Source: Flavobacterium faecale
Lineage (GTDB): Bacteria > Bacteroidota > Bacteroidia > Flavobacteriales > Flavobacteriaceae
Reading direction: 5' to 3'
DNA length: 64,000 nt
NCBI RefSeq assembly: GCF_003076455.1
Contig: NZ_CP020918.1
Location: 3,880,001 to 3,944,000 of the forward strand
Below are positions 1 to 64,000 of this stretch, piece by piece. Under the pieces are notes generated by a model that had not been told where the DNA came from, did no database searches, and saw nothing but the letters and a program-made list of their open reading frames with translations. The position numbers were made by a program, and so were the translations under genes. How positions within the stretch are numbered: the first letter of the stretch is position 1; each line of letters starts with the position of its first letter.

Positions 1-744
1 ACCCGTTTTAGCATCTGCATCTTTTGATAAGGTAAAATTTTCTTGAGTGTCTTCTACAGTTTCTTTGAGTAGATTTAATTTCTCTTTCACAGCTGGAATC
101 GAACTTATTGACGGCTCATTTTCAATGCGTTTTTCCAACTCTTTACAATAAGCAAGTTCCTTCTCTAAGTCATTGTCTGTATTTTTTTCAGGCATATGTT
201 CTTTGAATTCCTGCTCAAAGCTGTATACTGTTTTTCGCAGTAGCTTGGAACGTTCTCTCAATACATCGATGGCTAAAAATGGATTGGATCTTGATAAAGT
301 ATGTGTGGCATCAACGATGATAGACTTCGAACGAATAATACCTTTTTCGATAGCAATGGTGACTGTTTTGTTTATCAACAGATTTAATAGGTCGGTATCC
401 TTTAGACGTAGTTTTCTAAATTTTGTTAACGAACTCGGATTGATAACATCGTCTTCTGGATTCATATCCAAAAAATATTTGAAGGACATATCGTATTGAG
501 AACGCTCCACGACATCAATATCGGAAACAGTATAGATTGTTTTAAGTAGTAAATACTTAAACATACGAACGGGACTTTCTGCCATTCGCCCATTATTGGG
601 ACAGTACTTATTTAACAACTCATCGTAAATGAATGAAAAATCAATCAAATCATTAATTTTTCTTAATAGATTTTCTTTTGGAACTATTAAATCATACAAC
701 GAAGAATACTCGCTGAATTGTATTGTTTGTTGTTGTACTAACAT
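1..744 (-). CDS. IS1182-family transposase, N-terminal part (cut by window edge)
   Basis: The reading frame opens at the ATG at 742-744 (MLVQQQTIQFSEYSSLYDL) and runs without a stop to the left edge, about 248 residues. The N-terminal pattern matches the DUF772 region of IS1182/IS5-like DDE transposases: an opening 'LYDLIVPKENLLRKI', then 'YCPNNGRMAESPVRMFKYLLL', 'DIDVVERSQYDMSFKYFL' and 'SLTKFRKLRL'. The first catalytic Asp probably lies in 'IIVDATHT'. Only the N-terminal half is present, so it is not possible to say whether the element is intact. The protein would cut and paste its own element. A strong hairpin 37 bp upstream (781-816) may shield it from outside transcription. Confidence 0.85.
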   Translation of the reverse strand, partial: MLVQQQTIQFSEYSSLYDLIVPKENLLRKINDLIDFSFIYDELLNKYCPNNGRMAESPVRMFKYLLLKTIYTVSDIDVVERSQYDMSFKYFLDMNPEDDVINPSSLTKFRKLRLKDTDLLNLLINKTVTIAIEKGIIRSKSIIVDATHTLSRSNPFLAIDVLRERSKLLRKTVYSFEQEFKEHMPEKNTDNDLEKELAYCKELEKRIENEPSISSIPAVKEKLNLLKETVEDTQENFTLSKDADAKTG

Positions 745-1098
745 CTAAAAAACACTTATAATTAGATTTAAATATAAGAAAAAAGGAGTAGAAATCCATA
801 GATATCTACTCCTTTTTATGTGTCAATTTATTAGAAAGACTTTTTCAGTGCCCTCCTGCTATCTGGGCTACTGATTTTGAGAAGTAATAAAGTCCTATTA
901 AATACTATCATAGCAAAGCATTTCTCGGAGGCGATTTAGATAAAAAAAAGCAATACTAAGGAACTGTAAGGAAGTCGAAATCAAAACCTTAAGTACAGCC
1001 ATTATACAAATCATTCGGCAGGCTCAATTCCTAGACTTGAGATGAATAAAAGAACGTTCTGCTCGAAATAAAACAATAAATACACCAAAGAATCATGA
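745..1098. other. Non-coding stretch upstream of the IS1182 gene
   Basis: No credible gene is seen in this 354-bp stretch. It holds the strong hairpin at 781-816 and a weaker imperfect hairpin at about 845-874 (TCAGTGCCC paired with GGGC-T-ACTGA). One end of the flanking insertion sequence must lie here. The terminal repeat cannot be fixed because the opposite end is outside the window. Confidence 0.5.
781..816. terminator. Bidirectional hairpin upstream of the transposase
   Basis: Perfect 12-bp arms, AAAAGGAGTAGA (781-792) and TCTACTCCTTTT (805-816), enclose a 12-nt loop. The A-run on one side and T-run on the other make it a bidirectional rho-independent terminator candidate. It lies just upstream of the transposase start, a common arrangement that keeps external transcripts out of an insertion sequence. 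Confidence 0.6.
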
Positions 1099-1308
1099 TT
1101 ATACATGGTGTTGATGCATCAATTTTTTGGTCGATCGCATGATTATGATCACCACGGGTCCCTGTGCATGAATTGGGGATGTAAAGGATTGCAAATCTAT
1201 TGCCTCGACAAAAGCATATACAAAGCGAACGTGACTATCAGGTAAAATAGTTTTCTCCAAACTAGAAAAAAACAGTTGATTACGTGGTATTCCTGTGATA
1301 TGTCGCAT
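1099..1308 (-). pseudogene. Truncated IS1182-family transposase remnant
   Basis: The first ~43 residues (MRHITGIPRNQLFFSSLEKT, then SHVRFVYAFVEAIDLQSF) match the classical N-terminus of IS1182 transposases, which read 'xFITGxxRxQxxFxxLEDxIxxDNPVRFIDAFVDxLDLxxL'. After about residue 45 the similarity ends and the frame continues as unrelated sequence to a stop, 69 residues in all against roughly 450-550 for the family. This is a decayed fragment, of a different subgroup from the transposase at the left edge. It shows repeated insertion and loss at this locus. Confidence 0.7.
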
Positions 1309-1393
1309 ACTTAAACATACAGCTTTTCTTTCAATTGCATTAATTAATTACTTATATTTGGGAGAAGTAAACGGAGTTTTTTTCACAGACTTA

Positions 1394-2096
1394 TGTTGGC
1401 GGTAATTTTAAACACAAATACCTAAATATGGGACAATTAAGCCAGATATTTATTTTTTTTACTTCAGTTTTATTTGCTCAAGAAAATCAAGGCTCAATAA
1501 CATTTGAAGAAAAAATTAAATTAGAAATAGAAAATCCATCTTCACAATACTTCTATCCTAATTTATTAACCAAAATAAATGAACTACCTGAAAGTACCTC
1601 GCAAGAAGAACTTAAGTTTTTATATTATGGTCAAATCTATAAGAAAGGAAGTGGATTATCTTTTTTAGACAATCCAAACGAAGACACTTTCAGAAAAGCA
1701 GTAATGCAGAAGAATTGTAATAAAATCTTGAAATTTGTATACTTAAATTTAAAGCAAAATCCAGTTCTACTTACTACATTAATGCCAGTTTGCGACTGTC
1801 AATCAAAAATAAAAGCAACAGAAAAAGATTACTTAAATACTAGGCTAAAAATATTAATAGAATTAATTTTAGATACCGGAAATGGATATTCTAAAGAAAC
1901 TGCAATAAAAATAGCAAACATTGAAGATGATTTATTATTAAAAGAAATTTTAAAATTTAAAGACGGAAAAGAAACATTTGAAACTTTGAACAATAGAACA
2001 TTCAGTGTTTGGAATAATGGAATTGAAAAAATTTACTTTGAAGATAGTTGGAATTATAAATACAACTGATTAAAAAAGGAAAAACTACCGCTAACA
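1394..2096. repeat. Inverted 11-bp motif flanking the DUF4919-like gene
   Basis: TGTTGGCGGTA (1394-1404) lies upstream of the gene and TACCGCTAACA (2086-2096) downstream. They are reverse complements except for one base. Just after the right copy comes a further foldable stretch with GTTGG/CCAAC arms and the palindrome CACTCGAGTG. The layout recalls a cassette-like unit, but the motifs do not match the canonical integron attC core, so the assignment is uncertain. Confidence 0.35.
1428..2069 (+). CDS. DUF4919-like secreted protein
   Basis: A 213-aa protein. The N-terminus is hydrophobic and ends in a signal-peptidase-like site (IFFTSVLFAQENQ), so export is likely. The body contains 'YFYPNLLTKINELPEST', an 'EELKFLYYGQIY' segment and a C-terminal 'EILKFKDGKETFETLNNR', the layout of the DUF4919 family of Bacteroidota. 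The family has no known biochemical role. The region is AT-rich and flanked by short inverted motifs and transposase remnants, which suggests horizontal acquisition. The ATG at 1428 is used because no better in-frame start is seen upstream, although the signal peptide would be short. Confidence 0.55.
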   Translation: MGQLSQIFIFFTSVLFAQENQGSITFEEKIKLEIENPSSQYFYPNLLTKINELPESTSQEELKFLYYGQIYKKGSGLSFLDNPNEDTFRKAVMQKNCNKILKFVYLNLKQNPVLLTTLMPVCDCQSKIKATEKDYLNTRLKILIELILDTGNGYSKETAIKIANIEDDLLLKEILKFKDGKETFETLNNRTFSVWNNGIEKIYFEDSWNYKYN

Positions 2097-2193
2097 GCAA
2101 AGATTTCGTTGGACTTGAAAAGCCAACACTCGAGTGGTAACAAGCAGACGAAGTAATAAAACCTTTACTGATGGAGGTAATAAAAAAAACAAA

Positions 2194-3183
2194 ATGTGGT
2201 TTGAACAATTAACTGGATTTAAAGAAGAATCCGCCGAGAATGTTAGGAACAATATTAAGATTAGTGGAAGCGAATTCATTTCATTAGTAAATTCTAAAAA
2301 GTTTTGTTTTGGTAAATTAGAAATACCAACACTATCAGAACTGAAAAAGCAAAACGAAGATATCAAAGGATACATTGGCAGGATTCAAGTAAAAGAAATT
2401 GTTGATGATGTGCAGAAATTACATTGCTTGGTTGAAAATTCAGATGTACTATTTCAAGCTGCTTCACAATTTAATTTGCTTGAAATGGTTAGCCCAGCCA
2501 TAACCCCTGAACAAGGGATCGACAGCTATGAATTTGATTACACACAAGGTCCAGCTTGTGCAATTTCTTGTGGTGCTGGTACAATTTATCGAAATTATTT
2601 CGCAGATGTGAATGGGCAAATTGGACAGACAGAAAACAACCAAATAGATTGTCTAGATCTAATAGGTAAAGAATTTGAAAATGATAAGTTGAAGCTATGG
2701 AAAATGCAAAATGGTTATGCTTTGGTCAATCAAAACGGGCTTTTAGCTATCAATAAAAAGATTGCTCAACTATCTGAAGCTGGCAGAGAAAAACTGAAAG
2801 AAAAACTTAAAATTGGTATTCAATGGAATACCGAAGTTACTAAATCGGACACAAAGCATACAGTTTCTCAAATTTATTGTTCAGCTTTGCCAGTAGCATA
2901 CAGCCAAACAGAATCATTTTATTGGGAATATTTTGCAAGAATCATTTTGGAAGCTACTTATGAAGCAACGCTATACGCTGCTGTCCTAAATATGAAAAAT
3001 AATAAATCAAATAAAGTTTTTCTAACTTTAGTTGGTGGCGGAGCATTTGGAAATGAAGAACATTGGATTTTAGAATCATTACAAAAAGCAATCAGAAAAT
3101 TCAAAAACGTTCCTTTGGATATTAAAATTGTAAGTTATGGCAAGTCTAATCCAAATTTGATAAAATGCATCAACGAGCTCTAG
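2194..3183 (+). CDS. Uncharacterized protein with macro-domain-like C-terminus
   Basis: The frame is open from 2134, but the ATG at 2194 (MWFEQLTGFKEE) is the likely start, giving about 329 aa, because the preceding 20 residues are basic and low quality. There is no signal peptide. Two Gly-rich motifs stand out: 'QGPACAISCGAGTIYRNYF' near the middle and 'VFLTLVGGGAFGNEEHWI' near the C-terminus, followed by an amphipathic helix and 'DIKIVSYG'. This second block resembles the hydrophobic strand, GxG(A/V)FG loop, helix, strand pattern of macro domains that bind ADP-ribose. The fold assignment is inference; a substrate cannot be named. It is probably an acquired gene next to DUF4919. Confidence 0.6.
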   Translation: MWFEQLTGFKEESAENVRNNIKISGSEFISLVNSKKFCFGKLEIPTLSELKKQNEDIKGYIGRIQVKEIVDDVQKLHCLVENSDVLFQAASQFNLLEMVSPAITPEQGIDSYEFDYTQGPACAISCGAGTIYRNYFADVNGQIGQTENNQIDCLDLIGKEFENDKLKLWKMQNGYALVNQNGLLAINKKIAQLSEAGREKLKEKLKIGIQWNTEVTKSDTKHTVSQIYCSALPVAYSQTESFYWEYFARIILEATYEATLYAAVLNMKNNKSNKVFLTLVGGGAFGNEEHWILESLQKAIRKFKNVPLDIKIVSYGKSNPNLIKCINEL

Positions 3184-3242
3184 AATAATTACTAGCAGTT
3201 GGGTAAATAGGTTCGTTTACCGCAATGAATTTAGTTTAGATT

Positions 3243-4620
3243 ATGCTTTCAGAATGACAAACTGTGTAGATATGCATTACGCATAGTTTGGCGCTCCCAA
3301 GTTTTATATGAGCTTCTATTCTAACCTAATAATTATTATTTATTTCATTTTTATTTGTGCTGATAACAATAAAAATCACCTGAATTCGAAACACAGTGCA
3401 TACATTGATTTCCCGTGCTCTTGGCAGTTGCTCGACATTGTCCATAATTACAATCTAATTCAGATTTCTCCTTTACATTTTGATCTGCAGGTACTTTGAC
3501 CGTAGTAAAGCTTAACAAACCAGTTGCTATTGCAAGTAAAAGTATTTTTTTCATGTGTTATATTTTTTCTCGAAACAAAGAGACAACTAATATACTGGTA
3601 TAACAATACCCAATTTTAGGTATATTTAGAATATTTTACCTGCGCAAGGTTTGGCGCTCTTGAGCGTTCCAAAGCTTATATGAACTTCTAATGAATCCAA
3701 TTATAGAGCCGCTACAACTTTATCGACAAAGAAAAACTTATATGCCTAATATGGATTAAAAAATTGCAAAGCATTCGATAATAAAGAAAATGATCTACTG
3801 TACGTGATTGCTTTCCCGAAAACGGGACAAGCACTTCGTCGCAACAGCCTTATTTTGCGTCCGTTTTTTATCTAGAGAATCTTTCAGAATGACAAACTTT
3901 GTGAATTTACTTTGCGCATGGTTTGGCGCTCTTGAGCGTTCCAAAGCTTATATGAACTTCTATTGAATCCAATTATAGAGCCGCAGTAAATTTTAGCGAC
4001 AAAGAAAAACTTATATGCCTTATATGGTTTAAAAAATTGCAAAGCATTCGATAAAGAGCAAAATGATATACCGTAAGTGATTGCTTTCCCGAAAACGGGA
4101 CAAGCACTTCGTCGCAATGACCTTATTTTGCGTCCGTTGTTTGTCTAGAGATTCTTTCAGAATGACAAACTTTGTAGATATGAATTGTGCATAGTTTGGC
4201 GCTCTTGAGCGTTCCAAAACTTATATGAACTTCTAGTGAATCCAATTATAGAGCCGCAATAAATTTTAGCGACAAAGAAAAACTTATATGTCTTATATGG
4301 TATAAAAAATTGCAAAGCATCCGATAAAGAGCAAAATGATATACCGTAAGTGATTACTTTCCCCAAAAGCTGGACAGGCGCTTCGTCGCAAGGACAAACT
4401 TTGTGGATTTACGTTGCGCATGCTTTGGCGCTCTTGAGCGTTCCAAAGCTTATATGAACTTCTAGTGAATCCAATTATAGAGCCGCTACAACTTTAGCGA
4501 CAAAGAAAAACTTATATGTCTTACATGGTTTAAAAAATTGCAAAGCATTCGATAATAAACAAAATGATATACTATAAGTGTTGCACTTTTGAGCGTACCA
4601 AAAATTATAATAAAGTTCAA
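3243..4620. repeat. Cluster of ~272-bp imperfect tandem repeats
   Basis: A marker string 'TTTGGCGCTCTTGAGCGTTC' recurs at 3650, 3922, 4195 and 4424, with a diverged copy at 3287 and a decayed one near 4582, giving spacings of about 272, 273 and 229 bp. Each unit also carries 'CTTTCAGAATGACAAAC', 'GAATCCAATTATAGAGCCGC', a CCCG-AAAA-CGGG hairpin and 'GCACTTCGTCGCAA'. The short frames inside (around 3884-4366) repeat along with the units and are not genes. The function is unknown. Confidence 0.8.
3351..3554 (-). CDS. Small Cys-rich secreted protein (DUF5763-like)
   Basis: A 67-aa protein with a clear signal peptide (MKKILLLAIATGLLSFTTV). The mature part has the spaced cysteines and histidine of a compact metal-binding knot: 'CNYGQCRATAKSTGNQCMHC' then 'YCYQHK'. 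The pattern QCxAxxKSxGxxCxxC...YCxQH resembles the DUF5763-type Zn ribbon, here secreted. The gene sits between the first, diverged copy and the second copy of the tandem repeats, which suggests insertion into the array. Function is unknown. Confidence 0.65.
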   Translation of the reverse strand: MKKILLLAIATGLLSFTTVKVPADQNVKEKSELDCNYGQCRATAKSTGNQCMHCVSNSGDFYCYQHK

Positions 4621-4726
4621 TATCCTTAAATATCACCCCCCTAAAAATCGACAAAGAAATACTTAATTCGTTCAAAACGCAGCCTACCCAAATTGAACCT
4701 AAAAACAACTTTATTTAACCAAAAAA

Positions 4727-4758
4727 AAGCGCCCCAATATTTAATTATTGAGGCGCTT
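4727..4758 (-). terminator. Terminator of the minus-strand 72-aa gene
   Basis: The arms at 4727-4739 and 4746-4758 pair (AAGCGCC and GGCGCTT with CAATA/TATTG and one mismatch). A run of eight A on the plus strand gives a U-tract in minus-strand RNA. It lies 12 bp past the stop of the 72-aa gene. Confidence 0.75.
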
Positions 4759-4769
4759 AGACTTTTAAA

Positions 4770-4988
4770 CTATTTCTTTTCTTCATTGTTTAATTTATCA
4801 TCAAAATCAGGTTCTTCACCTTTAAATTTTTGAGTATCAACATCGTAATTTTCATCGTTTGTTAATATCTCATCGTGATCTTTGTATTGATGTTTTCTCA
4901 TATCACTTCTGTTGTCTCCTCCTTTGTGATTTTGATTTTGCGGATTGTGGTTGTTTGCGCTCATAATTTTTTGTTTTAATGTTTCCAT
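4770..4988 (-). CDS. Small hydrophilic protein, unknown function
   Basis: A 72-aa, highly charged protein rich in Asn, Asp, Lys and His (KGGDNRSDMRKHQYKDHDE) with no membrane segment and probably disordered. A second ATG at 4964 (MSANNHNPQN) could be the true start. It is followed by a good terminator on its own strand, which supports expression. It precedes a group of minus-strand envelope genes but is separated from them. No family is recognised. Confidence 0.5.
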   Translation of the reverse strand: METLKQKIMSANNHNPQNQNHKGGDNRSDMRKHQYKDHDEILTNDENYDVDTQKFKGEEPDFDDKLNNEEKK

Positions 4989-5059
4989 AAAATTACTACA
5001 ATATCAAAGGAATGCTGTTACGAAATTTCCTTTCAATATTACAGAATTTTAAACAAGCC

Positions 5060-5482
5060 TTATATGCGCTCACGATATGCCTTCCACGCGCCTGTTGACC
5101 AAATTGCCCACGCAATTAAAACGGGTTGAAAGAACAAACGCATCAATCGTGCTTCATCTGAGTTCAAGGAACCAAAAGCATCTTTATGATCCATATACTG
5201 AGCAATATTTCCCGGAAACACAAGGATAAAAAACAGTCCTAGAAACCATCCTATGTTGACACGTTGTGTTTTCCAGAACATTAAAGCCAGTCCTAAGGCA
5301 ATTTCGACAATACCTGATAAAATAACGACTAGATCCTTACTCACAGGAACCCAATCGGGAACTTGAGCCTGAAAATCTTCTCTAAAAAAGGTTAGGTGAC
5401 TGTAGCCTGCAAATATCATAAACGAGGCTAGCACGATGCGAAATATATCTTGTATCGTTGTTGTGTGTATGTAATTTTTCAT
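5060..5482 (-). CDS. DoxX-like membrane protein
   Basis: A 140-aa protein with four hydrophobic segments (about residues 12-30, 48-66, 75-93, 113-130). The first helix motif 'RIVLASFMIFAGYSHLTFF' and 'GIVEIALGLALMF' fit the DoxX family of small four-helix inner-membrane proteins, which are linked to redox and thiol stress in other bacteria. The gene begins 11 bp after the stop of the upstream hydrolase gene, so the two are probably co-transcribed. The substrate is unknown. Confidence 0.75.
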   Translation of the reverse strand: MKNYIHTTTIQDIFRIVLASFMIFAGYSHLTFFREDFQAQVPDWVPVSKDLVVILSGIVEIALGLALMFWKTQRVNIGWFLGLFFILVFPGNIAQYMDHKDAFGSLNSDEARLMRLFFQPVLIAWAIWSTGAWKAYRERI

Positions 5483-5493
5483 AATTCTTACTT

Positions 5494-6477
5494 TTAGTTT
5501 TTATATTGTGTATTAATCCAACCAAAAATTTCGTTGTATACCTGCTGTCTCACTTCTAATTTTGACAACACAAGATCGTGCATTCCTTCTTTAATTTCAA
5601 CCACTGTTACGTTCCCTTTTATCAGCTTTCCGTATTTGGCAATATGCTCTACGTCAAGAACTGCATCGCTCACTTTTAATTTGTCGGTCCAATTACTAAC
5701 CATTATTGACTTATCACTGTGCAGTACCAATAACGGTACGGTTACGCTGCAATTGTTCTGTATGTTTTGCTGTGCCTCATATATAGCGTGTAAGAAACCT
5801 AGATTTACTTTTGAGATACTAATAGGTTTCCAGACCATAGAATATTCCCACTCCCCAAAATAATCTTTGTGCAAACTTTGCCCATACATATCGTTGAAGC
5901 CCGCAGGTAAAAGCGGATTTGGGAATTTCTCTCCTATCCAGGACAGTATTGGAATAGCAAATTTTCTTTCGAAAAAACTTAAATTATAAGCATAAAAAGG
6001 GCTGTTGCATATTAATCCCTGAAACAAAGTACTATTTGGGTTTCTTGAAGCGAAATAAGTAATGATTAATCCACCCGTAGAGTGCCCATTCAGCAAAATT
6101 TGCTTATTCCATTCTTCCTTTATAATGTCTAAGGCCAAAATAAGCTCTTCGTCATACTCGAGTAAAGAACGTACATTATTCAGTTTTTGATGTGGCAGAT
6201 GCGAGCGGCCGTACTTACGTAAATCTAAGGCATAAAAATTATACCCTTTGGTATTGAAATTAGTGGCCAATTCTTCTTGAAAAAAATAATCGTTAAAGCC
6301 ATGAATATACAATACGGCTTTGTTGGAAGTACTACTGCACAAGCTTCTAACTAAAGTAGCAATCGCTTTGCCCTCATAATCATTTTTTAAAGTAAGAGTA
6401 CGATTTTCGAAATTTCCTCCAAGAACATCTCTTTTATAGGCAGTATTCTTAGGATCGCTATGTTGGTTATGTTGCAT
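5494..6477 (-). CDS. Alpha/beta hydrolase (serine aminopeptidase S33 / lysophospholipase-like)
   Basis: A 327-aa cytoplasmic protein with no signal peptide. It has the alpha/beta hydrolase layout: oxyanion-side 'VLYIHGFNDYF' around residue 85, nucleophile elbow 'NGHSTGG' (Ser in G-H-S-T-G) near 153, the late acid strand 'VPLLVLHSDKSIMV', and the C-terminal catalytic His in 'EGMHDLVLS'. This order matches the Hydrolase_4 / lysophospholipase group, which acts on ester or acyl substrates. It lies directly before the DoxX gene. The specific substrate cannot be read from sequence. Confidence 0.85.
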   Translation of the reverse strand: MQHNQHSDPKNTAYKRDVLGGNFENRTLTLKNDYEGKAIATLVRSLCSSTSNKAVLYIHGFNDYFFQEELATNFNTKGYNFYALDLRKYGRSHLPHQKLNNVRSLLEYDEELILALDIIKEEWNKQILLNGHSTGGLIITYFASRNPNSTLFQGLICNSPFYAYNLSFFERKFAIPILSWIGEKFPNPLLPAGFNDMYGQSLHKDYFGEWEYSMVWKPISISKVNLGFLHAIYEAQQNIQNNCSVTVPLLVLHSDKSIMVSNWTDKLKVSDAVLDVEHIAKYGKLIKGNVTVVEIKEGMHDLVLSKLEVRQQVYNEIFGWINTQYKN

Positions 6478-6514
6478 CTATTTTTTTTATTTATCGAAAG
6501 TAAATTACTTCCTT

Positions 6515-7027
6515 TTATAGTAGTTTTTCAATTGGTGGCGCTTTGGGGTCTTTTATGTTTTTGATTACGGATAAACTTCCATCGGTTTCTAAAATTACGG
6601 CATCAATATCTTGCAATGTAGCATAACCCGACTTTCGAATTACTCCCCAAATTTCGTCCTCGTCTATTCGTTCTTTGAGCATATTTGCTTTGATTAAACT
6701 GCCACGATAGACCATTAAAATGAGTGCAGATTTCACCAAATCACTTACTGCTTGACTTCGAGAAGACAGAAAGGTAATACCATATTGAAGAAAAATTAAT
6801 AAACTAAAGGCTAAAACACCTTCAGATATCGAAATACTCTTCGTTAAAATCACCGACGCAAATATAGAACCTAATGCAATAGTAACGATAAAATCAAAAG
6901 CATTCATTTTTGACAATGTACGTTTCCCAGATACTCGCAACAAGACTATTATCGAAGGGTAAGCAATCACAGTGACGACGAAAATTCGTAGCAGTGGTTC
7001 CCAACCTGCAAAAAATATATTTTCCAT
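6515..7027 (-). CDS. DUF421 membrane protein (YetF-like)
   Basis: A 170-aa protein with three N-terminal transmembrane segments (about 10-30, 42-62, 66-86) containing the signature 'VLLRVSGKRTLSKMNAFDFIVTIALGS'. A small cytoplasmic domain follows, with 'RIDEDEIWGVIRKSGYATLQDIDAVILETDGSLSVI'. Both parts match the DUF421/YetF family at normal length. The family role is unclear; in Bacillus it is tied to sporulation and stress. It lies 38 bp upstream of the hydrolase gene on the same strand, perhaps one transcription unit. Confidence 0.88.
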   Translation of the reverse strand: MENIFFAGWEPLLRIFVVTVIAYPSIIVLLRVSGKRTLSKMNAFDFIVTIALGSIFASVILTKSISISEGVLAFSLLIFLQYGITFLSSRSQAVSDLVKSALILMVYRGSLIKANMLKERIDEDEIWGVIRKSGYATLQDIDAVILETDGSLSVIKNIKDPKAPPIEKLL

Positions 7028-7119
7028 TTTTAATCTTTTTAGTTTCGAATAATTTCTACTTAAAGGTTATCACTTTCGAATGAAAGCTATTTAGCAAACA
7101 AATACTGTTGTCAGCTTAA

Positions 7120-7563
7120 TCATAGCAAACAATAGGTATAAACTGCAATGACGGTAAAAAGGATGTGAACCAAAAAAATCTGGATAAAATATCCCATATA
7201 ATCCATTTTTGGTTTGTACCTGCAGATACTAAAAATTACTATCCATGACACAACACCAATTAAACCCGTACAAATGGCCAAAAAGACAAGATTCAATGCC
7301 ATCTTATCAAGACCAATAGACTGCCATAACAAATGATAGGCTGTGACCAAAGCAATACCTATAATATAATGCAACGACCACGAAATGTAAATACGCATCG
7401 TTGGTGTTTGACCTATTGCATAAGAATCTAATAAATACCCCAACAATACAGGTTCACGATACTGCTTGTTTAATACATTTGATAACGCATAACTTACCAA
7501 GGTCATTACTGATGTGGCAACAACCGAAGCAAATACTACCTTAAATAGAGTATAAATATCCAT
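7120..7563 (-). CDS. Four-helix integral membrane protein, unknown function
   Basis: A 147-aa protein with four predicted membrane spans (about 6-26, 60-80, 90-110, 122-145) and short loops. A few polar groups are conserved-looking: 'YAIGQTPTMRIYISWSLHYIIG' and 'CRYKPKMDYMGYF'. It resembles small DUF2938-like or unnamed membrane proteins of Flavobacteriaceae, but no family can be assigned with confidence. It is on the same strand as the DUF421 gene, 92 bp upstream of it. Confidence 0.65.
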   Translation of the reverse strand: MDIYTLFKVVFASVVATSVMTLVSYALSNVLNKQYREPVLLGYLLDSYAIGQTPTMRIYISWSLHYIIGIALVTAYHLLWQSIGLDKMALNLVFLAICTGLIGVVSWIVIFSICRYKPKMDYMGYFIQIFLVHILFTVIAVYTYCLL

Positions 7564-7830
7564 AGCTGCTTTTTATACAAAAATAACTTTTTAACAACTG
7601 TTTCATGTTATAGCTTTAGGTCAATGATTTATAGTATTTTCATATTCTAAAATTTATTTTAATTATGGGACATCCTGTTTTGGAACTTTCTACAGAATTT
7701 ACCCTTAAAATAAAGACGATAAGTACTAATGAAAATAAATGAGTATCATGGTTTAAAGGTAGAAATTCATCCTCAACTCCATTGATAAATAATACCTTTG
7801 CAGGCCCAATCATCAATAGAAAGTAATTAA

Positions 7831-8628
7831 ATGCAAACCCATCCAAGAATAGCCTCAATTATAGAAGCAGATATTCTCGACTTTTCGGTTACGGGCGTAC
7901 CTTCTTTTGATTTATCTGCTTTAGATCTTCCAACAGCATTGGATTTTGATTTACCAACAAATCTTAGGTTGGGGCATTTAGTCGAAAAGGCAGTATCAAA
8001 ATTAATCCAATCGTCTAGCATTTTTGCGCTATTGCATGAGAATATTCAAATTATCGAAGACAAAAAGACTATTGGAGAACTCGATTTTATAATCGAAAAT
8101 AAGCAAACACAAGAACTAGTACATTTAGAATTAGCGTATAAATTCTATCTACTTGACCCTACCCTTTCGACAGAAACTATACATAATTGGATCGGCCCTA
8201 ACAGAAATGATTCTTTGAGTGAGAAATTAAACAAACTTAAGACAAAGCAATTTCCCTTACTATATAATGACTGCACCAAAGCCACACTTCACGATTTGCA
8301 AATCGATACAATTTCACAAGCACTCTGCTTAATGGTTTCTTTGTTCATTCCGTATCGCTTTGAAGGCAATTTAAGTTCTAGTTATCAAAAAGCGATTAAA
8401 GGGTACTACATCAACTTTCAAACCTTTATCAATCATCATAATGAGAGCAAAACTTATTATTTACCTGCAAAAAAAGAATGGGGAATTGATCCCGAGGAAA
8501 ACAACAACTGGAGTGACTTTGACACTATTCAAAAAGCAGTAGGTAGTGCAATGGTCGAAAAACAATCTCCTTTGTGTTGGCAAAAATGCAATGATACCTA
8601 CGTTGCATTTTTCATTGTGTGGTGGTAG
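7831..8628 (+). CDS. DUF1853 family protein
   Basis: A 265-aa soluble protein. The segments 'LRLGHLVEKAVSKLI', 'KKTIGELDFIIENKQTQELVHLELAYKFYLLDP' and 'WIGPNRNDSLSEKLNKLKTKQFPLL' are the hallmark blocks of DUF1853. The GELDF...HLE.A.KF pattern recalls PD-(D/E)XK nuclease-like folds, with Glu, Asp and a downstream ExK-like group. An enzymatic role is inference only. The gene is divergent from the upstream membrane-protein gene, and its length fits the family. Confidence 0.8.
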   Translation: MQTHPRIASIIEADILDFSVTGVPSFDLSALDLPTALDFDLPTNLRLGHLVEKAVSKLIQSSSIFALLHENIQIIEDKKTIGELDFIIENKQTQELVHLELAYKFYLLDPTLSTETIHNWIGPNRNDSLSEKLNKLKTKQFPLLYNDCTKATLHDLQIDTISQALCLMVSLFIPYRFEGNLSSSYQKAIKGYYINFQTFINHHNESKTYYLPAKKEWGIDPEENNNWSDFDTIQKAVGSAMVEKQSPLCWQKCNDTYVAFFIVWW

Positions 8629-8783
8629 CTGGAACCGTTTTTTTTTGAATGAGTAGGTAGCTAACTGTAAATTTTGAAACTTTTTAGAAATCTTTTATAA
8701 ATTAAATCAGAACACAATCTGGATCTTTACAGTATTATTTTTATAAAACAAAAAAACCAAGTAGTACTTAAAAACCAACGATT

Positions 8784-8903
8784 ATGAACAATTTATTTAA
8801 AGGATTATTAGCAGGTTACGGAGCAAAAAAATTAGGTGGTGGATGTTTCAGTACCGTCTTAATTTTTATCATTATTTGGGTAGTTTTAGGACAATGTAGT
8901 TAA
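8784..8903 (+). CDS. 39-aa single-span membrane peptide
   Basis: The frame ATG (8784) to TAA (8901-8903) encodes a 39-residue peptide. It has a short basic Gly-rich head (MNNLFKGLLAGYGAKKLGGG) and one transmembrane helix (CFSTVLIFIIIWVVLGQCS). Start context, composition and clean spacing in an otherwise empty stretch support a real gene. Similar tiny 'AGYGAKKLGGGC' proteins occur in flavobacteria, by recollection of the family pattern. No function is known. Confidence 0.6.
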   Translation: MNNLFKGLLAGYGAKKLGGGCFSTVLIFIIIWVVLGQCS

Positions 8904-9101
8904 TCTTACGCTATACGAAAATGGATTACAGTTCTTTCTAATTAAGGATACGCCTCTATTGTAGATTTTTTTTATTCGAAAATGAAACTGTCTCTTAGAA
9001 CTGAAACTATTTATGTTAACAAAAATCAGGCAAAGGACCGCTTTCTATTTCGATACCAATTTCTAAATTCCTAATTTGCGCCCTCAAAACAGAAGGAATA
9101 A

Positions 9102-11426
9102 ATGAAGGTTTGTATTGCCGAAAAGCCCAGTGTAGCACGAGAAATTGCATCCGTTTTAGGAGCCAACACCAAACATGATGGCTACTTTGAAGGCAATGGC
9201 TATGCTGTAACCTATACTTTTGGCCACCTATGTACTCTCAAAGAACCCAACGATTACAAACCCTATTGGAAAAGTTGGGATTTGAACAACTTACCCATGC
9301 TTCCGGAAAAATTCGAAACTAAAGTTGTCGAGAATTCCGGAATCCAAAAGCAATTCAAAATCATTAAAAGTCTATTTGACAAAGCCACCTTGGTCATCAA
9401 TTGTGGGGATGCTGGACAAGAAGGAGAATTGATTCAGCGATGGGTTATGAACGAAGCCAAGTACAAAGGCGAAGTCCAACGACTATGGATATCGTCTCTT
9501 ACCACCGAGGCGATTAGAGAAGGATTTGACAATTTAAAACCCTCTGCAAACTACGACAATCTATACTATGCCGGATTTTCACGGGCCATAGGCGACTGGT
9601 TATTGGGTATGAATGCCACGCGCTTGTACACGGTCAAACATGGCGGATACAAACAAGTTTTGTCAATTGGTCGCGTGCAAACGCCTACACTTGCTATGGT
9701 GGTTGATCGCTGGAAAGACATTGAAAACTTTAAACCACAACCGTACTGGGAACTTCAAACCTTATACAGAGAAACCCTTTTTGCTTACGAAGAGGGTCGT
9801 TTCTTGAAAAAAGAGGACGGAGAATTGCTCGCAAATAAAGTCAAGGAAAGTGAGTTTGAAATCGTCTCTATCGAAAAAAAGAACGGAAACGAATATGCTC
9901 CCAAACTTTTTGACCTTACAGGGTTGCAAGTATATTGCAATACCAAATTTGGCTTTTCTGCAGAAGAAACGCTGAAAATTGCACAAACATTATACGAACA
10001 AAAAGTAATTACGTACCCTAGAGTTGATACTACCTTTTTACCAAACGATATTTATCCAAAAGTACCTGGTATTTTACAAAAACTAACCAATTATGCGGCT
10101 TTAACAGCACCGCTTTTGGGGAAGAAAATAAAGAAATCGACTAAGGTTTTTAACGACAAAAAAGTTACCGATCACCACGCTATCATTCCCACGGGAGTGC
10201 AATCAAACTTGCAATTCAATCAGCAACAGGTGTATGACATCATTACCAAACGTTTTATCGCTGTTTTTTATGATGACTGTTTGGTGGCCAACACCACGGT
10301 AATCGGTAAAGCGGCCGAAGTACTATTCAAAACCACAGGAAAAGTAATCTTGAAAAAAGGTTTTAGAGTAGTGTTCGAATCTTCGACAAAGAACGGTCCA
10401 AATGGTAAAGAAAAAGAAGCTGACTTATTACCCAACTTTGTTATTGGCGAAAAAGGACCGCACCAACCTTCTTTTTTAGAAAAAGAGACCAAACCACCCA
10501 ATCAATTTACAGAGGCTACCTTACTTCGTGCTATGGAAACCGCAGGAAAACAAGTCGATGATGAGGATTTACGAGAATTAATGAAAGAAAACGGCATTGG
10601 GCGACCGTCTACTCGCGCGAATATTATCGAAACACTTTTTAAACGGCAGTATATTGTTCGAAATAAAAAACAAGTACTCCCTACTCCAACTGGAATTCAG
10701 TTGATTGATACGATTCAGAGTGATTTAATCAAATCGGCCGAATTGACCGGATCTTGGGAAAAACAATTAAAAGACATTGAAAAAGGAACCTATTCTGCTG
10801 CTGCGTTTATCAAAAACATGAAGCAAATGGTCGATGCGCTCGTGTATGAGGTACGTAGCGAGTCGGTACGTGCCAACATTTCGCATGCAGGAACAGTTCA
10901 AAAAGAAAAAGCAGTTGTTGAGAAAAAGAAAGCCGCTGGAATTACAGCGGAAACTTGCCCAAAATGCAAAAAAAACACCTTGATCAAAGGTAAATCGGCC
11001 TACGGTTGTGGTAATTACAGTTCGGGCTGTGACTTTGTATTGCCGTTTACTTTTGCTGATAAAAAAATATCCGAAAACCAATATCTACGATTGCTACAAA
11101 AAGGATCCACCGTAAACTTAAAAGATTTTAAAACCGAAGCCGGGACTGTAGAAGGATTGTTGCGCTTTGACGAAGAATTTAAAATTAAATTAGAACCTAA
11201 AAAAAACGCTGCTCCATCGCCAAAAGCAAAACCAGCTTCGGATGATTTGCCTTGTCCAAAATGTGGCAAAGGAATTGTAATGAAAGGCAAAACCGCTTAT
11301 GGCTGTAGCAATTACAAACAAGGTTGCGATTTTAAAGTCCTTTTTGAAGTGGTTCGAGAAAACCTAAAAGATCAAAAACCTACCAAAGAATTGGTTTATC
11401 AGATCATGAAAGATCAAGTGCAATAA
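9102..11426 (+). CDS. topB: DNA topoisomerase III
   Basis: A type IA topoisomerase of 774 aa that relaxes negative supercoils and decatenates DNA through a 5'-phosphotyrosyl intermediate. The TOPRIM domain begins at residue 1 (MKVCIAEKPSVAREIA) and holds the acidic cluster 'CGDAGQEGELI' (101-111). The catalytic tyrosine is Tyr305 in 'KVITYPRVDT'. 'GIGRPSTRANII' marks domain I/IV. Two C-terminal zinc-ribbon-like modules start with 'CPKCKKNTLIKGKSAYGC' and 'CPKCGKGIVMKGKTAYGC'. These give two four-Cys sets, as in many Bacteroidota TopB proteins. All core motifs are intact. Confidence 0.95.
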   Translation: MKVCIAEKPSVAREIASVLGANTKHDGYFEGNGYAVTYTFGHLCTLKEPNDYKPYWKSWDLNNLPMLPEKFETKVVENSGIQKQFKIIKSLFDKATLVINCGDAGQEGELIQRWVMNEAKYKGEVQRLWISSLTTEAIREGFDNLKPSANYDNLYYAGFSRAIGDWLLGMNATRLYTVKHGGYKQVLSIGRVQTPTLAMVVDRWKDIENFKPQPYWELQTLYRETLFAYEEGRFLKKEDGELLANKVKESEFEIVSIEKKNGNEYAPKLFDLTGLQVYCNTKFGFSAEETLKIAQTLYEQKVITYPRVDTTFLPNDIYPKVPGILQKLTNYAALTAPLLGKKIKKSTKVFNDKKVTDHHAIIPTGVQSNLQFNQQQVYDIITKRFIAVFYDDCLVANTTVIGKAAEVLFKTTGKVILKKGFRVVFESSTKNGPNGKEKEADLLPNFVIGEKGPHQPSFLEKETKPPNQFTEATLLRAMETAGKQVDDEDLRELMKENGIGRPSTRANIIETLFKRQYIVRNKKQVLPTPTGIQLIDTIQSDLIKSAELTGSWEKQLKDIEKGTYSAAAFIKNMKQMVDALVYEVRSESVRANISHAGTVQKEKAVVEKKKAAGITAETCPKCKKNTLIKGKSAYGCGNYSSGCDFVLPFTFADKKISENQYLRLLQKGSTVNLKDFKTEAGTVEGLLRFDEEFKIKLEPKKNAAPSPKAKPASDDLPCPKCGKGIVMKGKTAYGCSNYKQGCDFKVLFEVVRENLKDQKPTKELVYQIMKDQVQ

Positions 11427-11575
11427 AGCTACGCTTGTTTTAGTAGATTGATTTTGAGTTTTCATCAGCGTTGCCTAAATTTGTAATTAAGGCAATCAAT
11501 CGTACCTTTTTTCGTTACAATTGTACCTTTAGTAACTTTTTAATCACATAAACTTTAAGCTTAAAATTATATAGA

Positions 11576-12112
11576 ATGAAAAAATTAGTCCTTCTCTTCT
11601 CATTAACACTATTAGTCGCTTGTAAAACCAGTAAAGTCGTTACTAAAGAAATACCGCTAGATCAAACCACTACGCCAACCGAGGAGGTTATTGAAGATTC
11701 AAAAAGCGAAGAACTTACTGAAATAGAAAAAGTTGAATTTATAAAACTAAGACCTGCAACAGTTAATGCGGCTCAAAAGCAAAAAGCATACGAGCTTGGA
11801 AAAAGAATTTTGATGACTTGCAATACGTCCAAATTCAAACCGTTTACCACAGCCGAAGCCACTCATTCGGTAATTAACAACATCACGATTGACAAACTTT
11901 CGACCATTTGCAATCGCTACCGTACTTACTATGGTACCTTCAACGATATTGAATTGGTAGAAGTGTTGAAGAGTACAAAAAATAGTTCAACCATATATAG
12001 GTATAAAGCATTGTATTCAAAAAAGGTAGCAAACAAGGAACTTAGAGTGACTATGAATGCCGCCAGCAAAGTGTCTGCTATACAAACGATGGACTGGAAC
12101 AATAGTTTGTAA
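11576..12112 (+). CDS. Putative lipoprotein, unknown function
   Basis: A 178-aa protein with a lipoprotein signal: MKKLVLLFSLTLLVAC, lipobox LVAC with Cys16 as the acylated residue. A Thr/Glu-rich linker follows. The C-terminal ~100 residues contain 'KRILMTCNTSKFKPFTTAEATHSVINNI' and an alternating beta pattern that resembles the small NTF2-like or DUF3887-type folds, but this is weak. It should sit in the envelope facing the periplasm. There is no clear operon partner. Confidence 0.65.
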   Translation: MKKLVLLFSLTLLVACKTSKVVTKEIPLDQTTTPTEEVIEDSKSEELTEIEKVEFIKLRPATVNAAQKQKAYELGKRILMTCNTSKFKPFTTAEATHSVINNITIDKLSTICNRYRTYYGTFNDIELVEVLKSTKNSSTIYRYKALYSKKVANKELRVTMNAASKVSAIQTMDWNNSL

Positions 12113-12355
12113 ATTTTATTTTTCGAAAGTAAACAAAATTGTCGTCTTATTATTTTTCGAAATGAATTATTGCAACCTTTTTCCCTTTCAATAAAGAACA
12201 TATTACTTCTAAAAAGTAGCGACTAAGTAATAGTACTCTTATTATTTTTTTGGCAAAGATATTGCGTATACATTTTTTCGAGAATTATATTTAGAAATTA
12301 ACTCGTAAACTACAATAAAAAACTAATTTTGATTTTGATAATAAACCATTCGAAA

Positions 12356-13936
12356 ATGATCCGCAATTTTTCTTTAGCTGTTGTAACGTTCTTCATAACA
12401 GCCCTTTTTTCAATGACCTATGCACAACCAAATCCTATGCACCCTAAAAACGAATTTAGAGCCGTATGGATTGCGACCGTTGTAAATATTGACTGGCCCA
12501 AAACGAGTACAGATGCTGTAGCCAAACAAAAAGAAGATTACATTGAAATTTTGGATGCCTACAAAAAACTAAATTATAATGTAGTGATTGTGCAAGTACG
12601 TAGTGTGGGCGATGCTTTTTACCCGTCAAAATTTGCGCCTTGGTCACGTTACTTGACCGGAAAAGAAGGTAAAGCACCCGACCCGTACTACGACCCGCTC
12701 GAATGGATGATTACACAAGCACACATGAGAGGTTTTGAGTTTCATGCTTGGTTTAATCCCTTCAGAGCCACTTTCGATCTAAAAAAAGAAACATTAAGTC
12801 CGAATCACGACATGGTCAAACACCCTGAATGGATGATCAAGTACGGCGAAAAATACTATTACAACCCAGGATTGCCAGAAGTGCAAAGCCAATTGGTTGC
12901 TGTGGTCGAAGAAGTAGTAAGGAATTATGATATCGATGCGGTGCACTTTGACGACTACTTTTATCCATACAAAATTGCAGGCTTAGATTTTAACGATACC
13001 GCTGCTTACAAAAAGTACGGTAACGGTTTATCTTTGGCCGATTGGCGCCGATTGAACACCAATAACTATGTTAAATGTACCAATTACGCCATCAAAAACA
13101 TCAAACCATGGGTACAATTCGGAATTAGTCCATTTGGGGTTTGGCGTAATAAATCGGTAGATCCAAAAGGTTCAGACACGCAGTCTGGGCAAACAAACTA
13201 CGACGATTTATTTGCTGATCCAATGGCGTGGATGGAGTACAAATGGGTAGATTACATTTTGCCACAATTGTATTGGAGTATCGAACACAAAACAGCATCC
13301 TATTCCAAACTATTAAAATGGTGGTCTGAAAACTCAAACGGAAACGCTGCGGTGTATATTGGGAACAGCTCGTACAAAATCAATACGGACTCAGACAAAA
13401 AATGGAACAATCCTACTGAGATTCCGAATCAAATTAACCTAAACAGAAGCTACAAAAACATTCAAGGGAATGGTTTCTTTAGCGCAAAATGGTTTTTGAA
13501 TAACAGCAACAAAACCGTAACATCTATTTTGGCCAACAACCAATACAAATATCCTGCGTTACCAAATGTGGTACCCGGTTTCAGGTTCAAAGTCGAAGAT
13601 ATTCCAGTGGTTTGGGACATTACCACCGATGCCGACATCGCTGATATAATCTTGAAGTTCCCCGAATATGACAAAATGAGATACGTAATCGTGTATGGCG
13701 CAAAAGATAGTACTAAAATCGATGTAAGTAATCCAGCCAACATCATTGACAAAATAACAATTATAGAGAAAAAAGGTTCTATTGGTATCAGTGTACCAAA
13801 AATCTATTTGGAAAAGCATAGTAGTTGTGCTATCTCTTATATCGATTATTATGGTAACGAAAGTGAAGCAACCTTGCTATCAATGACCAAAAATTCTAAA
13901 ACGATTTTAAACCAAATCACAAATGACAAAAAATAA
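12356..13936 (+). CDS. Glycosyl hydrolase-like 10 (GHL10/DUF187, DigH-like) protein
   Basis: The ATG at 12356 gives a proper signal peptide (MIRNFSLAVVTFFITALFSM...AQP), so this start is preferred over 12329. The 526-aa protein carries the GHL10 TIM barrel: 'EFRAVWIATVVNIDWP', 'YNVVIVQVRSVGDAFY', 'GFEFHAWFNPFRA', 'IDAVHFDDYFYPY' with acidic catalytic candidates, and 'WVQFGISPFGVWR'. E. coli DigH of this family cleaves denuded peptidoglycan glycan strands. A C-terminal beta domain follows. The stop overlaps the ampG-like start by 14 bp, and NagZ lies downstream, so a role in peptidoglycan turnover is well supported by context. Confidence 0.85.
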   Translation: MIRNFSLAVVTFFITALFSMTYAQPNPMHPKNEFRAVWIATVVNIDWPKTSTDAVAKQKEDYIEILDAYKKLNYNVVIVQVRSVGDAFYPSKFAPWSRYLTGKEGKAPDPYYDPLEWMITQAHMRGFEFHAWFNPFRATFDLKKETLSPNHDMVKHPEWMIKYGEKYYYNPGLPEVQSQLVAVVEEVVRNYDIDAVHFDDYFYPYKIAGLDFNDTAAYKKYGNGLSLADWRRLNTNNYVKCTNYAIKNIKPWVQFGISPFGVWRNKSVDPKGSDTQSGQTNYDDLFADPMAWMEYKWVDYILPQLYWSIEHKTASYSKLLKWWSENSNGNAAVYIGNSSYKINTDSDKKWNNPTEIPNQINLNRSYKNIQGNGFFSAKWFLNNSNKTVTSILANNQYKYPALPNVVPGFRFKVEDIPVVWDITTDADIADIILKFPEYDKMRYVIVYGAKDSTKIDVSNPANIIDKITIIEKKGSIGISVPKIYLEKHSSCAISYIDYYGNESEATLLSMTKNSKTILNQITNDKK

Positions 13937-15191
13937 TAAACCTTGGTATTGGATACCCGTACTTAATTTTGCTTCGGGATTTCCTTATGCTATTATCATT
14001 GCGGTTTCGGTTATTATGTACAAAAACCTTGGGATTAGCAATGAAGATATTGGTGTTTATACCAGCTTACTCTACTTACCTTGGGTAATTAAACCACTTT
14101 GGAGTCCTTTTATTGACTTATACTCCACCAAAAGGAAATGGTTTATAGCCATGCAATTTTTGATTTCGATCGCTTTTACCATTGTTGGATTTACGATTCC
14201 GATGAATCATTTCTTCAACATCAGTTTAGCGTTCTTTTGGATGGCTGCCTTCGCATCTGCTTCCAATGATGTTGCTAGTGATGGATTTTATATGATCGCT
14301 TTAGAAAAAGACGAACAATCTTTTTTCTTAGGAATCAGGAGTACTTTTTATCGCCTTTCGATGCTGACTGGAAACGGATTAATTGTTATCATCGGTGGCT
14401 ATTTAGAGCAAGAATATGGAGACAAACAAAAAGCGTGGTCGTATACCATGATTATCGTGGGAGTTATCATGGCTGTTTTGGCTGTTTATAATTTTTTCGC
14501 CACTCCAAAAACGGAGATTGCAACAAAAACTACTGTAGAAACTGCTACTTCAGACAAAAGCTTCTTCGTGGTATTTGCCTCCTTTTTTAGAAAAAAACAA
14601 ATCGGAATCGTTCTTACCTTTATTTTACTCTTCCGTTTAGGAGAATCTCAGTTGTTAAAAATGCTAACGCCGTTTTTGATAGATGATGTTGCAGTAGGCG
14701 GGTTGGGATTAACCACACAAGATGTTGGAATCATTTACGGGACATTTGGAGTACTCGCATTGACTATTGGCGGAATTTTGGGCGGAATGGCCATTTCAAA
14801 AGATGGTTTAGGCAAATGGATGCTTCCTATGATATTAACCATGCATTTACCCATCATTGGTTTTATATTATTGGCTCATTTTCACCCTGCCTCAATCGTA
14901 TATGTGTATGCGACAGTTATTGCAGAACAATTTGGTTACGGTTTTGGTTTTGCTGCCTTTATGATGTACCTCATATATGTAGCCGATGGCGAATCAAAAA
15001 CGTCTCACTATGCTTTGGCAACTGGTTTTATGGCCTTAGGAATGATGCTTCCAGGAATGCTAAGCGGCTTTATTCAGGAATATTTAGGATATGGCAACTT
15101 TTTTATCTGGGTTTTTCTAGCCACTATCCCAGGACTAATTTTATCTCGATTTTTAATTTTCCCAAAAGATTTCGGAAAGAAAATAGATTAG
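13923..15191 (+). CDS. ampG: AmpG-like MFS permease (muropeptide transporter)
   Basis: A 422-aa inner-membrane protein with 12 predicted helices. The N-terminal half has 'LNFASGFPYAIIIAVSVIMYKNLGISNEDIGVYTSLLYLPWVIKPLWSPFID', diagnostic of the AmpG/AT-1 group, and 'ASNDVASDGFYM' follows. AmpG imports anhydro-muropeptides released by wall turnover. The start codon lies inside the end of the GHL10 gene (14-bp overlap), so translation is likely coupled. The flanking GHL10 hydrolase and NagZ make a peptidoglycan-recycling substrate the best guess, although sugar or siderophore transport is also known in this family. Confidence 0.8.
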   Translation: MTKNNKPWYWIPVLNFASGFPYAIIIAVSVIMYKNLGISNEDIGVYTSLLYLPWVIKPLWSPFIDLYSTKRKWFIAMQFLISIAFTIVGFTIPMNHFFNISLAFFWMAAFASASNDVASDGFYMIALEKDEQSFFLGIRSTFYRLSMLTGNGLIVIIGGYLEQEYGDKQKAWSYTMIIVGVIMAVLAVYNFFATPKTEIATKTTVETATSDKSFFVVFASFFRKKQIGIVLTFILLFRLGESQLLKMLTPFLIDDVAVGGLGLTTQDVGIIYGTFGVLALTIGGILGGMAISKDGLGKWMLPMILTMHLPIIGFILLAHFHPASIVYVYATVIAEQFGYGFGFAAFMMYLIYVADGESKTSHYALATGFMALGMMLPGMLSGFIQEYLGYGNFFIWVFLATIPGLILSRFLIFPKDFGKKID

Positions 15192-15268
15192 AGGAAGTGA
15201 AAATTTCCTCCAATATCATTAAAATTTGATTCAAAATAAAGTTTTAATAATTGAATATTTAAAATTTA

Positions 15269-15553
15269 ATGCAAAAACTCGAAAGTAATTCAATCAAATT
15301 TATATTACTATTCATCTTGTCAATTACCTTGTTATTTGTAATGAACAAAATTAATATTGGTATCGAATGGCTTTCAGTGATAACTATTCTAGCACTGATC
15401 GTACTACTTTGTTGCATCATAGCAAACCTGATTTTAATCACACTTTATAAAAGTGAATTAAGAAGTAAGATTCTAGCACTCACTTTAAGCGTTATTCCTT
15501 TAGTTATATCTCTTTATTATTTTTCTCTTATGTTAAGAAGCATTCGATGTTGA
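15269..15553 (+). CDS. Small membrane protein, unknown function
   Basis: A 94-aa protein with three hydrophobic stretches (about residues 10-25, 33-57, 67-87) joined by short charged loops (KSELRSK). The codon pattern is consistent with coding sequence and it lies between ampG and nagZ on the same strand. No family is recognised. It could be an accessory of the recycling operon or an unrelated small membrane protein. Confidence 0.5.
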   Translation: MQKLESNSIKFILLFILSITLLFVMNKINIGIEWLSVITILALIVLLCCIIANLILITLYKSELRSKILALTLSVIPLVISLYYFSLMLRSIRC

Positions 15554-15747
15554 AAATAATCAAGAAAAAAAATCATTTAAATTCACCTCCAAAACTATAA
15601 GATCTATATAGTGCTATTTTTAAGCGAACTTGGAAATTTAACAGAATTACCATTTTAAATTACTATTTTCGTTTGGTCGCAAGCGCTCGATTTCTTAGTT
15701 TAAAATAAAACGAAGCAAAGGACGCAGTCTCAACACAATATTCAACT

Positions 15748-17352
15748 TTGGTAATGACATTAGAACAAAAAATAGGACAATTCTTTTTTCCTGCAGTATT
15801 CATTAACGATACTGAAGAAAATATTCAGGCCACCGAAAAAATGATCCGAGAGCACCACATCGGAGGGTTAACTTTTTTTCATTCCCGCGCTAGTGCCGCT
15901 ACCAATTACGAAAGTAAAAAACCTATTGTCTATAATGACGATAGTTACAAACGCTTAAAGACATTGATCATTCGATATCAAAAAGCGGCCACTACTCCCC
16001 TTTTAATGAGTATCGATGCCGAATGGGGATTGGCGATGCGTGTCGAAAAAACACCGCAATATCCATATGCAATTACACTGGGTGCTTTACCAAAATCAAA
16101 AGCACACTTAGCTTTTGAAGTAGGAAGGCAAATAGGATTGGACTTAAAATCGGCAGGGATTCAGTATAATTTGGCACCCTTGGCTGATATCAACAACAAC
16201 CCAAATAATCCCGTGATTGGTTACCGTTCTTTTGGCGAAGACAAAGACAAAGTGGCTTTGTTTGCCGTTGAATATCTCAAAGGGATGAACAGCGTAGGTG
16301 TTTTGGGCTGCCTGAAACATTTTCCAGGACACGGAAACACAAATGTAGATTCGCATTTAGGATTACCCATTCTTCAAGAGTCTTTGGACGAACTTCTAGA
16401 AAATGAATTGTATCCTTTTATCGAAGGTATTAAAGCAAATGTAGACTCGATTATGATAGGACATTTGGCTGTTCCCGCTCTCAATGATGGCAAAAATACC
16501 TCGGCCACCTTATCTAAACCTATAATTGAAACACTTTTACGAAAAAAACTGGGCTACAAGGGTTTAATCATTTCTGATGCTTTGAATATGCATAGCGTAT
16601 CTAAACTATATACCACAAAAGGCCAACTAGAATGGGAAGCCTTCAATGCCGGAAATGATGTATTGTGTTTTGCAGAAAATGTCCCTGAAGGAATTCAAGC
16701 CATCATGCACCATGCAACGCCCGAGCGTATAGAAGAGAGTTATAACTGCATTCTTGCTTGCAAACAAAAAGCAGGACTTTTTGACTCAGAACCAGTAGTA
16801 GCAAATCAATTTGACTTTGAGGCAACATCAGACTTAAATAAAAAAATAGCACAAAATAGTATCACCACGATCAAAGACACGGCTAACTACCAATCCGTCC
16901 TTGATGCTTCAGAAAAAAATTCATTAGGACTTCTAACTATTTATAAAGAGAGTGATACACCATTTTCAAAAACACTGAACAAGCATTTTAGCACTCAAAA
17001 ATTTTCGATAAAAGCGACAGAAAAAGTTCCAAACAATGACTTTTCAAAAAAAATCACTACTTTAGACACCATAATAATTGCCTTATTTGTTCCGAAAGCA
17101 AAACCAATGCAGAATTTTGAAATCGAAGATGCTGTTTTAAACTTGCTATCTGAATTATTCGAAACAAAAAAATGTGTTTTGTACCTATTTGGTAATCCGT
17201 ATGCACTGCAAGTAATTCCGAAGCTCCAATTGGCAAACGGAATTGTACAAGCATATCAGGATTTTGAAGAATTTCAAGAAACTGCAGCAACACTTTTGGC
17301 AACCAACACAGCAACTATTGGGAGTTTACCCGTAGTTATTCAAAATATATAA
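15748..17352 (+). CDS. nagZ: Beta-N-acetylhexosaminidase, glycoside hydrolase family 3 (NagZ-like)
   Basis: A 534-aa protein without a signal peptide, hence cytoplasmic. The GH3 N-terminal barrel shows the NagZ signature 'KHFPGHGNTNVDSH' (190-203), whose Asp-His pair acts as general acid/base. It also has 'LIISDALNM' with nucleophile Asp277. NagZ removes GlcNAc from anhydro-muropeptides. After residue ~340 there is an extra ~190-aa domain, like the GH3 C-terminal part, that E. coli NagZ lacks but Bacteroidota homologues carry. It follows GHL10 and AmpG, completing a release-import-trimming series. A second ATG at 15754 is an equal start candidate. Confidence 0.88.
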   Translation: MVMTLEQKIGQFFFPAVFINDTEENIQATEKMIREHHIGGLTFFHSRASAATNYESKKPIVYNDDSYKRLKTLIIRYQKAATTPLLMSIDAEWGLAMRVEKTPQYPYAITLGALPKSKAHLAFEVGRQIGLDLKSAGIQYNLAPLADINNNPNNPVIGYRSFGEDKDKVALFAVEYLKGMNSVGVLGCLKHFPGHGNTNVDSHLGLPILQESLDELLENELYPFIEGIKANVDSIMIGHLAVPALNDGKNTSATLSKPIIETLLRKKLGYKGLIISDALNMHSVSKLYTTKGQLEWEAFNAGNDVLCFAENVPEGIQAIMHHATPERIEESYNCILACKQKAGLFDSEPVVANQFDFEATSDLNKKIAQNSITTIKDTANYQSVLDASEKNSLGLLTIYKESDTPFSKTLNKHFSTQKFSIKATEKVPNNDFSKKITTLDTIIIALFVPKAKPMQNFEIEDAVLNLLSELFETKKCVLYLFGNPYALQVIPKLQLANGIVQAYQDFEEFQETAATLLATNTATIGSLPVVIQNI

Positions 17353-17384
17353 ATTAAAAAAATACCACATTACCCCTATAATTT

Positions 17385-18860
17385 ATGAATACAAAAATAC
17401 ACAGAAACAAAGAGTTATCTATTGGCGAAGCGCTAATTCCAGTACTCGCTATAGTGATACTTTTAGGGTATAACGTTTATGTTTTTGGAGACGAAGCCCT
17501 CAGCGGCAGCAACCAGTTTGTATTATTACTAGGTGGTGCTGTAGCTGCAATTGTTGGTTTTTTCAATAAAGTTACCTTCGAAAAAATGATGGAAGAGGTA
17601 GCCAACAACATCAAATCAACAGTAGGTGCCATTTTGATTCTATTGATGGTTGGTGCACTAGCAGGAACATGGCTTGTGAGCGGTATTATTCCAACAATGA
17701 TTTATTACGGCCTCCAAATTCTAAGTCCGTCCATATTTTTGCCAGCTACACTTATTATTTGTTCCATAATCTCCATCGCCACAGGTAGTTCTTGGACCAC
17801 TAGCGCCACAGTAGGTATCGCGCTTATTGGCGTAGGAGGAGCACTTGGATTTGATTTGGGTATGGTTGCTGGAGCAGTAATTTCGGGTGCCTATTTTGGA
17901 GATAAATTATCCCCAATGTCCGACACTACAAATCTTGCACCAGCAATGGCAGGTACCGATTTGTTTACACACATACGTTACATGACCCTCACCACCATAC
18001 CTACATACGTAGTAACTTTAATCATTTTTATCGTCATGGGACTTTCAGTAGACGTAAAAGGAGATGTGAATATTGATACCCTTTTACAAGATATCGAAGG
18101 AACTTTCAATGTATCATTATGGCTGTTCGCAGTACCAATTATAGTGATTGGACTAATTATTAAAAAGACAGAACCCTTAATTGCCTTACTTGCAGGAACA
18201 CTTATGGCAGCTATTTTTGCTATAATTTTTCAACCACATATCATTAATGAGATTGCAGGAGTAAAAGAGATGACTTTTCAATCAGGATATAGAGGCGTTA
18301 TGAACGCTATTACCCGAGACGTTGTAATTCCTACCGAAAACAAAACCCTAGCAGACCTTTTCACCTCAGGCGGAATGCAAAAAATGCTTGGAACCGTTTG
18401 GTTAATCATCTGTGCGATGGTTTTTGGTGGTATCATGGATGCCATTGGTGCTTTGGCCCGCATTAGTCAATCTTTATTAAAAATGGCTAGCAGCACATTT
18501 GGTCTTTTTGCCTCAACAGTGGGTAGCTGTTTAGCAATCAACGTTACCGCTTCCGATCAATATTTATCGATAGTTGTCCCTGGAAAAATGTTTGCAAAAG
18601 CCTACGAGAAAAAAGGTTTGGCACCCGAAAATTTGAGTCGTACCCTAGAAGATGCAGGAACCGTAACCTCGGTATTAATCCCTTGGAACACTTGTGGAGC
18701 CTATCAATCGAGTACATTGGGCGTCGCAACAGTAGACTATTTACCCTACGCCGTTTTTAATATTTTGAGTCCAATAACAACCTTGATTTTTGCTGCCTTT
18801 CAAATAAAAATCAAAATGATTCTCAATCCCGAATTAAAAGAAGATACCGTTACCGTTTAA
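17385..18860 (+). CDS. nhaC: Na+/H+ antiporter NhaC family
   Basis: A 491-aa membrane protein with about 11-12 helices. Motifs typical of NhaC are 'SIISIATGSSWTTSATVGIALIGVG', 'GAVISGAYFGDKLSPMSDTTNLAPAMAGTDLFTHIRYM' and 'DAGTVTSVLIPWNTCGAYQSSTLGV'. It exchanges Na+ for H+ across the inner membrane for pH and sodium homeostasis. It lies 32 bp after nagZ, so it may be co-transcribed, and a strong terminator (18885-18924) ends the unit. Length and motifs are normal. Confidence 0.92.
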   Translation: MNTKIHRNKELSIGEALIPVLAIVILLGYNVYVFGDEALSGSNQFVLLLGGAVAAIVGFFNKVTFEKMMEEVANNIKSTVGAILILLMVGALAGTWLVSGIIPTMIYYGLQILSPSIFLPATLIICSIISIATGSSWTTSATVGIALIGVGGALGFDLGMVAGAVISGAYFGDKLSPMSDTTNLAPAMAGTDLFTHIRYMTLTTIPTYVVTLIIFIVMGLSVDVKGDVNIDTLLQDIEGTFNVSLWLFAVPIIVIGLIIKKTEPLIALLAGTLMAAIFAIIFQPHIINEIAGVKEMTFQSGYRGVMNAITRDVVIPTENKTLADLFTSGGMQKMLGTVWLIICAMVFGGIMDAIGALARISQSLLKMASSTFGLFASTVGSCLAINVTASDQYLSIVVPGKMFAKAYEKKGLAPENLSRTLEDAGTVTSVLIPWNTCGAYQSSTLGVATVDYLPYAVFNILSPITTLIFAAFQIKIKMILNPELKEDTVTV

Positions 18861-18884
18861 AAAATTGGCCGTGCCACCAGCACC

Positions 18885-18924
18885 AAAAAAGGGCTACTAT
18901 TGCAATCGCATAGTAGCCCTTTTT
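18885..18924 (+). terminator. Strong terminator after nhaC
   Basis: Arms AAAAAAGGGCTACTAT (18885-18900) and ATAGTAGCCCTTTTT (18910-18924) enclose a 9-nt loop and end in a T-run. It lies 24 bp past the nhaC stop. It closes the unit on the plus strand and can also act on the minus strand. Confidence 0.85.
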
Positions 18925-19317
18925 CGGTCCTGCTGTCGGGTGATCCATGCTACTTCGGTAGCTTATTCCTCCCCCTCACGCAAACCCCCACTCCATCCAT
19001 TACATTCTGTTTTTATTTGATTGTTCAGTTTATAAAATCTCAGAAAATTTGTTTGATTTAATTTTCCTTAATTATAAAAAAACACACCTATCAATTACCT
19101 AAAAAATCAACAACTATACTATTTTACAATCCATTACCTAAAAAAAGAAAGAATAAAACATACCAAACTTAAATCACACATCCTAATAATCAACAATATA
19201 GCTTCTACAATAATCAAATACTATTGATATATAAATTTTTATAATCGAATGTGATACCTACAACCTCTTGTTATAGATTACTTTTGCAATCAGAAAAACA
19301 AATTAAATAAATATATT
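18925..19317. other. Non-coding region between nhaC and the peroxiredoxin gene
   Basis: No gene is seen. The first 90 bp are GC-richer than the rest and include a tight hairpin GCTAC-TTCG-GTAGC (18949-18962) with a UUCG-type tetraloop. The remaining ~300 bp are extremely AT-rich and hold the promoter candidate near 19279. Confidence 0.55.
19279..19286 (+). promoter_or_regulatory. Bacteroidota -7 box before the peroxiredoxin gene
   Basis: TACTTTTG matches the Bacteroidota sigma-ABfr -7 consensus TAnnTTTG and lies 31 bp before the start codon. A clear -33 TTG at the usual spacing is not seen, so only the downstream element is supported. Confidence 0.45.
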
Positions 19318-19956
19318 ATGTCTTTAGTAGGAAAAAAATTCCCAAGTATTGCAGTTGACGCTATCTCAGAAATGGGCGATAATTTGAAAATTAACATTTT
19401 TGAAGAAGCTACCAAAAACAACAAAAAAGTAGTTTTGTTCTGGTACCCAAAAGATTTTACTTTTGTATGCCCAACAGAATTACACGCTTTTCAAGCTGCT
19501 TTGCCAGAATTTGAAAAAAGAAACACTATCGTAATTGGAGCATCATGCGACACTAACGAAGTTCACTTTGCATGGTTGAACACAGCAAAAAACAATGGTG
19601 GAATCGAAGGAGTAACTTACCCAATCCTTGCAGATACAAACCGTAACTTATCTTCTATCTTAGGAATTCTTGATATCGAATCTTCTGAGTACAACGAAGA
19701 AACAGATTCTTTAATCATCGAAGGATCAAACGTAACTTACAGAGCTACTTACTTAATTGACGAAACTGGAAAAATTTTCCACGAAAGTGTAAACGATATG
19801 CCATTAGGTCGTAACGTAAACGAGTACATCCGTATGATCGACGCATACACACACATACAAGAAAAAGGTGAAGTTTGTCCTGCTAACTGGGAAGCTGGTA
19901 AAGAAGCTATGTCTGCTGACAGACTTAGTACTGCAGCATACTTGAGTTCAAACTAA
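19318..19956 (+). CDS. Typical 2-Cys peroxiredoxin (AhpC/Prx1 type)
   Basis: A 212-aa cytosolic peroxidase that reduces H2O2 and organic peroxides. The peroxidatic Cys51 is in 'DFTFVCPTE' and the resolving Cys187 in 'GEVCPANW', as in AhpC/Prx1 enzymes. The C-terminal 'AAYLSS' tail follows. It lies upstream of a thioredoxin-like gene and Tpx, forming a peroxide-defence cluster. A Bacteroidota -7 element is 31 bp upstream and the leader is very AT-rich, consistent with strong expression. Confidence 0.93.
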   Translation: MSLVGKKFPSIAVDAISEMGDNLKINIFEEATKNNKKVVLFWYPKDFTFVCPTELHAFQAALPEFEKRNTIVIGASCDTNEVHFAWLNTAKNNGGIEGVTYPILADTNRNLSSILGILDIESSEYNEETDSLIIEGSNVTYRATYLIDETGKIFHESVNDMPLGRNVNEYIRMIDAYTHIQEKGEVCPANWEAGKEAMSADRLSTAAYLSSN

Positions 19957-20064
19957 TTAGTATAGAAGTCACTAAGATTCTAAGCTACTAAGTCAATACC
20001 ATTTAAAGCTTGAATCGAATATTCTAAAATACAACTTATAAATAATTAAGTAAAAAGATTCTTA

Positions 20065-20099
20065 GTTGCTAAGTAATATAATTAAAAAAACTTAGCAAC
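20065..20099. repeat. Inverted repeat in the prx-trx spacer
   Basis: GTTGCTAAG (20065-20073) pairs with CTTAGCAAC (20091-20099). The surrounding spacer is made of near-repeats of 'CTTAG', 'CTAAG' and 'GAAACTT'. There is no T-run, so it is more likely a stabilising or repeat-derived hairpin than a terminator. Confidence 0.45.
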
Positions 20100-20132
20100 T
20101 CTGAAACTTTGAAACTTAGAAACTCATAAAAT

Positions 20133-20441
20133 ATGTTAATCGAATTAAACGAAGATACCTTAGCAAACTTAGTAGCTGAGAATAACAAAGTAGTAGTACA
20201 ATATTCAGCTTCATGGTGTGGTAACTGCCGAATCATGAAACCAAAATTCAAAAAACTAGCAACAGAAAATGAAGCAGTAACTTTTGTAATCGTAGATGCT
20301 GAAAACTTTCCAGAATCAAGAAAATTGGCCAACGTAAGCAACTTGCCTACTTTTGCAACTTTTGTAGATGGAAAATTGGTAAACGAAACACAAACTAATA
20401 AACAAGAAGTTTTAATTGAATTGGTAAACGAAATTCTTTAA
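20133..20441 (+). CDS. Thioredoxin family protein with CGNC active site
   Basis: A 102-aa single-domain thioredoxin fold: 'VVVQYSASWCGNCRIMKPKFKKLA' with the redox pair Cys29-Gly-Asn-Cys32, the cis-Pro loop 'NLPTFATFVDG' and a normal helix at the end. Classical thioredoxin has CGPC; Asn in the third place changes the redox potential and partner choice. It lies between the 2-Cys peroxiredoxin and Tpx, so it plausibly recycles one or both. This partnership is inference. Confidence 0.88.
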   Translation: MLIELNEDTLANLVAENNKVVVQYSASWCGNCRIMKPKFKKLATENEAVTFVIVDAENFPESRKLANVSNLPTFATFVDGKLVNETQTNKQEVLIELVNEIL

Positions 20442-20583
20442 AAATTCAGGAACAAGGATTTTTAGATTTAGAATTTAACGCAAATCGTCTTCGATTATTA
20501 AAATCGTTTTAAAACTAAAATCAAAAATCGTTAATCTCAAATCGTTAATCCTAAATCAAACATTCCCAAATCCTAAATCAACT

Positions 20584-20841
20584 ATGAAACTACCAGTAAT
20601 AAAACACCTTACCCAATTTATTGAAGAAAATGACCAAGATTATATCATAGAAACAATTGAGGTATTGGAGGCAATGACCGTAATCAGTTCTTTAAAAGAT
20701 GAAGAATTGGATGTAATTGGTGAACTAATCTCTAATATGTATGGCGCCCTTGAAGTTCAAAAATTGATCAAAAGTGGTTCCAATCAGAAAGAAGCTTTAA
20801 ATACCTTCATGAAACGTGTTATGGGTTCTATCGATAAGTAA
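20584..20841 (+). CDS. DUF6952-like small protein
   Basis: An 85-aa all-helical acidic protein (MKLPVIKHLTQFIEENDQDY...) ending in 'EALNTFMKRVMGSIDK'. It matches the small DUF6952-type proteins that recur beside thioredoxin and peroxiredoxin genes in Flavobacteriia. It has no cysteine, so a direct redox role is unlikely. A good terminator follows at 20871. The family has no known role. Confidence 0.7.
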   Translation: MKLPVIKHLTQFIEENDQDYIIETIEVLEAMTVISSLKDEELDVIGELISNMYGALEVQKLIKSGSNQKEALNTFMKRVMGSIDK

Positions 20842-20870
20842 TTGATAGTTCTTAACGGTTTTCACAAAGA

Positions 20871-20902
20871 AACGCATACTAGTTTTAGATGCGTTTTTTT
20901 TG
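20871..20902 (+). terminator. Terminator after the DUF6952-like gene
   Basis: AACGCAT (20871-20877) pairs with ATGCGTT (20889-20895), followed by a run of eight T. It separates the prx-trx-DUF6952 unit from tpx. Confidence 0.8.
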
Positions 20903-20932
20903 TTTTAAATCCCAAGTCTTAAATAATTTTCA

Positions 20933-20940
20933 TACTTTTG
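20933..20940 (+). promoter_or_regulatory. Bacteroidota -7 box before tpx
   Basis: TACTTTTG fits the TAnnTTTG consensus and lies 22 bp before the tpx ATG, directly after a terminator. No convincing TTG at the -33 position is seen. Confidence 0.45.
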
Positions 20941-20962
20941 AACCTCAATAAAAATAAAAATT

Positions 20963-21460
20963 ATGGCGGCAATTACATTAAAAGGAAATGCAATAAACAC
21001 AAATGGTGAATTACCAGCTGTGGGTTCAAAATTAGCAGATTTTAAATTGGTTCAATCAGATCTTTCTGTAGCAACATTGAGCAATTTTACTGGAAAAAAA
21101 TTGGTTTTAAACATCTTTCCTAGTGTAGATACAGGTACATGTGCTGCATCTGTTAGAAAATTTAACGAAAAAGCAGCCGCTTTAGACAATACTACTGTTT
21201 TGTGTATCTCTAGAGATTTACCATTTGCTCAACAACGTTTTTGTGGTGCTGAAGGAATTTCAAATGTAGTTAACCTATCTGATTTTGTAGATGGTAGCTT
21301 TGGAACTTCAAATGGATTACAAATCGTAGACGGACCATTAGCTGGTTTACTATCAAGAGTAATTATTGTTGCCGATGTTGATGGAACAATCCTTTATACT
21401 GAACAAGTTGGCGATATCGTTGACGAACCTAATTATGAAGCTGCATTAGCAGTACTTTAA
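20963..21460 (+). CDS. tpx: Thiol peroxidase Tpx
   Basis: A 165-aa atypical 2-Cys peroxiredoxin. The peroxidatic Cys60 sits in 'FPSVDTGTCAASVRKFN' and the resolving Cys94 in 'SRDLPFAQQRFC', the same spacing as E. coli Tpx (61/95). It reduces lipid hydroperoxides using thioredoxin. It is preceded by its own terminator-promoter boundary and followed 10 bp later by dgkA. All family motifs are intact. Confidence 0.95.
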   Translation: MAAITLKGNAINTNGELPAVGSKLADFKLVQSDLSVATLSNFTGKKLVLNIFPSVDTGTCAASVRKFNEKAAALDNTTVLCISRDLPFAQQRFCGAEGISNVVNLSDFVDGSFGTSNGLQIVDGPLAGLLSRVIIVADVDGTILYTEQVGDIVDEPNYEAALAVL

Positions 21461-21470
21461 TCTCATTTTA

Positions 21471-21845
21471 ATGGAGTTTCAAAAAGACAATTCATTTGTT
21501 ACCGGAAGATTAAAAAGTGTGACTTATGCAGTCAAAGGTGCTATAAAATTAATCACCACAGAACACAGTGTGATGGTTCAATTTTCAATAGGACTAGTTT
21601 TGACAATTGCAGGTTTTTATTTTGGCATCACCTCCACGCAATGGCTTTTTCAAACACTAGCAATAGGATTAGTTCTAAGTATTGAAGGACTAAATACGGC
21701 AGTAGAGAAAATTGCCGATTTTATTCATCCTGATTATCATGAACGCATAGGTTTTATAAAAGACATAGCTGCTGGATCTGTATTTTTTGCAGCAGTCACC
21801 GCAGTAATTATCGGTTTAATCATATATCTACCCCTTTTTCTATAG
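21471..21845 (+). CDS. dgkA: Diacylglycerol kinase family protein (undecaprenol kinase-like)
   Basis: A 124-aa membrane protein with three helices. 'RLKSVTYAVKGAIKLITTEHSVMVQ' and 'IEGLNTAVEKIADFIHPDYHERIGFIKDIAAGSVFFAA' are the DgkA signature, with the catalytic Glu in E-x-LNTAVE and the Lys-Asp-Ala-Gly nucleotide-binding turn. In Gram-negative bacteria it phosphorylates diacylglycerol; in many others, undecaprenol. It is 10 bp from tpx and 18 bp from ftsK, so co-transcription is likely. Confidence 0.92.
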   Translation: MEFQKDNSFVTGRLKSVTYAVKGAIKLITTEHSVMVQFSIGLVLTIAGFYFGITSTQWLFQTLAIGLVLSIEGLNTAVEKIADFIHPDYHERIGFIKDIAAGSVFFAAVTAVIIGLIIYLPLFL

Positions 21846-21863
21846 GCAATAGAACAACCCATA

Positions 21864-24305
21864 ATGGCAAAATCAAGAAAAGAAACTTTAGACAAGAAAA
21901 ACGCTTCAGACCCTAAAGAGACAACACAATGGAAATTAACTAGACAGCACAAATTTGTTTTGGGCTGTCTTTTTCTGTTATTCTCAATCGCTTTATTACT
22001 AGCATTTATTTCCTTCTACATTTATGGTCAGGAAGATCAAAGTGCAGTAAACGAACTCGCTGATCGCTCTGAAAATGTGCAGAATTGGTTGGGTAAATTT
22101 GGTGCTTTCCTATCCAATTTAATCGTGTACAATGGTTTTGGACTTGCATCCTTTATCTTCGTACGGTTGTTTATGCTTACAGGTGCCTATTTAGTATTAG
22201 GTATTAAAGTGAGTAAGTTAAAAAACACTTGGTTTTGGGACCTATTTGCATTAATAGTTCTTTCGGTCTTATTTAGTTTTGCTGCCACTTCATTGCCAGA
22301 ATTAGGTGGTGTTGTTGGTTATGAATTAAACTTATTTTTACAAGATTACATTGGAAAAACAGGAACTTTATTGACCTTGATTTTCGGGTTGATTGTATAC
22401 CTTATTTTCAAATTAAAAATTTCTCCAGAGAAGATTCAAACCTTTTTCGAAAAAACAAAATCAGACCTAAAAAACAATTTAGCAGAAGCTGAAGCGGCCA
22501 AGAATAGCGAAGCCTACAATCTTGAGGAGTTTGCGGTTCCTGATGAAGATCTAAAAGAAGAAGAAATGGTACTTACAACCAAGCCTTCGCAATTTGAAAT
22601 TAAAAAAGAAACGCTAAAACCTACCATTCAGCATTCTTCTGAAATTAAACTAGAAAAAGATACGCCTCCACCCTATGAGAAGAAAGCAGTCGTAGAACCC
22701 GTAGCCGCTGCAGCAGATTCATTTGTAATCGAATCAGCCCCAGAGGAAGATCTTATTGTCGAAAATCTAGCCTCAAAATTGGTGTCTGATTTCGGTCAGT
22801 TTGATCCTACCCTAGATTTATCAAATTATAAATTCCCAACCATTGACTTATTAAAAGAATATTCAACGGGCGGAATCACAATCAATCAAGAAGAACTAGA
22901 AGAAAATAAAAATAGAATTGTGGATACGCTCCGCAATTACAAGATCGAAATTGCACAAATCAAAGCCACCGTAGGACCATCGGTAACCTTATACGAAATT
23001 GTTCCAGAGGCAGGTATCCGTATTTCGAAAATTAAAAGTCTTGAAGATGATATCGCTTTATCACTTTCTGCACTTGGTATTAGGATTATCGCACCAATTC
23101 CTGGAAAAGGAACTATTGGTATTGAGGTTCCAAATAAAACGCCAACCATGGTCTCTATGAAATCTGTGATTGGATCGGCTAAATTTCAAGAAGCCGAAAT
23201 GGAATTACCAATTGCTTTAGGTAAAACAATTTCTAACGAAACCTTTGTTGTCGATCTAGCAAAAATGCCTCACTTATTGATGGCAGGTGCTACAGGACAA
23301 GGAAAATCGGTGGGATTGAATGCTGTATTGACCTCATTATTGTACAAAAAACATCCTGCAGAGGTAAAATTTGTCTTGGTCGATCCTAAAAAAGTGGAAT
23401 TAACTCTTTTCAATAAAATCGAAAGACATTACTTAGCAATGCTTCCGGACTCTGAAGATGCCATCATCACAGACAACACTAAAGTAGTAAATACACTGAA
23501 TTCTCTTTGTGTCGAAATGGACAACCGTTACTCTTTATTAAAAGATGCAATGGTTCGAAATATAAAAGAATACAATGATAAATTTAAAGCAAGAAAATTA
23601 AATCCTGAAAACGGCCATCGCTTTTTACCGTATATCATTCTCGTTGTCGATGAGTTCGCCGATTTGATTATGACAGCTGGAAAAGAAGTTGAAATTCCGA
23701 TTGCTCGTCTAGCACAATTAGCACGTGCCATTGGTATCCACTTGATTATTGCAACGCAGCGTCCGTCGGTGAATGTAATTACCGGTTTGATCAAAGCCAA
23801 CTTCCCCGCACGTATTGCTTTTAGAGTTACCTCAAAAATTGACTCACGAACTATTTTGGATGCACAAGGAGCAGATCAATTAATAGGACGAGGAGATTTA
23901 TTATACACCAACGGAAATGATGTTGTACGTGTACAATGTGCGTTTATAGACACCCCCGAAGTCGAAAAAATCACTGATTTCATTGGTTCGCAAAAGGCAT
24001 ACGCAACCGCTTATTTGCTCCCAGAATTTGTAGGAGAAGAAACTGGCATCAATCTTGATATGGATATCTCCGAAAGAGATACTCTGTTTAGAGATGCAGC
24101 CGAAGTAATTGTTACAGCGCAACAAGGTTCGGCTTCCTTGTTACAGAGAAAACTTAAATTAGGATATAACCGCGCCGGTCGTTTAATAGACCAACTGGAA
24201 GCAGCGGGAATTGTTGGCCCTTTTGAAGGCAGCAAGGCTCGAGCGGTACATATCCAAGATTTAACCTCTCTTGAGCACTTTTTAAACAATGAAAAAAACA
24301 GTTAA
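21864..24305 (+). CDS. ftsK: DNA translocase FtsK/SpoIIIE
   Basis: An 813-aa protein: four N-terminal transmembrane helices (about 33-180), a charged, Pro-poor linker (200-320), then the RecA-like motor. The Walker A is 'GATGQGKSVGLN', the Walker B strand 'YIILVVDEFADLIM', and 'QRPSVNVITGLIKANFPARIAFRV' follows. The C-terminal gamma winged-helix begins near 'GSASLLQRKLKLGYNRAGRLIDQLE' and reads KOPS-like sites. It pumps the chromosome through the septum and activates XerCD at dif. The stop overlaps the annotated frame of the LolA gene, indicating tight packing. Confidence 0.96.
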   Translation: MAKSRKETLDKKNASDPKETTQWKLTRQHKFVLGCLFLLFSIALLLAFISFYIYGQEDQSAVNELADRSENVQNWLGKFGAFLSNLIVYNGFGLASFIFVRLFMLTGAYLVLGIKVSKLKNTWFWDLFALIVLSVLFSFAATSLPELGGVVGYELNLFLQDYIGKTGTLLTLIFGLIVYLIFKLKISPEKIQTFFEKTKSDLKNNLAEAEAAKNSEAYNLEEFAVPDEDLKEEEMVLTTKPSQFEIKKETLKPTIQHSSEIKLEKDTPPPYEKKAVVEPVAAAADSFVIESAPEEDLIVENLASKLVSDFGQFDPTLDLSNYKFPTIDLLKEYSTGGITINQEELEENKNRIVDTLRNYKIEIAQIKATVGPSVTLYEIVPEAGIRISKIKSLEDDIALSLSALGIRIIAPIPGKGTIGIEVPNKTPTMVSMKSVIGSAKFQEAEMELPIALGKTISNETFVVDLAKMPHLLMAGATGQGKSVGLNAVLTSLLYKKHPAEVKFVLVDPKKVELTLFNKIERHYLAMLPDSEDAIITDNTKVVNTLNSLCVEMDNRYSLLKDAMVRNIKEYNDKFKARKLNPENGHRFLPYIILVVDEFADLIMTAGKEVEIPIARLAQLARAIGIHLIIATQRPSVNVITGLIKANFPARIAFRVTSKIDSRTILDAQGADQLIGRGDLLYTNGNDVVRVQCAFIDTPEVEKITDFIGSQKAYATAYLLPEFVGEETGINLDMDISERDTLFRDAAEVIVTAQQGSASLLQRKLKLGYNRAGRLIDQLEAAGIVGPFEGSKARAVHIQDLTSLEHFLNNEKNS

Positions 24306-24354
24306 AACCATGCAAATCAAGATTAAAAACCTACAAAAAAACACAAGTCCAACA

Positions 24355-24999
24355 ATGTCAAAAAGAATTATTCCTATATTATTTACACTTTTTTTAAGCT
24401 TCAGTAGTCAAGCACAAGATGCCAAGGCTAAAGCTTTATTAAATGACGTTACTGCTAAGGTTAAAAGTTATTCGAATATCACTATCGATTTTCGATACAG
24501 CCTAAACAACGCGAAAGAAAACATAAATCAAGATAGCAAAGGAAACGTAACAATGAAAGGCAATCAATATGTATTGAATTTCATGGGTATCACAAAGATT
24601 TTTGACGGAAAGAAAACGTACACTATTGTCCCAGAAGATGAAGAGGTTACAATTTCCAACTTTAACGAAAAGGACGATAGTGCCATTACTCCTTCAAAAA
24701 TGTTAACTTTCTTCAACAGCGGATACAAATACTCAATGAATATCCTTCAAGACGTACGAGGAAGAAAAATTCAGTACATCAAATTGGTACCTACAAATTC
24801 ACGTGATCAACGTAAAGAAATCATGTTGGGAATTGATGTAAAAACAAAACACATTTATAACCTCATCGAAATTGGAAAAAATGGAACAAAAACAACATTA
24901 ACCGTTAATTCTTTTAAAACCAATCAGCCTTTATCAAAAAATCAATTTACCTTTGCACAAAGTAAATACCCAAATTACTACATCAACAAATTAGATTAA
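24355..24999 (+). CDS. lolA: Outer-membrane lipoprotein carrier LolA-like protein
   Basis: The ATG at 24355 gives a clean signal peptide (MSKRIIPILFTLFLSFSSQAQ) and about 214 aa, so it is preferred to the longer frame from 24289 that overlaps ftsK. The mature protein shows the LolA pattern of alternating beta strands: 'YSNITIDFRYSLNN', 'GNVTMKGNQYVLNFMGITKIFDGKKTYTIVPEDEEVTI', 'RKEIMLGIDVKTKHIYNLIE'. It would shuttle lipoproteins across the periplasm. It is followed 9 bp later by an LptF/G permease, placing two envelope-transport genes together. Confidence 0.85.
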   Translation: MSKRIIPILFTLFLSFSSQAQDAKAKALLNDVTAKVKSYSNITIDFRYSLNNAKENINQDSKGNVTMKGNQYVLNFMGITKIFDGKKTYTIVPEDEEVTISNFNEKDDSAITPSKMLTFFNSGYKYSMNILQDVRGRKIQYIKLVPTNSRDQRKEIMLGIDVKTKHIYNLIEIGKNGTKTTLTVNSFKTNQPLSKNQFTFAQSKYPNYYINKLD

Positions 25000-25008
25000 A
25001 CCAGGTTA

Positions 25009-26457
25009 GTGAAGATACTTGATAGATATTTATTAAAAACATTTTTGGTTACGTTTACCACGGTATTTGTAATCTTATTTTTCATATTCATCCTGCAAAC
25101 CATTTGGCTATTTATTGCCGAGTTAGCAGGTAAAGATTTAGATGCCGGAATGGTACTTAAATTTATTACTTTTTCAATGCCTAGAATTGTACCCTTGGTA
25201 CTACCCCTGTCGATTTTATTAGCATCGATCATGACTTTTGGTAATCTTGCTGAAAATTATGAATTCGCAGCCATGAAATCAGCAGGGATTTCTTTGCAAA
25301 GAGCCATTTTTCCTTTATCCATATCCATTGCCTTATTAAGCATTGTTGCATTTCTATTTGCCAATAATGTGATTCCGTATGCCGAATATAAATTCATCAA
25401 TTTTCGAAAAAACATTGCGCAAGTACAACCTGCCCTTGCCATTACCGAAGGACAATTTAGCGATGTTGGACTGTATAATATTAAGGTAAACAAAAAATCT
25501 GGCGAAAACGGTAACGTATTAACAGGAATCACAATTCACAAAAAATCGACTACGGGTGATGGTAGTAAAACAGTAATCAAAGCCAAAGATGGTGAATTGA
25601 TCAGTAGCGAAAAATCAAGTATCTTGAAGCTCGAATTGAACAATGGTAATTACTACGAGGACGTTACACCGAAGAAGTATGAAGATCGCGAAAAATTACC
25701 TTTCGCAAAAAGTTCTTTCAAAAAATACACCATCAACATTGATCTATCCGAATTAAACAAAGTAGACGTAGACGAAGAGAATATTTCGAACACGAATACC
25801 ATGCTTAATGTCAATGAGTTAAATTACACCTTGGATTCTTTGCATAAAAGTTTTAAGAATGAGGTCATTTCGTTTTCGGAAAATATAAATATTCAAACCG
25901 GTTTCACCTCTTTCGTCAACGATCAAACACATAAGAAAGATACCATCAAGAAATTGAAAACGATTCCTAAAGACCTATTATCCATCTTTACAAAAAAGGA
26001 ACAACAAGCAATACTAACCAATACTCTGAGTAATTTGGTTAGTACAGGTTACAATATAGACGCTACACAAGTCAACCTAGCGACCAAACAAAAAACAATC
26101 AACACACATTACTTAGCGCTTTATGACAAATTTGTCATTGCTTATGCTTGCTTTTTGATGTTTTTCATAGGAGCACCACTAGGCGCTATTATTCGAAAAG
26201 GAGGACTTGGATTACCAATCGTTTTTGCGGTATTCATCTTTATCACTTTCCATTTCATCAATACGTTTGGAAAAAGAATTTCGCAAGAAGATGGTCTTAC
26301 CCCTTTTCTAGGTGCATGGATGTCCTCTATTGTATTGACACCACTAGCATTACTGCTCACTTATAGAGCAACAAATGACATTGGATTGATCAACTTGGAT
26401 GTGATCTTTAGCCCAATCCAAAAATTATTTAAAAAATTAATAAAAAAACAAAAATAA
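25009..26457 (+). CDS. LptF/LptG family permease
   Basis: It starts with GTG (25009), 9 bp after the lolA stop. The 482-aa protein has the family layout: TM1 'FLVTFTTVFVILFFIFILQTIWLF', TM2-3 'FITFSMPRIVPLVLPLSILLASIMTFGNLAENYE', a coupling helix 'AAMKSAGISLQRAI', a large periplasmic beta-jellyroll (about 130-350) and three C-terminal helices. LptF/G drive lipopolysaccharide extraction from the inner membrane with LptB. One protein alone cannot be assigned to F or G. Confidence 0.92.
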   Translation: MKILDRYLLKTFLVTFTTVFVILFFIFILQTIWLFIAELAGKDLDAGMVLKFITFSMPRIVPLVLPLSILLASIMTFGNLAENYEFAAMKSAGISLQRAIFPLSISIALLSIVAFLFANNVIPYAEYKFINFRKNIAQVQPALAITEGQFSDVGLYNIKVNKKSGENGNVLTGITIHKKSTTGDGSKTVIKAKDGELISSEKSSILKLELNNGNYYEDVTPKKYEDREKLPFAKSSFKKYTINIDLSELNKVDVDEENISNTNTMLNVNELNYTLDSLHKSFKNEVISFSENINIQTGFTSFVNDQTHKKDTIKKLKTIPKDLLSIFTKKEQQAILTNTLSNLVSTGYNIDATQVNLATKQKTINTHYLALYDKFVIAYACFLMFFIGAPLGAIIRKGGLGLPIVFAVFIFITFHFINTFGKRISQEDGLTPFLGAWMSSIVLTPLALLLTYRATNDIGLINLDVIFSPIQKLFKKLIKKQK

Positions 26458-26465
26458 ACGCCACT

Positions 26466-27599
26466 ATGGACTCAAATACTATTGTACTCAACACCATTGA
26501 AGAAGCTATCGAAGACATTCGTCAAGGAAAAGTAATCTTGGTTGTTGATGATGAAGACAGAGAAAATGAAGGTGATTTTCTAGCTGCTGCTGAGAAAGTC
26601 ACTCCCGAAATGATCAACTTTATGGCGACACACGGGCGTGGATTAATATGCGCACCTTTGACAGAAAGCCGTTGTAAAGAACTTGGCCTACATGCGATGG
26701 TGACTAATAATACAGATCCAATGGAAACTGCTTTTACAGTATCTGTGGATTTAAAAGGAAATGGCGTTACTACAGGTATATCTGCAGGCGATCGCGCTAA
26801 AACGGTTATTGCATTAACTGAGAAAGGTACTAAACCGCATGATTTAGCACGCCCAGGACACATTTTTCCGCTTATCGCAAAAGAAGGTGGTGTTTTAAGA
26901 AGAACAGGCCACACTGAAGCTGCTATTGACTTTGCAAGGCTTGCTGGTTTTCAACCTGCCGGAGTTATTGTAGAAGTAATGAACGAAGATGGAACAATGG
27001 CACGTTTACCTCAATTGATTACCATTGCAGCAAAATTTGATATTAAAATTGTTTCTATCGAAGCTTTGGTTGCTTATAGAATGCAACACGATAGTTTAGT
27101 AGTTAAAAAAGAAGATTTTGAAATCAATACTCGTTTTGGATCTTTCCGCCTACGTGCTTACGAACAAATAACAAACAAACAGATTCATATTGCACTTACT
27201 AAAGGTACGTGGAACCTGGGTGAGCCTATTCTAACGAGAATTCACTCCTCACAAGTAAACAACGATCTACTAGGTACATTAACCAATAATGTAGACCAAC
27301 AATTGGACGCAATGTTTAAAGTGATTAATGATCATGGTAAAGGTGCTGTAATTTTTATCAATCAAGATATGCAAGCTGTAAATCTATTGAGCAGAATTAC
27401 AGAACTTAAATCAATACAAGCGGCTGGCGAAATGAAAGCACCAAAAATTGTTATTGATAGTAAAGACTTCGGAATTGGAGCACAGATATTACATGATATC
27501 GACATTTCAAAAATACGTTTAGTATCCAATTCGCAACAAGGACCACGCGTTGGAATGGTTGGATACGGCCTTGAAATAACAGAATACGTAAATTACTAA
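26466..27599 (+). CDS. ribBA: RibBA-type riboflavin enzyme with degenerate GTP cyclohydrolase II half
   Basis: The N-terminal RibB domain (1-205) is intact: the acidic loop 'DDEDRENEGD' (28-37), 'HGRGL', and His149 in 'RTGHTEAAID'. It makes 3,4-dihydroxy-2-butanone-4-phosphate from ribulose-5-phosphate. The C-terminal half (215-377) keeps the GCH II length and fold but not its chemistry. The zinc motif normally reading ECLTGDxFGSxRCDC is here 'SSQVNNDLLGTLTNNVD' (261-277), so all three Zn cysteines are gone, and the EGRG(I/G)GL loop is replaced by 'QDMQAVNLL'. The second domain is therefore very probably inactive. A separate GCH II is expected elsewhere. It is 9 bp downstream of LptF/G. Confidence 0.92.
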   Translation: MDSNTIVLNTIEEAIEDIRQGKVILVVDDEDRENEGDFLAAAEKVTPEMINFMATHGRGLICAPLTESRCKELGLHAMVTNNTDPMETAFTVSVDLKGNGVTTGISAGDRAKTVIALTEKGTKPHDLARPGHIFPLIAKEGGVLRRTGHTEAAIDFARLAGFQPAGVIVEVMNEDGTMARLPQLITIAAKFDIKIVSIEALVAYRMQHDSLVVKKEDFEINTRFGSFRLRAYEQITNKQIHIALTKGTWNLGEPILTRIHSSQVNNDLLGTLTNNVDQQLDAMFKVINDHGKGAVIFINQDMQAVNLLSRITELKSIQAAGEMKAPKIVIDSKDFGIGAQILHDIDISKIRLVSNSQQGPRVGMVGYGLEITEYVNY

Positions 27600-27695
27600 A
27601 TTAGGACGCTATTGATTCTTCTTCTATAAAACAAAGAGAATGAATCATTTAAAAAATACTTTCAAGAACAGTCGAAATTTTTATTAAAATTGTTT

Positions 27696-27724
27696 TTGAA
27701 AACCAAAAAAGCTCCTTACATTTG
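27696..27724 (+). promoter_or_regulatory. Promoter of the tRNA-Ser gene
   Basis: TTG (27696-27698), an 18-bp spacer and TACATTTG (27717-27724) match the Bacteroidota -33/-7 promoter. The predicted start is a few bases downstream, about 25 bp before the tRNA. Confidence 0.75.
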
Positions 27725-27756
27725 CAGTCGCAATCAGATAATGATTGTCGCTCACT

Positions 27757-27844
27757 GGAGAAATGGCAGAGCGGTCGAATGCGGCAGTCTTGAAAACTGT
27801 TGACTGTCACAGGTCCGGGGGTTCGAATCCCTCTTTCTCCGCCA
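27757..27844 (+). tRNA. tRNA-Ser (anticodon UGA)
   Basis: The 7-bp acceptor stem GGAGAAA/TTTCTCC, a long variable arm typical of class II tRNAs, the anticodon loop CTTGAAA with anticodon TGA, the T-loop GGTTCGAATCC and an encoded CCA end are all visible. The gene is complete. Its 3' part is the likely attachment site of the ICE, whose integrase starts about 260 bp downstream. Confidence 0.96.
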
Positions 27845-27874
27845 GACTAAGTTTCAAAAGAAACTTTATGAATC

Positions 27875-27908
27875 AAAAGCCTCTAAATGCTAGCATTTAG
27901 AGGCTTTT
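27875..27908. terminator. Palindromic terminator after tRNA-Ser
   Basis: A perfect 34-bp palindrome (AAAAGCCTCTAAATGC and its complement around CTAG) with terminal A and T runs. It would end tRNA transcription and block transcripts in both directions at the chromosome/ICE border. Confidence 0.75.
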
Positions 27909-27953
27909 CTCTTTTATGTGAGATGTCAAAATACACCTGTAATGTCAAAGTAC

Positions 27954-28041
27954 AGTTACCCTATTGGTTACCCTGTGCTTTTTTAAAGACTGTGAGATAA
28001 AATAGGGTAACTAAAAATTTCGAATTCCCTGGGAATTCCCT
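27954..28041. repeat. Short repeats between tRNA-Ser and the integrase
   Basis: Inverted 12-bp arms AGTTACCCTATT (27954-27965) and AATAGGGTAACT (28001-28012) flank a further GGTTACCC copy at 27966. Next to them is GAATTCCCT repeated at 28022-28030 and 28033-28041, which also forms the palindrome GGGAATTCCC. Such clusters at an ICE end are typical of arm-type integrase or excisionase binding sites, or an integrase operator. The role is inferred. Confidence 0.5.
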
Positions 28042-28104
28042 ATGGACACTAGGTTCTTAAGTGGTTTTAAATCAATTTTAATTATTAATTTAAATTCACA
28101 AACC

Positions 28105-29325
28105 ATGTTAAAAGTAAATTTTTACCTCAAAGCAGACAAAGCCAACAAAAGTGGACTTTCTCCTATTTTCGCTAAAGTAATCCTCAATAACAAATCCACA
28201 ACAATAAGCACAGGAAAGATGATTAGCCGTGAAAGGTGGCAAGCAACGAACAACCTACGGACCTCCTTACGACTCGAAAATGAAAAAATAATCCGAAATG
28301 CACTGGAAATATTCAAATTAAATTTAGAACGTAGAGTGAATGATCTGTCGAAATTCGGATCAGAAGTTTCTCTAGAAATACTAAAGGCGGGATTACGAGG
28401 AAAATTACCACCTAAAAAAAAGTCAGTAGGAATTAAAGAAATTATTGAAAAACACAATGTGTATTTTAAGAAAAAAGCTGATGCCGGTGACCGAGCTCCA
28501 GCATCACTGCAAAAGTACGAACGTGCAAAAACACTGCTTTCCACATTTTTAAAAAAACATTATCAAAAAAATGAAATGGATCTCAACACAATCGACGAAG
28601 CATTTATCTTCTCTCTAGAATCTTTTCTTCGGTATGATAGTGAATTTAAAGGTGTCGTAGGAATAAAGAATAATTCAGTTGTAAAGTACATGAGGATGTT
28701 TAAAACCGCTTGTAAACATGCTATTAGGACAGGATCAATTGAGAAAAACCCCTTTGACGTTTATGAAGGTAAGCTTAAAGTTTGTGATTCCGTATTTCTC
28801 ACTCAGGAAGAATTGAATGCAATAGAATCAAAAGAGTTTGGCACCGAACGCCTGCAAAGAGTTAAGGATATATTCCTATTTAGCTGTTATACAGGATACG
28901 CACCTACAGATGCAACCTCACTTAATGAAACAAACATTATTAAAGATTCATCTGATAGTCTTTGGATAATGACCAAACGGGCAAAAACAGACATCAGAGC
29001 AAACGTTCCATTATTGCCACCAGCTATCAAAATAATCGATAAATACCGAGGAAAGCAAACGGCATTACTTCCATCAATATCTAATCAAAAAAGGAATGCC
29101 TATCTAAAAGAAATTGGTGATGTTTGCAACGTCCAAAAAAAACTAACATGGTATGTAGCCAGACATACCTTCGCAACAACGGTTACCCTTGGAAATGGAG
29201 TTCGCATTGAAAATGTATCCGCAATGATGGGACACACCAACATTAAACAAACCCAACATTATGCAAAAGTCATGGATCAGAACGTTTTACATGACATGGA
29301 AATACTTAAAGGTATCTACCAATAA
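28105..29325 (+). CDS. int: Tyrosine recombinase / ICE integrase (IntDOT-like)
   Basis: The ATG at 28105 (MLKVNFYLKADKANKSGLSP) fits the family N-terminus better than the frame start at 28042. The ~406-aa protein has an arm-binding domain with 'ISRERW', a SAM-like core-binding domain (about 110-215) and the catalytic domain. There the usual Arg I box 'TGLRxSD' is 'TGYAPTDATSL' (Arg replaced, as in Bacteroides IntDOT), the Lys is in 'TKRAKTD', box II is 'TWYVARHTFATT' with His replaced by Tyr, and 'MGHTNIKQTQHYAKV' carries the late His and the nucleophilic Tyr. It sits at the tRNA-Ser end and would excise and integrate the element. Confidence 0.93.
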   Translation: MLKVNFYLKADKANKSGLSPIFAKVILNNKSTTISTGKMISRERWQATNNLRTSLRLENEKIIRNALEIFKLNLERRVNDLSKFGSEVSLEILKAGLRGKLPPKKKSVGIKEIIEKHNVYFKKKADAGDRAPASLQKYERAKTLLSTFLKKHYQKNEMDLNTIDEAFIFSLESFLRYDSEFKGVVGIKNNSVVKYMRMFKTACKHAIRTGSIEKNPFDVYEGKLKVCDSVFLTQEELNAIESKEFGTERLQRVKDIFLFSCYTGYAPTDATSLNETNIIKDSSDSLWIMTKRAKTDIRANVPLLPPAIKIIDKYRGKQTALLPSISNQKRNAYLKEIGDVCNVQKKLTWYVARHTFATTVTLGNGVRIENVSAMMGHTNIKQTQHYAKVMDQNVLHDMEILKGIYQ

Positions 29326-29342
29326 TAACGTAAAAAATAAAG

Positions 29343-29373
29343 AAGCCACAAAAAATATATCTTGTGGCTTTTT
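29343..29373. terminator. Terminator after the integrase
   Basis: AAGCCACAA (29343-29351) pairs with TTGTGGCTT (29362-29370), with T's following. It is placed between the integrase and the convergent HTH gene, so it may serve both. Confidence 0.8.
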
Positions 29374-29402
29374 CATTAAATACAAATAGGATAAGTTTTA
29401 AA

Positions 29403-29708
29403 TTATCCGTTTGTGCTTTCCTTGAGGCTTCTCTCAATCTTGGCTGCATCATATAAGAATATGTCCCCCATCTTTGTAAAAGGTAGGATACCTGTCTGAC
29501 GATACTTGATTATGGTATTACTAGAAAGTCCAAATATGTTTTTTAGATCCTCATTTCTATAATACTTTGGAAAATTGTTCTTCTTATTTGTATCTATCTT
29601 GGAATCAATTTCATCAATCTTCAAATATAGCGGGGAAAGAGCTTTTTTTAATACTAAAACCAATTGTTCAAATTGCATTTCTTTTTCATCAATTTCTTTT
29701 CTTTCCAT
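29403..29708 (-). CDS. Helix-turn-helix protein, excisionase-like
   Basis: A 101-aa protein. The first 45 residues are a helical, charged region; residues ~48-95 form a MerR/excisionase-type winged helix: 'YYRNEDLKNIFGLSSNTIIKYRQTGILPFTKMGDIFLYDAAKIERSL'. Proteins of this kind lie beside integrases in Bacteroidota ICEs and act as recombination directionality factors or regulators. It converges with the integrase gene. The role as Xis is inference from motif and position. Confidence 0.75.
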   Translation of the reverse strand: MERKEIDEKEMQFEQLVLVLKKALSPLYLKIDEIDSKIDTNKKNNFPKYYRNEDLKNIFGLSSNTIIKYRQTGILPFTKMGDIFLYDAAKIERSLKESTNG

Positions 29709-29741
29709 GGCTGTCAGATTTTAATAATTTAATTGTAAATA

Positions 29742-30185
29742 CTATGTCCTATTAAGTTTTTCCTTCTTTGAATTTAACAATCTAATAAACTTTTCAAGAT
29801 AGCGGATTTGTTTTTCCTTATAGGTAAATCCTCTACATTCCGAAAAATGCCTACTTGTACCCATTATATTATGCTGCACCTTCCCTTCTCCAGAGTAGGT
29901 AAAATGTCGCTCAATAAAATATTGAAATTGGCTTCTGTTCTTTTTCTCATCTATGTTATCAAAAAACCATATCCCTTCCTCCATCAAAATATGAAAAAGA
30001 TAAATCAGTTCCCCTTTTTGCAAATTTGAACTGCATTTGGTATTTGTAGAACTTTCTACACCAATTGCCAGACTTCTACACCTACCTCCTTTACCAAGCA
30101 AAAATTCCTCAATACGAGTTATCCTCTCATTTAGAATCTGCATCTCGTATGGAGCTTCATCATTGTCGCTTATTTTATTTTTCAT
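29742..30185 (-). CDS. RteC-like protein of the ICE regulation module
   Basis: A 147-aa soluble protein. The C-terminal half 'NLQKGELIYLFHILMEEGIWFFDNI...FIERHFTY...' then 'RYLEKFIRLLNSK' resembles the C-terminal domain of RteC, the CTnDOT activator of the excision operon, in which 'ELIYALH...G.F' is followed by a paired helix. The match is partial and it could be another ICE regulator. It is upstream of the Xis-like gene on the same strand, as expected for control of excision. Confidence 0.5.
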   Translation of the reverse strand: MKNKISDNDEAPYEMQILNERITRIEEFLLGKGGRCRSLAIGVESSTNTKCSSNLQKGELIYLFHILMEEGIWFFDNIDEKKNRSQFQYFIERHFTYSGEGKVQHNIMGTSRHFSECRGFTYKEKQIRYLEKFIRLLNSKKEKLNRT

Positions 30186-30530
30186 GATTTCTTGATATTA
30201 TGGAAATAACAAATACAATCCTGTTTATCTTGTAAACACTTTAATTTTATAAAAATAGATTAAGCTCATAATATTCAGCTCAGTTAAAATTTGTTTGTCA
30301 GCACAAAATCATATAATATTAGACTAGTAAAACTCTCCATTTCAAGGTTAATATTAAAATTAGTCTAAACTATTATTAGTAATAACAAGTGTCACTATTT
30401 GGTCGTTTTTGGCATCAAAATGCTATCTATAAACTAAGAAACGGATAAACAATATATTAAAAATTTCGGCTAAAATTAGTTTCGAAATAAAATGAGCTTT
30501 TCCATAATTTTCCTTTTTTAACCCATTCAG

Positions 30531-30587
30531 ATCCTCAAAGCACATTTATACCTTCGCTATGCTTCAGTATAAAAGAGCTTTAAGGAT
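30531..30587. other. Long stem-loop in the ICE non-coding region
   Basis: A 21-nt arm (30531-30551, starting ATCCTCAAAGC) pairs with 30567-30587 (ending GCTTTAAGGAT) at 18 of 21 positions around a 15-nt loop. There is no T-run on either strand, so termination is unlikely. A structured RNA or protein-binding site is possible. Confidence 0.5.
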
Positions 30588-30831
30588 ACTCAATAAAAAA
30601 ATCTTAAAAATTAAAGCCACTAACTACGCATAATTTTCAAGATCCTTTTCCATGGCTTATTTAGCCATAATATTACTTCAAACTATAAGCTGATTAGTAC
30701 CATCAAACAGTACTTTTAGTCGAGTACCTTCTTTCTTTACCATCACACATAATACACAGGACAACCTTGCTTCCATCCTATCTGTATTCAAAAGCCAGTA
30801 TGCTAATTGTCCCATTTCAAGAGCAAAGGTA

Positions 30832-30945
30832 TACTAGTGTTTTTAACGCAAAAAAAAGGTCTTGCCCTACGGGTTTATCAAAAAATCTCCATCCGCCGCG
30901 ACGAATAGTATTTATTTGATAAAACCTTGTTTTTGCTAAACACTA
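30832..30945. repeat. Large imperfect inverted repeat upstream of ssb
   Basis: TAGTGTTTTTAACGCAAAAA at the left is mirrored by TTTTTGCTAAACACTAA at the right, and GGGTTTATCAAA (30871-30882) pairs with TTTGATAAAACC (30915-30926) at 11 of 12 positions. The loop contains the GC-rich CCATCCGCCGCGACG, unlike its AT-rich surroundings. It may be a replication, transfer or leader element. Confidence 0.45.
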
Positions 30946-31121
30946 ACCTTTTATGCTCTCGAAACGAAACATAGCATACTCCGACTCTTTGGACGAATAA
31001 AAAAAATGTCAACAATGAAATGTAGTACTATTTATATTGGATTTAGAGTGAAACAAAACAGCTCCTCCTCTCATTACCGAATAAATTAATTTAAAAAAAA
31101 TAACCCTAAAAACGGAAAATC

Positions 31122-31514
31122 ATGAACATCCTCGGAAGATTAACAAAGGATGCGGAAATACACAGAACCCCGCAAGACAAACAAGTAGTAAATTTTTCAG
31201 TGGCTATCAATGATAGCTACAGAAATAAGCAAGGCGAACGCATAGAGCAAACAAGCTATTTTGATTGCTCCTACTGGAGAAGTCCAAATATTGCAAAAAT
31301 ACTAAACAAAGGCGCTTTAGTTGAGCTTACAGGCAGAGTAAGTGCAAGAGCCTGGACAGCTATTAACGGAGAATTAAAATCAAGTTTGAATTTTCATACA
31401 TCGACTATAAAATTGTACGGAGGTAGCAAGAAAATTGAATTTAAACAAGGAATTACAAAACAGAATAATACAAAGATCATCACACCAGAACCTGTTGAGG
31501 ATTTACCCTTTTAA
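31122..31514 (+). CDS. ssb: Single-stranded DNA-binding protein (ICE copy)
   Basis: A 130-aa OB-fold SSB: 'MNILGRLTKDAEIHRTPQDKQVVNFSVAIND', 'TSYFDCSYWR', 'KGALVELTGRVSARAW', and an acidic C-terminal tail ending DLPF, the docking tip for partner proteins. It coats single-stranded transfer DNA. The start lacks the usual first 'x-x-N-K-V' residues and begins directly at MNILG, a slightly short form common on plasmids and ICEs. It is 45 bp from the DUF932 gene. Confidence 0.93.
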   Translation: MNILGRLTKDAEIHRTPQDKQVVNFSVAINDSYRNKQGERIEQTSYFDCSYWRSPNIAKILNKGALVELTGRVSARAWTAINGELKSSLNFHTSTIKLYGGSKKIEFKQGITKQNNTKIITPEPVEDLPF

Positions 31515-31559
31515 CACTAAGTATTTAATCATTTTTTCAACTTTTAAAACTTTAATATT

Positions 31560-32627
31560 ATGGCACACAATTTAAATTTCAATGAAAGAACGGGACGCTA
31601 TTCATTTTTTAGCGTACAACAAAAAGCTTGGCACGGCTTAGGGCAAATAGTAACAGACTATCCGACAAGTGCAGAAGCAATTAAACACGCAGGACTTGAC
31701 TATGAAGTGATAAAAAGTCCTCTTTATTCCAAGGTATCAAACGTAATTGATTCTAATGACAGTATATCAATTAGAGACAATGAACTAAAAGTGCCTAATT
31801 ATTTTGCTACTACCCGTACTGATAACAATACTGTTTTGGGTGTAGTCGGTAAAGAGTATCATATTGTACAAAATTGTGAAGCATTTAGTTTCTTTGATGC
31901 TATTGTAGGTGGTACAGATGGAATTATGTACGAGACTGCAGGCGCATTAGGTAATGGAGAACGCATTTTTATTACAGCAAAATTACCTAACTATATTCGT
32001 GTTGGTAATGGTGATGATATTACAGAAAAATATATTTTTCTCACTACTTCGCATGATGGTAGCGGCAGTATTACTGCAGCTTTTACACCTGTTAGAATTG
32101 TTTGCCAAAATACACTAAATGCTTCTCTTCGAAATATGAGTAATGTGGTGAGAATTCGTCACACTTCAGGAGCAAAACAACGTTTGGAAAATGCGCACAA
32201 AGTAATGGGATTAGCAAACGAATTTAGCAATCAATTAGAGGGTATTTTTAATAATTGGGCAAAAGTAAAAGTGAATGATAATGAGGTTAAGAAAATGATA
32301 CAATTCGCACTATGCCCTAATAAGGAAACCTTACAGTATCTCAAAACTGGAAATGATGCTGAATTGTCCACCGTATTTAAAAACACGGTTGAAGATGCTT
32401 TTGCCTATGCTATGACAAGCGACTCACAACAAATGAACACCACAAAAGGAACTTTGTTTGGAGCTTACAACGCTGTAACAGGATACTATCAAAATGTGCG
32501 AAGCTATAAGGACAATGAAGCAAAATTGCAATCTATTATTTTGGGAGGTACTGCACAATTAAAATCTCAAAAGGCATTTGAAATCTGTACAAATTTTCAA
32601 AATATGGGTACCAATTGCTTTAATTAA
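31560..32627 (+). CDS. DUF932 / TIGR03299 phage-plasmid protein
   Basis: A 355-aa protein beginning 'MAHNLNFNERTGRYSFFSVQQKAWHGLGQIV', with 'YFATTRTDNNTVLGVVGKEYHIVQNCEAFSFFDAI', 'GERIFITAKLP', 'FLTTSHDGSGSITAAFTPVRIVCQNTLNASL' and the helical C-terminus. These are the conserved blocks of DUF932, found on plasmids, phages and ICEs. Its molecular function is unknown; DNA maintenance in the recipient is often guessed. It is downstream of ssb and followed by a terminator. Confidence 0.9.
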   Translation: MAHNLNFNERTGRYSFFSVQQKAWHGLGQIVTDYPTSAEAIKHAGLDYEVIKSPLYSKVSNVIDSNDSISIRDNELKVPNYFATTRTDNNTVLGVVGKEYHIVQNCEAFSFFDAIVGGTDGIMYETAGALGNGERIFITAKLPNYIRVGNGDDITEKYIFLTTSHDGSGSITAAFTPVRIVCQNTLNASLRNMSNVVRIRHTSGAKQRLENAHKVMGLANEFSNQLEGIFNNWAKVKVNDNEVKKMIQFALCPNKETLQYLKTGNDAELSTVFKNTVEDAFAYAMTSDSQQMNTTKGTLFGAYNAVTGYYQNVRSYKDNEAKLQSIILGGTAQLKSQKAFEICTNFQNMGTNCFN

Positions 32628-32644
32628 TATTCCCTTTTAAAACT

Positions 32645-32680
32645 ATAGACGGCCCACTTTGATAGTGGCCGTCTATTTTT
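32645..32680 (+). terminator. Terminator after the DUF932 gene
   Basis: ATAGACGGCC with CACT pairs with AGTGGCCGTCTAT, followed by a T-rich run. It lies 18 bp past the stop. Confidence 0.8.
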
Positions 32681-32729
32681 ATTTGTCTAATTTTTTTGTT
32701 TTACTAAATACATTTGTTGCAATTTCGAA

Positions 32730-32777
32730 CTTCAAAAAGACCTTCCCTTCCAAATGGTCGGGAAAGTCTTTTTGAAG
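32730..32777. repeat. Long hairpin between DUF932 and kdp cargo
   Basis: The 18-nt arms (32730-32747 and 32760-32777, CTTCAAAAAGAC and GTCTTTTTGAAG plus a CTTCCC/GGGAAA part) pair at 17 of 18 positions over a 12-nt loop. There is no strong T-tail on either strand, so the role is unclear. Confidence 0.5.
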
Positions 32778-32983
32778 AAACTAGTTGAACCACTTCAGAA
32801 AAAAGTAATCAGTACGCAACGCTTCCTTCTATTTTTTCTGAAAAGGTTCGAGTTAAATGATAGGATATTCTTTATCCTATTTATTTTAGTTGATTTTTTT
32901 TTTTCAAAAGCTAAAGTTATAATTACAATTTTAAACTTTAAACTATTTAAATTAAACAACTTATATATTTTAATTTAGTACAA

Positions 32984-34699
32984 CTAAAGCAAGTTCATCA
33001 CTATACTAAAAGTACTCCCAAAACCAAGTTCGCTGTCCACTGTGATCTTTCCTTGTTGTGCTTCGATGAATTCTTTACTGATTGCTAATCCCAAGCCAGT
33101 TCCAGATTTACTACTTCCTGGTATTTGAAAATACTTATCAAAAACTCTATTTTTATATCTAGAATCAATTCCTTTGCCTGTATCGATAACTTTGAATATA
33201 ACTTGATCAACTGATTTTCTTACTTGTACAATAATTTTACTTTCTGTAGTAGAATAAGTAATGGCATTGGTTAAAAAATTGATTAATACCCAGGACGTTT
33301 TTTCACTATCTGCATTTATAAACGGTAAATTTTCTTCTTCATCAAGAACAATTTCAATTTGTTTATTTTCTGCTTGCATTTTTACAGCTTCAACAGCATA
33401 GTGAACTATTGAATAAGGACTTGTTTTCTCAATTTTCAAATTTATTTTTCCAGTTTCTAACTGTGAAATATCTAACAGCTCTCCCGTTAATTTAAGTAGT
33501 CTTTCACTATCCTCTTTTATACTGTCTAAGAGTTGCTTTTGCTCCTTGTTAATTGCTCCTGTTACTTCTTTTTCTAAAAGCTGTAAACTAAATTTTATAG
33601 AGGATATAGGCGTTTTTAGTTCATGTGATACGGTCGCTATAAAGTTGGTCTTAGCAAAATCTAATTCTTTGAAAAAAGTGACATTTCTTAGAATAATTAC
33701 ATTTCCAATAGCGATCTCTTTCTCCTCCCCTGTTGGCGTAATCGTAATATCGACCACTTCTTTTTCGAAATAGCTTTCTCTATCATCAGCAAAAATTTTT
33801 ATTGGTAATACCTTTTCATTAATTTCTGAGGTGATTAGCATTCGTATTAAATCATTATTTACAGCCAAAGAACCTACATTTTTACCTACAACCTCACCTT
33901 GTTTTAAGCCAAATATAGCCAAAGCTTCATCATTAACAAATAATATAGTATTGCTCGTGTCTAATCCTATAATAGGATCATGCATTTTGTTAATTAATGT
34001 TTCTAATCTTTTCTTTTCGAAAGACAAACTATACAAATTGCTGTTGTTATACTCTTCTAACTTTTCGGCCATCACGTTAAAGGAACGAGCCAAGTCACCA
34101 AATTCATTGTGTTGTAAAAAATGTACCCTTTCTGAGTAGTTTTTATTGGCTATTTCTTGAATACTCGTTGTTAATTCTTTGATGGGATTAGCGATATTAT
34201 TGGGTAAATTCACTAATAAGTTAAAGGCTATCAGGAAACACAAAGTTCCCAATATCATGATATAAAAATTTGCTGTTTCGGCAGTCTTCTGAGCGATATC
34301 GCTCTTTAGTTTTATGGCATCGGTATTCAGTTTCATGATCTGTAAAATTGCATCATTCATCTCCGCTTTAGCTTCAGCTGATCCATTTTCCTCCTTTAAT
34401 GATTGAAAAGCTGTTTTAAGCTTATTGGTCATATTCGCTTCGTTTTTCTCCGTAATATTCAGAAGCTGTAAATCTAAATTTTTACCAAAAATCACAATAG
34501 CATCCGTATTATTCTCACCAATGCCCTCCATTGCCATTAACATATTCCTAGAATACTCTAAGGAATCATAATTGGCTTTAAGGATATTTTGGGTATCTTG
34601 TTTTATCGAATTGATATAATAGACACTAACAACTGAAAGTAAAATTATTAATGCAAATAATAAGCCTACACTTAAGTTTAATTTAGTTTTAATTCTCAT
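32984..34699 (-). CDS. Sensor histidine kinase (HAMP-PAS-HisKA-HATPase), Kdp cluster
   Basis: A 571-aa membrane kinase. TM1 is about 8-28, a helical periplasmic sensor domain about 30-145, TM2 about 147-168, HAMP 'PIKELTTSIQEIANKNYSER' follows, then a PAS domain starting near 'LETLINKMHDPIIGLDT'. The H-box 'NFIATVSHELKTPISSIK' carries the phospho-accepting His. The ATPase boxes are 'WVLINFLTNAITYS', 'VIDTGKGID' and 'GTGLGLAIS'. Its start overlaps the KdpD-like stop by one base (TAATG), so the two are translationally coupled. It probably supplies the kinase activity missing from that KdpD module. Confidence 0.92.
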   Translation of the reverse strand: MRIKTKLNLSVGLLFALIILLSVVSVYYINSIKQDTQNILKANYDSLEYSRNMLMAMEGIGENNTDAIVIFGKNLDLQLLNITEKNEANMTNKLKTAFQSLKEENGSAEAKAEMNDAILQIMKLNTDAIKLKSDIAQKTAETANFYIMILGTLCFLIAFNLLVNLPNNIANPIKELTTSIQEIANKNYSERVHFLQHNEFGDLARSFNVMAEKLEEYNNSNLYSLSFEKKRLETLINKMHDPIIGLDTSNTILFVNDEALAIFGLKQGEVVGKNVGSLAVNNDLIRMLITSEINEKVLPIKIFADDRESYFEKEVVDITITPTGEEKEIAIGNVIILRNVTFFKELDFAKTNFIATVSHELKTPISSIKFSLQLLEKEVTGAINKEQKQLLDSIKEDSERLLKLTGELLDISQLETGKINLKIEKTSPYSIVHYAVEAVKMQAENKQIEIVLDEEENLPFINADSEKTSWVLINFLTNAITYSTTESKIIVQVRKSVDQVIFKVIDTGKGIDSRYKNRVFDKYFQIPGSSKSGTGLGLAISKEFIEAQQGKITVDSELGFGSTFSIVMNLL

Positions 34700-35826
34700 T
34701 AGGATAAAATTATAAGGTCGACATTTGATGAAGCCAACTTATTTAATAATTTATTAAATATACTTGAAGACAAAATTACTTTAAATAAATTGAAATGTGG
34801 TTTTCCTATGCAAACCGTTGTAATCTGTTTTTGCTCTACTACTTCGAGAATAGCATCGGTAATTTTATTGCTTTCTTTTTTAATTACTTCGGCGCCTAAT
34901 TGAGTTGCTAATTTTAAATTATTTATAAGATAGCGCTGCTTAGCAAGCGGAATTCTAATACTACTTTCTTTTGGTGTTTGCACATACAAAACCATCCACT
35001 TACTATTGTAATAACTTGCTAAACGCGCCGTTTTTCTGATAACAATTTTAGCCGTTTTGTCGTTACTACTAATACAAGCCAATAATTTATCTTGTCTAAA
35101 ATTGGTATTTCTAGGCTTTTCATGCTCTACTTTTCGCACTACTTGACTCGCAACTTCTTTAAGTGCTAATTCACGTAATTGAAGAATCTGATCTGACTTA
35201 AAAAAATTAGTCAGAGCCAATTGTATTTTGTTCTCCGTATAAATTTTCCCTTCCTTTAATCTGTTTATCAATTCCTCTGCGGTTAGATCAATATTGACTA
35301 CTTCATCTGCCATACTTAAAACCTTATCGGGTACCCGCTCTTGCACTTCAACGCCAGTCACCTCCTTGACAACGTTATTTAAACTTTCTATATGTTGAAT
35401 GTTTACAGCAGAAATAACGTTAATACCAGCTTCTAAAACTTCCAAAATATCCTGCCACCGTTTTTCATTTTTACTACCCTGAATATTAGAGTGTGCTAGT
35501 TCATCTATAATTACGACCTCTGGCCTCAGATTAATTATTGCTTGAACATCTAGTTCCTCTAGTTCTTTACCTTTATAGAAAATTGTTCGCCTTGGTATTA
35601 TAGGCAAACCAGTTAGTAATTCCTGAGTTTCTTTTCTAGCATGTGTCTCTATATAACCTATTTTGACATCAATTCCTTTTTTTAATAAAGAGTGAGCTTC
35701 TTGTAGCATTCTATACGTTTTACCTACTCCGGCACTCATACCAATGTAGATTTTAAACTTTCCTTTTCTGGATTTTTGAATCAAATCCAAAAAATACTGT
35801 GCATTATTCTGTCTTTCTTGTTCCAT
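34699..35826 (-). CDS. kdpD: KdpD sensor module without kinase domain
   Basis: A 375-aa cytoplasmic protein equal to the N-terminal part of KdpD. The KdpD domain (about 20-230) has the Walker A 'GMSAGVGKTYRML' and 'VVIIDELAHSNIQGSKNEKRWQDI', followed by a universal-stress-like domain (about 245-375) with 'LLACISSN' and 'TVCIGKPHFNLF'. There are no membrane helices and no HisKA/HATPase. It is coupled by a TAATG overlap to the next gene, a histidine kinase, so the classical fused KdpD appears split in two. A kinase-less KdpD is also known from Anabaena. Confidence 0.92.
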   Translation of the reverse strand: MEQERQNNAQYFLDLIQKSRKGKFKIYIGMSAGVGKTYRMLQEAHSLLKKGIDVKIGYIETHARKETQELLTGLPIIPRRTIFYKGKELEELDVQAIINLRPEVVIIDELAHSNIQGSKNEKRWQDILEVLEAGINVISAVNIQHIESLNNVVKEVTGVEVQERVPDKVLSMADEVVNIDLTAEELINRLKEGKIYTENKIQLALTNFFKSDQILQLRELALKEVASQVVRKVEHEKPRNTNFRQDKLLACISSNDKTAKIVIRKTARLASYYNSKWMVLYVQTPKESSIRIPLAKQRYLINNLKLATQLGAEVIKKESNKITDAILEVVEQKQITTVCIGKPHFNLFKVILSSSIFNKLLNKLASSNVDLIILS

Positions 35827-35960
35827 ATTCGTTTTAATGCTTCAAATGATTTGAGCTGCTATCCTTTTTATTTTTTAGTAATGATTCATCTTTTGGATTG
35901 TACAATTCTCTTTTACAGAGATTTTGGTACCCCAATCAATTAGAGATAATGCCGCTGCTA

Positions 35961-36521
35961 TTATTTATTTAATTTGTCTAGTTCTGAATTCAGCATCACT
36001 ATGTTAATAGTTTTAGGCCCTAGACATGTAATTAATCTTTTTTCGGTATGGTCTACAATGATAGAGTCAATAATTTTTGTCACAATATTTCTAGCTCTCG
36101 CAATTCGTACCACTTGTTTTTTTGCACAATCTATAGTAATATTTGGATTCATAAACCTAGATTCGGTCGCGATAGATTGTGATTTTCCTTTTCTATGCAG
36201 CGTTAATTTTTTTTCAGAAATTAGTTTTTCTTTTACTGTAACGGGATAAAACAGTTCTGAATGCTGCACTACTTTACTGCTATCTATAATCCCTACTTCA
36301 TCAACCACGTCACACAAAGCAGTATTCCTAAAATAGATGTCATCACTGTATTTCTTTTCTAGTGTAGGAGCGGTAATTTCACCTCCATGAATCGAATGAG
36401 GTTCTGATGAAGATTTGACTATTTTTTTTTTCTGACATCCTAAAAAGAGTACTAAACTTGCTATTCCAGCAACTAGTACACTCAGAAATGTACTCCTTTG
36501 TTTTAAAATTATTGTTTTCAT
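35961..36521 (-). CDS. Divergent KdpC-like lipoprotein
   Basis: A 186-aa protein with a hydrophobic N-terminus and lipoprotein-like site (LVLFLGCQKKK). Its C-terminal ~60 residues, 'NPNITIDCAKKQVVRIARAR...' to 'CLGPKTINIVMLNSELDKL', align with the end of the KdpC at 37788 ('DPNISVESAKVQIERVQKAR...' to 'AFGPKKVNVLKLNIALDQL'). A 'YFRNTALCDVVDEV' block recalls 'YFWGRPSAVDYNAA'. It is thus a diverged duplicate of KdpC with its membrane anchor probably changed to a lipid. The KdpC PSA-type motif is lost, so it is unlikely to replace KdpC in the pump; a sensing or porin-linked role is possible. Confidence 0.7.
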   Translation of the reverse strand: MKTIILKQRSTFLSVLVAGIASLVLFLGCQKKKIVKSSSEPHSIHGGEITAPTLEKKYSDDIYFRNTALCDVVDEVGIIDSSKVVQHSELFYPVTVKEKLISEKKLTLHRKGKSQSIATESRFMNPNITIDCAKKQVVRIARARNIVTKIIDSIIVDHTEKRLITCLGPKTINIVMLNSELDKLNK

Positions 36522-36639
36522 AATAATTATTATATTTAGACAACAGCCTGCCTGCGCTTGTTCTCGTAAAAACTAAATTGATGGCTATTGCATTAGCTTT
36601 TGAAAAGCACTATTACTTATTATAAGCTATTTTAAATTT

Positions 36640-37722
36640 TTAGAATTTCATTGCTAAAGATGTCGAAAAAACCAAACTGTCATCAGCAGTTTCTCCTCCT
36701 CTTTTAATATAAATACCCTCTTTACTAGAATAATTTTTCACTTCCGTTCTCCAAACTAAATTGGAACTTATCTTATAATCTGAATTCACAGAAGCACCAT
36801 ACGTTTCAAAACCGTTTGGGGTTCCTATTGCGATAATTACTCCTTTTTTATCTTGGTAATATTCTGCCCTTATAGCCAAATTTAATTTATCCGTTACCGC
36901 AATTTGTGTCATTGCCGATGCTCCGTACCATTTGTTATAATGATTACTTTGAGCAATATCTTGTTCCCAGCCTAGATCGAAACCTGCCATCAATTTTACG
37001 CTGCTTGTTAGATCAAACTGACCGTAAAAATCATGAAAGTAACGCCTTTGACTAACATCGTTTGGTTTGTCATTTCCAATAAAAGAACTACTGTTCAAGG
37101 TTATTTTATTTGTTGGTTTATAAATTAGTTGATGCCCAAAAGCAGGAGAAGTATTCCCATCCACGCGCTGAATTCTTTGCCAACCATTTAAGTACAATCC
37201 TGACAATTCCCATTGTCCACTTGGCGAAACATAAGTAATTTTGGCTCCGGCCTCAAAATAAGGAGAATTCTCAGCCATTATACTTCTAGTTAAAGTAATA
37301 CAGTCTGCACCAACAGCACTTTCAAAACCAATATGTGAAGGCATAATCCCAGCGGTAATCCATAGATTTTGATTTTTTAAAACTTTAAAACCCACATTTG
37401 CTTCATAAATATTTTTTAGAACTCCAGGCTCAGCGGAATAATTAGCATTCATATACGACCCAGCTCCTAAGGCCAAATTCGCGCGGACCATTCCTGTATC
37501 GTAGGTAGCTTTTAGTAAACCTAAATTTAAACTTACCTCATTATTACGGTTATGACTGTAAATAAAGCTCGGTCGTGAATTAGTTTCAGGGTTATTTGTA
37601 TCGAATTGATAGTACGTTTCAACATATCCAGAAAAGGTTAACGGATTTTTTTTCTCTTCTTGCGCAATAGCAGCATTCGATAAAACAAGTGATAAGAACA
37701 CTATTATTATTTTAGTATGCAT
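36640..37722 (-). CDS. Outer-membrane beta-barrel porin of the Kdp operon
   Basis: The ATG at 37722 (MHTKIIIVFLSLVLSNAAIAQEE) gives a standard signal peptide and ~360 aa. The mature sequence is alternating hydrophobic/polar strands ending in Phe (SLVFSTSLAMKF), as barrels recognised by BamA do. It begins 'LTFSGYVETYYQFD', typical of the Bacteroidota OmpL-like/BBP2 porins. It lies between kdpC and the KdpC-like lipoprotein, so it may let K+ pass the outer membrane to the pump. The substrate is inferred from context only. Confidence 0.85.
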   Translation of the reverse strand: MHTKIIIVFLSLVLSNAAIAQEEKKNPLTFSGYVETYYQFDTNNPETNSRPSFIYSHNRNNEVSLNLGLLKATYDTGMVRANLALGAGSYMNANYSAEPGVLKNIYEANVGFKVLKNQNLWITAGIMPSHIGFESAVGADCITLTRSIMAENSPYFEAGAKITYVSPSGQWELSGLYLNGWQRIQRVDGNTSPAFGHQLIYKPTNKITLNSSSFIGNDKPNDVSQRRYFHDFYGQFDLTSSVKLMAGFDLGWEQDIAQSNHYNKWYGASAMTQIAVTDKLNLAIRAEYYQDKKGVIIAIGTPNGFETYGASVNSDYKISSNLVWRTEVKNYSSKEGIYIKRGGETADDSLVFSTSLAMKF

Positions 37723-37787
37723 GATAATATATTTTTTAGATTGAAAAAAGGGAGACAACATTACGTCTCCCTGATTTTATTATTTTC

Positions 37788-38348
37788 TTATTTGAGTTGG
37801 TCAAGCGCAATATTTAGTTTTAAAACATTCACTTTTTTAGGTCCAAAAGCGCCTAGAAAGGGCTGCTCTGCATTTGCGTCAATCAAATTATTTAATTTTT
37901 CACTACTAATTTTTCTTGCTTTTTGAACTCGCTCGATCTGTACTTTAGCACTTTCTACAGAAATATTTGGATCCAATCCGCTTGCACTAGCAGTCACCAA
38001 ATCAACTGGAATTTCTGATTTTTTTACCGTAGGATTCTTTAGTAAAAAAGTATCAATACGGCTTTGTACTACTGCTAAATATTCTTGGTTAGAAGCACCT
38101 TTGTTACTTGCTCCTGATCCTGCAGCGTTGTAGTCCACAGCAGATGGTCTTCCCCAAAAGTATTCGTCTGCAGTAAAATCTTGACCAATGTTGGAGTATC
38201 CCTTACTTTGTTTGTAGGCTACCACTTCTCCTTTACCATTATTTGGTGCTAATTGAGCAACTGCCCAAACCGATATTGGATAAATTACCATGAAAAGTAC
38301 AAGAAGGACAACGGTCATTCTAAGTCCTATTATTAAATTATTTTTCAT
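37788..38348 (-). CDS. kdpC: Potassium-transporting ATPase subunit C
   Basis: A 186-aa protein with one N-terminal helix (about 9-30) and a periplasmic domain. The motifs 'YFWGRPSAVDYNAAGSGASN', 'VTASASGLDPNISVESAKVQIERV' and 'NVLKLNIALDQL' define KdpC. It stabilises KdpA/KdpB and helps nucleotide binding. It is 14 bp downstream of kdpB, with normal length. Confidence 0.96.
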   Translation of the reverse strand: MKNNLIIGLRMTVVLLVLFMVIYPISVWAVAQLAPNNGKGEVVAYKQSKGYSNIGQDFTADEYFWGRPSAVDYNAAGSGASNKGASNQEYLAVVQSRIDTFLLKNPTVKKSEIPVDLVTASASGLDPNISVESAKVQIERVQKARKISSEKLNNLIDANAEQPFLGAFGPKKVNVLKLNIALDQLK

Positions 38349-38362
38349 AATTTCTATTTTTT

Positions 38363-40372
38363 TTAAATAAATAATGCAACTACAATATCAATCAATTTGA
38401 TTCCTATAAACGGTACTATGATTCCACCTACCCCAAAAAGCAATAGATTTCTTCTCAGTAAAGCACTGGCACCAATTGGCTTATAACTCACTCCTTTTAA
38501 TGCTAATGGTATCAAGAACGGAATAATGATCGCGTTGAAAATTACTGCCGACAGTATGGCACTTTCAGGACTGTGCAAATGCATAATGTTCAAACCCTGA
38601 AGCGCTGGAATTGCAGTAATAAATAGAGCTGGAATGATGGCAAAATATTTGGCTACATCATTAGCGATACTAAAAGTAGTAAGCGTACCGCGAGTCATTA
38701 ATAGCTGTTTCCCAATTTCTACAATCTCAATTAATTTGGTTGGATCATTGTCTAAATCGACCATATTTCCTGCTTCTTTTGCTGCTTGCGTTCCGCTGTT
38801 CATAGCCACACCAACATCTGCCTGAGCCAAAGCCGGTGCATCATTTGTACCATCTCCCATCATGGCCACTAGCCTTCCTGCTAATTGCTCTTGTATAATG
38901 TAATTCATCTTATCTTCAGGTTTGGCTTCAGCAATAAAATCATCTACCCCTGCTTTTTCGGCAATAAATTTGGCTGTCAAAGGATTATCTCCCGTTACCA
39001 TCACCGTTTTTATACCCATTTTACGAAGGCGTTCAAATCTTTCGAACATGCCCGTTTTGATGATATCTTGTAATTCAATCACTCCAAGTGCTACTTCATT
39101 TTCACAAACTACTAAAGGTGTTCCTCCATTTTCAGCAATCTTTTTTACTTGATCTAAAAGCTCGTTGGGAAAAGGATTTCCTGCATTGACAACCATACTT
39201 TTGATAGCATCAGTTGCGCCTTTTCTAATTCGAGTTCCGTCAAAATTGATACCTGAACTTCTCGTCTCGGCTGTAAACTTGATAAATTGTGGGTTACTCA
39301 CTTGCAGTGTTAAAGGATCAATTTGAGCCAACTCTATAATTGATTTCCCCTCAGGAGTATCATCTGACATAGAACTTAAAACGGCTGCTTTAATCAATTG
39401 CTCTTGTGAAATACCTGGAGCAGCATAAAAATGAGTCGCTTTCCTGTTACCAATGGTAATTGTTCCTGTTTTATCTAGCAGCAATACATCAATATCTCCT
39501 GCAGTTTCTACTGCTCTACCGCTTTTTGTAATGACATTGGCTCTTAAAGCTCTGTCCATACCTGCTATACCAATGGCTGACAATAACCCTCCGATGGTAG
39601 TGGGTATCAAGCAAACAAATAATGCAATAAATGAAGCTATAGTAATAGTTACATTCGAATAATCAGCAAATGGTTTTAATGTTATACAAACGATTACAAA
39701 TACTAACGTAAATCCAGCAAGCAAAATCGTTAAGGCAATTTCGTTAGGCGTTTTTTGGCGCGAAGCACCTTCTACCAAAGCAATCATTTTATCTAAAAAA
39801 CTCTCTCCTGGTTCATTGGTCACTTCTACAACAATACGGTCTGACAATACTTTAGTACCACCAGTAACTGAACTTTTATCACCTCCAGACTCGCGGATAA
39901 CTGGTGCCGATTCGCCTGTTATAGCACTTTCGTCTATTGTTGCGAGCCCTTCTACGATTTCCCCATCTGTTGGAATGGTATCACCTGCCTCGCAAACAAA
40001 TAAATCTCCTTTTTTAAGTTGCGAAGAAGAAATTATTTCTCCACTTTTTAATCTTGCAGGTGTTTCTTCTCTTGTTTTTCGTAAACTGTCAGCTTGTGCT
40101 TTTCCTCGAGCTTCGGCGATCGCTTCGGCAAAATTGGCAAACAACAATGTAAATAACAATACTAGAAATACAACAAAATTATACCCAAAACTACCTTGCG
40201 ATGTTTCACCCGTTAATGTCCAAATGGAGACAAATAGCATAACAATTGTTCCGATTTCTACCGTAAACATCACTGGATTTTTAAACAGTAACTTCGGATT
40301 CAATTTCACAAAAGACTGCGCTAATGCTTCTTGCACAATCTCCTTTTGAAATAATGATTGATCTTTATTCAT
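38363..40372 (-). CDS. kdpB: Potassium-transporting ATPase subunit B
   Basis: A 669-aa P-type ATPase (group IA) that powers K+ uptake. The actuator loop is '[15 protein letters not shown]', the phosphorylation site '[18 protein letters not shown]', the hinge '[21 protein letters not shown]', and '[15 protein letters not shown]' lies in the membrane region as in other KdpB proteins. All catalytic motifs are present. It is 12 bp downstream of kdpA. Confidence 0.97.
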
Positions 40373-40384
40373 TTTAAATTCTTT

Positions 40385-42073
40385 TTAGTAAATAGTAAAA
40401 TATTCAGCGATAGGACCTAATGCAAGCACTGGAAAGAAAGCCAAGGCGGCTATAATAACAATAACAGTTAAGGTCACTACACCAAATGTGGCCGTATCTG
40501 TCTTGAGCGTTCCGTCGTTTTCAGGTATGTACTTTTTTTCTGCTAAGAGTCCTGCAATGGCTACAGGCCCTATGATTGGTATAAAACGTACAAGAAGCAG
40601 TACTATTCCTGTCGAAACATTCCACCAGAAAGTATTGTCTCCTAATCCTTCAAACCCGCTTCCGTTATTTGCTGATGCAGATGTGAATTCATATAACATT
40701 TCGCTCAGTCCATGAAATCCAGGATTATTTAATGTTGCAGTACCATACTCAGGCATGGCGGCCGTTATTGCAGTTCCAACTAATATAAAAAATGGGTGAA
40801 TCAAGGCAATGATCATCGCTATCTTCATTTCTCTAGCTTCGACTTTCTTTCCAAAAAATTCAGGTGTCCTTCCTACCATTAATCCACTTATAAAAACCGC
40901 TAAAATTATGAAGATAAAGAAGTTCAAAATTCCAACTCCCACTCCACCATAAAAGCTATTAATCATCATCGCTAATAATTCATTCATACCAGAAAGTGGC
41001 ATGGTACTGTCGTGCATGGAGTTGACCGAACCCGTCGAAATCACAGTAGTAGCAATACTCCAGTATCCGGTTGCAGCGGCACCTATTCGAGTTTCTTTTC
41101 CTTCCATGGCACCTAAAGTGGTATCTATTCCCATTTTTTGAATCATCGGGTTTCCTTGCATCTCTGAGATAACATTCGGAATCGTTAATACCAAGAATCC
41201 AACGGTCATCACGCCAAAAATCATCCACGAGAATTTCTTTCTTTTAATGAAATATCCAAAAGCAAATATCATTGCAAATGGAATCAACATTTGAGCAACC
41301 ATTTCGACCATATTGGATAAATAGGTTGGATTTTCGAAAGGATGCGCCGAATTGGTTCCGAAAAATCCGCCTCCATTGGTACCGATATGCTTTATCGCTA
41401 CAAAAGCAGCAACAGGTCCGCGAGAAACCTCTTGAGAACTACCTTGTAGCGTAGTAATCGTATCTTTTCCTTCAAAGGTCATTGGGGTTCCTTGAAAAGT
41501 CAATATAACTGCCACCACAAACGAAAGCGGTAGTAAAATACGTGTACAAGATTTCAAGAAGTAGGTATAAAAATTCCCTAATTCAGTTGTTGTTTTATCT
41601 CGAAAAGCTCTAAAAATGACAACAGCAGCAGCCATTCCCGTTGCTGCACTTACAAACTGGAGAAACATTAAATAGAACTGACCTAGGTAACTAACTCCTG
41701 TTTCACCTGAATAATGTTGCAGGTTGCAATTCACCACAAAAGAAATCACAGTATTAAAAGCTAAATCGGCAGACATACTTGGGTTTCCGTCTGGATTCAT
41801 GGGCAAACTTCCCATACTCATCATAATGATCATTCCTATGAAAAACCAAACTATATTAATTGTTAGCAAAGCTTTCATGTGTTGTTTCCAATTCATTTCT
41901 TGCCCTCGGTTGACACCGCTTACTTTGAAAAACATTATTTCGATTGGGTTGAATATAAAATCCAGCCAAGTTTTCTCGAGTCCGTAAACATTGGAAATGT
42001 ATTTCCCTAATGGAATTGCGAGTGCTAGCGTAAGCAGGAACATGACTATAATTCCAAATATTTCTGTATTCAT
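40385..42073 (-). CDS. kdpA: Potassium-transporting ATPase subunit A
   Basis: A 562-aa, ten-helix membrane protein related to K+ channels and forming the selectivity path. Filter-like segments are visible: 'VNCNLQHYSGETGVSYLGQ', 'GTNGGGFFGTNSAHPFENPT' and 'SASANNGSGFEGLGDN', each with the conserved Gly residues. It is the first large gene of kdpFABC on the minus strand. Length and motifs are normal. Confidence 0.97.
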   Translation of the reverse strand: MNTEIFGIIVMFLLTLALAIPLGKYISNVYGLEKTWLDFIFNPIEIMFFKVSGVNRGQEMNWKQHMKALLTINIVWFFIGMIIMMSMGSLPMNPDGNPSMSADLAFNTVISFVVNCNLQHYSGETGVSYLGQFYLMFLQFVSAATGMAAAVVIFRAFRDKTTTELGNFYTYFLKSCTRILLPLSFVVAVILTFQGTPMTFEGKDTITTLQGSSQEVSRGPVAAFVAIKHIGTNGGGFFGTNSAHPFENPTYLSNMVEMVAQMLIPFAMIFAFGYFIKRKKFSWMIFGVMTVGFLVLTIPNVISEMQGNPMIQKMGIDTTLGAMEGKETRIGAAATGYWSIATTVISTGSVNSMHDSTMPLSGMNELLAMMINSFYGGVGVGILNFFIFIILAVFISGLMVGRTPEFFGKKVEAREMKIAMIIALIHPFFILVGTAITAAMPEYGTATLNNPGFHGLSEMLYEFTSASANNGSGFEGLGDNTFWWNVSTGIVLLLVRFIPIIGPVAIAGLLAEKKYIPENDGTLKTDTATFGVVTLTVIVIIAALAFFPVLALGPIAEYFTIY

Positions 42074-42191
42074 TGTTATGTATTAAGGGTTAAATAAATT
42101 TTGGTTATAAAAGAGGTTAGAACGAAACTGTAGTAATAAAATCTATTATGATACAATTTGCTGTTATTACCTATTTCTTACCTTGATCATT

Positions 42192-42269
42192 TTAGAATTT
42201 TTCTGGTTTAAGTAAGACGTAAACCATATAGCCAAAAACAGCTATTGCGACAATAAAAAGTGCAGTCAT
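42192..42269 (-). CDS. kdpF: KdpF small subunit
   Basis: The frame from ATG (42267-42269) to TAA (42192-42194) encodes 25 residues, MTALFIVAIAVFGYMVYVLL then KPEKF. The single helix with the 'YxVYxLLxPEKF' end is the KdpF hallmark. KdpF stabilises the KdpABC complex. It lies 118 bp upstream of kdpA. It is complete. Confidence 0.9.
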   Translation of the reverse strand: MTALFIVAIAVFGYMVYVLLKPEKF

Positions 42270-42273
42270 AATT

Positions 42274-42360
42274 TTAGATTTTTTCGAATAATTCGATGGT
42301 TAAAAAACAGAGGCCAAATAGTAAAATGGCTAAGCCAAGTAATAAAATTGTTGCTATCAT
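42274..42360 (-). CDS. 28-aa single-helix membrane peptide upstream of kdpF
   Basis: The frame from ATG (42358-42360) to TAA (42274-42276) encodes MIATILLLGLAILLFGLCFL then TIELFEKI. It is one transmembrane helix with a charged tail, 4 bp before kdpF. The tight spacing and KdpF-like size suggest a second small subunit or leader-type peptide of the pump. No family is known. Confidence 0.6.
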   Translation of the reverse strand: MIATILLLGLAILLFGLCFLTIELFEKI

Positions 42361-42376
42361 AATAATCGTAATAAGG

Positions 42377-42646
42377 TTAATGACATTGCTTTGCATATTC
42401 AATTTTCAAAACTTCAGGAAATAGGTTCGAAATAGTGCAGTGCTTCACGCTTAAAAAAGAAGCAATAGAATAGAGATACACATTGGTAATGATGCCCTTG
42501 GTTTCGGTACTGCCTGTAACAAATAATTTTTCGGCAATACGGATACATTTTTTTGCCCTTTGTACGTTTCCTGCGATTAGTGCTTTTTTAGTAACTTCAG
42601 CAAATCGTTCTGCATTTTTGAAAACATTGGTGACTTGATTTTTCAT
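42377..42646 (-). CDS. Small helical protein at the head of the kdp operon
   Basis: An 89-aa soluble protein (MKNQVTNVFKNAERFAEVTK...) predicted as three to four helices: 'AKKCIRIAEKLFVTGSTETKGIITNVYLYSIASFLSVKHC'. It resembles the DUF7674-type proteins seen before kdp in Flavobacterium, though this match is tentative. It ends 17 bp before the 28-aa peptide gene, so it is the first gene of the operon. The role is unknown; it may link K+ state to expression. Confidence 0.65.
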   Translation of the reverse strand: MKNQVTNVFKNAERFAEVTKKALIAGNVQRAKKCIRIAEKLFVTGSTETKGIITNVYLYSIASFLSVKHCTISNLFPEVLKIEYAKQCH

Positions 42647-42701
42647 TTGAATGTTATTTATTTTCTACTGCAATGCCAAAAGACATTCCAAAAAAGCAAC
42701 A

Positions 42702-42735
42702 AACTAATTAATCGTTTAGTTATCAACTAATTAAT
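42702..42735. promoter_or_regulatory. Candidate activator site upstream of the kdp operon
   Basis: AACTAATTAAT is present twice as a direct repeat (42702-42712 and 42725-42735), 23 bp apart. Between them lies the palindrome TTAGTT-ATC-AACTAA (42716-42730). It sits 56-89 bp upstream of the first kdp ORF start. It is a plausible binding site for the adjacent NtrC-type regulator. Confidence 0.5.
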
Positions 42736-42760
42736 ACATAAACGTGATTTTAGTCCACAA

Positions 42761-42789
42761 AAAAAGCCTATCAAAATGATAGGCTTTTT
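42761..42789. terminator. Terminator between the regulator gene and the kdp operon
   Basis: AAAAAGCCTATCA (42761-42773) pairs with TGATAGGCTTTTT (42777-42789) around a 3-nt loop. It ends transcription of the upstream regulator gene on the minus strand, so the kdp operon needs its own promoter. Confidence 0.85.
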
Positions 42790-42808
42790 ATTAAAATGAT
42801 AGGTTTTG

Positions 42809-44149
42809 TTAAATTTTATATTCTTCTAGCTTTCGGTATAAAGTAGCTATTCCAATTTCTAACAATCTGGCAGCTTCTGCTTTATTGCCATTAGTGTAGT
42901 TCAATACTTTTTGAATGTGCAGTTTTTCCATACTGTTTATAGCAAAGGCAGATAGTACAGTATCCCCACTATTCTCTTTATAATTTACAATCTCATAAGG
43001 TAAATCGGCAGACGTTAAAGAATTTGAAGAGGCCAAAATTACGGCTCTTTCTATTACGTTTTTAAGTTCCCGTACATTCCCTGACCAATTGTATTTTTCT
43101 AGATGCTCTAAAAAATCGTCCTCAATTTTTAGTGTCTGCTTATTGATTGCAAGTGAAAATTTTTCGACAAAAAAACTCGTAAGCGCACGTATATCCTTTA
43201 CACGAGCACGCAAAGGCGGCAAGTTTATTTCGAAAATATTCAATCTATAATATAAATCAGAACGAAAACGATGGGTCTCACTTTCTGTTTTTAAATTCCG
43301 ATTAGTGGCTGCAATTAACCTGAAGTTGGATTTTTTTGGACTACTATCTCCAACCGTTATATATTCATTGGTTTCTAATACTCGTAATAATTTTGCTTGC
43401 AAATCAATTGGCATCTCTCCTATTTCATCTAAGAATAGTGTACCTCCATTTGCTTCTTCAATAAAACCTTTCTTATCTTTTACAGCTCCTGTAAAAGCAC
43501 CTTGACGATGTCCAAACAATTCACTCTCTAGTAATTCTTTACTGAAAGTGCTACAATTTAAAGCCACGAATGACTTTCCTACTCGAGTGCTATTTTCGTG
43601 TATCGCTTGGGCAAAAACCTCTTTACCTGTTCCTGTTTCTCCTGTTAACAAAACAGTAGAATCAGTTATTGCTACTTTTTTGGCCAAGTCAATTACTTGT
43701 AACAATGCTTTGGATTTTCCTATAATAGCGTCAAAAGAATACTTGTTCATAATGCGCTTTTCCAACTGCTTCACTTTCTTTTGAAGTTGGACTTTTTCTA
43801 AGGCTTTATACAAAAGCGGAATTATTTTATCATTGTCGTCCCCTTTCACAATATAATCAAAGGCGCCATTTTTCATAGCTTGAACACCATCAGATATGTT
43901 GCCATAAGCAGTTAACAAAATCACTTCTATTAAAGGGAAATTAGTTTTTATCTTTTCAAGAAAATCTACTCCATTACCATCAGGAAGCTTTACATCACAA
44001 AGTACAACATCTATATCATTCTGTTCAAGTTTCTTGAATCCTGACTTCAAATCTGGAGCTTCAACGACCTCAAATCCCTCTGATTTTATAATCCTAGCGA
44101 GTAATCCACGAAGTTTTTCTTCGTCATCAATAATTAAAATATTTTTCAA
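42809..44149 (-). CDS. Sigma-54-dependent response regulator (NtrC family)
   Basis: A 446-aa activator. The receiver domain (1-120) has the phospho-Asp in 'VVLCDVKLPDGNG'. The AAA+ domain has Walker A 'GETGTGKE', the sigma-54 contact loop 'GAFTGA', 'GGTLFLDEIGEMPIDLQAKLLRVLE' and 'FRSDLYYRLNIFEINLPPLRAR'. The C-terminus is a Fis-type HTH ('NKAEAARLLEIGIATLYRKLEEY'). It is upstream of kdp on the same strand with a terminator between. With the downstream split KdpD/kinase pair it takes the place of the usual OmpR-type KdpE. Direct control of kdp is inference. Confidence 0.93.
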   Translation of the reverse strand: MKNILIIDDEEKLRGLLARIIKSEGFEVVEAPDLKSGFKKLEQNDIDVVLCDVKLPDGNGVDFLEKIKTNFPLIEVILLTAYGNISDGVQAMKNGAFDYIVKGDDNDKIIPLLYKALEKVQLQKKVKQLEKRIMNKYSFDAIIGKSKALLQVIDLAKKVAITDSTVLLTGETGTGKEVFAQAIHENSTRVGKSFVALNCSTFSKELLESELFGHRQGAFTGAVKDKKGFIEEANGGTLFLDEIGEMPIDLQAKLLRVLETNEYITVGDSSPKKSNFRLIAATNRNLKTESETHRFRSDLYYRLNIFEINLPPLRARVKDIRALTSFFVEKFSLAINKQTLKIEDDFLEHLEKYNWSGNVRELKNVIERAVILASSNSLTSADLPYEIVNYKENSGDTVLSAFAINSMEKLHIQKVLNYTNGNKAEAARLLEIGIATLYRKLEEYKI

Positions 44150-44248
44150 AAGGTCCTGTGTTTTATTGATGTAAAATTAGCTATTATTTACTTGCAATAA
44201 AATTAAATAACAATACACCAATACGTAAAAAAATTATCTCAATCAAAA

Positions 44249-44518
44249 TCACTTTTTAATTTCTTTTTGAATTATTAGGTTTTTATTCTTGGTATGATTC
44301 GAATAACTCCATAACATAAATAGTCCAAAAACTATTATTATAAAAGATATCCATTTTATCACTCTTTCAAAGAATGTTATTACTACTGCTTTTTCGTAAC
44401 TCGAAAAACCTTCCACTCCCATTGGACTTCGTCTGTAAAACTTTCGTCTATTAATCCAATAACGAAGACTTCCACCTATAATTAGAGCAATTACACCTAA
44501 AAACAATGCAGGATTCAT
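44249..44518 (-). CDS. Small two-helix membrane protein of conjugative elements
   Basis: An 89-aa protein with two helices (about 3-19 and 57-75). The segment 'YWINRRKFYRRSPMGVEGFSSYEKAVVITFFERVIKW' is a recurring motif of small proteins, sometimes wrongly named molybdenum ABC permease, carried by Bacteroidota ICEs near traN. It follows traN on the minus strand. The role is unknown. Confidence 0.6.
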   Translation of the reverse strand: MNPALFLGVIALIIGGSLRYWINRRKFYRRSPMGVEGFSSYEKAVVITFFERVIKWISFIIIVFGLFMLWSYSNHTKNKNLIIQKEIKK

Positions 44519-44693
44519 ATTTAAATATTTAAAAATTCAACAGTGCCAATGTACAAAAAAGCAACAGAAAATACCCTAATTATTTCATTATTAAATAGTT
44601 AAATAAACAACTATCATTTAAAAACGAAAGTGATTGTTAAACTATAAATAGTAAAACAATCACTTGGTCATTCGTTTTTAAAAACAAGGGAAA

Positions 44694-45635
44694 TCAATCG
44701 TTAAACCGTTTTGATCCTCTACCGTTTTTTTTAATTGGCTCCGTATTCTCCTGCTCGATTAGTTTAGATTTAAGTAAATCTGAATTCTTAATTTCTACTA
44801 TTTGCAATCGGCTGCCATTCTTCTCATGGAGTTCAATTCGAAGTACTTTATCATCTGCAATCGTAAATTGATCCAAAACAAAAACATTTCTTGAGACTGT
44901 TTTTCCTAACACCTCATCTATGGATTTATAAACTCTTATTGGATGTTTTGTTACTTCTTGTATGACGGTGCGCTTTGCTTTCTTTTTATCTACTATTTTA
45001 AAATTAATAAAATCAATAGGAAATGAAACGAAGCTTGAATTCTTAATTTGTGTATGAAAATAATATTTGTCACCATTAATATAAATGCCTTTCAATAGAA
45101 ATTCTATTCCAAATTTTCTTGCACCAATCTGCTTTATAAAATGCTTGTCTTTATTGTAGATGTCCTCCATAATTTCGTCAACCTGGTAGGGTGAACTTTT
45201 CCCTAGCTCTTCAAAAAGAACTTGATTTGAATAATACTTCCAATCGTTTTTCTTGTTTTTTGATAAACTATAATTGGTAACTATCGGACAAGAATTGTAG
45301 AAGACATTAAAGCTATAGAAGGTGCCATCTTCGGTAATTACTGAAAAATTGGTTTCTTCTTCAAAATCTCTAGTGGATGCTTTAACTCGTAAAACATTAC
45401 CAGCATCATCAGCTTTACTCGCAACCAAGCTGTTGCTACCTAAATCGACATATCGAATAACAGAAGGAAACAGTAGATGACAAGTTTTATCGAATGTCAC
45501 TTCTATAGTGTAGGGTTCTATTATACTTAAATTTTTCTTTTCGCTCGTACACAAAGAACCTTGTGCCTGTGTAATTGATGTGATTCCTAACATTAGAATT
45601 AGGATCATTAAAATATTTTTTACAGCTGTTTTCAT
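44694..45635 (-). CDS. traN: Conjugative transposon protein TraN (DUF4138)
   Basis: A 313-aa exported protein with signal peptide MKTAVKNILMILILMLGITS...AQG. The body holds 'IEPYTIEVTFDKTCHLLFPSVIRYVDLGSNSLVASKADDAGNVLRVKAS' and 'NDKVLRIELHEKNGSRLQIVEI'-type strands (seen as DDKVLRIELHEKNGSR), diagnostic of TraN. It is a VirB9-like outer core part of the T4SS. It is the last core gene of the tra operon here. Confidence 0.92.
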   Translation of the reverse strand: MKTAVKNILMILILMLGITSITQAQGSLCTSEKKNLSIIEPYTIEVTFDKTCHLLFPSVIRYVDLGSNSLVASKADDAGNVLRVKASTRDFEEETNFSVITEDGTFYSFNVFYNSCPIVTNYSLSKNKKNDWKYYSNQVLFEELGKSSPYQVDEIMEDIYNKDKHFIKQIGARKFGIEFLLKGIYINGDKYYFHTQIKNSSFVSFPIDFINFKIVDKKKAKRTVIQEVTKHPIRVYKSIDEVLGKTVSRNVFVLDQFTIADDKVLRIELHEKNGSRLQIVEIKNSDLLKSKLIEQENTEPIKKNGRGSKRFND

Positions 45636-45661
45636 TTTTATACAATTTAGTTTTTAAACAA

Positions 45662-46924
45662 TTATTTTTTTGATACTAGCAACACTTGCAGTCCTGCTTT
45701 GATGGTAACTTTTGGAGTCTTGATTTTTTTCGAAAAATAATTTGAAACTCCTTGGACTAATCCTCGGCTTAAATCACCCGCAATCTGTTGTCCAGCTGAA
45801 GTTGACAGCATGATACTACTGCCAGAAGTCTGTCCCATATTTGCTGCCATATCGGTCATAGCAGTACGTTCTGGAGAATAAGGAACTGTTAATCCCTGTT
45901 GACCGTCCAAACCATAAACAGTCAATTCTATAGGCAAAATATTTTCCTCAAATGCAATAGAGGTAATTTTCAACTGCAATCTTCCTTGCTGAAACCTGGA
46001 ATTTGCCGTTACTACAGTTCCGCTTGGGATAATCTTACCCTGTATCCTAGCGGACTCCAACAATCGTAAGCTAACACTGCTTTCCTCGGTTACAACTTGT
46101 GTTTCCTGAATAACAGCGCGAATACTATTCTTTGCTAGTTGTTGATTATTGCTATTGAAATTAGTACCAATCAGCGGTAAAAAGGGATCTGCTTCAATTT
46201 CTTGATGCAAAGTCGAAACAACATTGTGCTTTTCTGCAATTATGGACACAAAGGCTTCCTTAGATGGTGAAGAGCTGGTAATAGTTTTGTTTTCTGTATC
46301 AGCTGAATGGGTAGGCAAGTATTTAGCGGCCATCTGATAGGATTTTTCCATTAGCTCTAACTGATTGTCAACAATATTGGTCGGTGTTTCTTCCTTTCTT
46401 GCTAATTCTTTTTTCACCTCATCTAATTGTTTGCGTAATTCCTGCGTTTCAGAATTATCCTTATTATAAAAACTACCTAATGTATTTTGTGCATTGCGAT
46501 AGCTATTCAACGATGCATTATTAGTAACTTCATCTTGCTTTTCAGGTACCTCCTGCAAAGATCCTTCTGTACTACCTTCATTCCAGTAATCCGATAGCGA
46601 CGTGAGCGCATTTTGTTTCTCTTGATTTTTATGATCTAATATTTCCTGTTCATAGGCTTTTTGCTTATCCGTTTCTAAACTGATAGTTGTAGCTTGTGGA
46701 ACAGAATCATTTAACCCTAGAATCTGAATGTTTTTTAAGTTTTCAGACGGTTTAAAGATCAAATACATACAGCCAAAAAACAGTATGCCCATCAGCGCAA
46801 AGATGATTGGCTTTTTCATTTTTTCTACTTTAGTCTCCCTGCTTTCTACAATCTCGTCAGAAGCAGTATTCATTCCAGCATCTGTAATAAAAACTGGATT
46901 ATCAACATTTTCATTTTTTTTCAT
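45662..46924 (-). CDS. traM: Conjugative transposon protein TraM
   Basis: A 420-aa protein with one N-terminal helix (about 38-55), a long coiled/charged region, and a C-terminal VirB10-like domain: 'LLESARIQGKIIPSGTVVTANSRFQQGRLQLKITSIAFEENILPIELTVYGLDGQQGLTVP'. It spans inner to outer membrane in the T4SS. It lies 26 bp upstream of traN. Confidence 0.93.
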   Translation of the reverse strand: MKKNENVDNPVFITDAGMNTASDEIVESRETKVEKMKKPIIFALMGILFFGCMYLIFKPSENLKNIQILGLNDSVPQATTISLETDKQKAYEQEILDHKNQEKQNALTSLSDYWNEGSTEGSLQEVPEKQDEVTNNASLNSYRNAQNTLGSFYNKDNSETQELRKQLDEVKKELARKEETPTNIVDNQLELMEKSYQMAAKYLPTHSADTENKTITSSSPSKEAFVSIIAEKHNVVSTLHQEIEADPFLPLIGTNFNSNNQQLAKNSIRAVIQETQVVTEESSVSLRLLESARIQGKIIPSGTVVTANSRFQQGRLQLKITSIAFEENILPIELTVYGLDGQQGLTVPYSPERTAMTDMAANMGQTSGSSIMLSTSAGQQIAGDLSRGLVQGVSNYFSKKIKTPKVTIKAGLQVLLVSKK

Positions 46925-47000
46925 CTCTTCTATTATTTAGTTATTTACCAACACTACTCTTTACAATGATTTTGAGGCTCACATATCTTGCTCCACTAAT

Positions 47001-47156
47001 TCAGATTAAACTAAAAATTAAACCTAGCAAGGTTGCTATTAGATATCCTACAAAGCCAATTACTATGTATCTATTTTGTTTTCGTGCGGGTAACTTTTTC
47101 CATTTTTGCTCAACTTCATTGATCCATAAATCAATTGTTATTCGAATTGCTTTCAT
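47001..47156 (-). CDS. traL: Conjugative transposon protein TraL (51 aa)
   Basis: The frame from ATG (47154-47156) to TGA (47001-47003) gives 51 aa: a charged head (MKAIRITIDLWINEVEQKWK, then KLPARKQNR) and one helix (YIVIGFVGYLIATLLGLIFS). It sits between traK and traM, the exact place of traL in CTnDOT-like elements, and has the same size class and topology. Confidence 0.75.
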   Translation of the reverse strand: MKAIRITIDLWINEVEQKWKKLPARKQNRYIVIGFVGYLIATLLGLIFSLI

Positions 47157-47167
47157 CTTTTCAATAG

Positions 47168-47791
47168 TTAACGTTCGATAATTTCCAAATCCTTATTTTC
47201 CAAAACTGTAAATTTCTCGATGTTAAACCCTTGTGGATTGTTATCGGAACGAACAGAATTCACAAGGAAACAAGAAGTAACAAGATTCCGCTTGGTTACA
47301 TTACTTGACCGAATGATGAACTGTTTTGAATACGTTTTAACAGCATAAGGATAGGTTTCGAAATCACATACCACACTATCAACTTCAAGTCGTTGTTGTA
47401 CGTTACCAGAAATGATCCTGTTGTAATATCCTTTTTCCGCTAAGTCTTTGTAATAATCAAAAGCACTTTTATCTGCTAGATTAAATGCTCTTTTCATATT
47501 ATTCTCAATCGCATTTTTGTCTGGTGCTAGTGTAAAGAAAAGATCGTGAAATCGTCGTACATGCTCTCGCGCTTCTACTGGTCGATTGATAGAAGCGTCT
47601 TGAGCAAGAGCCAACATTAGCGATTTTCCATTGTCTAATACATACACTTTCTGACGTTGCAATTCAGCGAATCTGTACGATTCCCAAACAGCATAACCTG
47701 ATATACTAATACACAACACTGCAAAAACGAGTGCATAAAGTCTAATTTGCCTGAAACTATTTTCGATGTTTCTTAAAGTTTTAAATTCCAT
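47168..47791 (-). CDS. traK: Conjugative transposon protein TraK
   Basis: A 207-aa protein with one N-terminal helix (about 18-36) and a periplasmic VirB8-like domain. The motifs 'RNIENSFRQIRLYALVF', 'LMLALAQDASINRPVEAREHVRRFHDLFFTLAPDKNAIE' and 'SVVCDFETYPYAVKTYSKQFIIRSSN' are highly typical of TraK. It connects the inner-membrane complex of the T4SS. Confidence 0.95.
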   Translation of the reverse strand: MEFKTLRNIENSFRQIRLYALVFAVLCISISGYAVWESYRFAELQRQKVYVLDNGKSLMLALAQDASINRPVEAREHVRRFHDLFFTLAPDKNAIENNMKRAFNLADKSAFDYYKDLAEKGYYNRIISGNVQQRLEVDSVVCDFETYPYAVKTYSKQFIIRSSNVTKRNLVTSCFLVNSVRSDNNPQGFNIEKFTVLENKDLEIIER

Positions 47792-47811
47792 TTCACCTTA
47801 ATTTTAAATTG

Positions 47812-48813
47812 TTATTTCATTAGTCTTCCACCAATATTCCCAGCGACAGAACCTGTACCAGCTCCAACAATATTTCCAGTTTTTGAGGTCGTTTGATTTA
47901 TATTTCGAACAAAATTCCCTGCACCACCAGCCTGAATAATCCAGCCAGTCACGGTAGGAATAGTAAAATAGCCTATGATACCAATAATCATAAAGATGAT
48001 GTAGACCGTACTGGAAGAATCAGGTATAAAATTGGGATCAGCCAAACTGTCAATATCCTTTTGGAGTATTAACGATTGGATCTTAGACAACATCGCACTA
48101 AACAGATCTGAAACTGGCAACCACAGGTACACACTAATGTATCGGGTTAACCACTGCGTCAAAGTAGATTGGAACCCATCCCAGACTGAAATAGCAAATG
48201 CAATGGGACCAAGTATGGAGAGCACTATTAAGAAGAATGTTCGAATCGTATCTATGACGAGTGCAGCCGCTTGAAAAAGCACTTCTAAAAATTCACGAAA
48301 ACTATCCCGAATCATTTTCTTTACCTCGTACATTTCTCTTTCGATGTACATACCCGATATGGTTGCCAAATCGGAAGGTGTCCATCCGAGTTCCTCTAGT
48401 TTTTTATCAAATTCTTCATCAGATGCTAAATAAGCCGTCTCTGGATTTCGAAGCATAGCCTCTCTCTCCAGTAGGTCTTTTTGCTGTTGCAACGCATTCA
48501 AATCTAAAACTTGACTTTCTAATATGCTATGTGTTCCTTGCACTACTGGACTCAATACTCCATTAAGCGTTCCTAAAACAACGGTTGGGAAAAATGTAAT
48601 GCACATGCCTATAGCAAATGGTCTCAGTAACGGAAAGACGTCTATCGGTTCGGCACTACTCAGAGCTTGCCACACTTTTAACGCTATATAAAACAAAGCA
48701 CCCAATCCAGCCAACCCTTTAGCAATTGCAGCCATGTCTGCCGATAAGGACATCATTTCGTCATACAACGAACGCAATACTTCATGAAGATTACTAAATT
48801 CCATGATTACCAA
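47812..48813 (-). CDS. traJ: Conjugative transposon protein TraJ
   Basis: A 333-aa membrane protein with about six to seven helices: 'AAIAKGLAGLGALFYIALKVWQALS', 'PFAIGMCITFFPTVVLGTLN', 'FLIVLSILGPIAFAISVWDGFQ', 'FMIIGIIGYFTIPTVTGWIIQAGG'. These are TraJ signatures; it acts like VirB6 in the channel. Its start overlaps the traI stop by 7 bp. Confidence 0.94.
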   Translation of the reverse strand: MVIMEFSNLHEVLRSLYDEMMSLSADMAAIAKGLAGLGALFYIALKVWQALSSAEPIDVFPLLRPFAIGMCITFFPTVVLGTLNGVLSPVVQGTHSILESQVLDLNALQQQKDLLEREAMLRNPETAYLASDEEFDKKLEELGWTPSDLATISGMYIEREMYEVKKMIRDSFREFLEVLFQAAALVIDTIRTFFLIVLSILGPIAFAISVWDGFQSTLTQWLTRYISVYLWLPVSDLFSAMLSKIQSLILQKDIDSLADPNFIPDSSSTVYIIFMIIGIIGYFTIPTVTGWIIQAGGAGNFVRNINQTTSKTGNIVGAGTGSVAGNIGGRLMK

Positions 48814-49439
48814 TATTTCTGATTAGCCGTTCCGTATAAATCCAACACTCTTTGGCTGTTATTGGCTTTCTTAGCTCGCAGATAACTAACCGAAATATTT
48901 TTATTCGTGAAGTAGCGAACCAAGTTATGGTACTCTTTTACTTTTACATACACTTGGTCAATAATGTCCATTCGCTCTTTATCATTGAGCGACAAACTAG
49001 AAGAATTTACAATTTGCTTTAGCTCTTTCAACAATTCTGTACTTTCATTGAGTAAGATCGAATACCCATTGGCAATGGCTGTTAGTTCTTGTTCATTGAA
49101 ATTTGGATCGTTCAACATTTTACCAAAATTATTTACATACATCTCAGAAACATCACCAACAAGTAGCACAGTCTGCTGCACTTTTCGAGCATCTTTTACC
49201 AGATTGTTGACCGCCTTTAGCTTGTCATAATATTCCTTTCCTTGATTATACACTTTTTGCACTTCTTTAAAGTTGTTAATCATATTGGTCGCTGTGGTCG
49301 AAGTTTGAATAATCTGTCTTGCTGAATTGACTATTCCTTGCGCTAAATTGGTAGGATCTGTTACCACCCACTGTGCTTTAACGCTCGGCATGACAGTAAC
49401 TAATAGTACCATACATACCATGATTTTTAAATTTTTCAT
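48807..49439 (-). CDS. traI: Conjugative transposon protein TraI (DUF4141)
   Basis: A 210-aa secreted protein (signal peptide MKNLKIMVCMVLLVTVMPSVKAQ). The motifs 'QWVVTDPTNLAQGIVNSARQIIQTSTTATNMINNFKEVQKVYNQGKEYYDKLKAVNNLVKDA' and 'TANQKYW' at the end mark DUF4141/TraI, a VirB5-like helical pilus component. This is not the F-plasmid relaxase of the same name. Confidence 0.93.
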   Translation of the reverse strand: MKNLKIMVCMVLLVTVMPSVKAQWVVTDPTNLAQGIVNSARQIIQTSTTATNMINNFKEVQKVYNQGKEYYDKLKAVNNLVKDARKVQQTVLLVGDVSEMYVNNFGKMLNDPNFNEQELTAIANGYSILLNESTELLKELKQIVNSSSLSLNDKERMDIIDQVYVKVKEYHNLVRYFTNKNISVSYLRAKKANNSQRVLDLYGTANQKYW

Positions 49440-49463
49440 TTGTATTCGTTATTAAAATGTTTA

Positions 49464-51968
49464 CTAATTATTTTCTTTTTCTCTTTTATCAAGAGCTAAC
49501 CTTTTAATAGCTTGCTCTACATTTCCATCCAGTTCTCCCGCAAGACGCATCACTTCCATCTTTTCCGTTTCTTCTGTGGTATAGGCTAAATATTCTTCGA
49601 AACTAACTTCTGTGGCATATACTGCAGAATGCGTTCCCCCTAGCCCAATCCATACTTCTTTGTAAAGTCTATTAGGATCATTGTTCATATTAATCGAAAG
49701 TACCTGCGCTTTCTCTTTTTCAGTAAGACCAAGCATAGCCTGTATGTCATCAAATTTGTTCATGTATTTACGCTGGTCAAGGAGTATTTTACAATCTGAA
49801 TTATTGATAATACTTTCCTTTACAATTGGTGATTGAATAATATCATCTACCTCTTGAGTTACCACTATCGCTTCTCCAAAAAACTTCCGCACCGTTTTAA
49901 AAAGGTATTTGATGTATTCCGCCATTCCTTCTTTGGCGATCGCTTTCCAAGCTTCTTCAATCAGGATTAGCTTTCGTATTCCCTTCAAACGACGCATCTT
50001 ATTGATGAAAACCTCCATAATAATGATCGTCACAATTGGAAAAAGAATTTTATGATCCTTGATGGCGTCAATTTCGAAAACAATAAATCGCTTAGAAAGT
50101 AAGTCCAATTGCTTCTCTGAGTTCAGCAGGTAATCATATTCTCCACCTTTGTAATAGGGTTCTAATACATTGAGAAAGTTGTCAATATCAAAGTCTTTTT
50201 CTCGTACCTTTTTATCTTCCAATACCTTTCTATATTCTCCTTGCACAAATTCATAAAATCCGTTGAAGGAAGGAAATTCATCCTTCTGCTTAATCCTTTC
50301 AATATAACCGCTCACGGCATTTGAAAGTGCCACTTCTTCGGACCGTGTTGGCGGTTCATCATCCCGTTTCCATAATGTGAGAATCAAAGTTTTGACACTT
50401 TCTCTTTTCTCAATATCGAATATGCCATCATCGGTGTAGAAAGGATTAAAAGCAATTGGATTATCTTCGGTGTACGTGAAATATACCCCATCTTCTCCCT
50501 TGGTTTTTCCTTTGATGAGTTCGCACAAACCTTGATACGAATTTCCCGTATCCACTAATAACACATGCGCACCTTGCTCGTAATATTGTCTGACCATGTG
50601 ATTGGTAAAAAATGACTTTCCCGAACCTGAAGGGCCAAGAATGAACTTATTCCGATTCGTAATAATACCTCGTTTCATCGGCAAATCTGAAATGTCCAAA
50701 TGAATTGGTTTTCCTGTAAGTCGGTCAGCCATTTTAATTCCGAAAGGAGACGGTGAACTTTTATAATTCGTTTCCTCCGTAAAAAAACAAAGGGCAGGTT
50801 CTATGAAAGTGTAAAAACTTTCTTCACTAGGAAAATCTCCTGCATTCCCTGGCATTCCTGCCCAATAAAGCGTAGCAACATCGGTTGTGTTGTGCCTTGG
50901 TTTGCATTCCATCAACGCCAAAGCACTACCTGTATCGTTCTTTAACTGTTTTAGTTCTGCTGGATTATCAGACCACGCCATTACATTGAAATGTGCTCGA
51001 ATAGAAGCATGACCGAAAGAATGTGCTTCGTTCAAATAGCGTTCTATCCATTCTTTGTTGATTTGATTAGCTCTGCTATAGCGTGCCAACGAATGCATGT
51101 TTCGTGCGGACTTCTCAAACTTACGCAGGTTGTCCTCACTGTTATCCAAAAAAAGATACTGGTTGTAAATGTGATTGCAAGACAACAATAATCCGACAGG
51201 TGCGGCAAAAGACAAGAGACAATCACTCCTATCGGTGGACAGTTTTTCGTAACGAGTTTTTGCAGATACAGAACTTGGCAAATCATCGGTATCGGACAAC
51301 GTATGCAAACACAATCTTTTGTTTCCAATACGAACTTCTTCCGCTCCCAAACCAATATCCTGCATTGGTGTTCCCTCCTCTCTTGATAGACTTAGGTATT
51401 GCTCCAATAATCCTTGTTTGTCATTTGTTCCTATGATGTCTTCTTCACTTAATCGCTCCAATTTTATAAAACCGGAATCATTGACGATACGCTCAAATTG
51501 CGCCACCGATTCCATAAAACGAGAAATGGTTTCCTTATCTCTTATTTCTTTTGGAATAAGTACCCCTTTGCAAAGCGATGAGAAATTACTCTGCATTCGC
51601 ATGCGCTCTTTCGTAGTTTTTGTTAAGAACAGATAGCAATAATGATTGAGAAACGGACGTTCATTAAAATGTTGCTGGTACGATTTTGCCAAAAAACTCA
51701 AATCTTCTTTTGCAATTTCAGGAGCATAATTTTCCTTGATGTACCAATCCTGTTTGTGTACCACCGTATAATCAGGCAACGTTTTTATAGCCTTGTGCCA
51801 AGCGGAATGAATCGCTTCATATTCCGCAGAGGCTACTGTGAAAAGTTCTGGTAGCTGTACTCGAAAACATGCGGTGATATCAGCATCCTTGGAGATAATG
51901 CAATTATGTTCTACTGCCAACAACGGAAACTTAGATTCCAATGTCGTTGCTTTTGATTTATTTCTCAT
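49464..51968 (-). CDS. traG: Conjugative transposon ATPase TraG (VirB4 type)
   Basis: An 834-aa cytoplasmic ATPase. The C-terminal motor has Walker A 'FILGPSGSGKSFFTNHM' (about 450), Walker B 'KLILIEEAWKAIAKEGMAEYIKYLFKTVRKFFGE' and 'VTQEVDDIIQ'. The N-terminal half matches VirB4-type TraG. It energises T4SS assembly and substrate passage. Its start overlaps the traF stop by 4 bp. Confidence 0.96.
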   Translation of the reverse strand: MRNKSKATTLESKFPLLAVEHNCIISKDADITACFRVQLPELFTVASAEYEAIHSAWHKAIKTLPDYTVVHKQDWYIKENYAPEIAKEDLSFLAKSYQQHFNERPFLNHYCYLFLTKTTKERMRMQSNFSSLCKGVLIPKEIRDKETISRFMESVAQFERIVNDSGFIKLERLSEEDIIGTNDKQGLLEQYLSLSREEGTPMQDIGLGAEEVRIGNKRLCLHTLSDTDDLPSSVSAKTRYEKLSTDRSDCLLSFAAPVGLLLSCNHIYNQYLFLDNSEDNLRKFEKSARNMHSLARYSRANQINKEWIERYLNEAHSFGHASIRAHFNVMAWSDNPAELKQLKNDTGSALALMECKPRHNTTDVATLYWAGMPGNAGDFPSEESFYTFIEPALCFFTEETNYKSSPSPFGIKMADRLTGKPIHLDISDLPMKRGIITNRNKFILGPSGSGKSFFTNHMVRQYYEQGAHVLLVDTGNSYQGLCELIKGKTKGEDGVYFTYTEDNPIAFNPFYTDDGIFDIEKRESVKTLILTLWKRDDEPPTRSEEVALSNAVSGYIERIKQKDEFPSFNGFYEFVQGEYRKVLEDKKVREKDFDIDNFLNVLEPYYKGGEYDYLLNSEKQLDLLSKRFIVFEIDAIKDHKILFPIVTIIIMEVFINKMRRLKGIRKLILIEEAWKAIAKEGMAEYIKYLFKTVRKFFGEAIVVTQEVDDIIQSPIVKESIINNSDCKILLDQRKYMNKFDDIQAMLGLTEKEKAQVLSINMNNDPNRLYKEVWIGLGGTHSAVYATEVSFEEYLAYTTEETEKMEVMRLAGELDGNVEQAIKRLALDKREKENN

Positions 51969-52297
51969 AGCTGGTACAATTTGGAGTTGAACTTGAAATA
52001 ACGATACACAGGCTTAGGACAGATGATGTATCGTGGATGTCGTTTATTGGCTCCCACTTTCATCAAGCCATGTTCACCATACTTTTTATTTAGTGAAAAA
52101 GTTTGCCACACCAATAGCGATCCCCCACCGATTCCGATAAACAGACACAGATAAGAATTGACTCCAGTCATGTACAAGATCATTATCAGGATAAGCATCC
52201 CGAGCAGTCCACCTGCGAATAGGAACAAGTACTGTGCTTTAAGTCCTTTAAATTCTACCGTTCTTCCAATGCCTTTATTAATATTATACGTATTCAT
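51965..52297 (-). CDS. traF: Conjugative transposon protein TraF (DUF4133)
   Basis: A 110-aa inner-membrane protein with two helices: 'GIGRTVEFKGLKAQYLFLFAGGLLGMLILIMILYMTGV' and 'LCLFIGIGGGSLLVWQTFSLNKKYG'. The sequence pattern and size fit DUF4133/TraF, a VirB3-like protein. It overlaps traG by 4 bp and follows traE by 10 bp. Confidence 0.93.
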   Translation of the reverse strand: MNTYNINKGIGRTVEFKGLKAQYLFLFAGGLLGMLILIMILYMTGVNSYLCLFIGIGGGSLLVWQTFSLNKKYGEHGLMKVGANKRHPRYIICPKPVYRYFKFNSKLYQL

Positions 52298-52307
52298 ACC
52301 GCAAATA

Positions 52308-52610
52308 CTAAAGGAAGAAAGAACGTAAAACAGTTGCCGCTACAATCAAAAAGATGCAAGCTCCAAACCAACTCGCCGCCGTCTTGCTCGTATCTGGATC
52401 ACCACTACTAAATTTATTATATACTTTAACCCCACCAATAAGTCCTACCACTGCTCCAATAGCATAAATAAGCTGGGTAGCAGGATCAAAATAAGAGGTT
52501 ACCATTTGCGTCGCTTCTGTGATTCCTGCAGTTCCGTTTCCTTGTGACATTGCACCAATTGTTGATAGTACAGTAGCTACCAGCATTACTTTTTTTCTTT
52601 GATTTCCCAT
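52308..52610 (-). CDS. traE: Conjugative transposon protein TraE (DUF4134)
   Basis: A 100-aa VirB2-like pilin with a signal sequence (KVMLVATVLSTIGAMSQGNG) and two hydrophobic segments: 'TQLIYAIGAVVGLIGGVKVYNKFSSGDPDTSK' and 'WFGACIFLIVAATVLRSFFL'. It is the first gene of the traE-N run. The upstream spacer toward the Gabija-like cassette should hold its promoter. Confidence 0.93.
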   Translation of the reverse strand: MGNQRKKVMLVATVLSTIGAMSQGNGTAGITEATQMVTSYFDPATQLIYAIGAVVGLIGGVKVYNKFSSGDPDTSKTAASWFGACIFLIVAATVLRSFFL

Positions 52611-52969
52611 GATTTGAAAAAATTAAATTGTTCTTTATTCCTGCACTTTGCAGGACTACGGAACAAAGGTGTTATAGAAAAAGAGGCGTTATAATAATTT
52701 GGCAGTGTGTGGAATCACTTGGTTGTGGCTGGCTATTACAACTTTGATTTGAAGGTGAATTTTGAAATGTTCTTGCTCAATTGTATTGAAACTTATTTAA
52801 GAAAATATGCTCTTGTCAAACTTGTGATTTATTATCCAATTTTGTTTAATTTTGAATTATTAAGACAAGTCTTAATATTCCAAATATCACTAGGAAAGCG
52901 CATAAAAGAATTAAGAGCAATCAAGGGTGACCATTTAGAATAATGGATAAGAAACTATAAACAGCGATT
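52611..52969. other. Divergent spacer between traE and the defence cassette
   Basis: It separates the divergent traE operon and the OLD nuclease gene and should contain both promoters. The only coding signal is a short XRE-like fragment at its right end. The sequence is AT-rich and no clear terminator is seen. Confidence 0.5.
52882..52943 (+). pseudogene. N-terminal scrap of an XRE-type regulator
   Basis: The open frame ending at 52943 closes with 'ISLGKRIKELRAIKGDHLE', which matches helix 1 of XRE/Cro HTH proteins (LGKRIKELRxxKGLSQEELA) and then stops where helix 2 should begin. It lies 26 bp before the OLD nuclease start. It looks like the stub of a regulator truncated when the defence cassette was joined here. 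The identification rests on about 18 residues. Confidence 0.35.
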
Positions 52970-55051
52970 ATGAAAATAAAAAAAATAGAAGTTGAGAATT
53001 TCAGATTGCTGAAGGATTTTTCAATAGATCTGGAAGACGAGCTTTCACTTGTCATTGGAAAAAATAATACTGGTAAAACTTCAATTCTTACGATCTTGGA
53101 TAAATTTTTGAACGAAAAAACCAAATTTTCTTATGATGATTTTAATATTGATTTTAAGAATGAATTGGAAGGTTTAATATTATCTGCTGAAACGCCCCCA
53201 GATTTTTTGGATAAAGGTGTTAAACTAAAATTATTTATTGAATATAATGAAGCCGATGATTTGTCGAATGTTAGTAGGGTTTTAATGGACTTAGACCCTG
53301 ATAATAATATAATTGTTTTGGGCTTCGAACATAAAATCAATTATGACGATTTTTTAAAAATAAGACGTGAGTTTAAAATTTTTTCTGTAAACGAGATAGC
53401 CAAGAATGCAAAAAAGAAAGAATACAAACCACGAGAACTAAAAGACTTCTTAAAACAAGAGTTGGACAAATATTTCCGCACTCATAAAATGTCTTTTGAA
53501 TATAATATTAGCAACGATACAGTTAATGAAATGAATTTCATTAATCTTGACAAAGAAGGTATTGCTATAAAGGATATAATTAGCTTTAAATATATCAGCG
53601 CAAGAAGAGATGTAACCAATAAAGAAAAGGAAAATACACTTTCAAAACAAACTTCAAGCTTGTATAAAAAAGAAGAAGATAGTAATGATAAAACTCAGGC
53701 TACAGAAGATTTTAAAGACCAACTATCAGAAACAGATAGTACATTAAGTGATATCTATAAAGACATATTCAAAGGTGTTATAAAAAAAGTTCAAGATTTT
53801 GGTGGAATTAAACTCAACGATACGGAAATCGCTATAATATCAACTCTACAGCACAGAGAATTGTTGGAAGGGAATACCACGGTTGTTTATACGCACGATG
53901 ACCATAAGTTGCCAGAACACTATAATGGCTTAGGTTATATGAATCTCATAAGTATGATTTTTGAAATTGAAATTCTTGTACAAGACTTCAAAAGAGGTAA
54001 AGACAAGAAACCAGCAGATATCAACTTATTAATTATAGAAGAACCCGAAGCGCATACCCATCCACAAATGCAATACGTGTTTATTAAAAATATCAAGAAG
54101 CTCCTTGGCGAAGGTGTAATTAGAGAGGATGGTATAAATAGACCTCTGCAATATATAATTACTACGCATTCATCACATATTGTTGCAGATAGTGATTTCG
54201 ATGATATAAAATATTTGAAAATAATAGCAAAGAATAATGTAACTGCGAAAAATCTTAAAGATTTAAGAACTCAATATGATGCCGACCCAAAACAATATCA
54301 ATTCTTAAAACAGTACCTAACAATTAGCAGAGCTGAAATCTTTTTTGCTGATAAGGCTGTTCTTATTGAAGGAGATACAGAAAGGATTTTAATACCAACC
54401 TTTATGCGAAAAGTTGACTTAGAAGAAGCTGCACGTTTAGAATTGGAAGGAAACGAGGATACATTCTTACCGCTTCTATCTCAAAATATATCAACTATCG
54501 AAGTCGGTGCATATTCACAAATTTTTGAGAAGTTTATTGACTTCTTGGGCATTAAATCATTGATATTAACAGATATTGATGCGATGAAGGTCGTGGGGAA
54601 AAATGACAAAGAACAAGATGTTTGGGGAGCGTGTTCTGTCAATGAAGGTACCAAAACAAGCAATTCTGCAATAAATCATTTTCTAAAAGCTGTAACGTGG
54701 GACGATTTAAAAGTCTTAGCAGTTAGCGATCGAACAATTACAGTTGGGAGTTCTACAATTTGTATATGTTACCAACAGGAAGAATATACTTATCACGCAA
54801 GAAGTTTTGAAGATGCTTTTATACATCTGAATAGAGAATTTGTAAAAGGAAATAAAGCTACTTTTCAAGGAATAAAAAATGCTTCTGATTTTGATGATGA
54901 CACGAAAAGCCCCTATGTCTTAGCAGACAATTGTATTAAAAAGAAAACCCATTTCGCTTTAGATATTTTATATCACAGTGATGAAAAATTTAGTAATTGG
55001 AATATTCCGGCTTACATTAAAAATGGCTTGTTATGGTTGAAGAAAGATTAA
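52970..55051 (+). CDS. OLD-family ATP-dependent nuclease (Gabija GajA-like)
   Basis: A 693-aa protein. An SMC/ABC-type ATPase comes first: 'MKIKKIEVENFRLLKDFSID', Walker A 'GKNNTGKTSI' (30-39), late Walker B 'LLIIEEPEAHTHPQMQYVFI' and H-loop 'YIITTHSSHIVADS'. A TOPRIM nuclease follows: 'ADKAVLIEGDTERILIPTFM' with the catalytic Glu and 'KSLILTDIDAM' with the Asp pair. This ATPase-TOPRIM order plus an adjacent UvrD-like helicase is the class 2 OLD / Gabija arrangement, an anti-phage system. It is longer than reference GajA (about 578 aa). It overlaps the next gene by 19 bp. Confidence 0.88.
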   Translation: MKIKKIEVENFRLLKDFSIDLEDELSLVIGKNNTGKTSILTILDKFLNEKTKFSYDDFNIDFKNELEGLILSAETPPDFLDKGVKLKLFIEYNEADDLSNVSRVLMDLDPDNNIIVLGFEHKINYDDFLKIRREFKIFSVNEIAKNAKKKEYKPRELKDFLKQELDKYFRTHKMSFEYNISNDTVNEMNFINLDKEGIAIKDIISFKYISARRDVTNKEKENTLSKQTSSLYKKEEDSNDKTQATEDFKDQLSETDSTLSDIYKDIFKGVIKKVQDFGGIKLNDTEIAIISTLQHRELLEGNTTVVYTHDDHKLPEHYNGLGYMNLISMIFEIEILVQDFKRGKDKKPADINLLIIEEPEAHTHPQMQYVFIKNIKKLLGEGVIREDGINRPLQYIITTHSSHIVADSDFDDIKYLKIIAKNNVTAKNLKDLRTQYDADPKQYQFLKQYLTISRAEIFFADKAVLIEGDTERILIPTFMRKVDLEEAARLELEGNEDTFLPLLSQNISTIEVGAYSQIFEKFIDFLGIKSLILTDIDAMKVVGKNDKEQDVWGACSVNEGTKTSNSAINHFLKAVTWDDLKVLAVSDRTITVGSSTICICYQQEEYTYHARSFEDAFIHLNREFVKGNKATFQGIKNASDFDDDTKSPYVLADNCIKKKTHFALDILYHSDEKFSNWNIPAYIKNGLLWLKKD

Positions 55052-56964
55052 ATTTAGAACTCGAAGTAAAAGAAATATTTCAATCAATTGATGAAGGTAG
55101 AAATTTCCTTCTTAGTGGTGGAGCTGGTAGTGGCAAAACCTATTCTTTAGTAAGTGTAATTCGTCAGGCAATTTTAGAAAATCCAACTGCTAAAGTTGCT
55201 TGTATGACTTATACAAATGCGGCTGTTAAAGAAATTGAAGAAAGGGTTAATCATAATAACCTAAACGTATCTACAATCCACGATTTTCTTTGGGATAATA
55301 TAAAACACTTTCAAAAAGAGCTTAAAGTAGCTATTATCTCATTGGCTAATGATGAAGAGGTTAGTAGAATTTCCATTGATGATGCAAACCCTATTCCTAA
55401 TACTTACTATGAGGGTCTAAAAGATGGAATACAATACAAGGAATATGTCAAGTTAAGAGATGGTATTATATCTCACGATGAATTGCTTTTGGTTGCAAAC
55501 TATCTTTTTGACAAATACCCAAAGCTTAGCCGTATAGTAAAGGATAAATTCCAATTCATCTTTATTGATGAATACCAAGATACAAGCAAAACTGTCGTAG
55601 ATACCTTTCTTACTCATTTCGAGAAAAGCGAAAGGAAAAATATTATTGGTTTCTTTGGCGATGCAATGCAATCAATTTATGAAGATGGTATTGGTAATTT
55701 AGATGAATACAAAGGTCTAGATGCACATAAAGTAAAAGAAATTCCAAAGAAACAGAATAGAAGAAATCCTCAGCTTGTTATCAATCTTGCGAACAAACTA
55801 CGGACAGATGGTATTCTGCAAGAACCTTCTATTGATACTAATGCACCTAATATGGCTGGAGGTTTGGTGAAACAAGGAACAGTTTTGTTTTTACATTCAA
55901 CCGATGGAGATATTGACAAAGTAGAAAAGTTCTTAGCTAAAAATTATGCTTGGGATTTCAAAAACACAAAGCAAACTAAAGAACTGAATCTTACACACAA
56001 TTTAATAGCTGGAAAAGCCGGGTTTAGAGCATTAATGAATATTTATGATAGTGATCCTATTATTGGATTAAAGACCGATATACTTAAAAAAATAAAGGAT
56101 AACAAAAAAAATAATAAACCTGAAATTATAATAGATGATAATGACACTTTTGATGTTGTAGTCGATAAATTTCAGTTGAAAAATATACAAAAAAAATTAA
56201 AGAAAGACCTTCTATTAGCAGACCCAATAAAGGCAGAATTGTACAATCAATTAAAAGACAAGCTGTTTTCTGATGTAAGCAAAATTTATATGAATAAGGA
56301 TGCTTTAACTGATGATAAAAAACAAGATAAAGATGATGTAAATAAAAAAGGATCAAAAAGAGATAATTTGATTAAGCATTTATTCAAAATTCAAAATATT
56401 ATATCTCTTTATAAAAACAAGCAGTATAATGAATTTTTGAGAATAACAGATTATAGAATACACATAAGAAGTATTGCTAACAAAATATTGTTGAAAGAGA
56501 ATATCGACAATCTTATAAATGTTGGAGAAAAAACAATTGAGGAAGTTATTACCGATGCTCACGAAAAAGGTATTTCCTTGATAGACGACAGATTACTTGT
56601 GTTTAAGGAGAAAAATGAATATTTATATAATCGTGTGAAAGATGTCAAATTTAATGAATTTCAGAAGTTGTACGAATACTTAGAAGGCCAAACTCCATTT
56701 TCTACGCAACATAAAACAAAAGGTGCCGAATTCGATAATGTCTTAGTCATTCTTGATAATGGAGGATGGAATAATTACAATTTTGAAAAAATGTTCTTAG
56801 GTACAGCTACTCAAAGTGTACAAGAAAGAACTCAAAAATTATTTTACGTGTGTTGTACAAGGGCTAAGGAAAGTTTAGCTGTATATTTTCATAATCCAGA
56901 CGCAACGGTAACTTTAAAAGCCAAAGAATGGTTTGGAAACGATAACGTAATTAATATTGATTAG
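55033..56964 (+). CDS. UvrD/PcrA-like helicase (Gabija GajB-like)
   Basis: A 643-aa SF1 helicase. Motif I is 'LLSGGAGSGKTYSL' (27-40), Ia 'ACMTYTNAAVKEIEERV', motif II 'FIFIDEYQDTSK', III 'GFFGDAMQSIYEDG', IV-like 'KKQNRRNPQLVINLAN', V 'STQHKTKGAEFDNVLVIL' and VI 'LFYVCCTRAKESLAVYF'. All helicase motifs are intact. The middle region (about 300-520) is lysine-rich and longer than in GajB (about 494 aa). The start lies inside the OLD gene (19-bp overlap), showing one translational unit. It converges with traD, 33 bp away. Confidence 0.88.
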   Translation: MVEERLNLELEVKEIFQSIDEGRNFLLSGGAGSGKTYSLVSVIRQAILENPTAKVACMTYTNAAVKEIEERVNHNNLNVSTIHDFLWDNIKHFQKELKVAIISLANDEEVSRISIDDANPIPNTYYEGLKDGIQYKEYVKLRDGIISHDELLLVANYLFDKYPKLSRIVKDKFQFIFIDEYQDTSKTVVDTFLTHFEKSERKNIIGFFGDAMQSIYEDGIGNLDEYKGLDAHKVKEIPKKQNRRNPQLVINLANKLRTDGILQEPSIDTNAPNMAGGLVKQGTVLFLHSTDGDIDKVEKFLAKNYAWDFKNTKQTKELNLTHNLIAGKAGFRALMNIYDSDPIIGLKTDILKKIKDNKKNNKPEIIIDDNDTFDVVVDKFQLKNIQKKLKKDLLLADPIKAELYNQLKDKLFSDVSKIYMNKDALTDDKKQDKDDVNKKGSKRDNLIKHLFKIQNIISLYKNKQYNEFLRITDYRIHIRSIANKILLKENIDNLINVGEKTIEEVITDAHEKGISLIDDRLLVFKEKNEYLYNRVKDVKFNEFQKLYEYLEGQTPFSTQHKTKGAEFDNVLVILDNGGWNNYNFEKMFLGTATQSVQERTQKLFYVCCTRAKESLAVYFHNPDATVTLKAKEWFGNDNVINID

Positions 56965-56997
56965 TTAACTCTTATTAATTTAAAGACAAAGGGGAGC

Positions 56998-57630
56998 CTA
57001 TACAAACTCCCCAATATCAAACCCCTCCAAATCATTTTTATGCAAAGAAGAAGAACCAAAATCCGTTTCTGAAGAAAGTGTACCGTCTAGCAGCTTGGCT
57101 ATTTTTTGAGAAGCATCTTCGATAGAATTTTCCAATAGGTCGAATAATTCGGTTCCTTGTATTTTCTGAAGTAGAACTGTTGCTGTTTCCTTTTGAGAGG
57201 GTCTCATTTTCTCTTTTTTTAACAACTTTTTTACAGTGCTTAATTCTTCAAAGGTAACCCCCTGGGTAAAACCATTTTCGCCATCGGATATTCCATAACT
57301 ATTCCATTCTTCTTCTTCATTCTCAAAATCAGGTACATTTCCAAAAACTTCACCCAGTTCTTCTGGTAACATTTGTAATTCGACTTTTTCTTCGTCGATT
57401 TCAATATCAAAATTATCACTAATTTGTTCCTCTTTTTGCTCTTGACTTTCATTGTCGCTTTTTGGCACAGCAAGGCTTCTTTGAGGCTTGGGTTGCCCCA
57501 TAATATCAGGTAGCTTTGGATTTCTTTTTTCTTGTACTGGCTTTTGTTCCTGATATTTTTTAATAACAATTTTATCTTGTAACAGCAGTACTATTATGAT
57601 AAGCAAGCAAATTACGATCACTGTTTCCAT
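56998..57630 (-). CDS. traD: Conjugative transposon TraD-like protein
   Basis: The ATG at 57630 (METVIVICLLIIIVLLLQDK) gives ~210 aa with one N-terminal helix, spaced 7 bp from the upstream gene stop, so it is preferred over the start at 57732 which overlaps that gene. The acidic cytoplasmic part has 'MLPEELGEVFGNVPDFENEEEEWNSYGI' and 'TFEELSTVKKLLKKEKMRPSQKETATVLLQKIQGTELFDLL', as in proteins named TraD in flavobacterial ICEs. This is not the F-type coupling protein. Its function is unknown. Confidence 0.75.
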   Translation of the reverse strand: METVIVICLLIIIVLLLQDKIVIKKYQEQKPVQEKRNPKLPDIMGQPKPQRSLAVPKSDNESQEQKEEQISDNFDIEIDEEKVELQMLPEELGEVFGNVPDFENEEEEWNSYGISDGENGFTQGVTFEELSTVKKLLKKEKMRPSQKETATVLLQKIQGTELFDLLENSIEDASQKIAKLLDGTLSSETDFGSSSLHKNDLEGFDIGEFV

Positions 57631-57637
57631 AATTTCA

Positions 57638-58063
57638 TTATAAAATGGGTTTGTATTTATCATTAAAACACTTGGTAATCTGCTCACCAAATTCCTGAAA
57701 ATGGTAATCCAGTAAATTATCCAAATAAGCATAAATAGAGATCTTGTCTTCGCCTATCACCTGAACAATACGGGAAAGTTTTTCATGAAAATCGGGTCTG
57801 ATATAGACCGTTTTTCCATCCCGTGCATTGGTGTCAATTCTTTTGAAAAAGATGCTTTCGTAATCCCCTTCGTTTGCCCGTTTGCCCCTACTCTTTTCTT
57901 TAATCGTGCTTTTCTCTTTGGGAGGTTCTTTATAATTCTCGTTTTCCCTTTCCTTTTCTATTGGAACTTGTAAACCTTCTTTTTTTATACCATCCACCAT
58001 CAAGTTCATCATCAACTCTTCGTTGATATCAGGAGCATTTTTTTTCTTGTTTTCTTTCTCCAT
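57638..58063 (-). CDS. DUF3408 conjugation protein (TraB/TraC position)
   Basis: A 141-aa protein with a charged, probably disordered first 75 residues and a C-terminal DUF3408 domain: 'FFKRIDTNARDGKTVYIRPDFHEKLSRIVQVIGEDKISIYAYLDNLLDYHFQEFGEQI'. The fold is ribbon-helix-helix-like, and the place between traA and traD is that of traB/traC in CTn-type elements. It probably helps DNA partition or transfer regulation. It starts 4 bp after traA ends. Confidence 0.85.
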   Translation of the reverse strand: MEKENKKKNAPDINEELMMNLMVDGIKKEGLQVPIEKERENENYKEPPKEKSTIKEKSRGKRANEGDYESIFFKRIDTNARDGKTVYIRPDFHEKLSRIVQVIGEDKISIYAYLDNLLDYHFQEFGEQITKCFNDKYKPIL

Positions 58064-58067
58064 AATT

Positions 58068-58835
58068 CTATAATTGAATGATTTTTAAAAATTCGTTTAT
58101 AAATTGATCTAACTGACAAGCTTTCATCAAACGTTCATCGGGAGGTATTACAGTAGATCGAAATACAGTTTTGCTATGTTCTTCACTTTCTTTACGAAAG
58201 CGAGTGCTGTTCTTAATTTGGCTTTGCATTAAACTTAATCCCAATTGCTCGATTAGTTGGTTGTAAACTTTGTACAAAGGCGTACTTTCCCTGCCATCGA
58301 CCTGATTCCAAAACAGGTTAATCGTTTCTATAGAAGTTGCTCCTTTTTTCATAATTACATCTTGCAATAGCTGCGTAAAAATGAGCGTGCTTTCCATAAC
58401 CAAACGATCAGCTGTAATGGGCGTAAAAATGTGGTGCATTCCTGCCAAAGCTTTTAAAATACCAGGTGTATTTACCGTTCCAGGGAGATCAAAAAACAGA
58501 ACATCAATTGGTACAATAGCATTATTTAAAAATTCCTGAGCCGCTTCCAATACGCTTTCCGCTTTGTGTTGTACTATTGGATACGCTTTTTTGTTGATGG
58601 TGGTAAATTGTTTGTAGGCTAGTTTTTTCAAATGCTCATTTTCCATAACCATGGACAGATCACGAGATTTCATTTTGATTAAACTGTGCTGAGGAAAATC
58701 GGCATCAAAGACGGCTACGTTGTAACCCAATCGATAGTGCAATGTACTTGCAACTAATGTCGTAAAGGTACTTTTTCCGACACCGCCTTTTTGAGAAGAA
58801 AAAGCGATAAATTTTGTGTTGTGATTTGCATTCAT
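58068..58835 (-). CDS. traA: ParA-type ATPase TraA
   Basis: The ATG at 58835 (MNANHNTKFIAFSSQKGGVGKS) gives ~255 aa and is preferred; the longer frame starts inside the neighbouring insertion sequence. Deviant Walker A 'SSQKGGVGKSTFT', 'NVAVFDADFPQHSL' and 'DVLFFDLPGTVNTPGI' are ParA/MinD motifs. TraA is the first gene of the Bacteroidota transfer region and may position the ICE or its transfer complex. The IS1595 element is inserted 22 bp upstream of the start codon. Confidence 0.9.
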   Translation of the reverse strand: MNANHNTKFIAFSSQKGGVGKSTFTTLVASTLHYRLGYNVAVFDADFPQHSLIKMKSRDLSMVMENEHLKKLAYKQFTTINKKAYPIVQHKAESVLEAAQEFLNNAIVPIDVLFFDLPGTVNTPGILKALAGMHHIFTPITADRLVMESTLIFTQLLQDVIMKKGATSIETINLFWNQVDGRESTPLYKVYNQLIEQLGLSLMQSQIKNSTRFRKESEEHSKTVFRSTVIPPDERLMKACQLDQFINEFLKIIQL

Positions 58836-58849
58836 AGTTCCATTGTTTT

Positions 58850-59824
58850 TAATTATTTTGAGGTCAGTAGTTACGAACATATGATTTTAGACTGATATAT
58901 TTTATCCGACTTAACCATTCGTACTATTAAATTATTGAATATTGTGTCTTTGCTTTGAGAGCGATTAATTCGATAGCAAAATTCATCAAGATACCTGTTT
59001 ATATTAAAATCACTTACTGAAGAATATGTTGTTCTAACCCATGATTTTACTTGATGTATCATCGTGTGTAATGCCATAAAATTCATCCCATTATTACTTT
59101 CTATTTGTGTGATATTGTAATGCTCAAATAAAGGACGATAGCCTTTCCATTTATCTGTAGTTATTTTTGCGCTTTTATCAATGTGCTTGTTAAATATTGT
59201 CTGTAATTCTTGAGCTGAATAATTATCAATTTTTAAGGCATACATCCTTTTAACTTTCCCCTTATCTGTTAATTCTACTGCGGTTACAATCTTTTTCTTT
59301 TTGCTGTCATAACTCCTTCCTACTTTGCCTTTTTCCTTTCCACCAATAACAAATTCATCAACATGAACGGCTCCATCCATTGGATGATTCTCACTAGACT
59401 TCATGGCTTCTCTAACTTTATGCATAAATAAACGTGCTGTTTTTTCTGTAACTCCAAAGCGAACTCCCATATAGCTAGCAGATAAACTTTTAGTTGTGGT
59501 TGACATCTCAAAACATATAAAAAAGGCTTTACGTAAACCAAACTTAACCTTATGAAATAAAGTATTTGCAGCTGCGGTTTCTGTATGACTACAAATATTA
59601 CAAGTTCTGGAAAAATCTTTACGGATTTGACTCTTTGTATGCTTACATTTTAAACAATTAAATCCTTGTTCCCATTTATAATTTGCTAAATATTCCTTGC
59701 AGTTTTCATCTGTTTTAAACCGTTCAGCAAAATCTAAAAGGTTTTGTCCTGTAAATAAATCCATAATTCGCTTGTTTTATTGACTTCTAAGATATGAAAT
59801 TATCTACTGACCTCAATAATTATT
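58850..59824. mobile_element. IS1595-family insertion sequence with 8-bp target duplication
   Basis: The element spans 58858-59816 (959 bp), bounded by perfect 13-bp inverted repeats TTGAGGTCAGTAG / CTACTGACCTCAA. The 8-bp sequence TAATTATT is duplicated directly outside (58850-58857 and 59817-59824), as IS1595 elements produce. The intact repeats and duplication indicate a fairly recent insertion. Confidence 0.92.
58871..59764 (-). CDS. IS1595-family transposase
   Basis: A 297-aa transposase. An N-terminal zinc ribbon 'CLKCKHTKSQIRKDFSRTCNIC' (four Cys) is followed by an HTH 'GVRFGVTEKTARLFMHKV' and the ISXO2-like catalytic core: first Asp in 'HVDEFVIGGKEKGKVG', second in 'ITTDKWKGYRPLF' and a late acidic group near 'NRYLDEFCYRIN'. 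Full length and apparently intact. It runs in the same direction as traA, so its transcript may read into the tra genes. Confidence 0.94.
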   Translation of the reverse strand: MDLFTGQNLLDFAERFKTDENCKEYLANYKWEQGFNCLKCKHTKSQIRKDFSRTCNICSHTETAAANTLFHKVKFGLRKAFFICFEMSTTTKSLSASYMGVRFGVTEKTARLFMHKVREAMKSSENHPMDGAVHVDEFVIGGKEKGKVGRSYDSKKKKIVTAVELTDKGKVKRMYALKIDNYSAQELQTIFNKHIDKSAKITTDKWKGYRPLFEHYNITQIESNNGMNFMALHTMIHQVKSWVRTTYSSVSDFNINRYLDEFCYRINRSQSKDTIFNNLIVRMVKSDKIYQSKIICS

Positions 59825-60511
59825 TATATCGGTAATTACTTGTATTTGTACTTCTTTAATTAGTTAACTACAGCAATAGGTGTGTACCTCTTTATCTATG
59901 ATTTTATGTAGTTAAGTAGGCATTTAACAAAATATCTGCACATTTCGTTATGTATGTATATCTGTGGGCAATTCCATGAATATTTATCCACAGAAGTAAG
60001 TGCACCTGTACTTAATCATATAACTATCTAGTTCAATTCCTATCTAGTTATAACTATATGACTGTACTTTTCTACAGTGATACTTATATAATTATGTTGT
60101 TACGTACATAGCTAACTAGGTATTCTTGTTTGTTTATCAGTACAAAGAAACAGAGCGATATAAGTGCTTTTAACAGTGTGGTTGTTCTTGGCTTTTAGTG
60201 ACACGATTTGTCCAATCCTTTAACCTCAACATTAAGACATTCAATAGCTTACTTTGTAAAAGGAGAAAATCAATGAACCAATGAAAGGATCAAATCAATT
60301 TCTGGATAACAACTGGAACGGCCTAAAGCCGTTTTTTCCCTGCTATAATAAATCCTGTTCCGCCGACAGGCGGACGGATTATCTGTTCACCAGAACAGAG
60401 CAAGTTGTGTTTTGAGGCACTCGAAATGAATTCCGTGCCTCAAAACAACTTGCCCTTGCAGGGGCTTAAAACTCCCTCCGAAGTCGGGGTTTTCTAAAAA
60501 TTACAAATGGA
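59825..60511. other. Non-coding region between IS1595 and mobA
   Basis: No gene. The left 480 bp are AT-rich with many 'AACTA/TAGTT' words and several overlapping 'ATCTAGTTATA' repeats near 60,028-60,060, suggesting protein-binding repeats. The right 200 bp are GC-richer and filled with hairpins (60317-60495). Confidence 0.6.
60317..60495. other. Hairpin-dense oriT candidate
   Basis: Successive stem-loops: AACGGC-CTAAA-GCCGTT with T-run (60317-60337), TCCGCC-GACA-GGCGGA (60359-60374), CTGTTC-ACCA-GAACAG (60383-60398), a 19-21-nt-arm stem (60400-60420 with 60435-60453), GCCC-TTGCA-GGGGC (60452-60465) and an AAAACTCC/GGGGTTTT stem (about 60469-60494). Such nested repeats directly upstream of the relaxase genes are where oriT lies in Bacteroidota elements. 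The nick site is not established. Confidence 0.6.
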
Positions 60512-60958
60512 ATGATGATGGAAGATCAAGAGAACAAAAAACAACACAAAGGCGGTAGGAACCCCAAAAAGGATCCTAGCATACACCGTTATGTTTTTCG
60601 TTTAACGGATCAGGAAAATGCTAAATTCCTATCTCTTTTTGAAGCTTCTGGATTAGACAATAAAGCTCGTTTTATTACTTCAGTACTATTTGAAAAGCAA
60701 ATCAAAACGGTAAAAGTCGATATGGCAGCAATGGATTATTATATGCGCTTAACCACTTTGTATGGTCAATTTCGTTCAGTTGGTGTCAATTACAATCAGA
60801 TTGTCAAGATACTATACCGCAATTTTTCTGAAAAGAAAGCAGCAGCTTACCTCTTTAGATTGGAAAAACAAACAATAGAATTAGCCCAGTTGTGTCACGC
60901 TATCACTCAATTAACAGCTGAGTTTGAATTGAAACATTTGAAAAAAGAAGAAAAATGA
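60512..60958 (+). CDS. mobA: Mobilization accessory protein MobA
   Basis: A 148-aa basic protein. After a Lys-rich head, 'HRYVFRLTDQENAKFLSLFEASGLDNKARFITSVLF' is a ribbon-helix-helix type DNA-binding domain, followed by 'YYMRLTTLYGQFRSVGVNYNQIVKILYRNFSEKKAAAYLFRLEKQTIEL', as in Bacteroidota MobA / MobC-like relaxosome proteins. It would bind oriT beside MobB. It overlaps mobB by 4 bp (ATGA). Confidence 0.9.
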   Translation: MMMEDQENKKQHKGGRNPKKDPSIHRYVFRLTDQENAKFLSLFEASGLDNKARFITSVLFEKQIKTVKVDMAAMDYYMRLTTLYGQFRSVGVNYNQIVKILYRNFSEKKAAAYLFRLEKQTIELAQLCHAITQLTAEFELKHLKKEEK

Positions 60959-62271
60959 TAGCTAAAATTGGTCGTGGAGCAAATATAATTGGCGCGCTTT
61001 ATTATAATCAACTAAAAGTTGACCAAGAAAATGGAGCAATACTAGCGACCCATAGAATAAGAGAAACAGTCAATGGACAGTTTACAGTTAACCAATTATA
61101 CAGTTCATTTGAACCCTATTTAATGGCAAATAGACGAACAGAAAAACCTGTTTTACATATCTCACTTAATCCAAATCCAAAAGATAGTGTGACTGATGAA
61201 GACTTTAAAAAGATCGCGAAAGACTACATGGATCTTATGGGATATGGAGATCAGCCTTATGTAGTATTTAAACACACTGATATTGAACGAACGCACATTC
61301 ATATCGTTTCGACTTGTGTAGATCGTTACGGTAAAAAATTACCTGATTCCTATGAGAAATTGCGCTCTATGAATGCTTGTCGCGAACTGGAACAAAAATA
61401 TCAATTGCTTCCTGCTACTGAAAAGAACCAAAATTCAAAAGAAGTTATTTTTAAACCCGTTGACTACAAAGAAGCCAACGTAAAAAGTCAAATAGCATCG
61501 GTAATTCGGCATTTACCTAAGTATTATAAGTATCAAAGTTTAGGAGCTTATAATGCTTTACTTTCACTATTCAATATCACTGCCGAACAAATAACAGGAG
61601 AAATTCAAGGTCGGATTAAGCTAGGACTCGTTTATTTTGCATTGGATGAAAAAGGAGAAAAACCAACAAATCCGTTTAAATCATCTCTCTTTGGTAAACA
61701 GGCTGGCATGGAAAGTTTACAAAATCATTTTGAACAATCAAAAGTTAAAATGAAAACAGAGCCTTCGAAAGAGATTTTAAAAAATTCAATTGAAGTTGCC
61801 ATGAACACCACTACCAATGAAATCGATTTTAAGAAACAACTAGTCGATCAGGGAGTGAATACCGTCGTTCGACGAAATGATAAAGAACGAATATATGGAA
61901 TGACTTTTATCGACCACGAATCCCGCACTGTTTGGAATGGATCACAACTGAGTAAAAATTTATCTGCCAACATTTTTAATGAGTTATGGAAAAAGGATGG
62001 AACTCAAAAAGTTCCGAATCCTATTAAAATTGAAAATACAGTTTTACCTAAAAATAAAGAGAATGATTCAAAACCAGAAAATGAAAAACCACACGCTCTT
62101 TTCGATTTTCTTAATGGAAATAATTCAACCCATTCTAATATTGATTTTGGCCTTGTAGAAAGCCTTGGAAGTTTGCTGCCAAATGGACAAGGTGAAGATT
62201 ATGAAGAGCAAGCATTTGCTAATCAAATGAAGAAAAAGGCGAAACGAAACAATCATCGCGGCAAGAAATAG
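60955..62271 (+). CDS. mobB: Relaxase MobB (MOBP type)
   Basis: A 438-aa relaxase that nicks oriT and carries the strand to the recipient. The N-terminus 'MIAKIGRGANIIGALYYNQLKV' and 'ETVNGQFTVNQLYSSFEPYL' are typical. The metal-binding His motif is 'RTHIHIVSTCVDRYGKKL', with 'HISLNPNPKD' before it. The nucleophilic Tyr is probably in the first 20-40 residues. The C-terminal part is low complexity and less conserved. It overlaps mobA, so the pair is translationally coupled. Confidence 0.94.
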   Translation: MIAKIGRGANIIGALYYNQLKVDQENGAILATHRIRETVNGQFTVNQLYSSFEPYLMANRRTEKPVLHISLNPNPKDSVTDEDFKKIAKDYMDLMGYGDQPYVVFKHTDIERTHIHIVSTCVDRYGKKLPDSYEKLRSMNACRELEQKYQLLPATEKNQNSKEVIFKPVDYKEANVKSQIASVIRHLPKYYKYQSLGAYNALLSLFNITAEQITGEIQGRIKLGLVYFALDEKGEKPTNPFKSSLFGKQAGMESLQNHFEQSKVKMKTEPSKEILKNSIEVAMNTTTNEIDFKKQLVDQGVNTVVRRNDKERIYGMTFIDHESRTVWNGSQLSKNLSANIFNELWKKDGTQKVPNPIKIENTVLPKNKENDSKPENEKPHALFDFLNGNNSTHSNIDFGLVESLGSLLPNGQGEDYEEQAFANQMKKKAKRNNHRGKK

Positions 62272-62375
62272 TTTCAGCGAGACAAACAAGGTCAATTGAT
62301 GCCAACGGAAGTCAATTAACTTAGATTCTTTAACGTTCGATCTATTTTCGCTCGTTACATTTTTAACTTTTCAAT

Positions 62376-64000
62376 ATGCAAGGAGAAGACGATTTAAGAG
62401 GACTCGCCAAAATAATGGCTTTCATGCGTGCGGTAAGTATCTTATTATTATTGATGCACTTTTACTGGTTTTGTTATAGTTTTTTCTTAGAAAAAGGTTG
62501 GACGCTAGAAATCATAAATAGAATACTAGGTAATTTTCAGCGTACGGCAAGCCTGTTCTCTCATACCTTATACACCAAGATTTTTGCTTTGATATTGTTA
62601 GCTTTAAGCTGTTTGGGAACAAAAGGAGTTAAAAACGAAAAAATTAGTTGGACAAAAATATACATTGCCTTAATCATTGGATTTATACTTTTCTTTCTCA
62701 ATACACCTTTGTTGAAGTTGCCTGTTGCAAACGCTATCTCCTTGTACATCTTGACTACCTCAGCGGGCTATATTTCATTAATGATGGCCGGTGTTTGGAT
62801 TAGCCGTCTGCTTCGTACCAATCTCATGGATGATGTTTTTAATAATGAGAATGAAAGCTTTATGCAAGAAACTACATTGATGCAAAATGAATATTCTGTT
62901 AACTTGCCAACCAAATTTTATTTCAAAGGAAAATGGAATGAAGGATGGATAAACGTGGTAAATCCTTTCCGAGCCTCGATTGTTTTGGGAACACCTGGTT
63001 CTGGAAAAAGTTACGCCATCATAAACAACTATATCAAACAGCATATCGAAAAAGGATTCTCGATGTACATCTACGATTTCAAATTCGATGATCTTTCTAC
63101 AATTGCATATAATCATTTATTAAAGCATAGCGACAAGTATATTGTTAAACCAAAGTTCTATATTATCAACTTTGACGATCCTAGCAGAAGCCACCGTTGT
63201 AATCCCATCAATCCAGATTTCATGACTGACATATCAGATGCTTATGAATCTGCCTATACCATTATGTTGAATCTTAATAGGAGTTGGATCCAAAAACAAG
63301 GGGATTTCTTTGTTGAATCTCCAATTATATTACTAGCCGCTATAATCTGGTTTCTTAAAATTTATGATAATGGAAAGTACTGTACTTTTCCGCATGCCAT
63401 TGAATTATTGAACAAGAAATATGTTGATGTATTTACCATCCTTACTTCCTACCCTGATCTCGAAAACTATCTTTCGCCGTTTATGGATGCTTGGCAAGGT
63501 GGTGCACAAGATCAATTGCAAGGGCAAATCGCTTCCGCAAAAATCCCTCTGTCACGCATGATTTCGCCTCAACTCTATTGGGTTATGACCGGAGATGATT
63601 TTTCGTTGGACATTAACAATCCTAAAGAGCCTAAAATTCTATGCGTTGGTAATAATCCAGATCGTCAAAATATTTATTCAGCGGCAGTGGGTTTGTACAA
63701 TTCGAGAATTATAAAACTAATCAATAAGAAAGGAAAATTAAAAAGCTCAGTGATCATTGATGAGTTGCCAACCATCTACTTCAGAGGATTGGATAACCTA
63801 ATAGCTACCGCTAGAAGTAACAAAGTAGCCGTTTGTTTGGGATTTCAAGACTATTCGCAATTGACTCGTGATTATGGCGATAAAGAAAGTAAGGTTATCC
63901 AAAATACAGTAGGTAATATATTTAGTGGCCAGGTTGTGGGAGAAACAGCCAAAAGCTTATCAGAACGGTTTGGAAAAGTGCTACAGAAACGCCAGAGTTT
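62376..64000 (+). CDS. mobC: Type IV coupling protein MobC/TraG-like (VirD4 family), cut by window end
   Basis: It opens at the ATG at 62376 (MQGEDDLRGLAKIMAFMRAV) and stays open for 541 codons to the right edge. Four N-terminal helices (residues ~16-35, 58-78, 86-104, 115-140) carry a YWF-type membrane domain. The motor has Walker A 'VLGTPGSGKSYAII' and Walker B 'SSVIIDELPTIYFRGLDNLIATARSNKVAVCLGFQDYSQL'. It links the MobB-DNA complex to the T4SS. It starts about 105 bp after mobB. The C-terminus is missing from the window. Confidence 0.93.
   Translation, partial: MQGEDDLRGLAKIMAFMRAVSILLLLMHFYWFCYSFFLEKGWTLEIINRILGNFQRTASLFSHTLYTKIFALILLALSCLGTKGVKNEKISWTKIYIALIIGFILFFLNTPLLKLPVANAISLYILTTSAGYISLMMAGVWISRLLRTNLMDDVFNNENESFMQETTLMQNEYSVNLPTKFYFKGKWNEGWINVVNPFRASIVLGTPGSGKSYAIINNYIKQHIEKGFSMYIYDFKFDDLSTIAYNHLLKHSDKYIVKPKFYIINFDDPSRSHRCNPINPDFMTDISDAYESAYTIMLNLNRSWIQKQGDFFVESPIILLAAIIWFLKIYDNGKYCTFPHAIELLNKKYVDVFTILTSYPDLENYLSPFMDAWQGGAQDQLQGQIASAKIPLSRMISPQLYWVMTGDDFSLDINNPKEPKILCVGNNPDRQNIYSAAVGLYNSRIIKLINKKGKLKSSVIIDELPTIYFRGLDNLIATARSNKVAVCLGFQDYSQLTRDYGDKESKVIQNTVGNIFSGQVVGETAKSLSERFGKVLQKRQS

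Follow-up and report, generated by a model that had tools for sequence, protein, structure and literature searches.

Evidence for a CTnDOT-like ICE in tRNA-Ser(UGA) of Flavobacterium faecale that carries a kdp potassium-uptake cassette as cargo

Ends and integration site of the element

The window analysed here comprises 64,000 nucleotides of the Flavobacterium faecale genome (NZ_CP020918.1, positions 3,880,001 to 3,944,000), which consists of one 4.62-Mb contig. A tRNA-Ser(UGA) gene (27757..27844, plus strand; ARAGORN, Rfam) was identified as the integration target, the 3' end of which holds the 13-base attL core CCTCTTTCTCCGC (27830..27842, plus strand). An exact direct copy of this core, attR, was located at extended coordinates 138419-138431, hence 74.4 kb past the right end of the window, whereby the element spans about 110.6 kb. 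The tRNA's own terminator, displaced by the element, follows attR and is also found behind a second tRNA-Ser copy (G000, 2783346). Directly behind the tRNA, the element brought a perfect inverted repeat with a T run (27875..27908; self-complementary match), which probably serves as replacement terminator. The repeats GTTACCCTATTGGTTACCC and TAGGGTAAC (27955..28011), whose direct-repeat motif recurs within the right end of the ICE at 138339, are probably integrase arm sites.

The adjacent tyrosine recombinase (28042..29325, plus strand) was recognised by Pfam Phage_integrase, SAM_5 and Arm-DNA-bind_5, and is followed by two small ORFs of 101 and 147 amino acids (29403..30185, minus strand), which are candidate excision genes. 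The sequence-only reading had called these Xis-like: no match was obtained with Pfam, NCBIfam or PADLOC, but relatives adjoin integrases 61-80% identical to that of the window in the kdp-less ICEs L191, L196 and L200. In L191 and L200 the integrase (61-62% identity) lies about 190-215 bases from a tRNA-Ser(UGA); for L196, whose integrase is 80% identical, no tRNA was found in the 20 kb fetched, which counts against the reading preferred below.

The same reading had proposed an ICE in tRNA-Ser(UGA), which is borne out by the tRNA calls, the recombinase and the att direct repeats, although the window held the left third of the element only. Its limit for attR, about 50 kb to the right, fails literally; given the true position it was too short, and the rule would have discarded a true ICE. 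The empty site it had asked for in sister genomes was found in at least 6 of 150 genus genomes, in which a match starts in the left flank, crosses the junction (query base 343) and enters the terminator (query bases 2-376 in G166, G073, G075 and G042, 2-360 in G142 and 11-389 in G148); these six listed matches end within the terminator, the right flank beyond it being unmatched.

Transfer backbone and Gabija slot

The tra genes expected from the first inspection were confirmed by Pfam and NCBIfam matches: TraN, TraM, TraK, TraJ, TraI, TraG, TraF and TraE occupy 44694..52610 on the minus strand (Pfam; TraK by TIGR03781, above cut-off), whereby the single-letter names given to DUF-named genes follow what we take to be the established correspondence. 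The mob genes were likewise confirmed, with MobC and the relaxase at 60512..62271 (plus strand; profile match) and the coupling protein (T4CP; YWFCY, TraG-D_C, T4SS-DNA_transf) at 62376..64000, continuing to 64382 past the window on the same strand. In between, a DUF3408 protein and a ParA-like ATPase (57638..58880, minus strand) and, upstream of their genes, an IS1595-type transposase (58871..59764, minus strand) were identified by profile match. Bacteroidota-type tra genes, relaxase and coupling protein are thus all present, alongside the att repeats at both ends and the site-specific integrase by which an ICE is recognised.

Judged by these matches, the transfer genes are of the Bacteroidota (CTnDOT-like) type. 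With CTnDOT and other Bacteroidota-type ICEs the element shares the tyrosine recombinase, TraE-N, MobC/relaxase/T4CP, TopB and RteC. It differs from CTnDOT in its tRNA-Ser target, in the lack of a recognised RteA/RteB and of a detected TraO, in its kdp and Gabija cargo and in a surface-polysaccharide locus; as CTnDOT cargo, the available part of PMC1976400 gives tetQ and ermF.

Within the tra region lies the OLD+UvrD pair that had been read as Gabija-like. GajA, an OLD-family ATPase-TOPRIM (52970..55051, plus strand; PADLOC 946 bits; Pfam AAA_15, OLD-like TOPRIM), and GajB, a UvrD-like protein (55033..56964, plus strand; PADLOC 778 bits), are adjacent and matched over their full length. On these matches the pair is a true full-length Gabija with a predicted anti-phage role, and no feature among those compared sets it apart from known Gabija. 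It occupies a second slot, between traE and DUF3408, in which five of eight sampled sister ICEs carry other defence-related genes (Avs2, type I restriction in two, LmuB, HerA). Two places for cargo are thereby marked within one transfer backbone, and defence genes abound in one of the two.

The kdp cassette and its slot

The first slot is bordered by a DUF932 protein (31560..32627, plus strand), which follows an SSB (31122..31514, plus strand), both as previously noted and both confirmed by profile match, and on its other side by orf89 (44249..44518, minus strand), which is kept in kdp-less sister ICEs. It holds a kdp insert of about 11.5 kb, all genes of which lie on the minus strand. These encode a histidine kinase with HAMP-PAS-HisKA-HATPase domains (32984..34699), a KdpD sensor domain without kinase (34699..35826; Pfam KdpD 309 bits; NCBIfam KdpD_non_kinase 371 bits, under that model's cut-off of 550), a second, divergent KdpC-like protein (35961..36521; Pfam KdpC at positions 54-182 only), an OmpL-like beta-barrel porin (BBP2; 36640..37761; profile match), KdpC (37788..38348; profile match), the KdpB ATPase subunit (38363..40372; TIGR01497, 1020 bits, above cut-off), of which residues 3-666 are covered by a match to solved KdpB chains, KdpA (40385..42073; Pfam, 764 bits), a 25-amino-acid peptide seen in translation (42192..42269), which on its resemblance we presume to be KdpF-like, a DUF7674 protein (42377..42646; profile match) and a sigma-54-type response regulator (42809..44149; profile match). 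KdpA, KdpB and KdpC are full length by Pfam/NCBIfam, and the earlier assignment of 32984-44149 to kdpFABC plus regulators agrees with the profile matches and with the presence of the small KdpF-like ORF.

A candidate kdp promoter, TTGGAATGTCTTTTGGCA (42674..42691, minus strand), has both ends kept in all seven aligned Flavobacterium loci; it is sigma-54-like, except that the GG and GC elements are spaced by 11 rather than 10. A sigma-54 consensus scan of the window was uninformative (12 sites against 7.7 expected), and a GG-N10-GC scan upstream of 81 kdpA genes gave only partial enrichment, the best sites averaging a score of 4.9 where shuffled sequences averaged 2.7, with no such site in the window. 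The host genome holds one copy of RpoN; apart from the ICE-borne copy it has no kdpA, and a search of it for TrkH gave no match.

The orf89-DUF932 slot could be judged in 18 of 20 same-backbone stretches fetched: it is empty in nine, holds other genes in nine and kdp in none. Compared at the nucleotide level, the ICE genes flanking the slot on either side stay the same whether or not kdp is present. Other ICEs with kdp in this slot, for which the sequence-only reading had recommended a search, occur in F. frigidarium DSM 17623 and F. muglaense F-60; these elements, recognised here, combine the same backbone with kdp in exactly the same slot; they differ in an integrase only 31% identical to that of the window, located beside tRNA-Tyr(GTA), and the F. 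frigidarium ICE has HerA in the traE slot where the window ICE has Gabija. Neither element showed an attR in the sequence fetched, which was 80 kb for F. frigidarium and 27 kb for F. muglaense. As the same backbone occurs without kdp, kdp is no fixed chromosomal locus there, contrary to the arrangement named beforehand as speaking against an ICE (kdp conserved at this place without integrase and tra genes), and by this comparison it is exchangeable cargo of the backbone. A basic ion-uptake system here acts as ICE cargo that is exchanged and moves across family boundaries, for which the kdp-less sisters offer natural controls.

The locus is very probably a complete-looking CTnDOT-like ICE of about 110.6 kb in tRNA-Ser(UGA), with kdp as low-K+ cargo and not as transfer machinery, and with Gabija in the second slot. 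In this model the integrase would excise the ICE as a circle, which the relaxase, T4CP and Tra apparatus would move to a recipient. The latter would gain a high-affinity K+ pump with its own regulation: the KdpD sensor, the histidine kinase and the sigma-54 regulator, which uses the host's RpoN, would drive it, and the porin might provide K+ entry across the outer membrane. The cassette would be selected as cargo for low-K+ habitats, outside the transfer machinery of the window ICE.

Potassium and the control of transfer

In a second set of kdp-ICEs, from Sphingobacterium, Pedobacter, Chryseobacterium and Weeksella, kdp lies outside the orf89-DUF932 slot, and KdpA is 94-100% identical among them. 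Two separate captures of kdp by ICEs are the simplest reading, and ICEs related to the window element have carried a pump of similar kind from one bacterial family to another.

This set bears on an alternative, in which the kdp two-component system acts as RteA/RteB do in CTnDOT, K+ limitation acting through kdp on rteC and hence on excision and transfer. According to the available part of PMC1976400, RteA/RteB are a two-component system in CTnDOT, RteB activates rteC, and RteC governs excision and transfer genes. An intact rteC in the same orientation follows the gene of the kdp histidine kinase at a distance of 62-80 bases in 6 of 80 KdpA loci, all of the second set, and 5' remnants of rteC stand behind the kinase in three more. 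The other 71 loci have no rteC there (four of them, at a contig end, lack even the kinase); a weakly supported hairpin between kinase and rteC could be a terminator, and a further rteC is present at another place in the elements of G014 and G019. The window ICE contains RteC, with no RteA or RteB gene recognised beside it, as the alternative would lead one to expect, but this rteC is more than 26 kb from the kdp regulator, a comparison of the regions upstream of kdp and of rteC brought out no common motif, and the spacing-11 Flavobacterium kdp motif was absent in front of rteC. Among ten kdp-less same-backbone stretches, rteC was found in five and a match to the kdp kinase or regulator in none (tblastn with the window's own regulators, not profiles). 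Since these sisters have no such match, kdp is not visibly replacing anything there, and the idea that Kdp replaces RteAB in the window ICE is unsupported.

Taken together, K+-responsive transfer of this kind is unlikely, though with some chance of holding. The general claim, that in Bacteroidota ICEs the kdp K+-sensing system is wired to RteC so that K+ starvation of the donor would trigger the spread of the relieving pump, is rather improbable; if true, it would parallel, for a nutrient ion, the tetracycline-tetQ-rteAB-rteC logic of CTnDOT. The link between K+ supply and transfer suggested at the outset therefore lacks support in the window ICE and gains anatomical support, from the order of kinase and rteC, in the sister lineage, which offers a concrete testable case for K+ control of gene transfer.

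Integrity of the element

That the element is cargo-bearing and mobile was weighed against the possibility of a decayed or immobile island, in which real att sites would have been stranded by IS insertions and missing tra genes, with kdp now resident. IS1595 lies beside the ParA gene. Two inverted IS630 copies, 98.6% identical to each other, bracket a 62-kb portion of the right part of the ICE, and one of them sits some 20 bases away from the right arm site. A second TraG of the genome, which belongs to another element, is interrupted by a stop. The window ICE also gave no match for TraO; as the stretches searched of five kdp-less sisters gave none either, its lack seems to characterise the sub-backbone. 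Since no stops interrupt the reading frames of the integrase, the relaxase, T4CP or the TraE-N genes identified, and the kdp ORFs are intact, such decay is distinctly improbable.

Kdp on other mobile DNA

Within a sample of the phylum with 111 kdpA genomes, from which 36, all of family f18, were left out, TraM and kdpA share a contig and lie no more than 100 kb apart in 1 of the remaining 75, namely the host genome. ICE-borne kdp is hence rare in this random sample, in which many genomes are drafts whose contigs can hide linkage. That kdp is an ordinary chromosomal locus with tra genes as chance neighbours could draw on this rarity, but it is refuted by the slot comparison and hardly conceivable, as the slot has the same ICE genes on either side whether kdp is there or not, two more species have the identical arrangement with another integrase, and attL and attR enclose kdp.

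To our knowledge, the staphylococcal ACME types IV and V, which unlike the window ICE are SCC-type elements of another phylum, have no conjugation genes. Like the window ICE, they bear a kdp operon as mobile-element cargo, as stated in the available part of PMC7029739. The view of Kdp as a normally chromosomal housekeeping system accordingly stands in so far as kdp is mostly not ICE-borne, and does not in so far as it is also found on plasmids (KdpA match in 465 of 72,556 records, 112 typed conjugative) and on ACME; mobile kdp is already known from both. No description of a kdp-bearing ICE of this kind was found in open-access titles and abstract starts. The available parts of two further papers describe no kdp-bearing ICE: kdpA and RteC genes appear apart in expression tables (PMC10434189), and kdpE is mentioned as a resistance gene (PMC12649708).

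Plasmid-borne Kdp of Listeria, Rhizobium, Lactiplantibacillus and others resembles the window in having kdpA on potentially mobile DNA, and differs in being on plasmids, not ICEs, with KdpA identities of 43.8-46.6% across the 17 rows from outside the Bacteroidota, of 20 listed. Three matches among those listed, at about 60-61%, come from Bacteroidales "plasmid" records, of which one is without annotation and another shows kdp in the vicinity of metabolic genes and a phage-type integrase.

Extent and integration site of the element

The genome of F. faecale is a single contig of 4,621,116 bases, with the window representing its bases 3880001-3944000. Extension of the contig by 119 kb (window numbering carried on past 64000) revealed a single meaningful copy of the 3' end of the tRNA-Ser(UGA) gene that serves as integration target (27757-27844), namely CCTCTTTCTCCGC at 138419-138431. 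A 13-base match is weak on its own, as further matches of 12-14 bases occur in the same scan, and the copy was accepted because of its sequence context: it is followed 3' by CTCAAAAGCCCGAAACG..., near-identical to the terminator behind a second tRNA-Ser(UGA) gene at 2783346. The repeat GTTACCCTATTNGTTACCC was identified inside both element ends (27955 and 138339), and an element-supplied hairpin with a T run is located behind the target tRNA gene (27875-27908). With the in silico empty site as query, at least six of 150 genus genomes among the matches listed were found to match from the left flank over the junction and into the terminator (query positions 2-376 in G166, G073, G075 and G042, 2-360 in G142 and 11-389 in G148), the right flank beyond the terminator being reached in no other genome among these matches. 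Both ends, the terminator, the repeats and the empty sites therefore define an integrative and conjugative element (ICE) of about 110.6 kb; the sequence-only reading of a tRNA-Ser ICE with kdp and Gabija was right, and the element, with attR at 138419-138431, exceeds what it had noted.

Starting from the integrase, the ICE encodes two small ORFs, SSB, DUF932, kdp (K+ pump genes and regulators), orf89 and TraN-TraE, then Gabija, orf244, DUF3408, ParA, an IS1595 copy, MobC, the relaxase and T4CP, and beyond the window HipA, TopB, DUF4099/DUF3945 and RteC. A surface-polysaccharide locus also occupies about 39 kb of the ICE (extended coordinates ~80-119 kb, L004-L006); those of its ORFs that were scanned encode a Wzc-like kinase, UDP-glucose dehydrogenase, NeuB, a cytidylyltransferase, aminotransferases and glycosyltransferases, followed by PAS kinases and response regulators. 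Two inverted IS copies, which from their domain types we take to be of the IS630 type, bracket the polysaccharide part (74471-75546 and 137242-138318; 98.6% identical over 1077 bases). NeuB and the cytidylyltransferase are of the nonulosonic-acid type. Between the porin and KdpD a divergent second KdpC-like gene was observed (35961-36521), with relatives in the same position in F. frigidarium and F. muglaense. The same genome possesses another tra set of a different type (contig bases 3687956-3696076) with a TAG stop within its TraG.

kdp as exchangeable cargo

TraG is present in 160 of 398 genus genomes, and from the top of this list (92-98% identity) 20 stretches were fetched, leaving out G645 (the F. 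frigidarium ICE), two G042 matches lying at the start of a contig and one of the pair found in G044. In nine of them (L190-L198) the slot between orf89 and DUF932 that holds kdp in the window ICE is empty, with DUF932 directly after orf89 at a distance of 349-412 bases (seven of the nine measured), and in nine more (L200, L202-L209) it holds 4.5-9.4 kb of different genes, which, where opened, comprised PRTRC-system genes, an MFS transporter and a SMODS nucleotidyltransferase. Two stretches allowed no call: DUF932 was absent within range in L201, and L199 covers just 2.2 kb and, apparently from the F. muglaense assembly, probably represents the remaining half of that species' kdp ICE. KdpA, B, C, D and the porin gave zero matches across all 20 stretches, hence the same backbone occurs without kdp in all 18 judgeable cases, bearing out the suggestion that kdp is ICE cargo. 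Compared with its nearest kdp-less sisters (L197, L198), the window ICE is 91.5-92.8% identical over 318 bases, whereby homology stops near the orf89 stop codon and, towards DUF932, restarts at a defined base. A search for further ICEs with kdp in this slot identified F. frigidarium DSM 17623 and F. muglaense F-60 (KdpA 93-94%, KdpB 97% identical). On this comparison of sequences, kdp is exchangeable cargo of the ICE backbone.

The integrases of these two kdp ICEs are 31% identical to that of the window ICE and adjoin tRNA-Tyr(GTA). A tRNA scan of ten kdp-less sister stretches revealed tRNA-Tyr beside the integrase in L190, L194, L197 and L207 (31-33% identical to the window's), tRNA-Ser(UGA) in L191 and L200 (61-62%), a tmRNA but no integrase match in L192 and L195, and no tRNA in L198 or L196; contrary to the integrase-tRNA pattern, L196 possesses an 80% identical integrase. 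As the same backbone occurs with 31% identical integrases at tRNA-Tyr, integrase and target site are swapped independently of the backbone.

The defence slot

GajA and GajB were both found to be full length by PADLOC, confirming the proposed Gabija-like pair, and a sequence search of solved structures with GajA returned OLD-family nucleases only. The pair occupies a second cargo site reaching from traE to orf244/DUF3408 (52610-56998; same place in L124 and L210-L228). When ten slot proteins, one or two each from eight other ICEs, were surveyed by PADLOC at E 1e-20, five ICEs gave defence matches (Avs2, type I restriction in two ICEs, LmuB, HerA), one a weak 'Effector' match and two zero matches, whereby one match per slot protein does not establish a complete defence system. 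Judged on these matches, the slot is considered a cargo site rich in defence genes. In S. alimentarium, Gabija resides in the same slot beside a kdp-bearing arrangement (GajA 72-90% identical, aligned in two pieces). Large traE-slot proteins of sister ICEs lacking a PADLOC match at 1e-20 (L213:14945-18666, L217:5533-7614, L210:4675-6930) are candidates for undescribed defence genes.

A second set of kdp-bearing ICEs

Of the 37 genomes whose KdpA genes are closest, eight have TraM on the kdpA contig at a distance of at most 50 kb, a count limited by draft contigs. The kdp regulator adjoins the T4CP gene in Weeksella, S. alimentarium and S. composti, the relaxase in C. koreense and the rteC-topB end of a related backbone in P. 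chinensis; a more distant backbone type was identified in C. echinoideorum, C. senegalensis and the tra genes nearest kdp in S. composti. Across the nine loci that we assigned to this set (Sphingobacteriaceae and Weeksellaceae) KdpA is 94-100% mutually identical. On a tree of 81 KdpA sequences, 12 labelled by us as ICE-borne require two state changes, compared with 11.5 on average for shuffled labels and with no value this small in 500 shuffles, whereby unlabelled draft loci could also be ICE-borne and near-copies ease clustering. These data suggest a separate kdp capture. In a random phylum sample the kdp-ICE association is rare: 111 of 395 genomes had a KdpA match at or above the cut-off, and among the 75 of these searched only the window genome had TraM within 100 kb of kdpA. 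The kdp response regulator of L134 (G020:C13:74438-74734; Chryseobacterium sp. FF12, 'senegalensis') is directly preceded by 70 residues left over from the T4CP gene, perhaps a trace of kdp having passed between ICE backbones.

Functional implications

Own-genome searches identified one KdpA and one RpoN in the host and no match for TrkH, a family which the same search finds in 11 of 14 control genomes; judged on these searches, acquiring a regulated high-affinity K+ pump would bring the host a real gain. We infer that kdp would be expressed and mediate K+ uptake, and that the ICE would excise and transfer. Mobile kdp is already known from plasmids, as well as from staphylococcal ACME (PMC7029739), and is likewise cargo in the window ICE. 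In the literature searched (kdp/potassium, RteC, defence hotspots) no description of kdp-bearing Bacteroidota ICEs was found; as far as searched, what is new is the occurrence in Bacteroidota ICEs, the slot together with its kdp-less controls, the family-crossing second set and, as a testable idea, the linkage of rteC to kdp.

In CTnDOT, RteB activates rteC, whose product governs the genes for excision and transfer (PMC1976400). In six of 80 KdpA loci the kdp histidine kinase gene is followed, 62-80 bases further on and in the same orientation, by an intact RteC-family gene, and in three more by remnants of 27-72 aa; the other 71 show none, although four end before the kinase and further ones may be truncated shortly past it. 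Of all observations, this adjacency hints most strongly at a link between K+ sensing and transfer. The proposed link gains support from these loci but not from the window ICE, where RteC (extended 70576-71421) lies apart from kdp and no convincing motif common to the rteC upstream and kdp promoter regions was found. Among ten kdp-less sisters, backbone rteC was seen in five within the stretch fetched. In L027, L031, L032, L033, L034 and L037 the stretch separating the kdp kinase from the intact or remnant rteC is predicted to form a hairpin of as many as 15 pairs, a candidate terminator or attenuator in which one change is compensatory and several pairs are broken.
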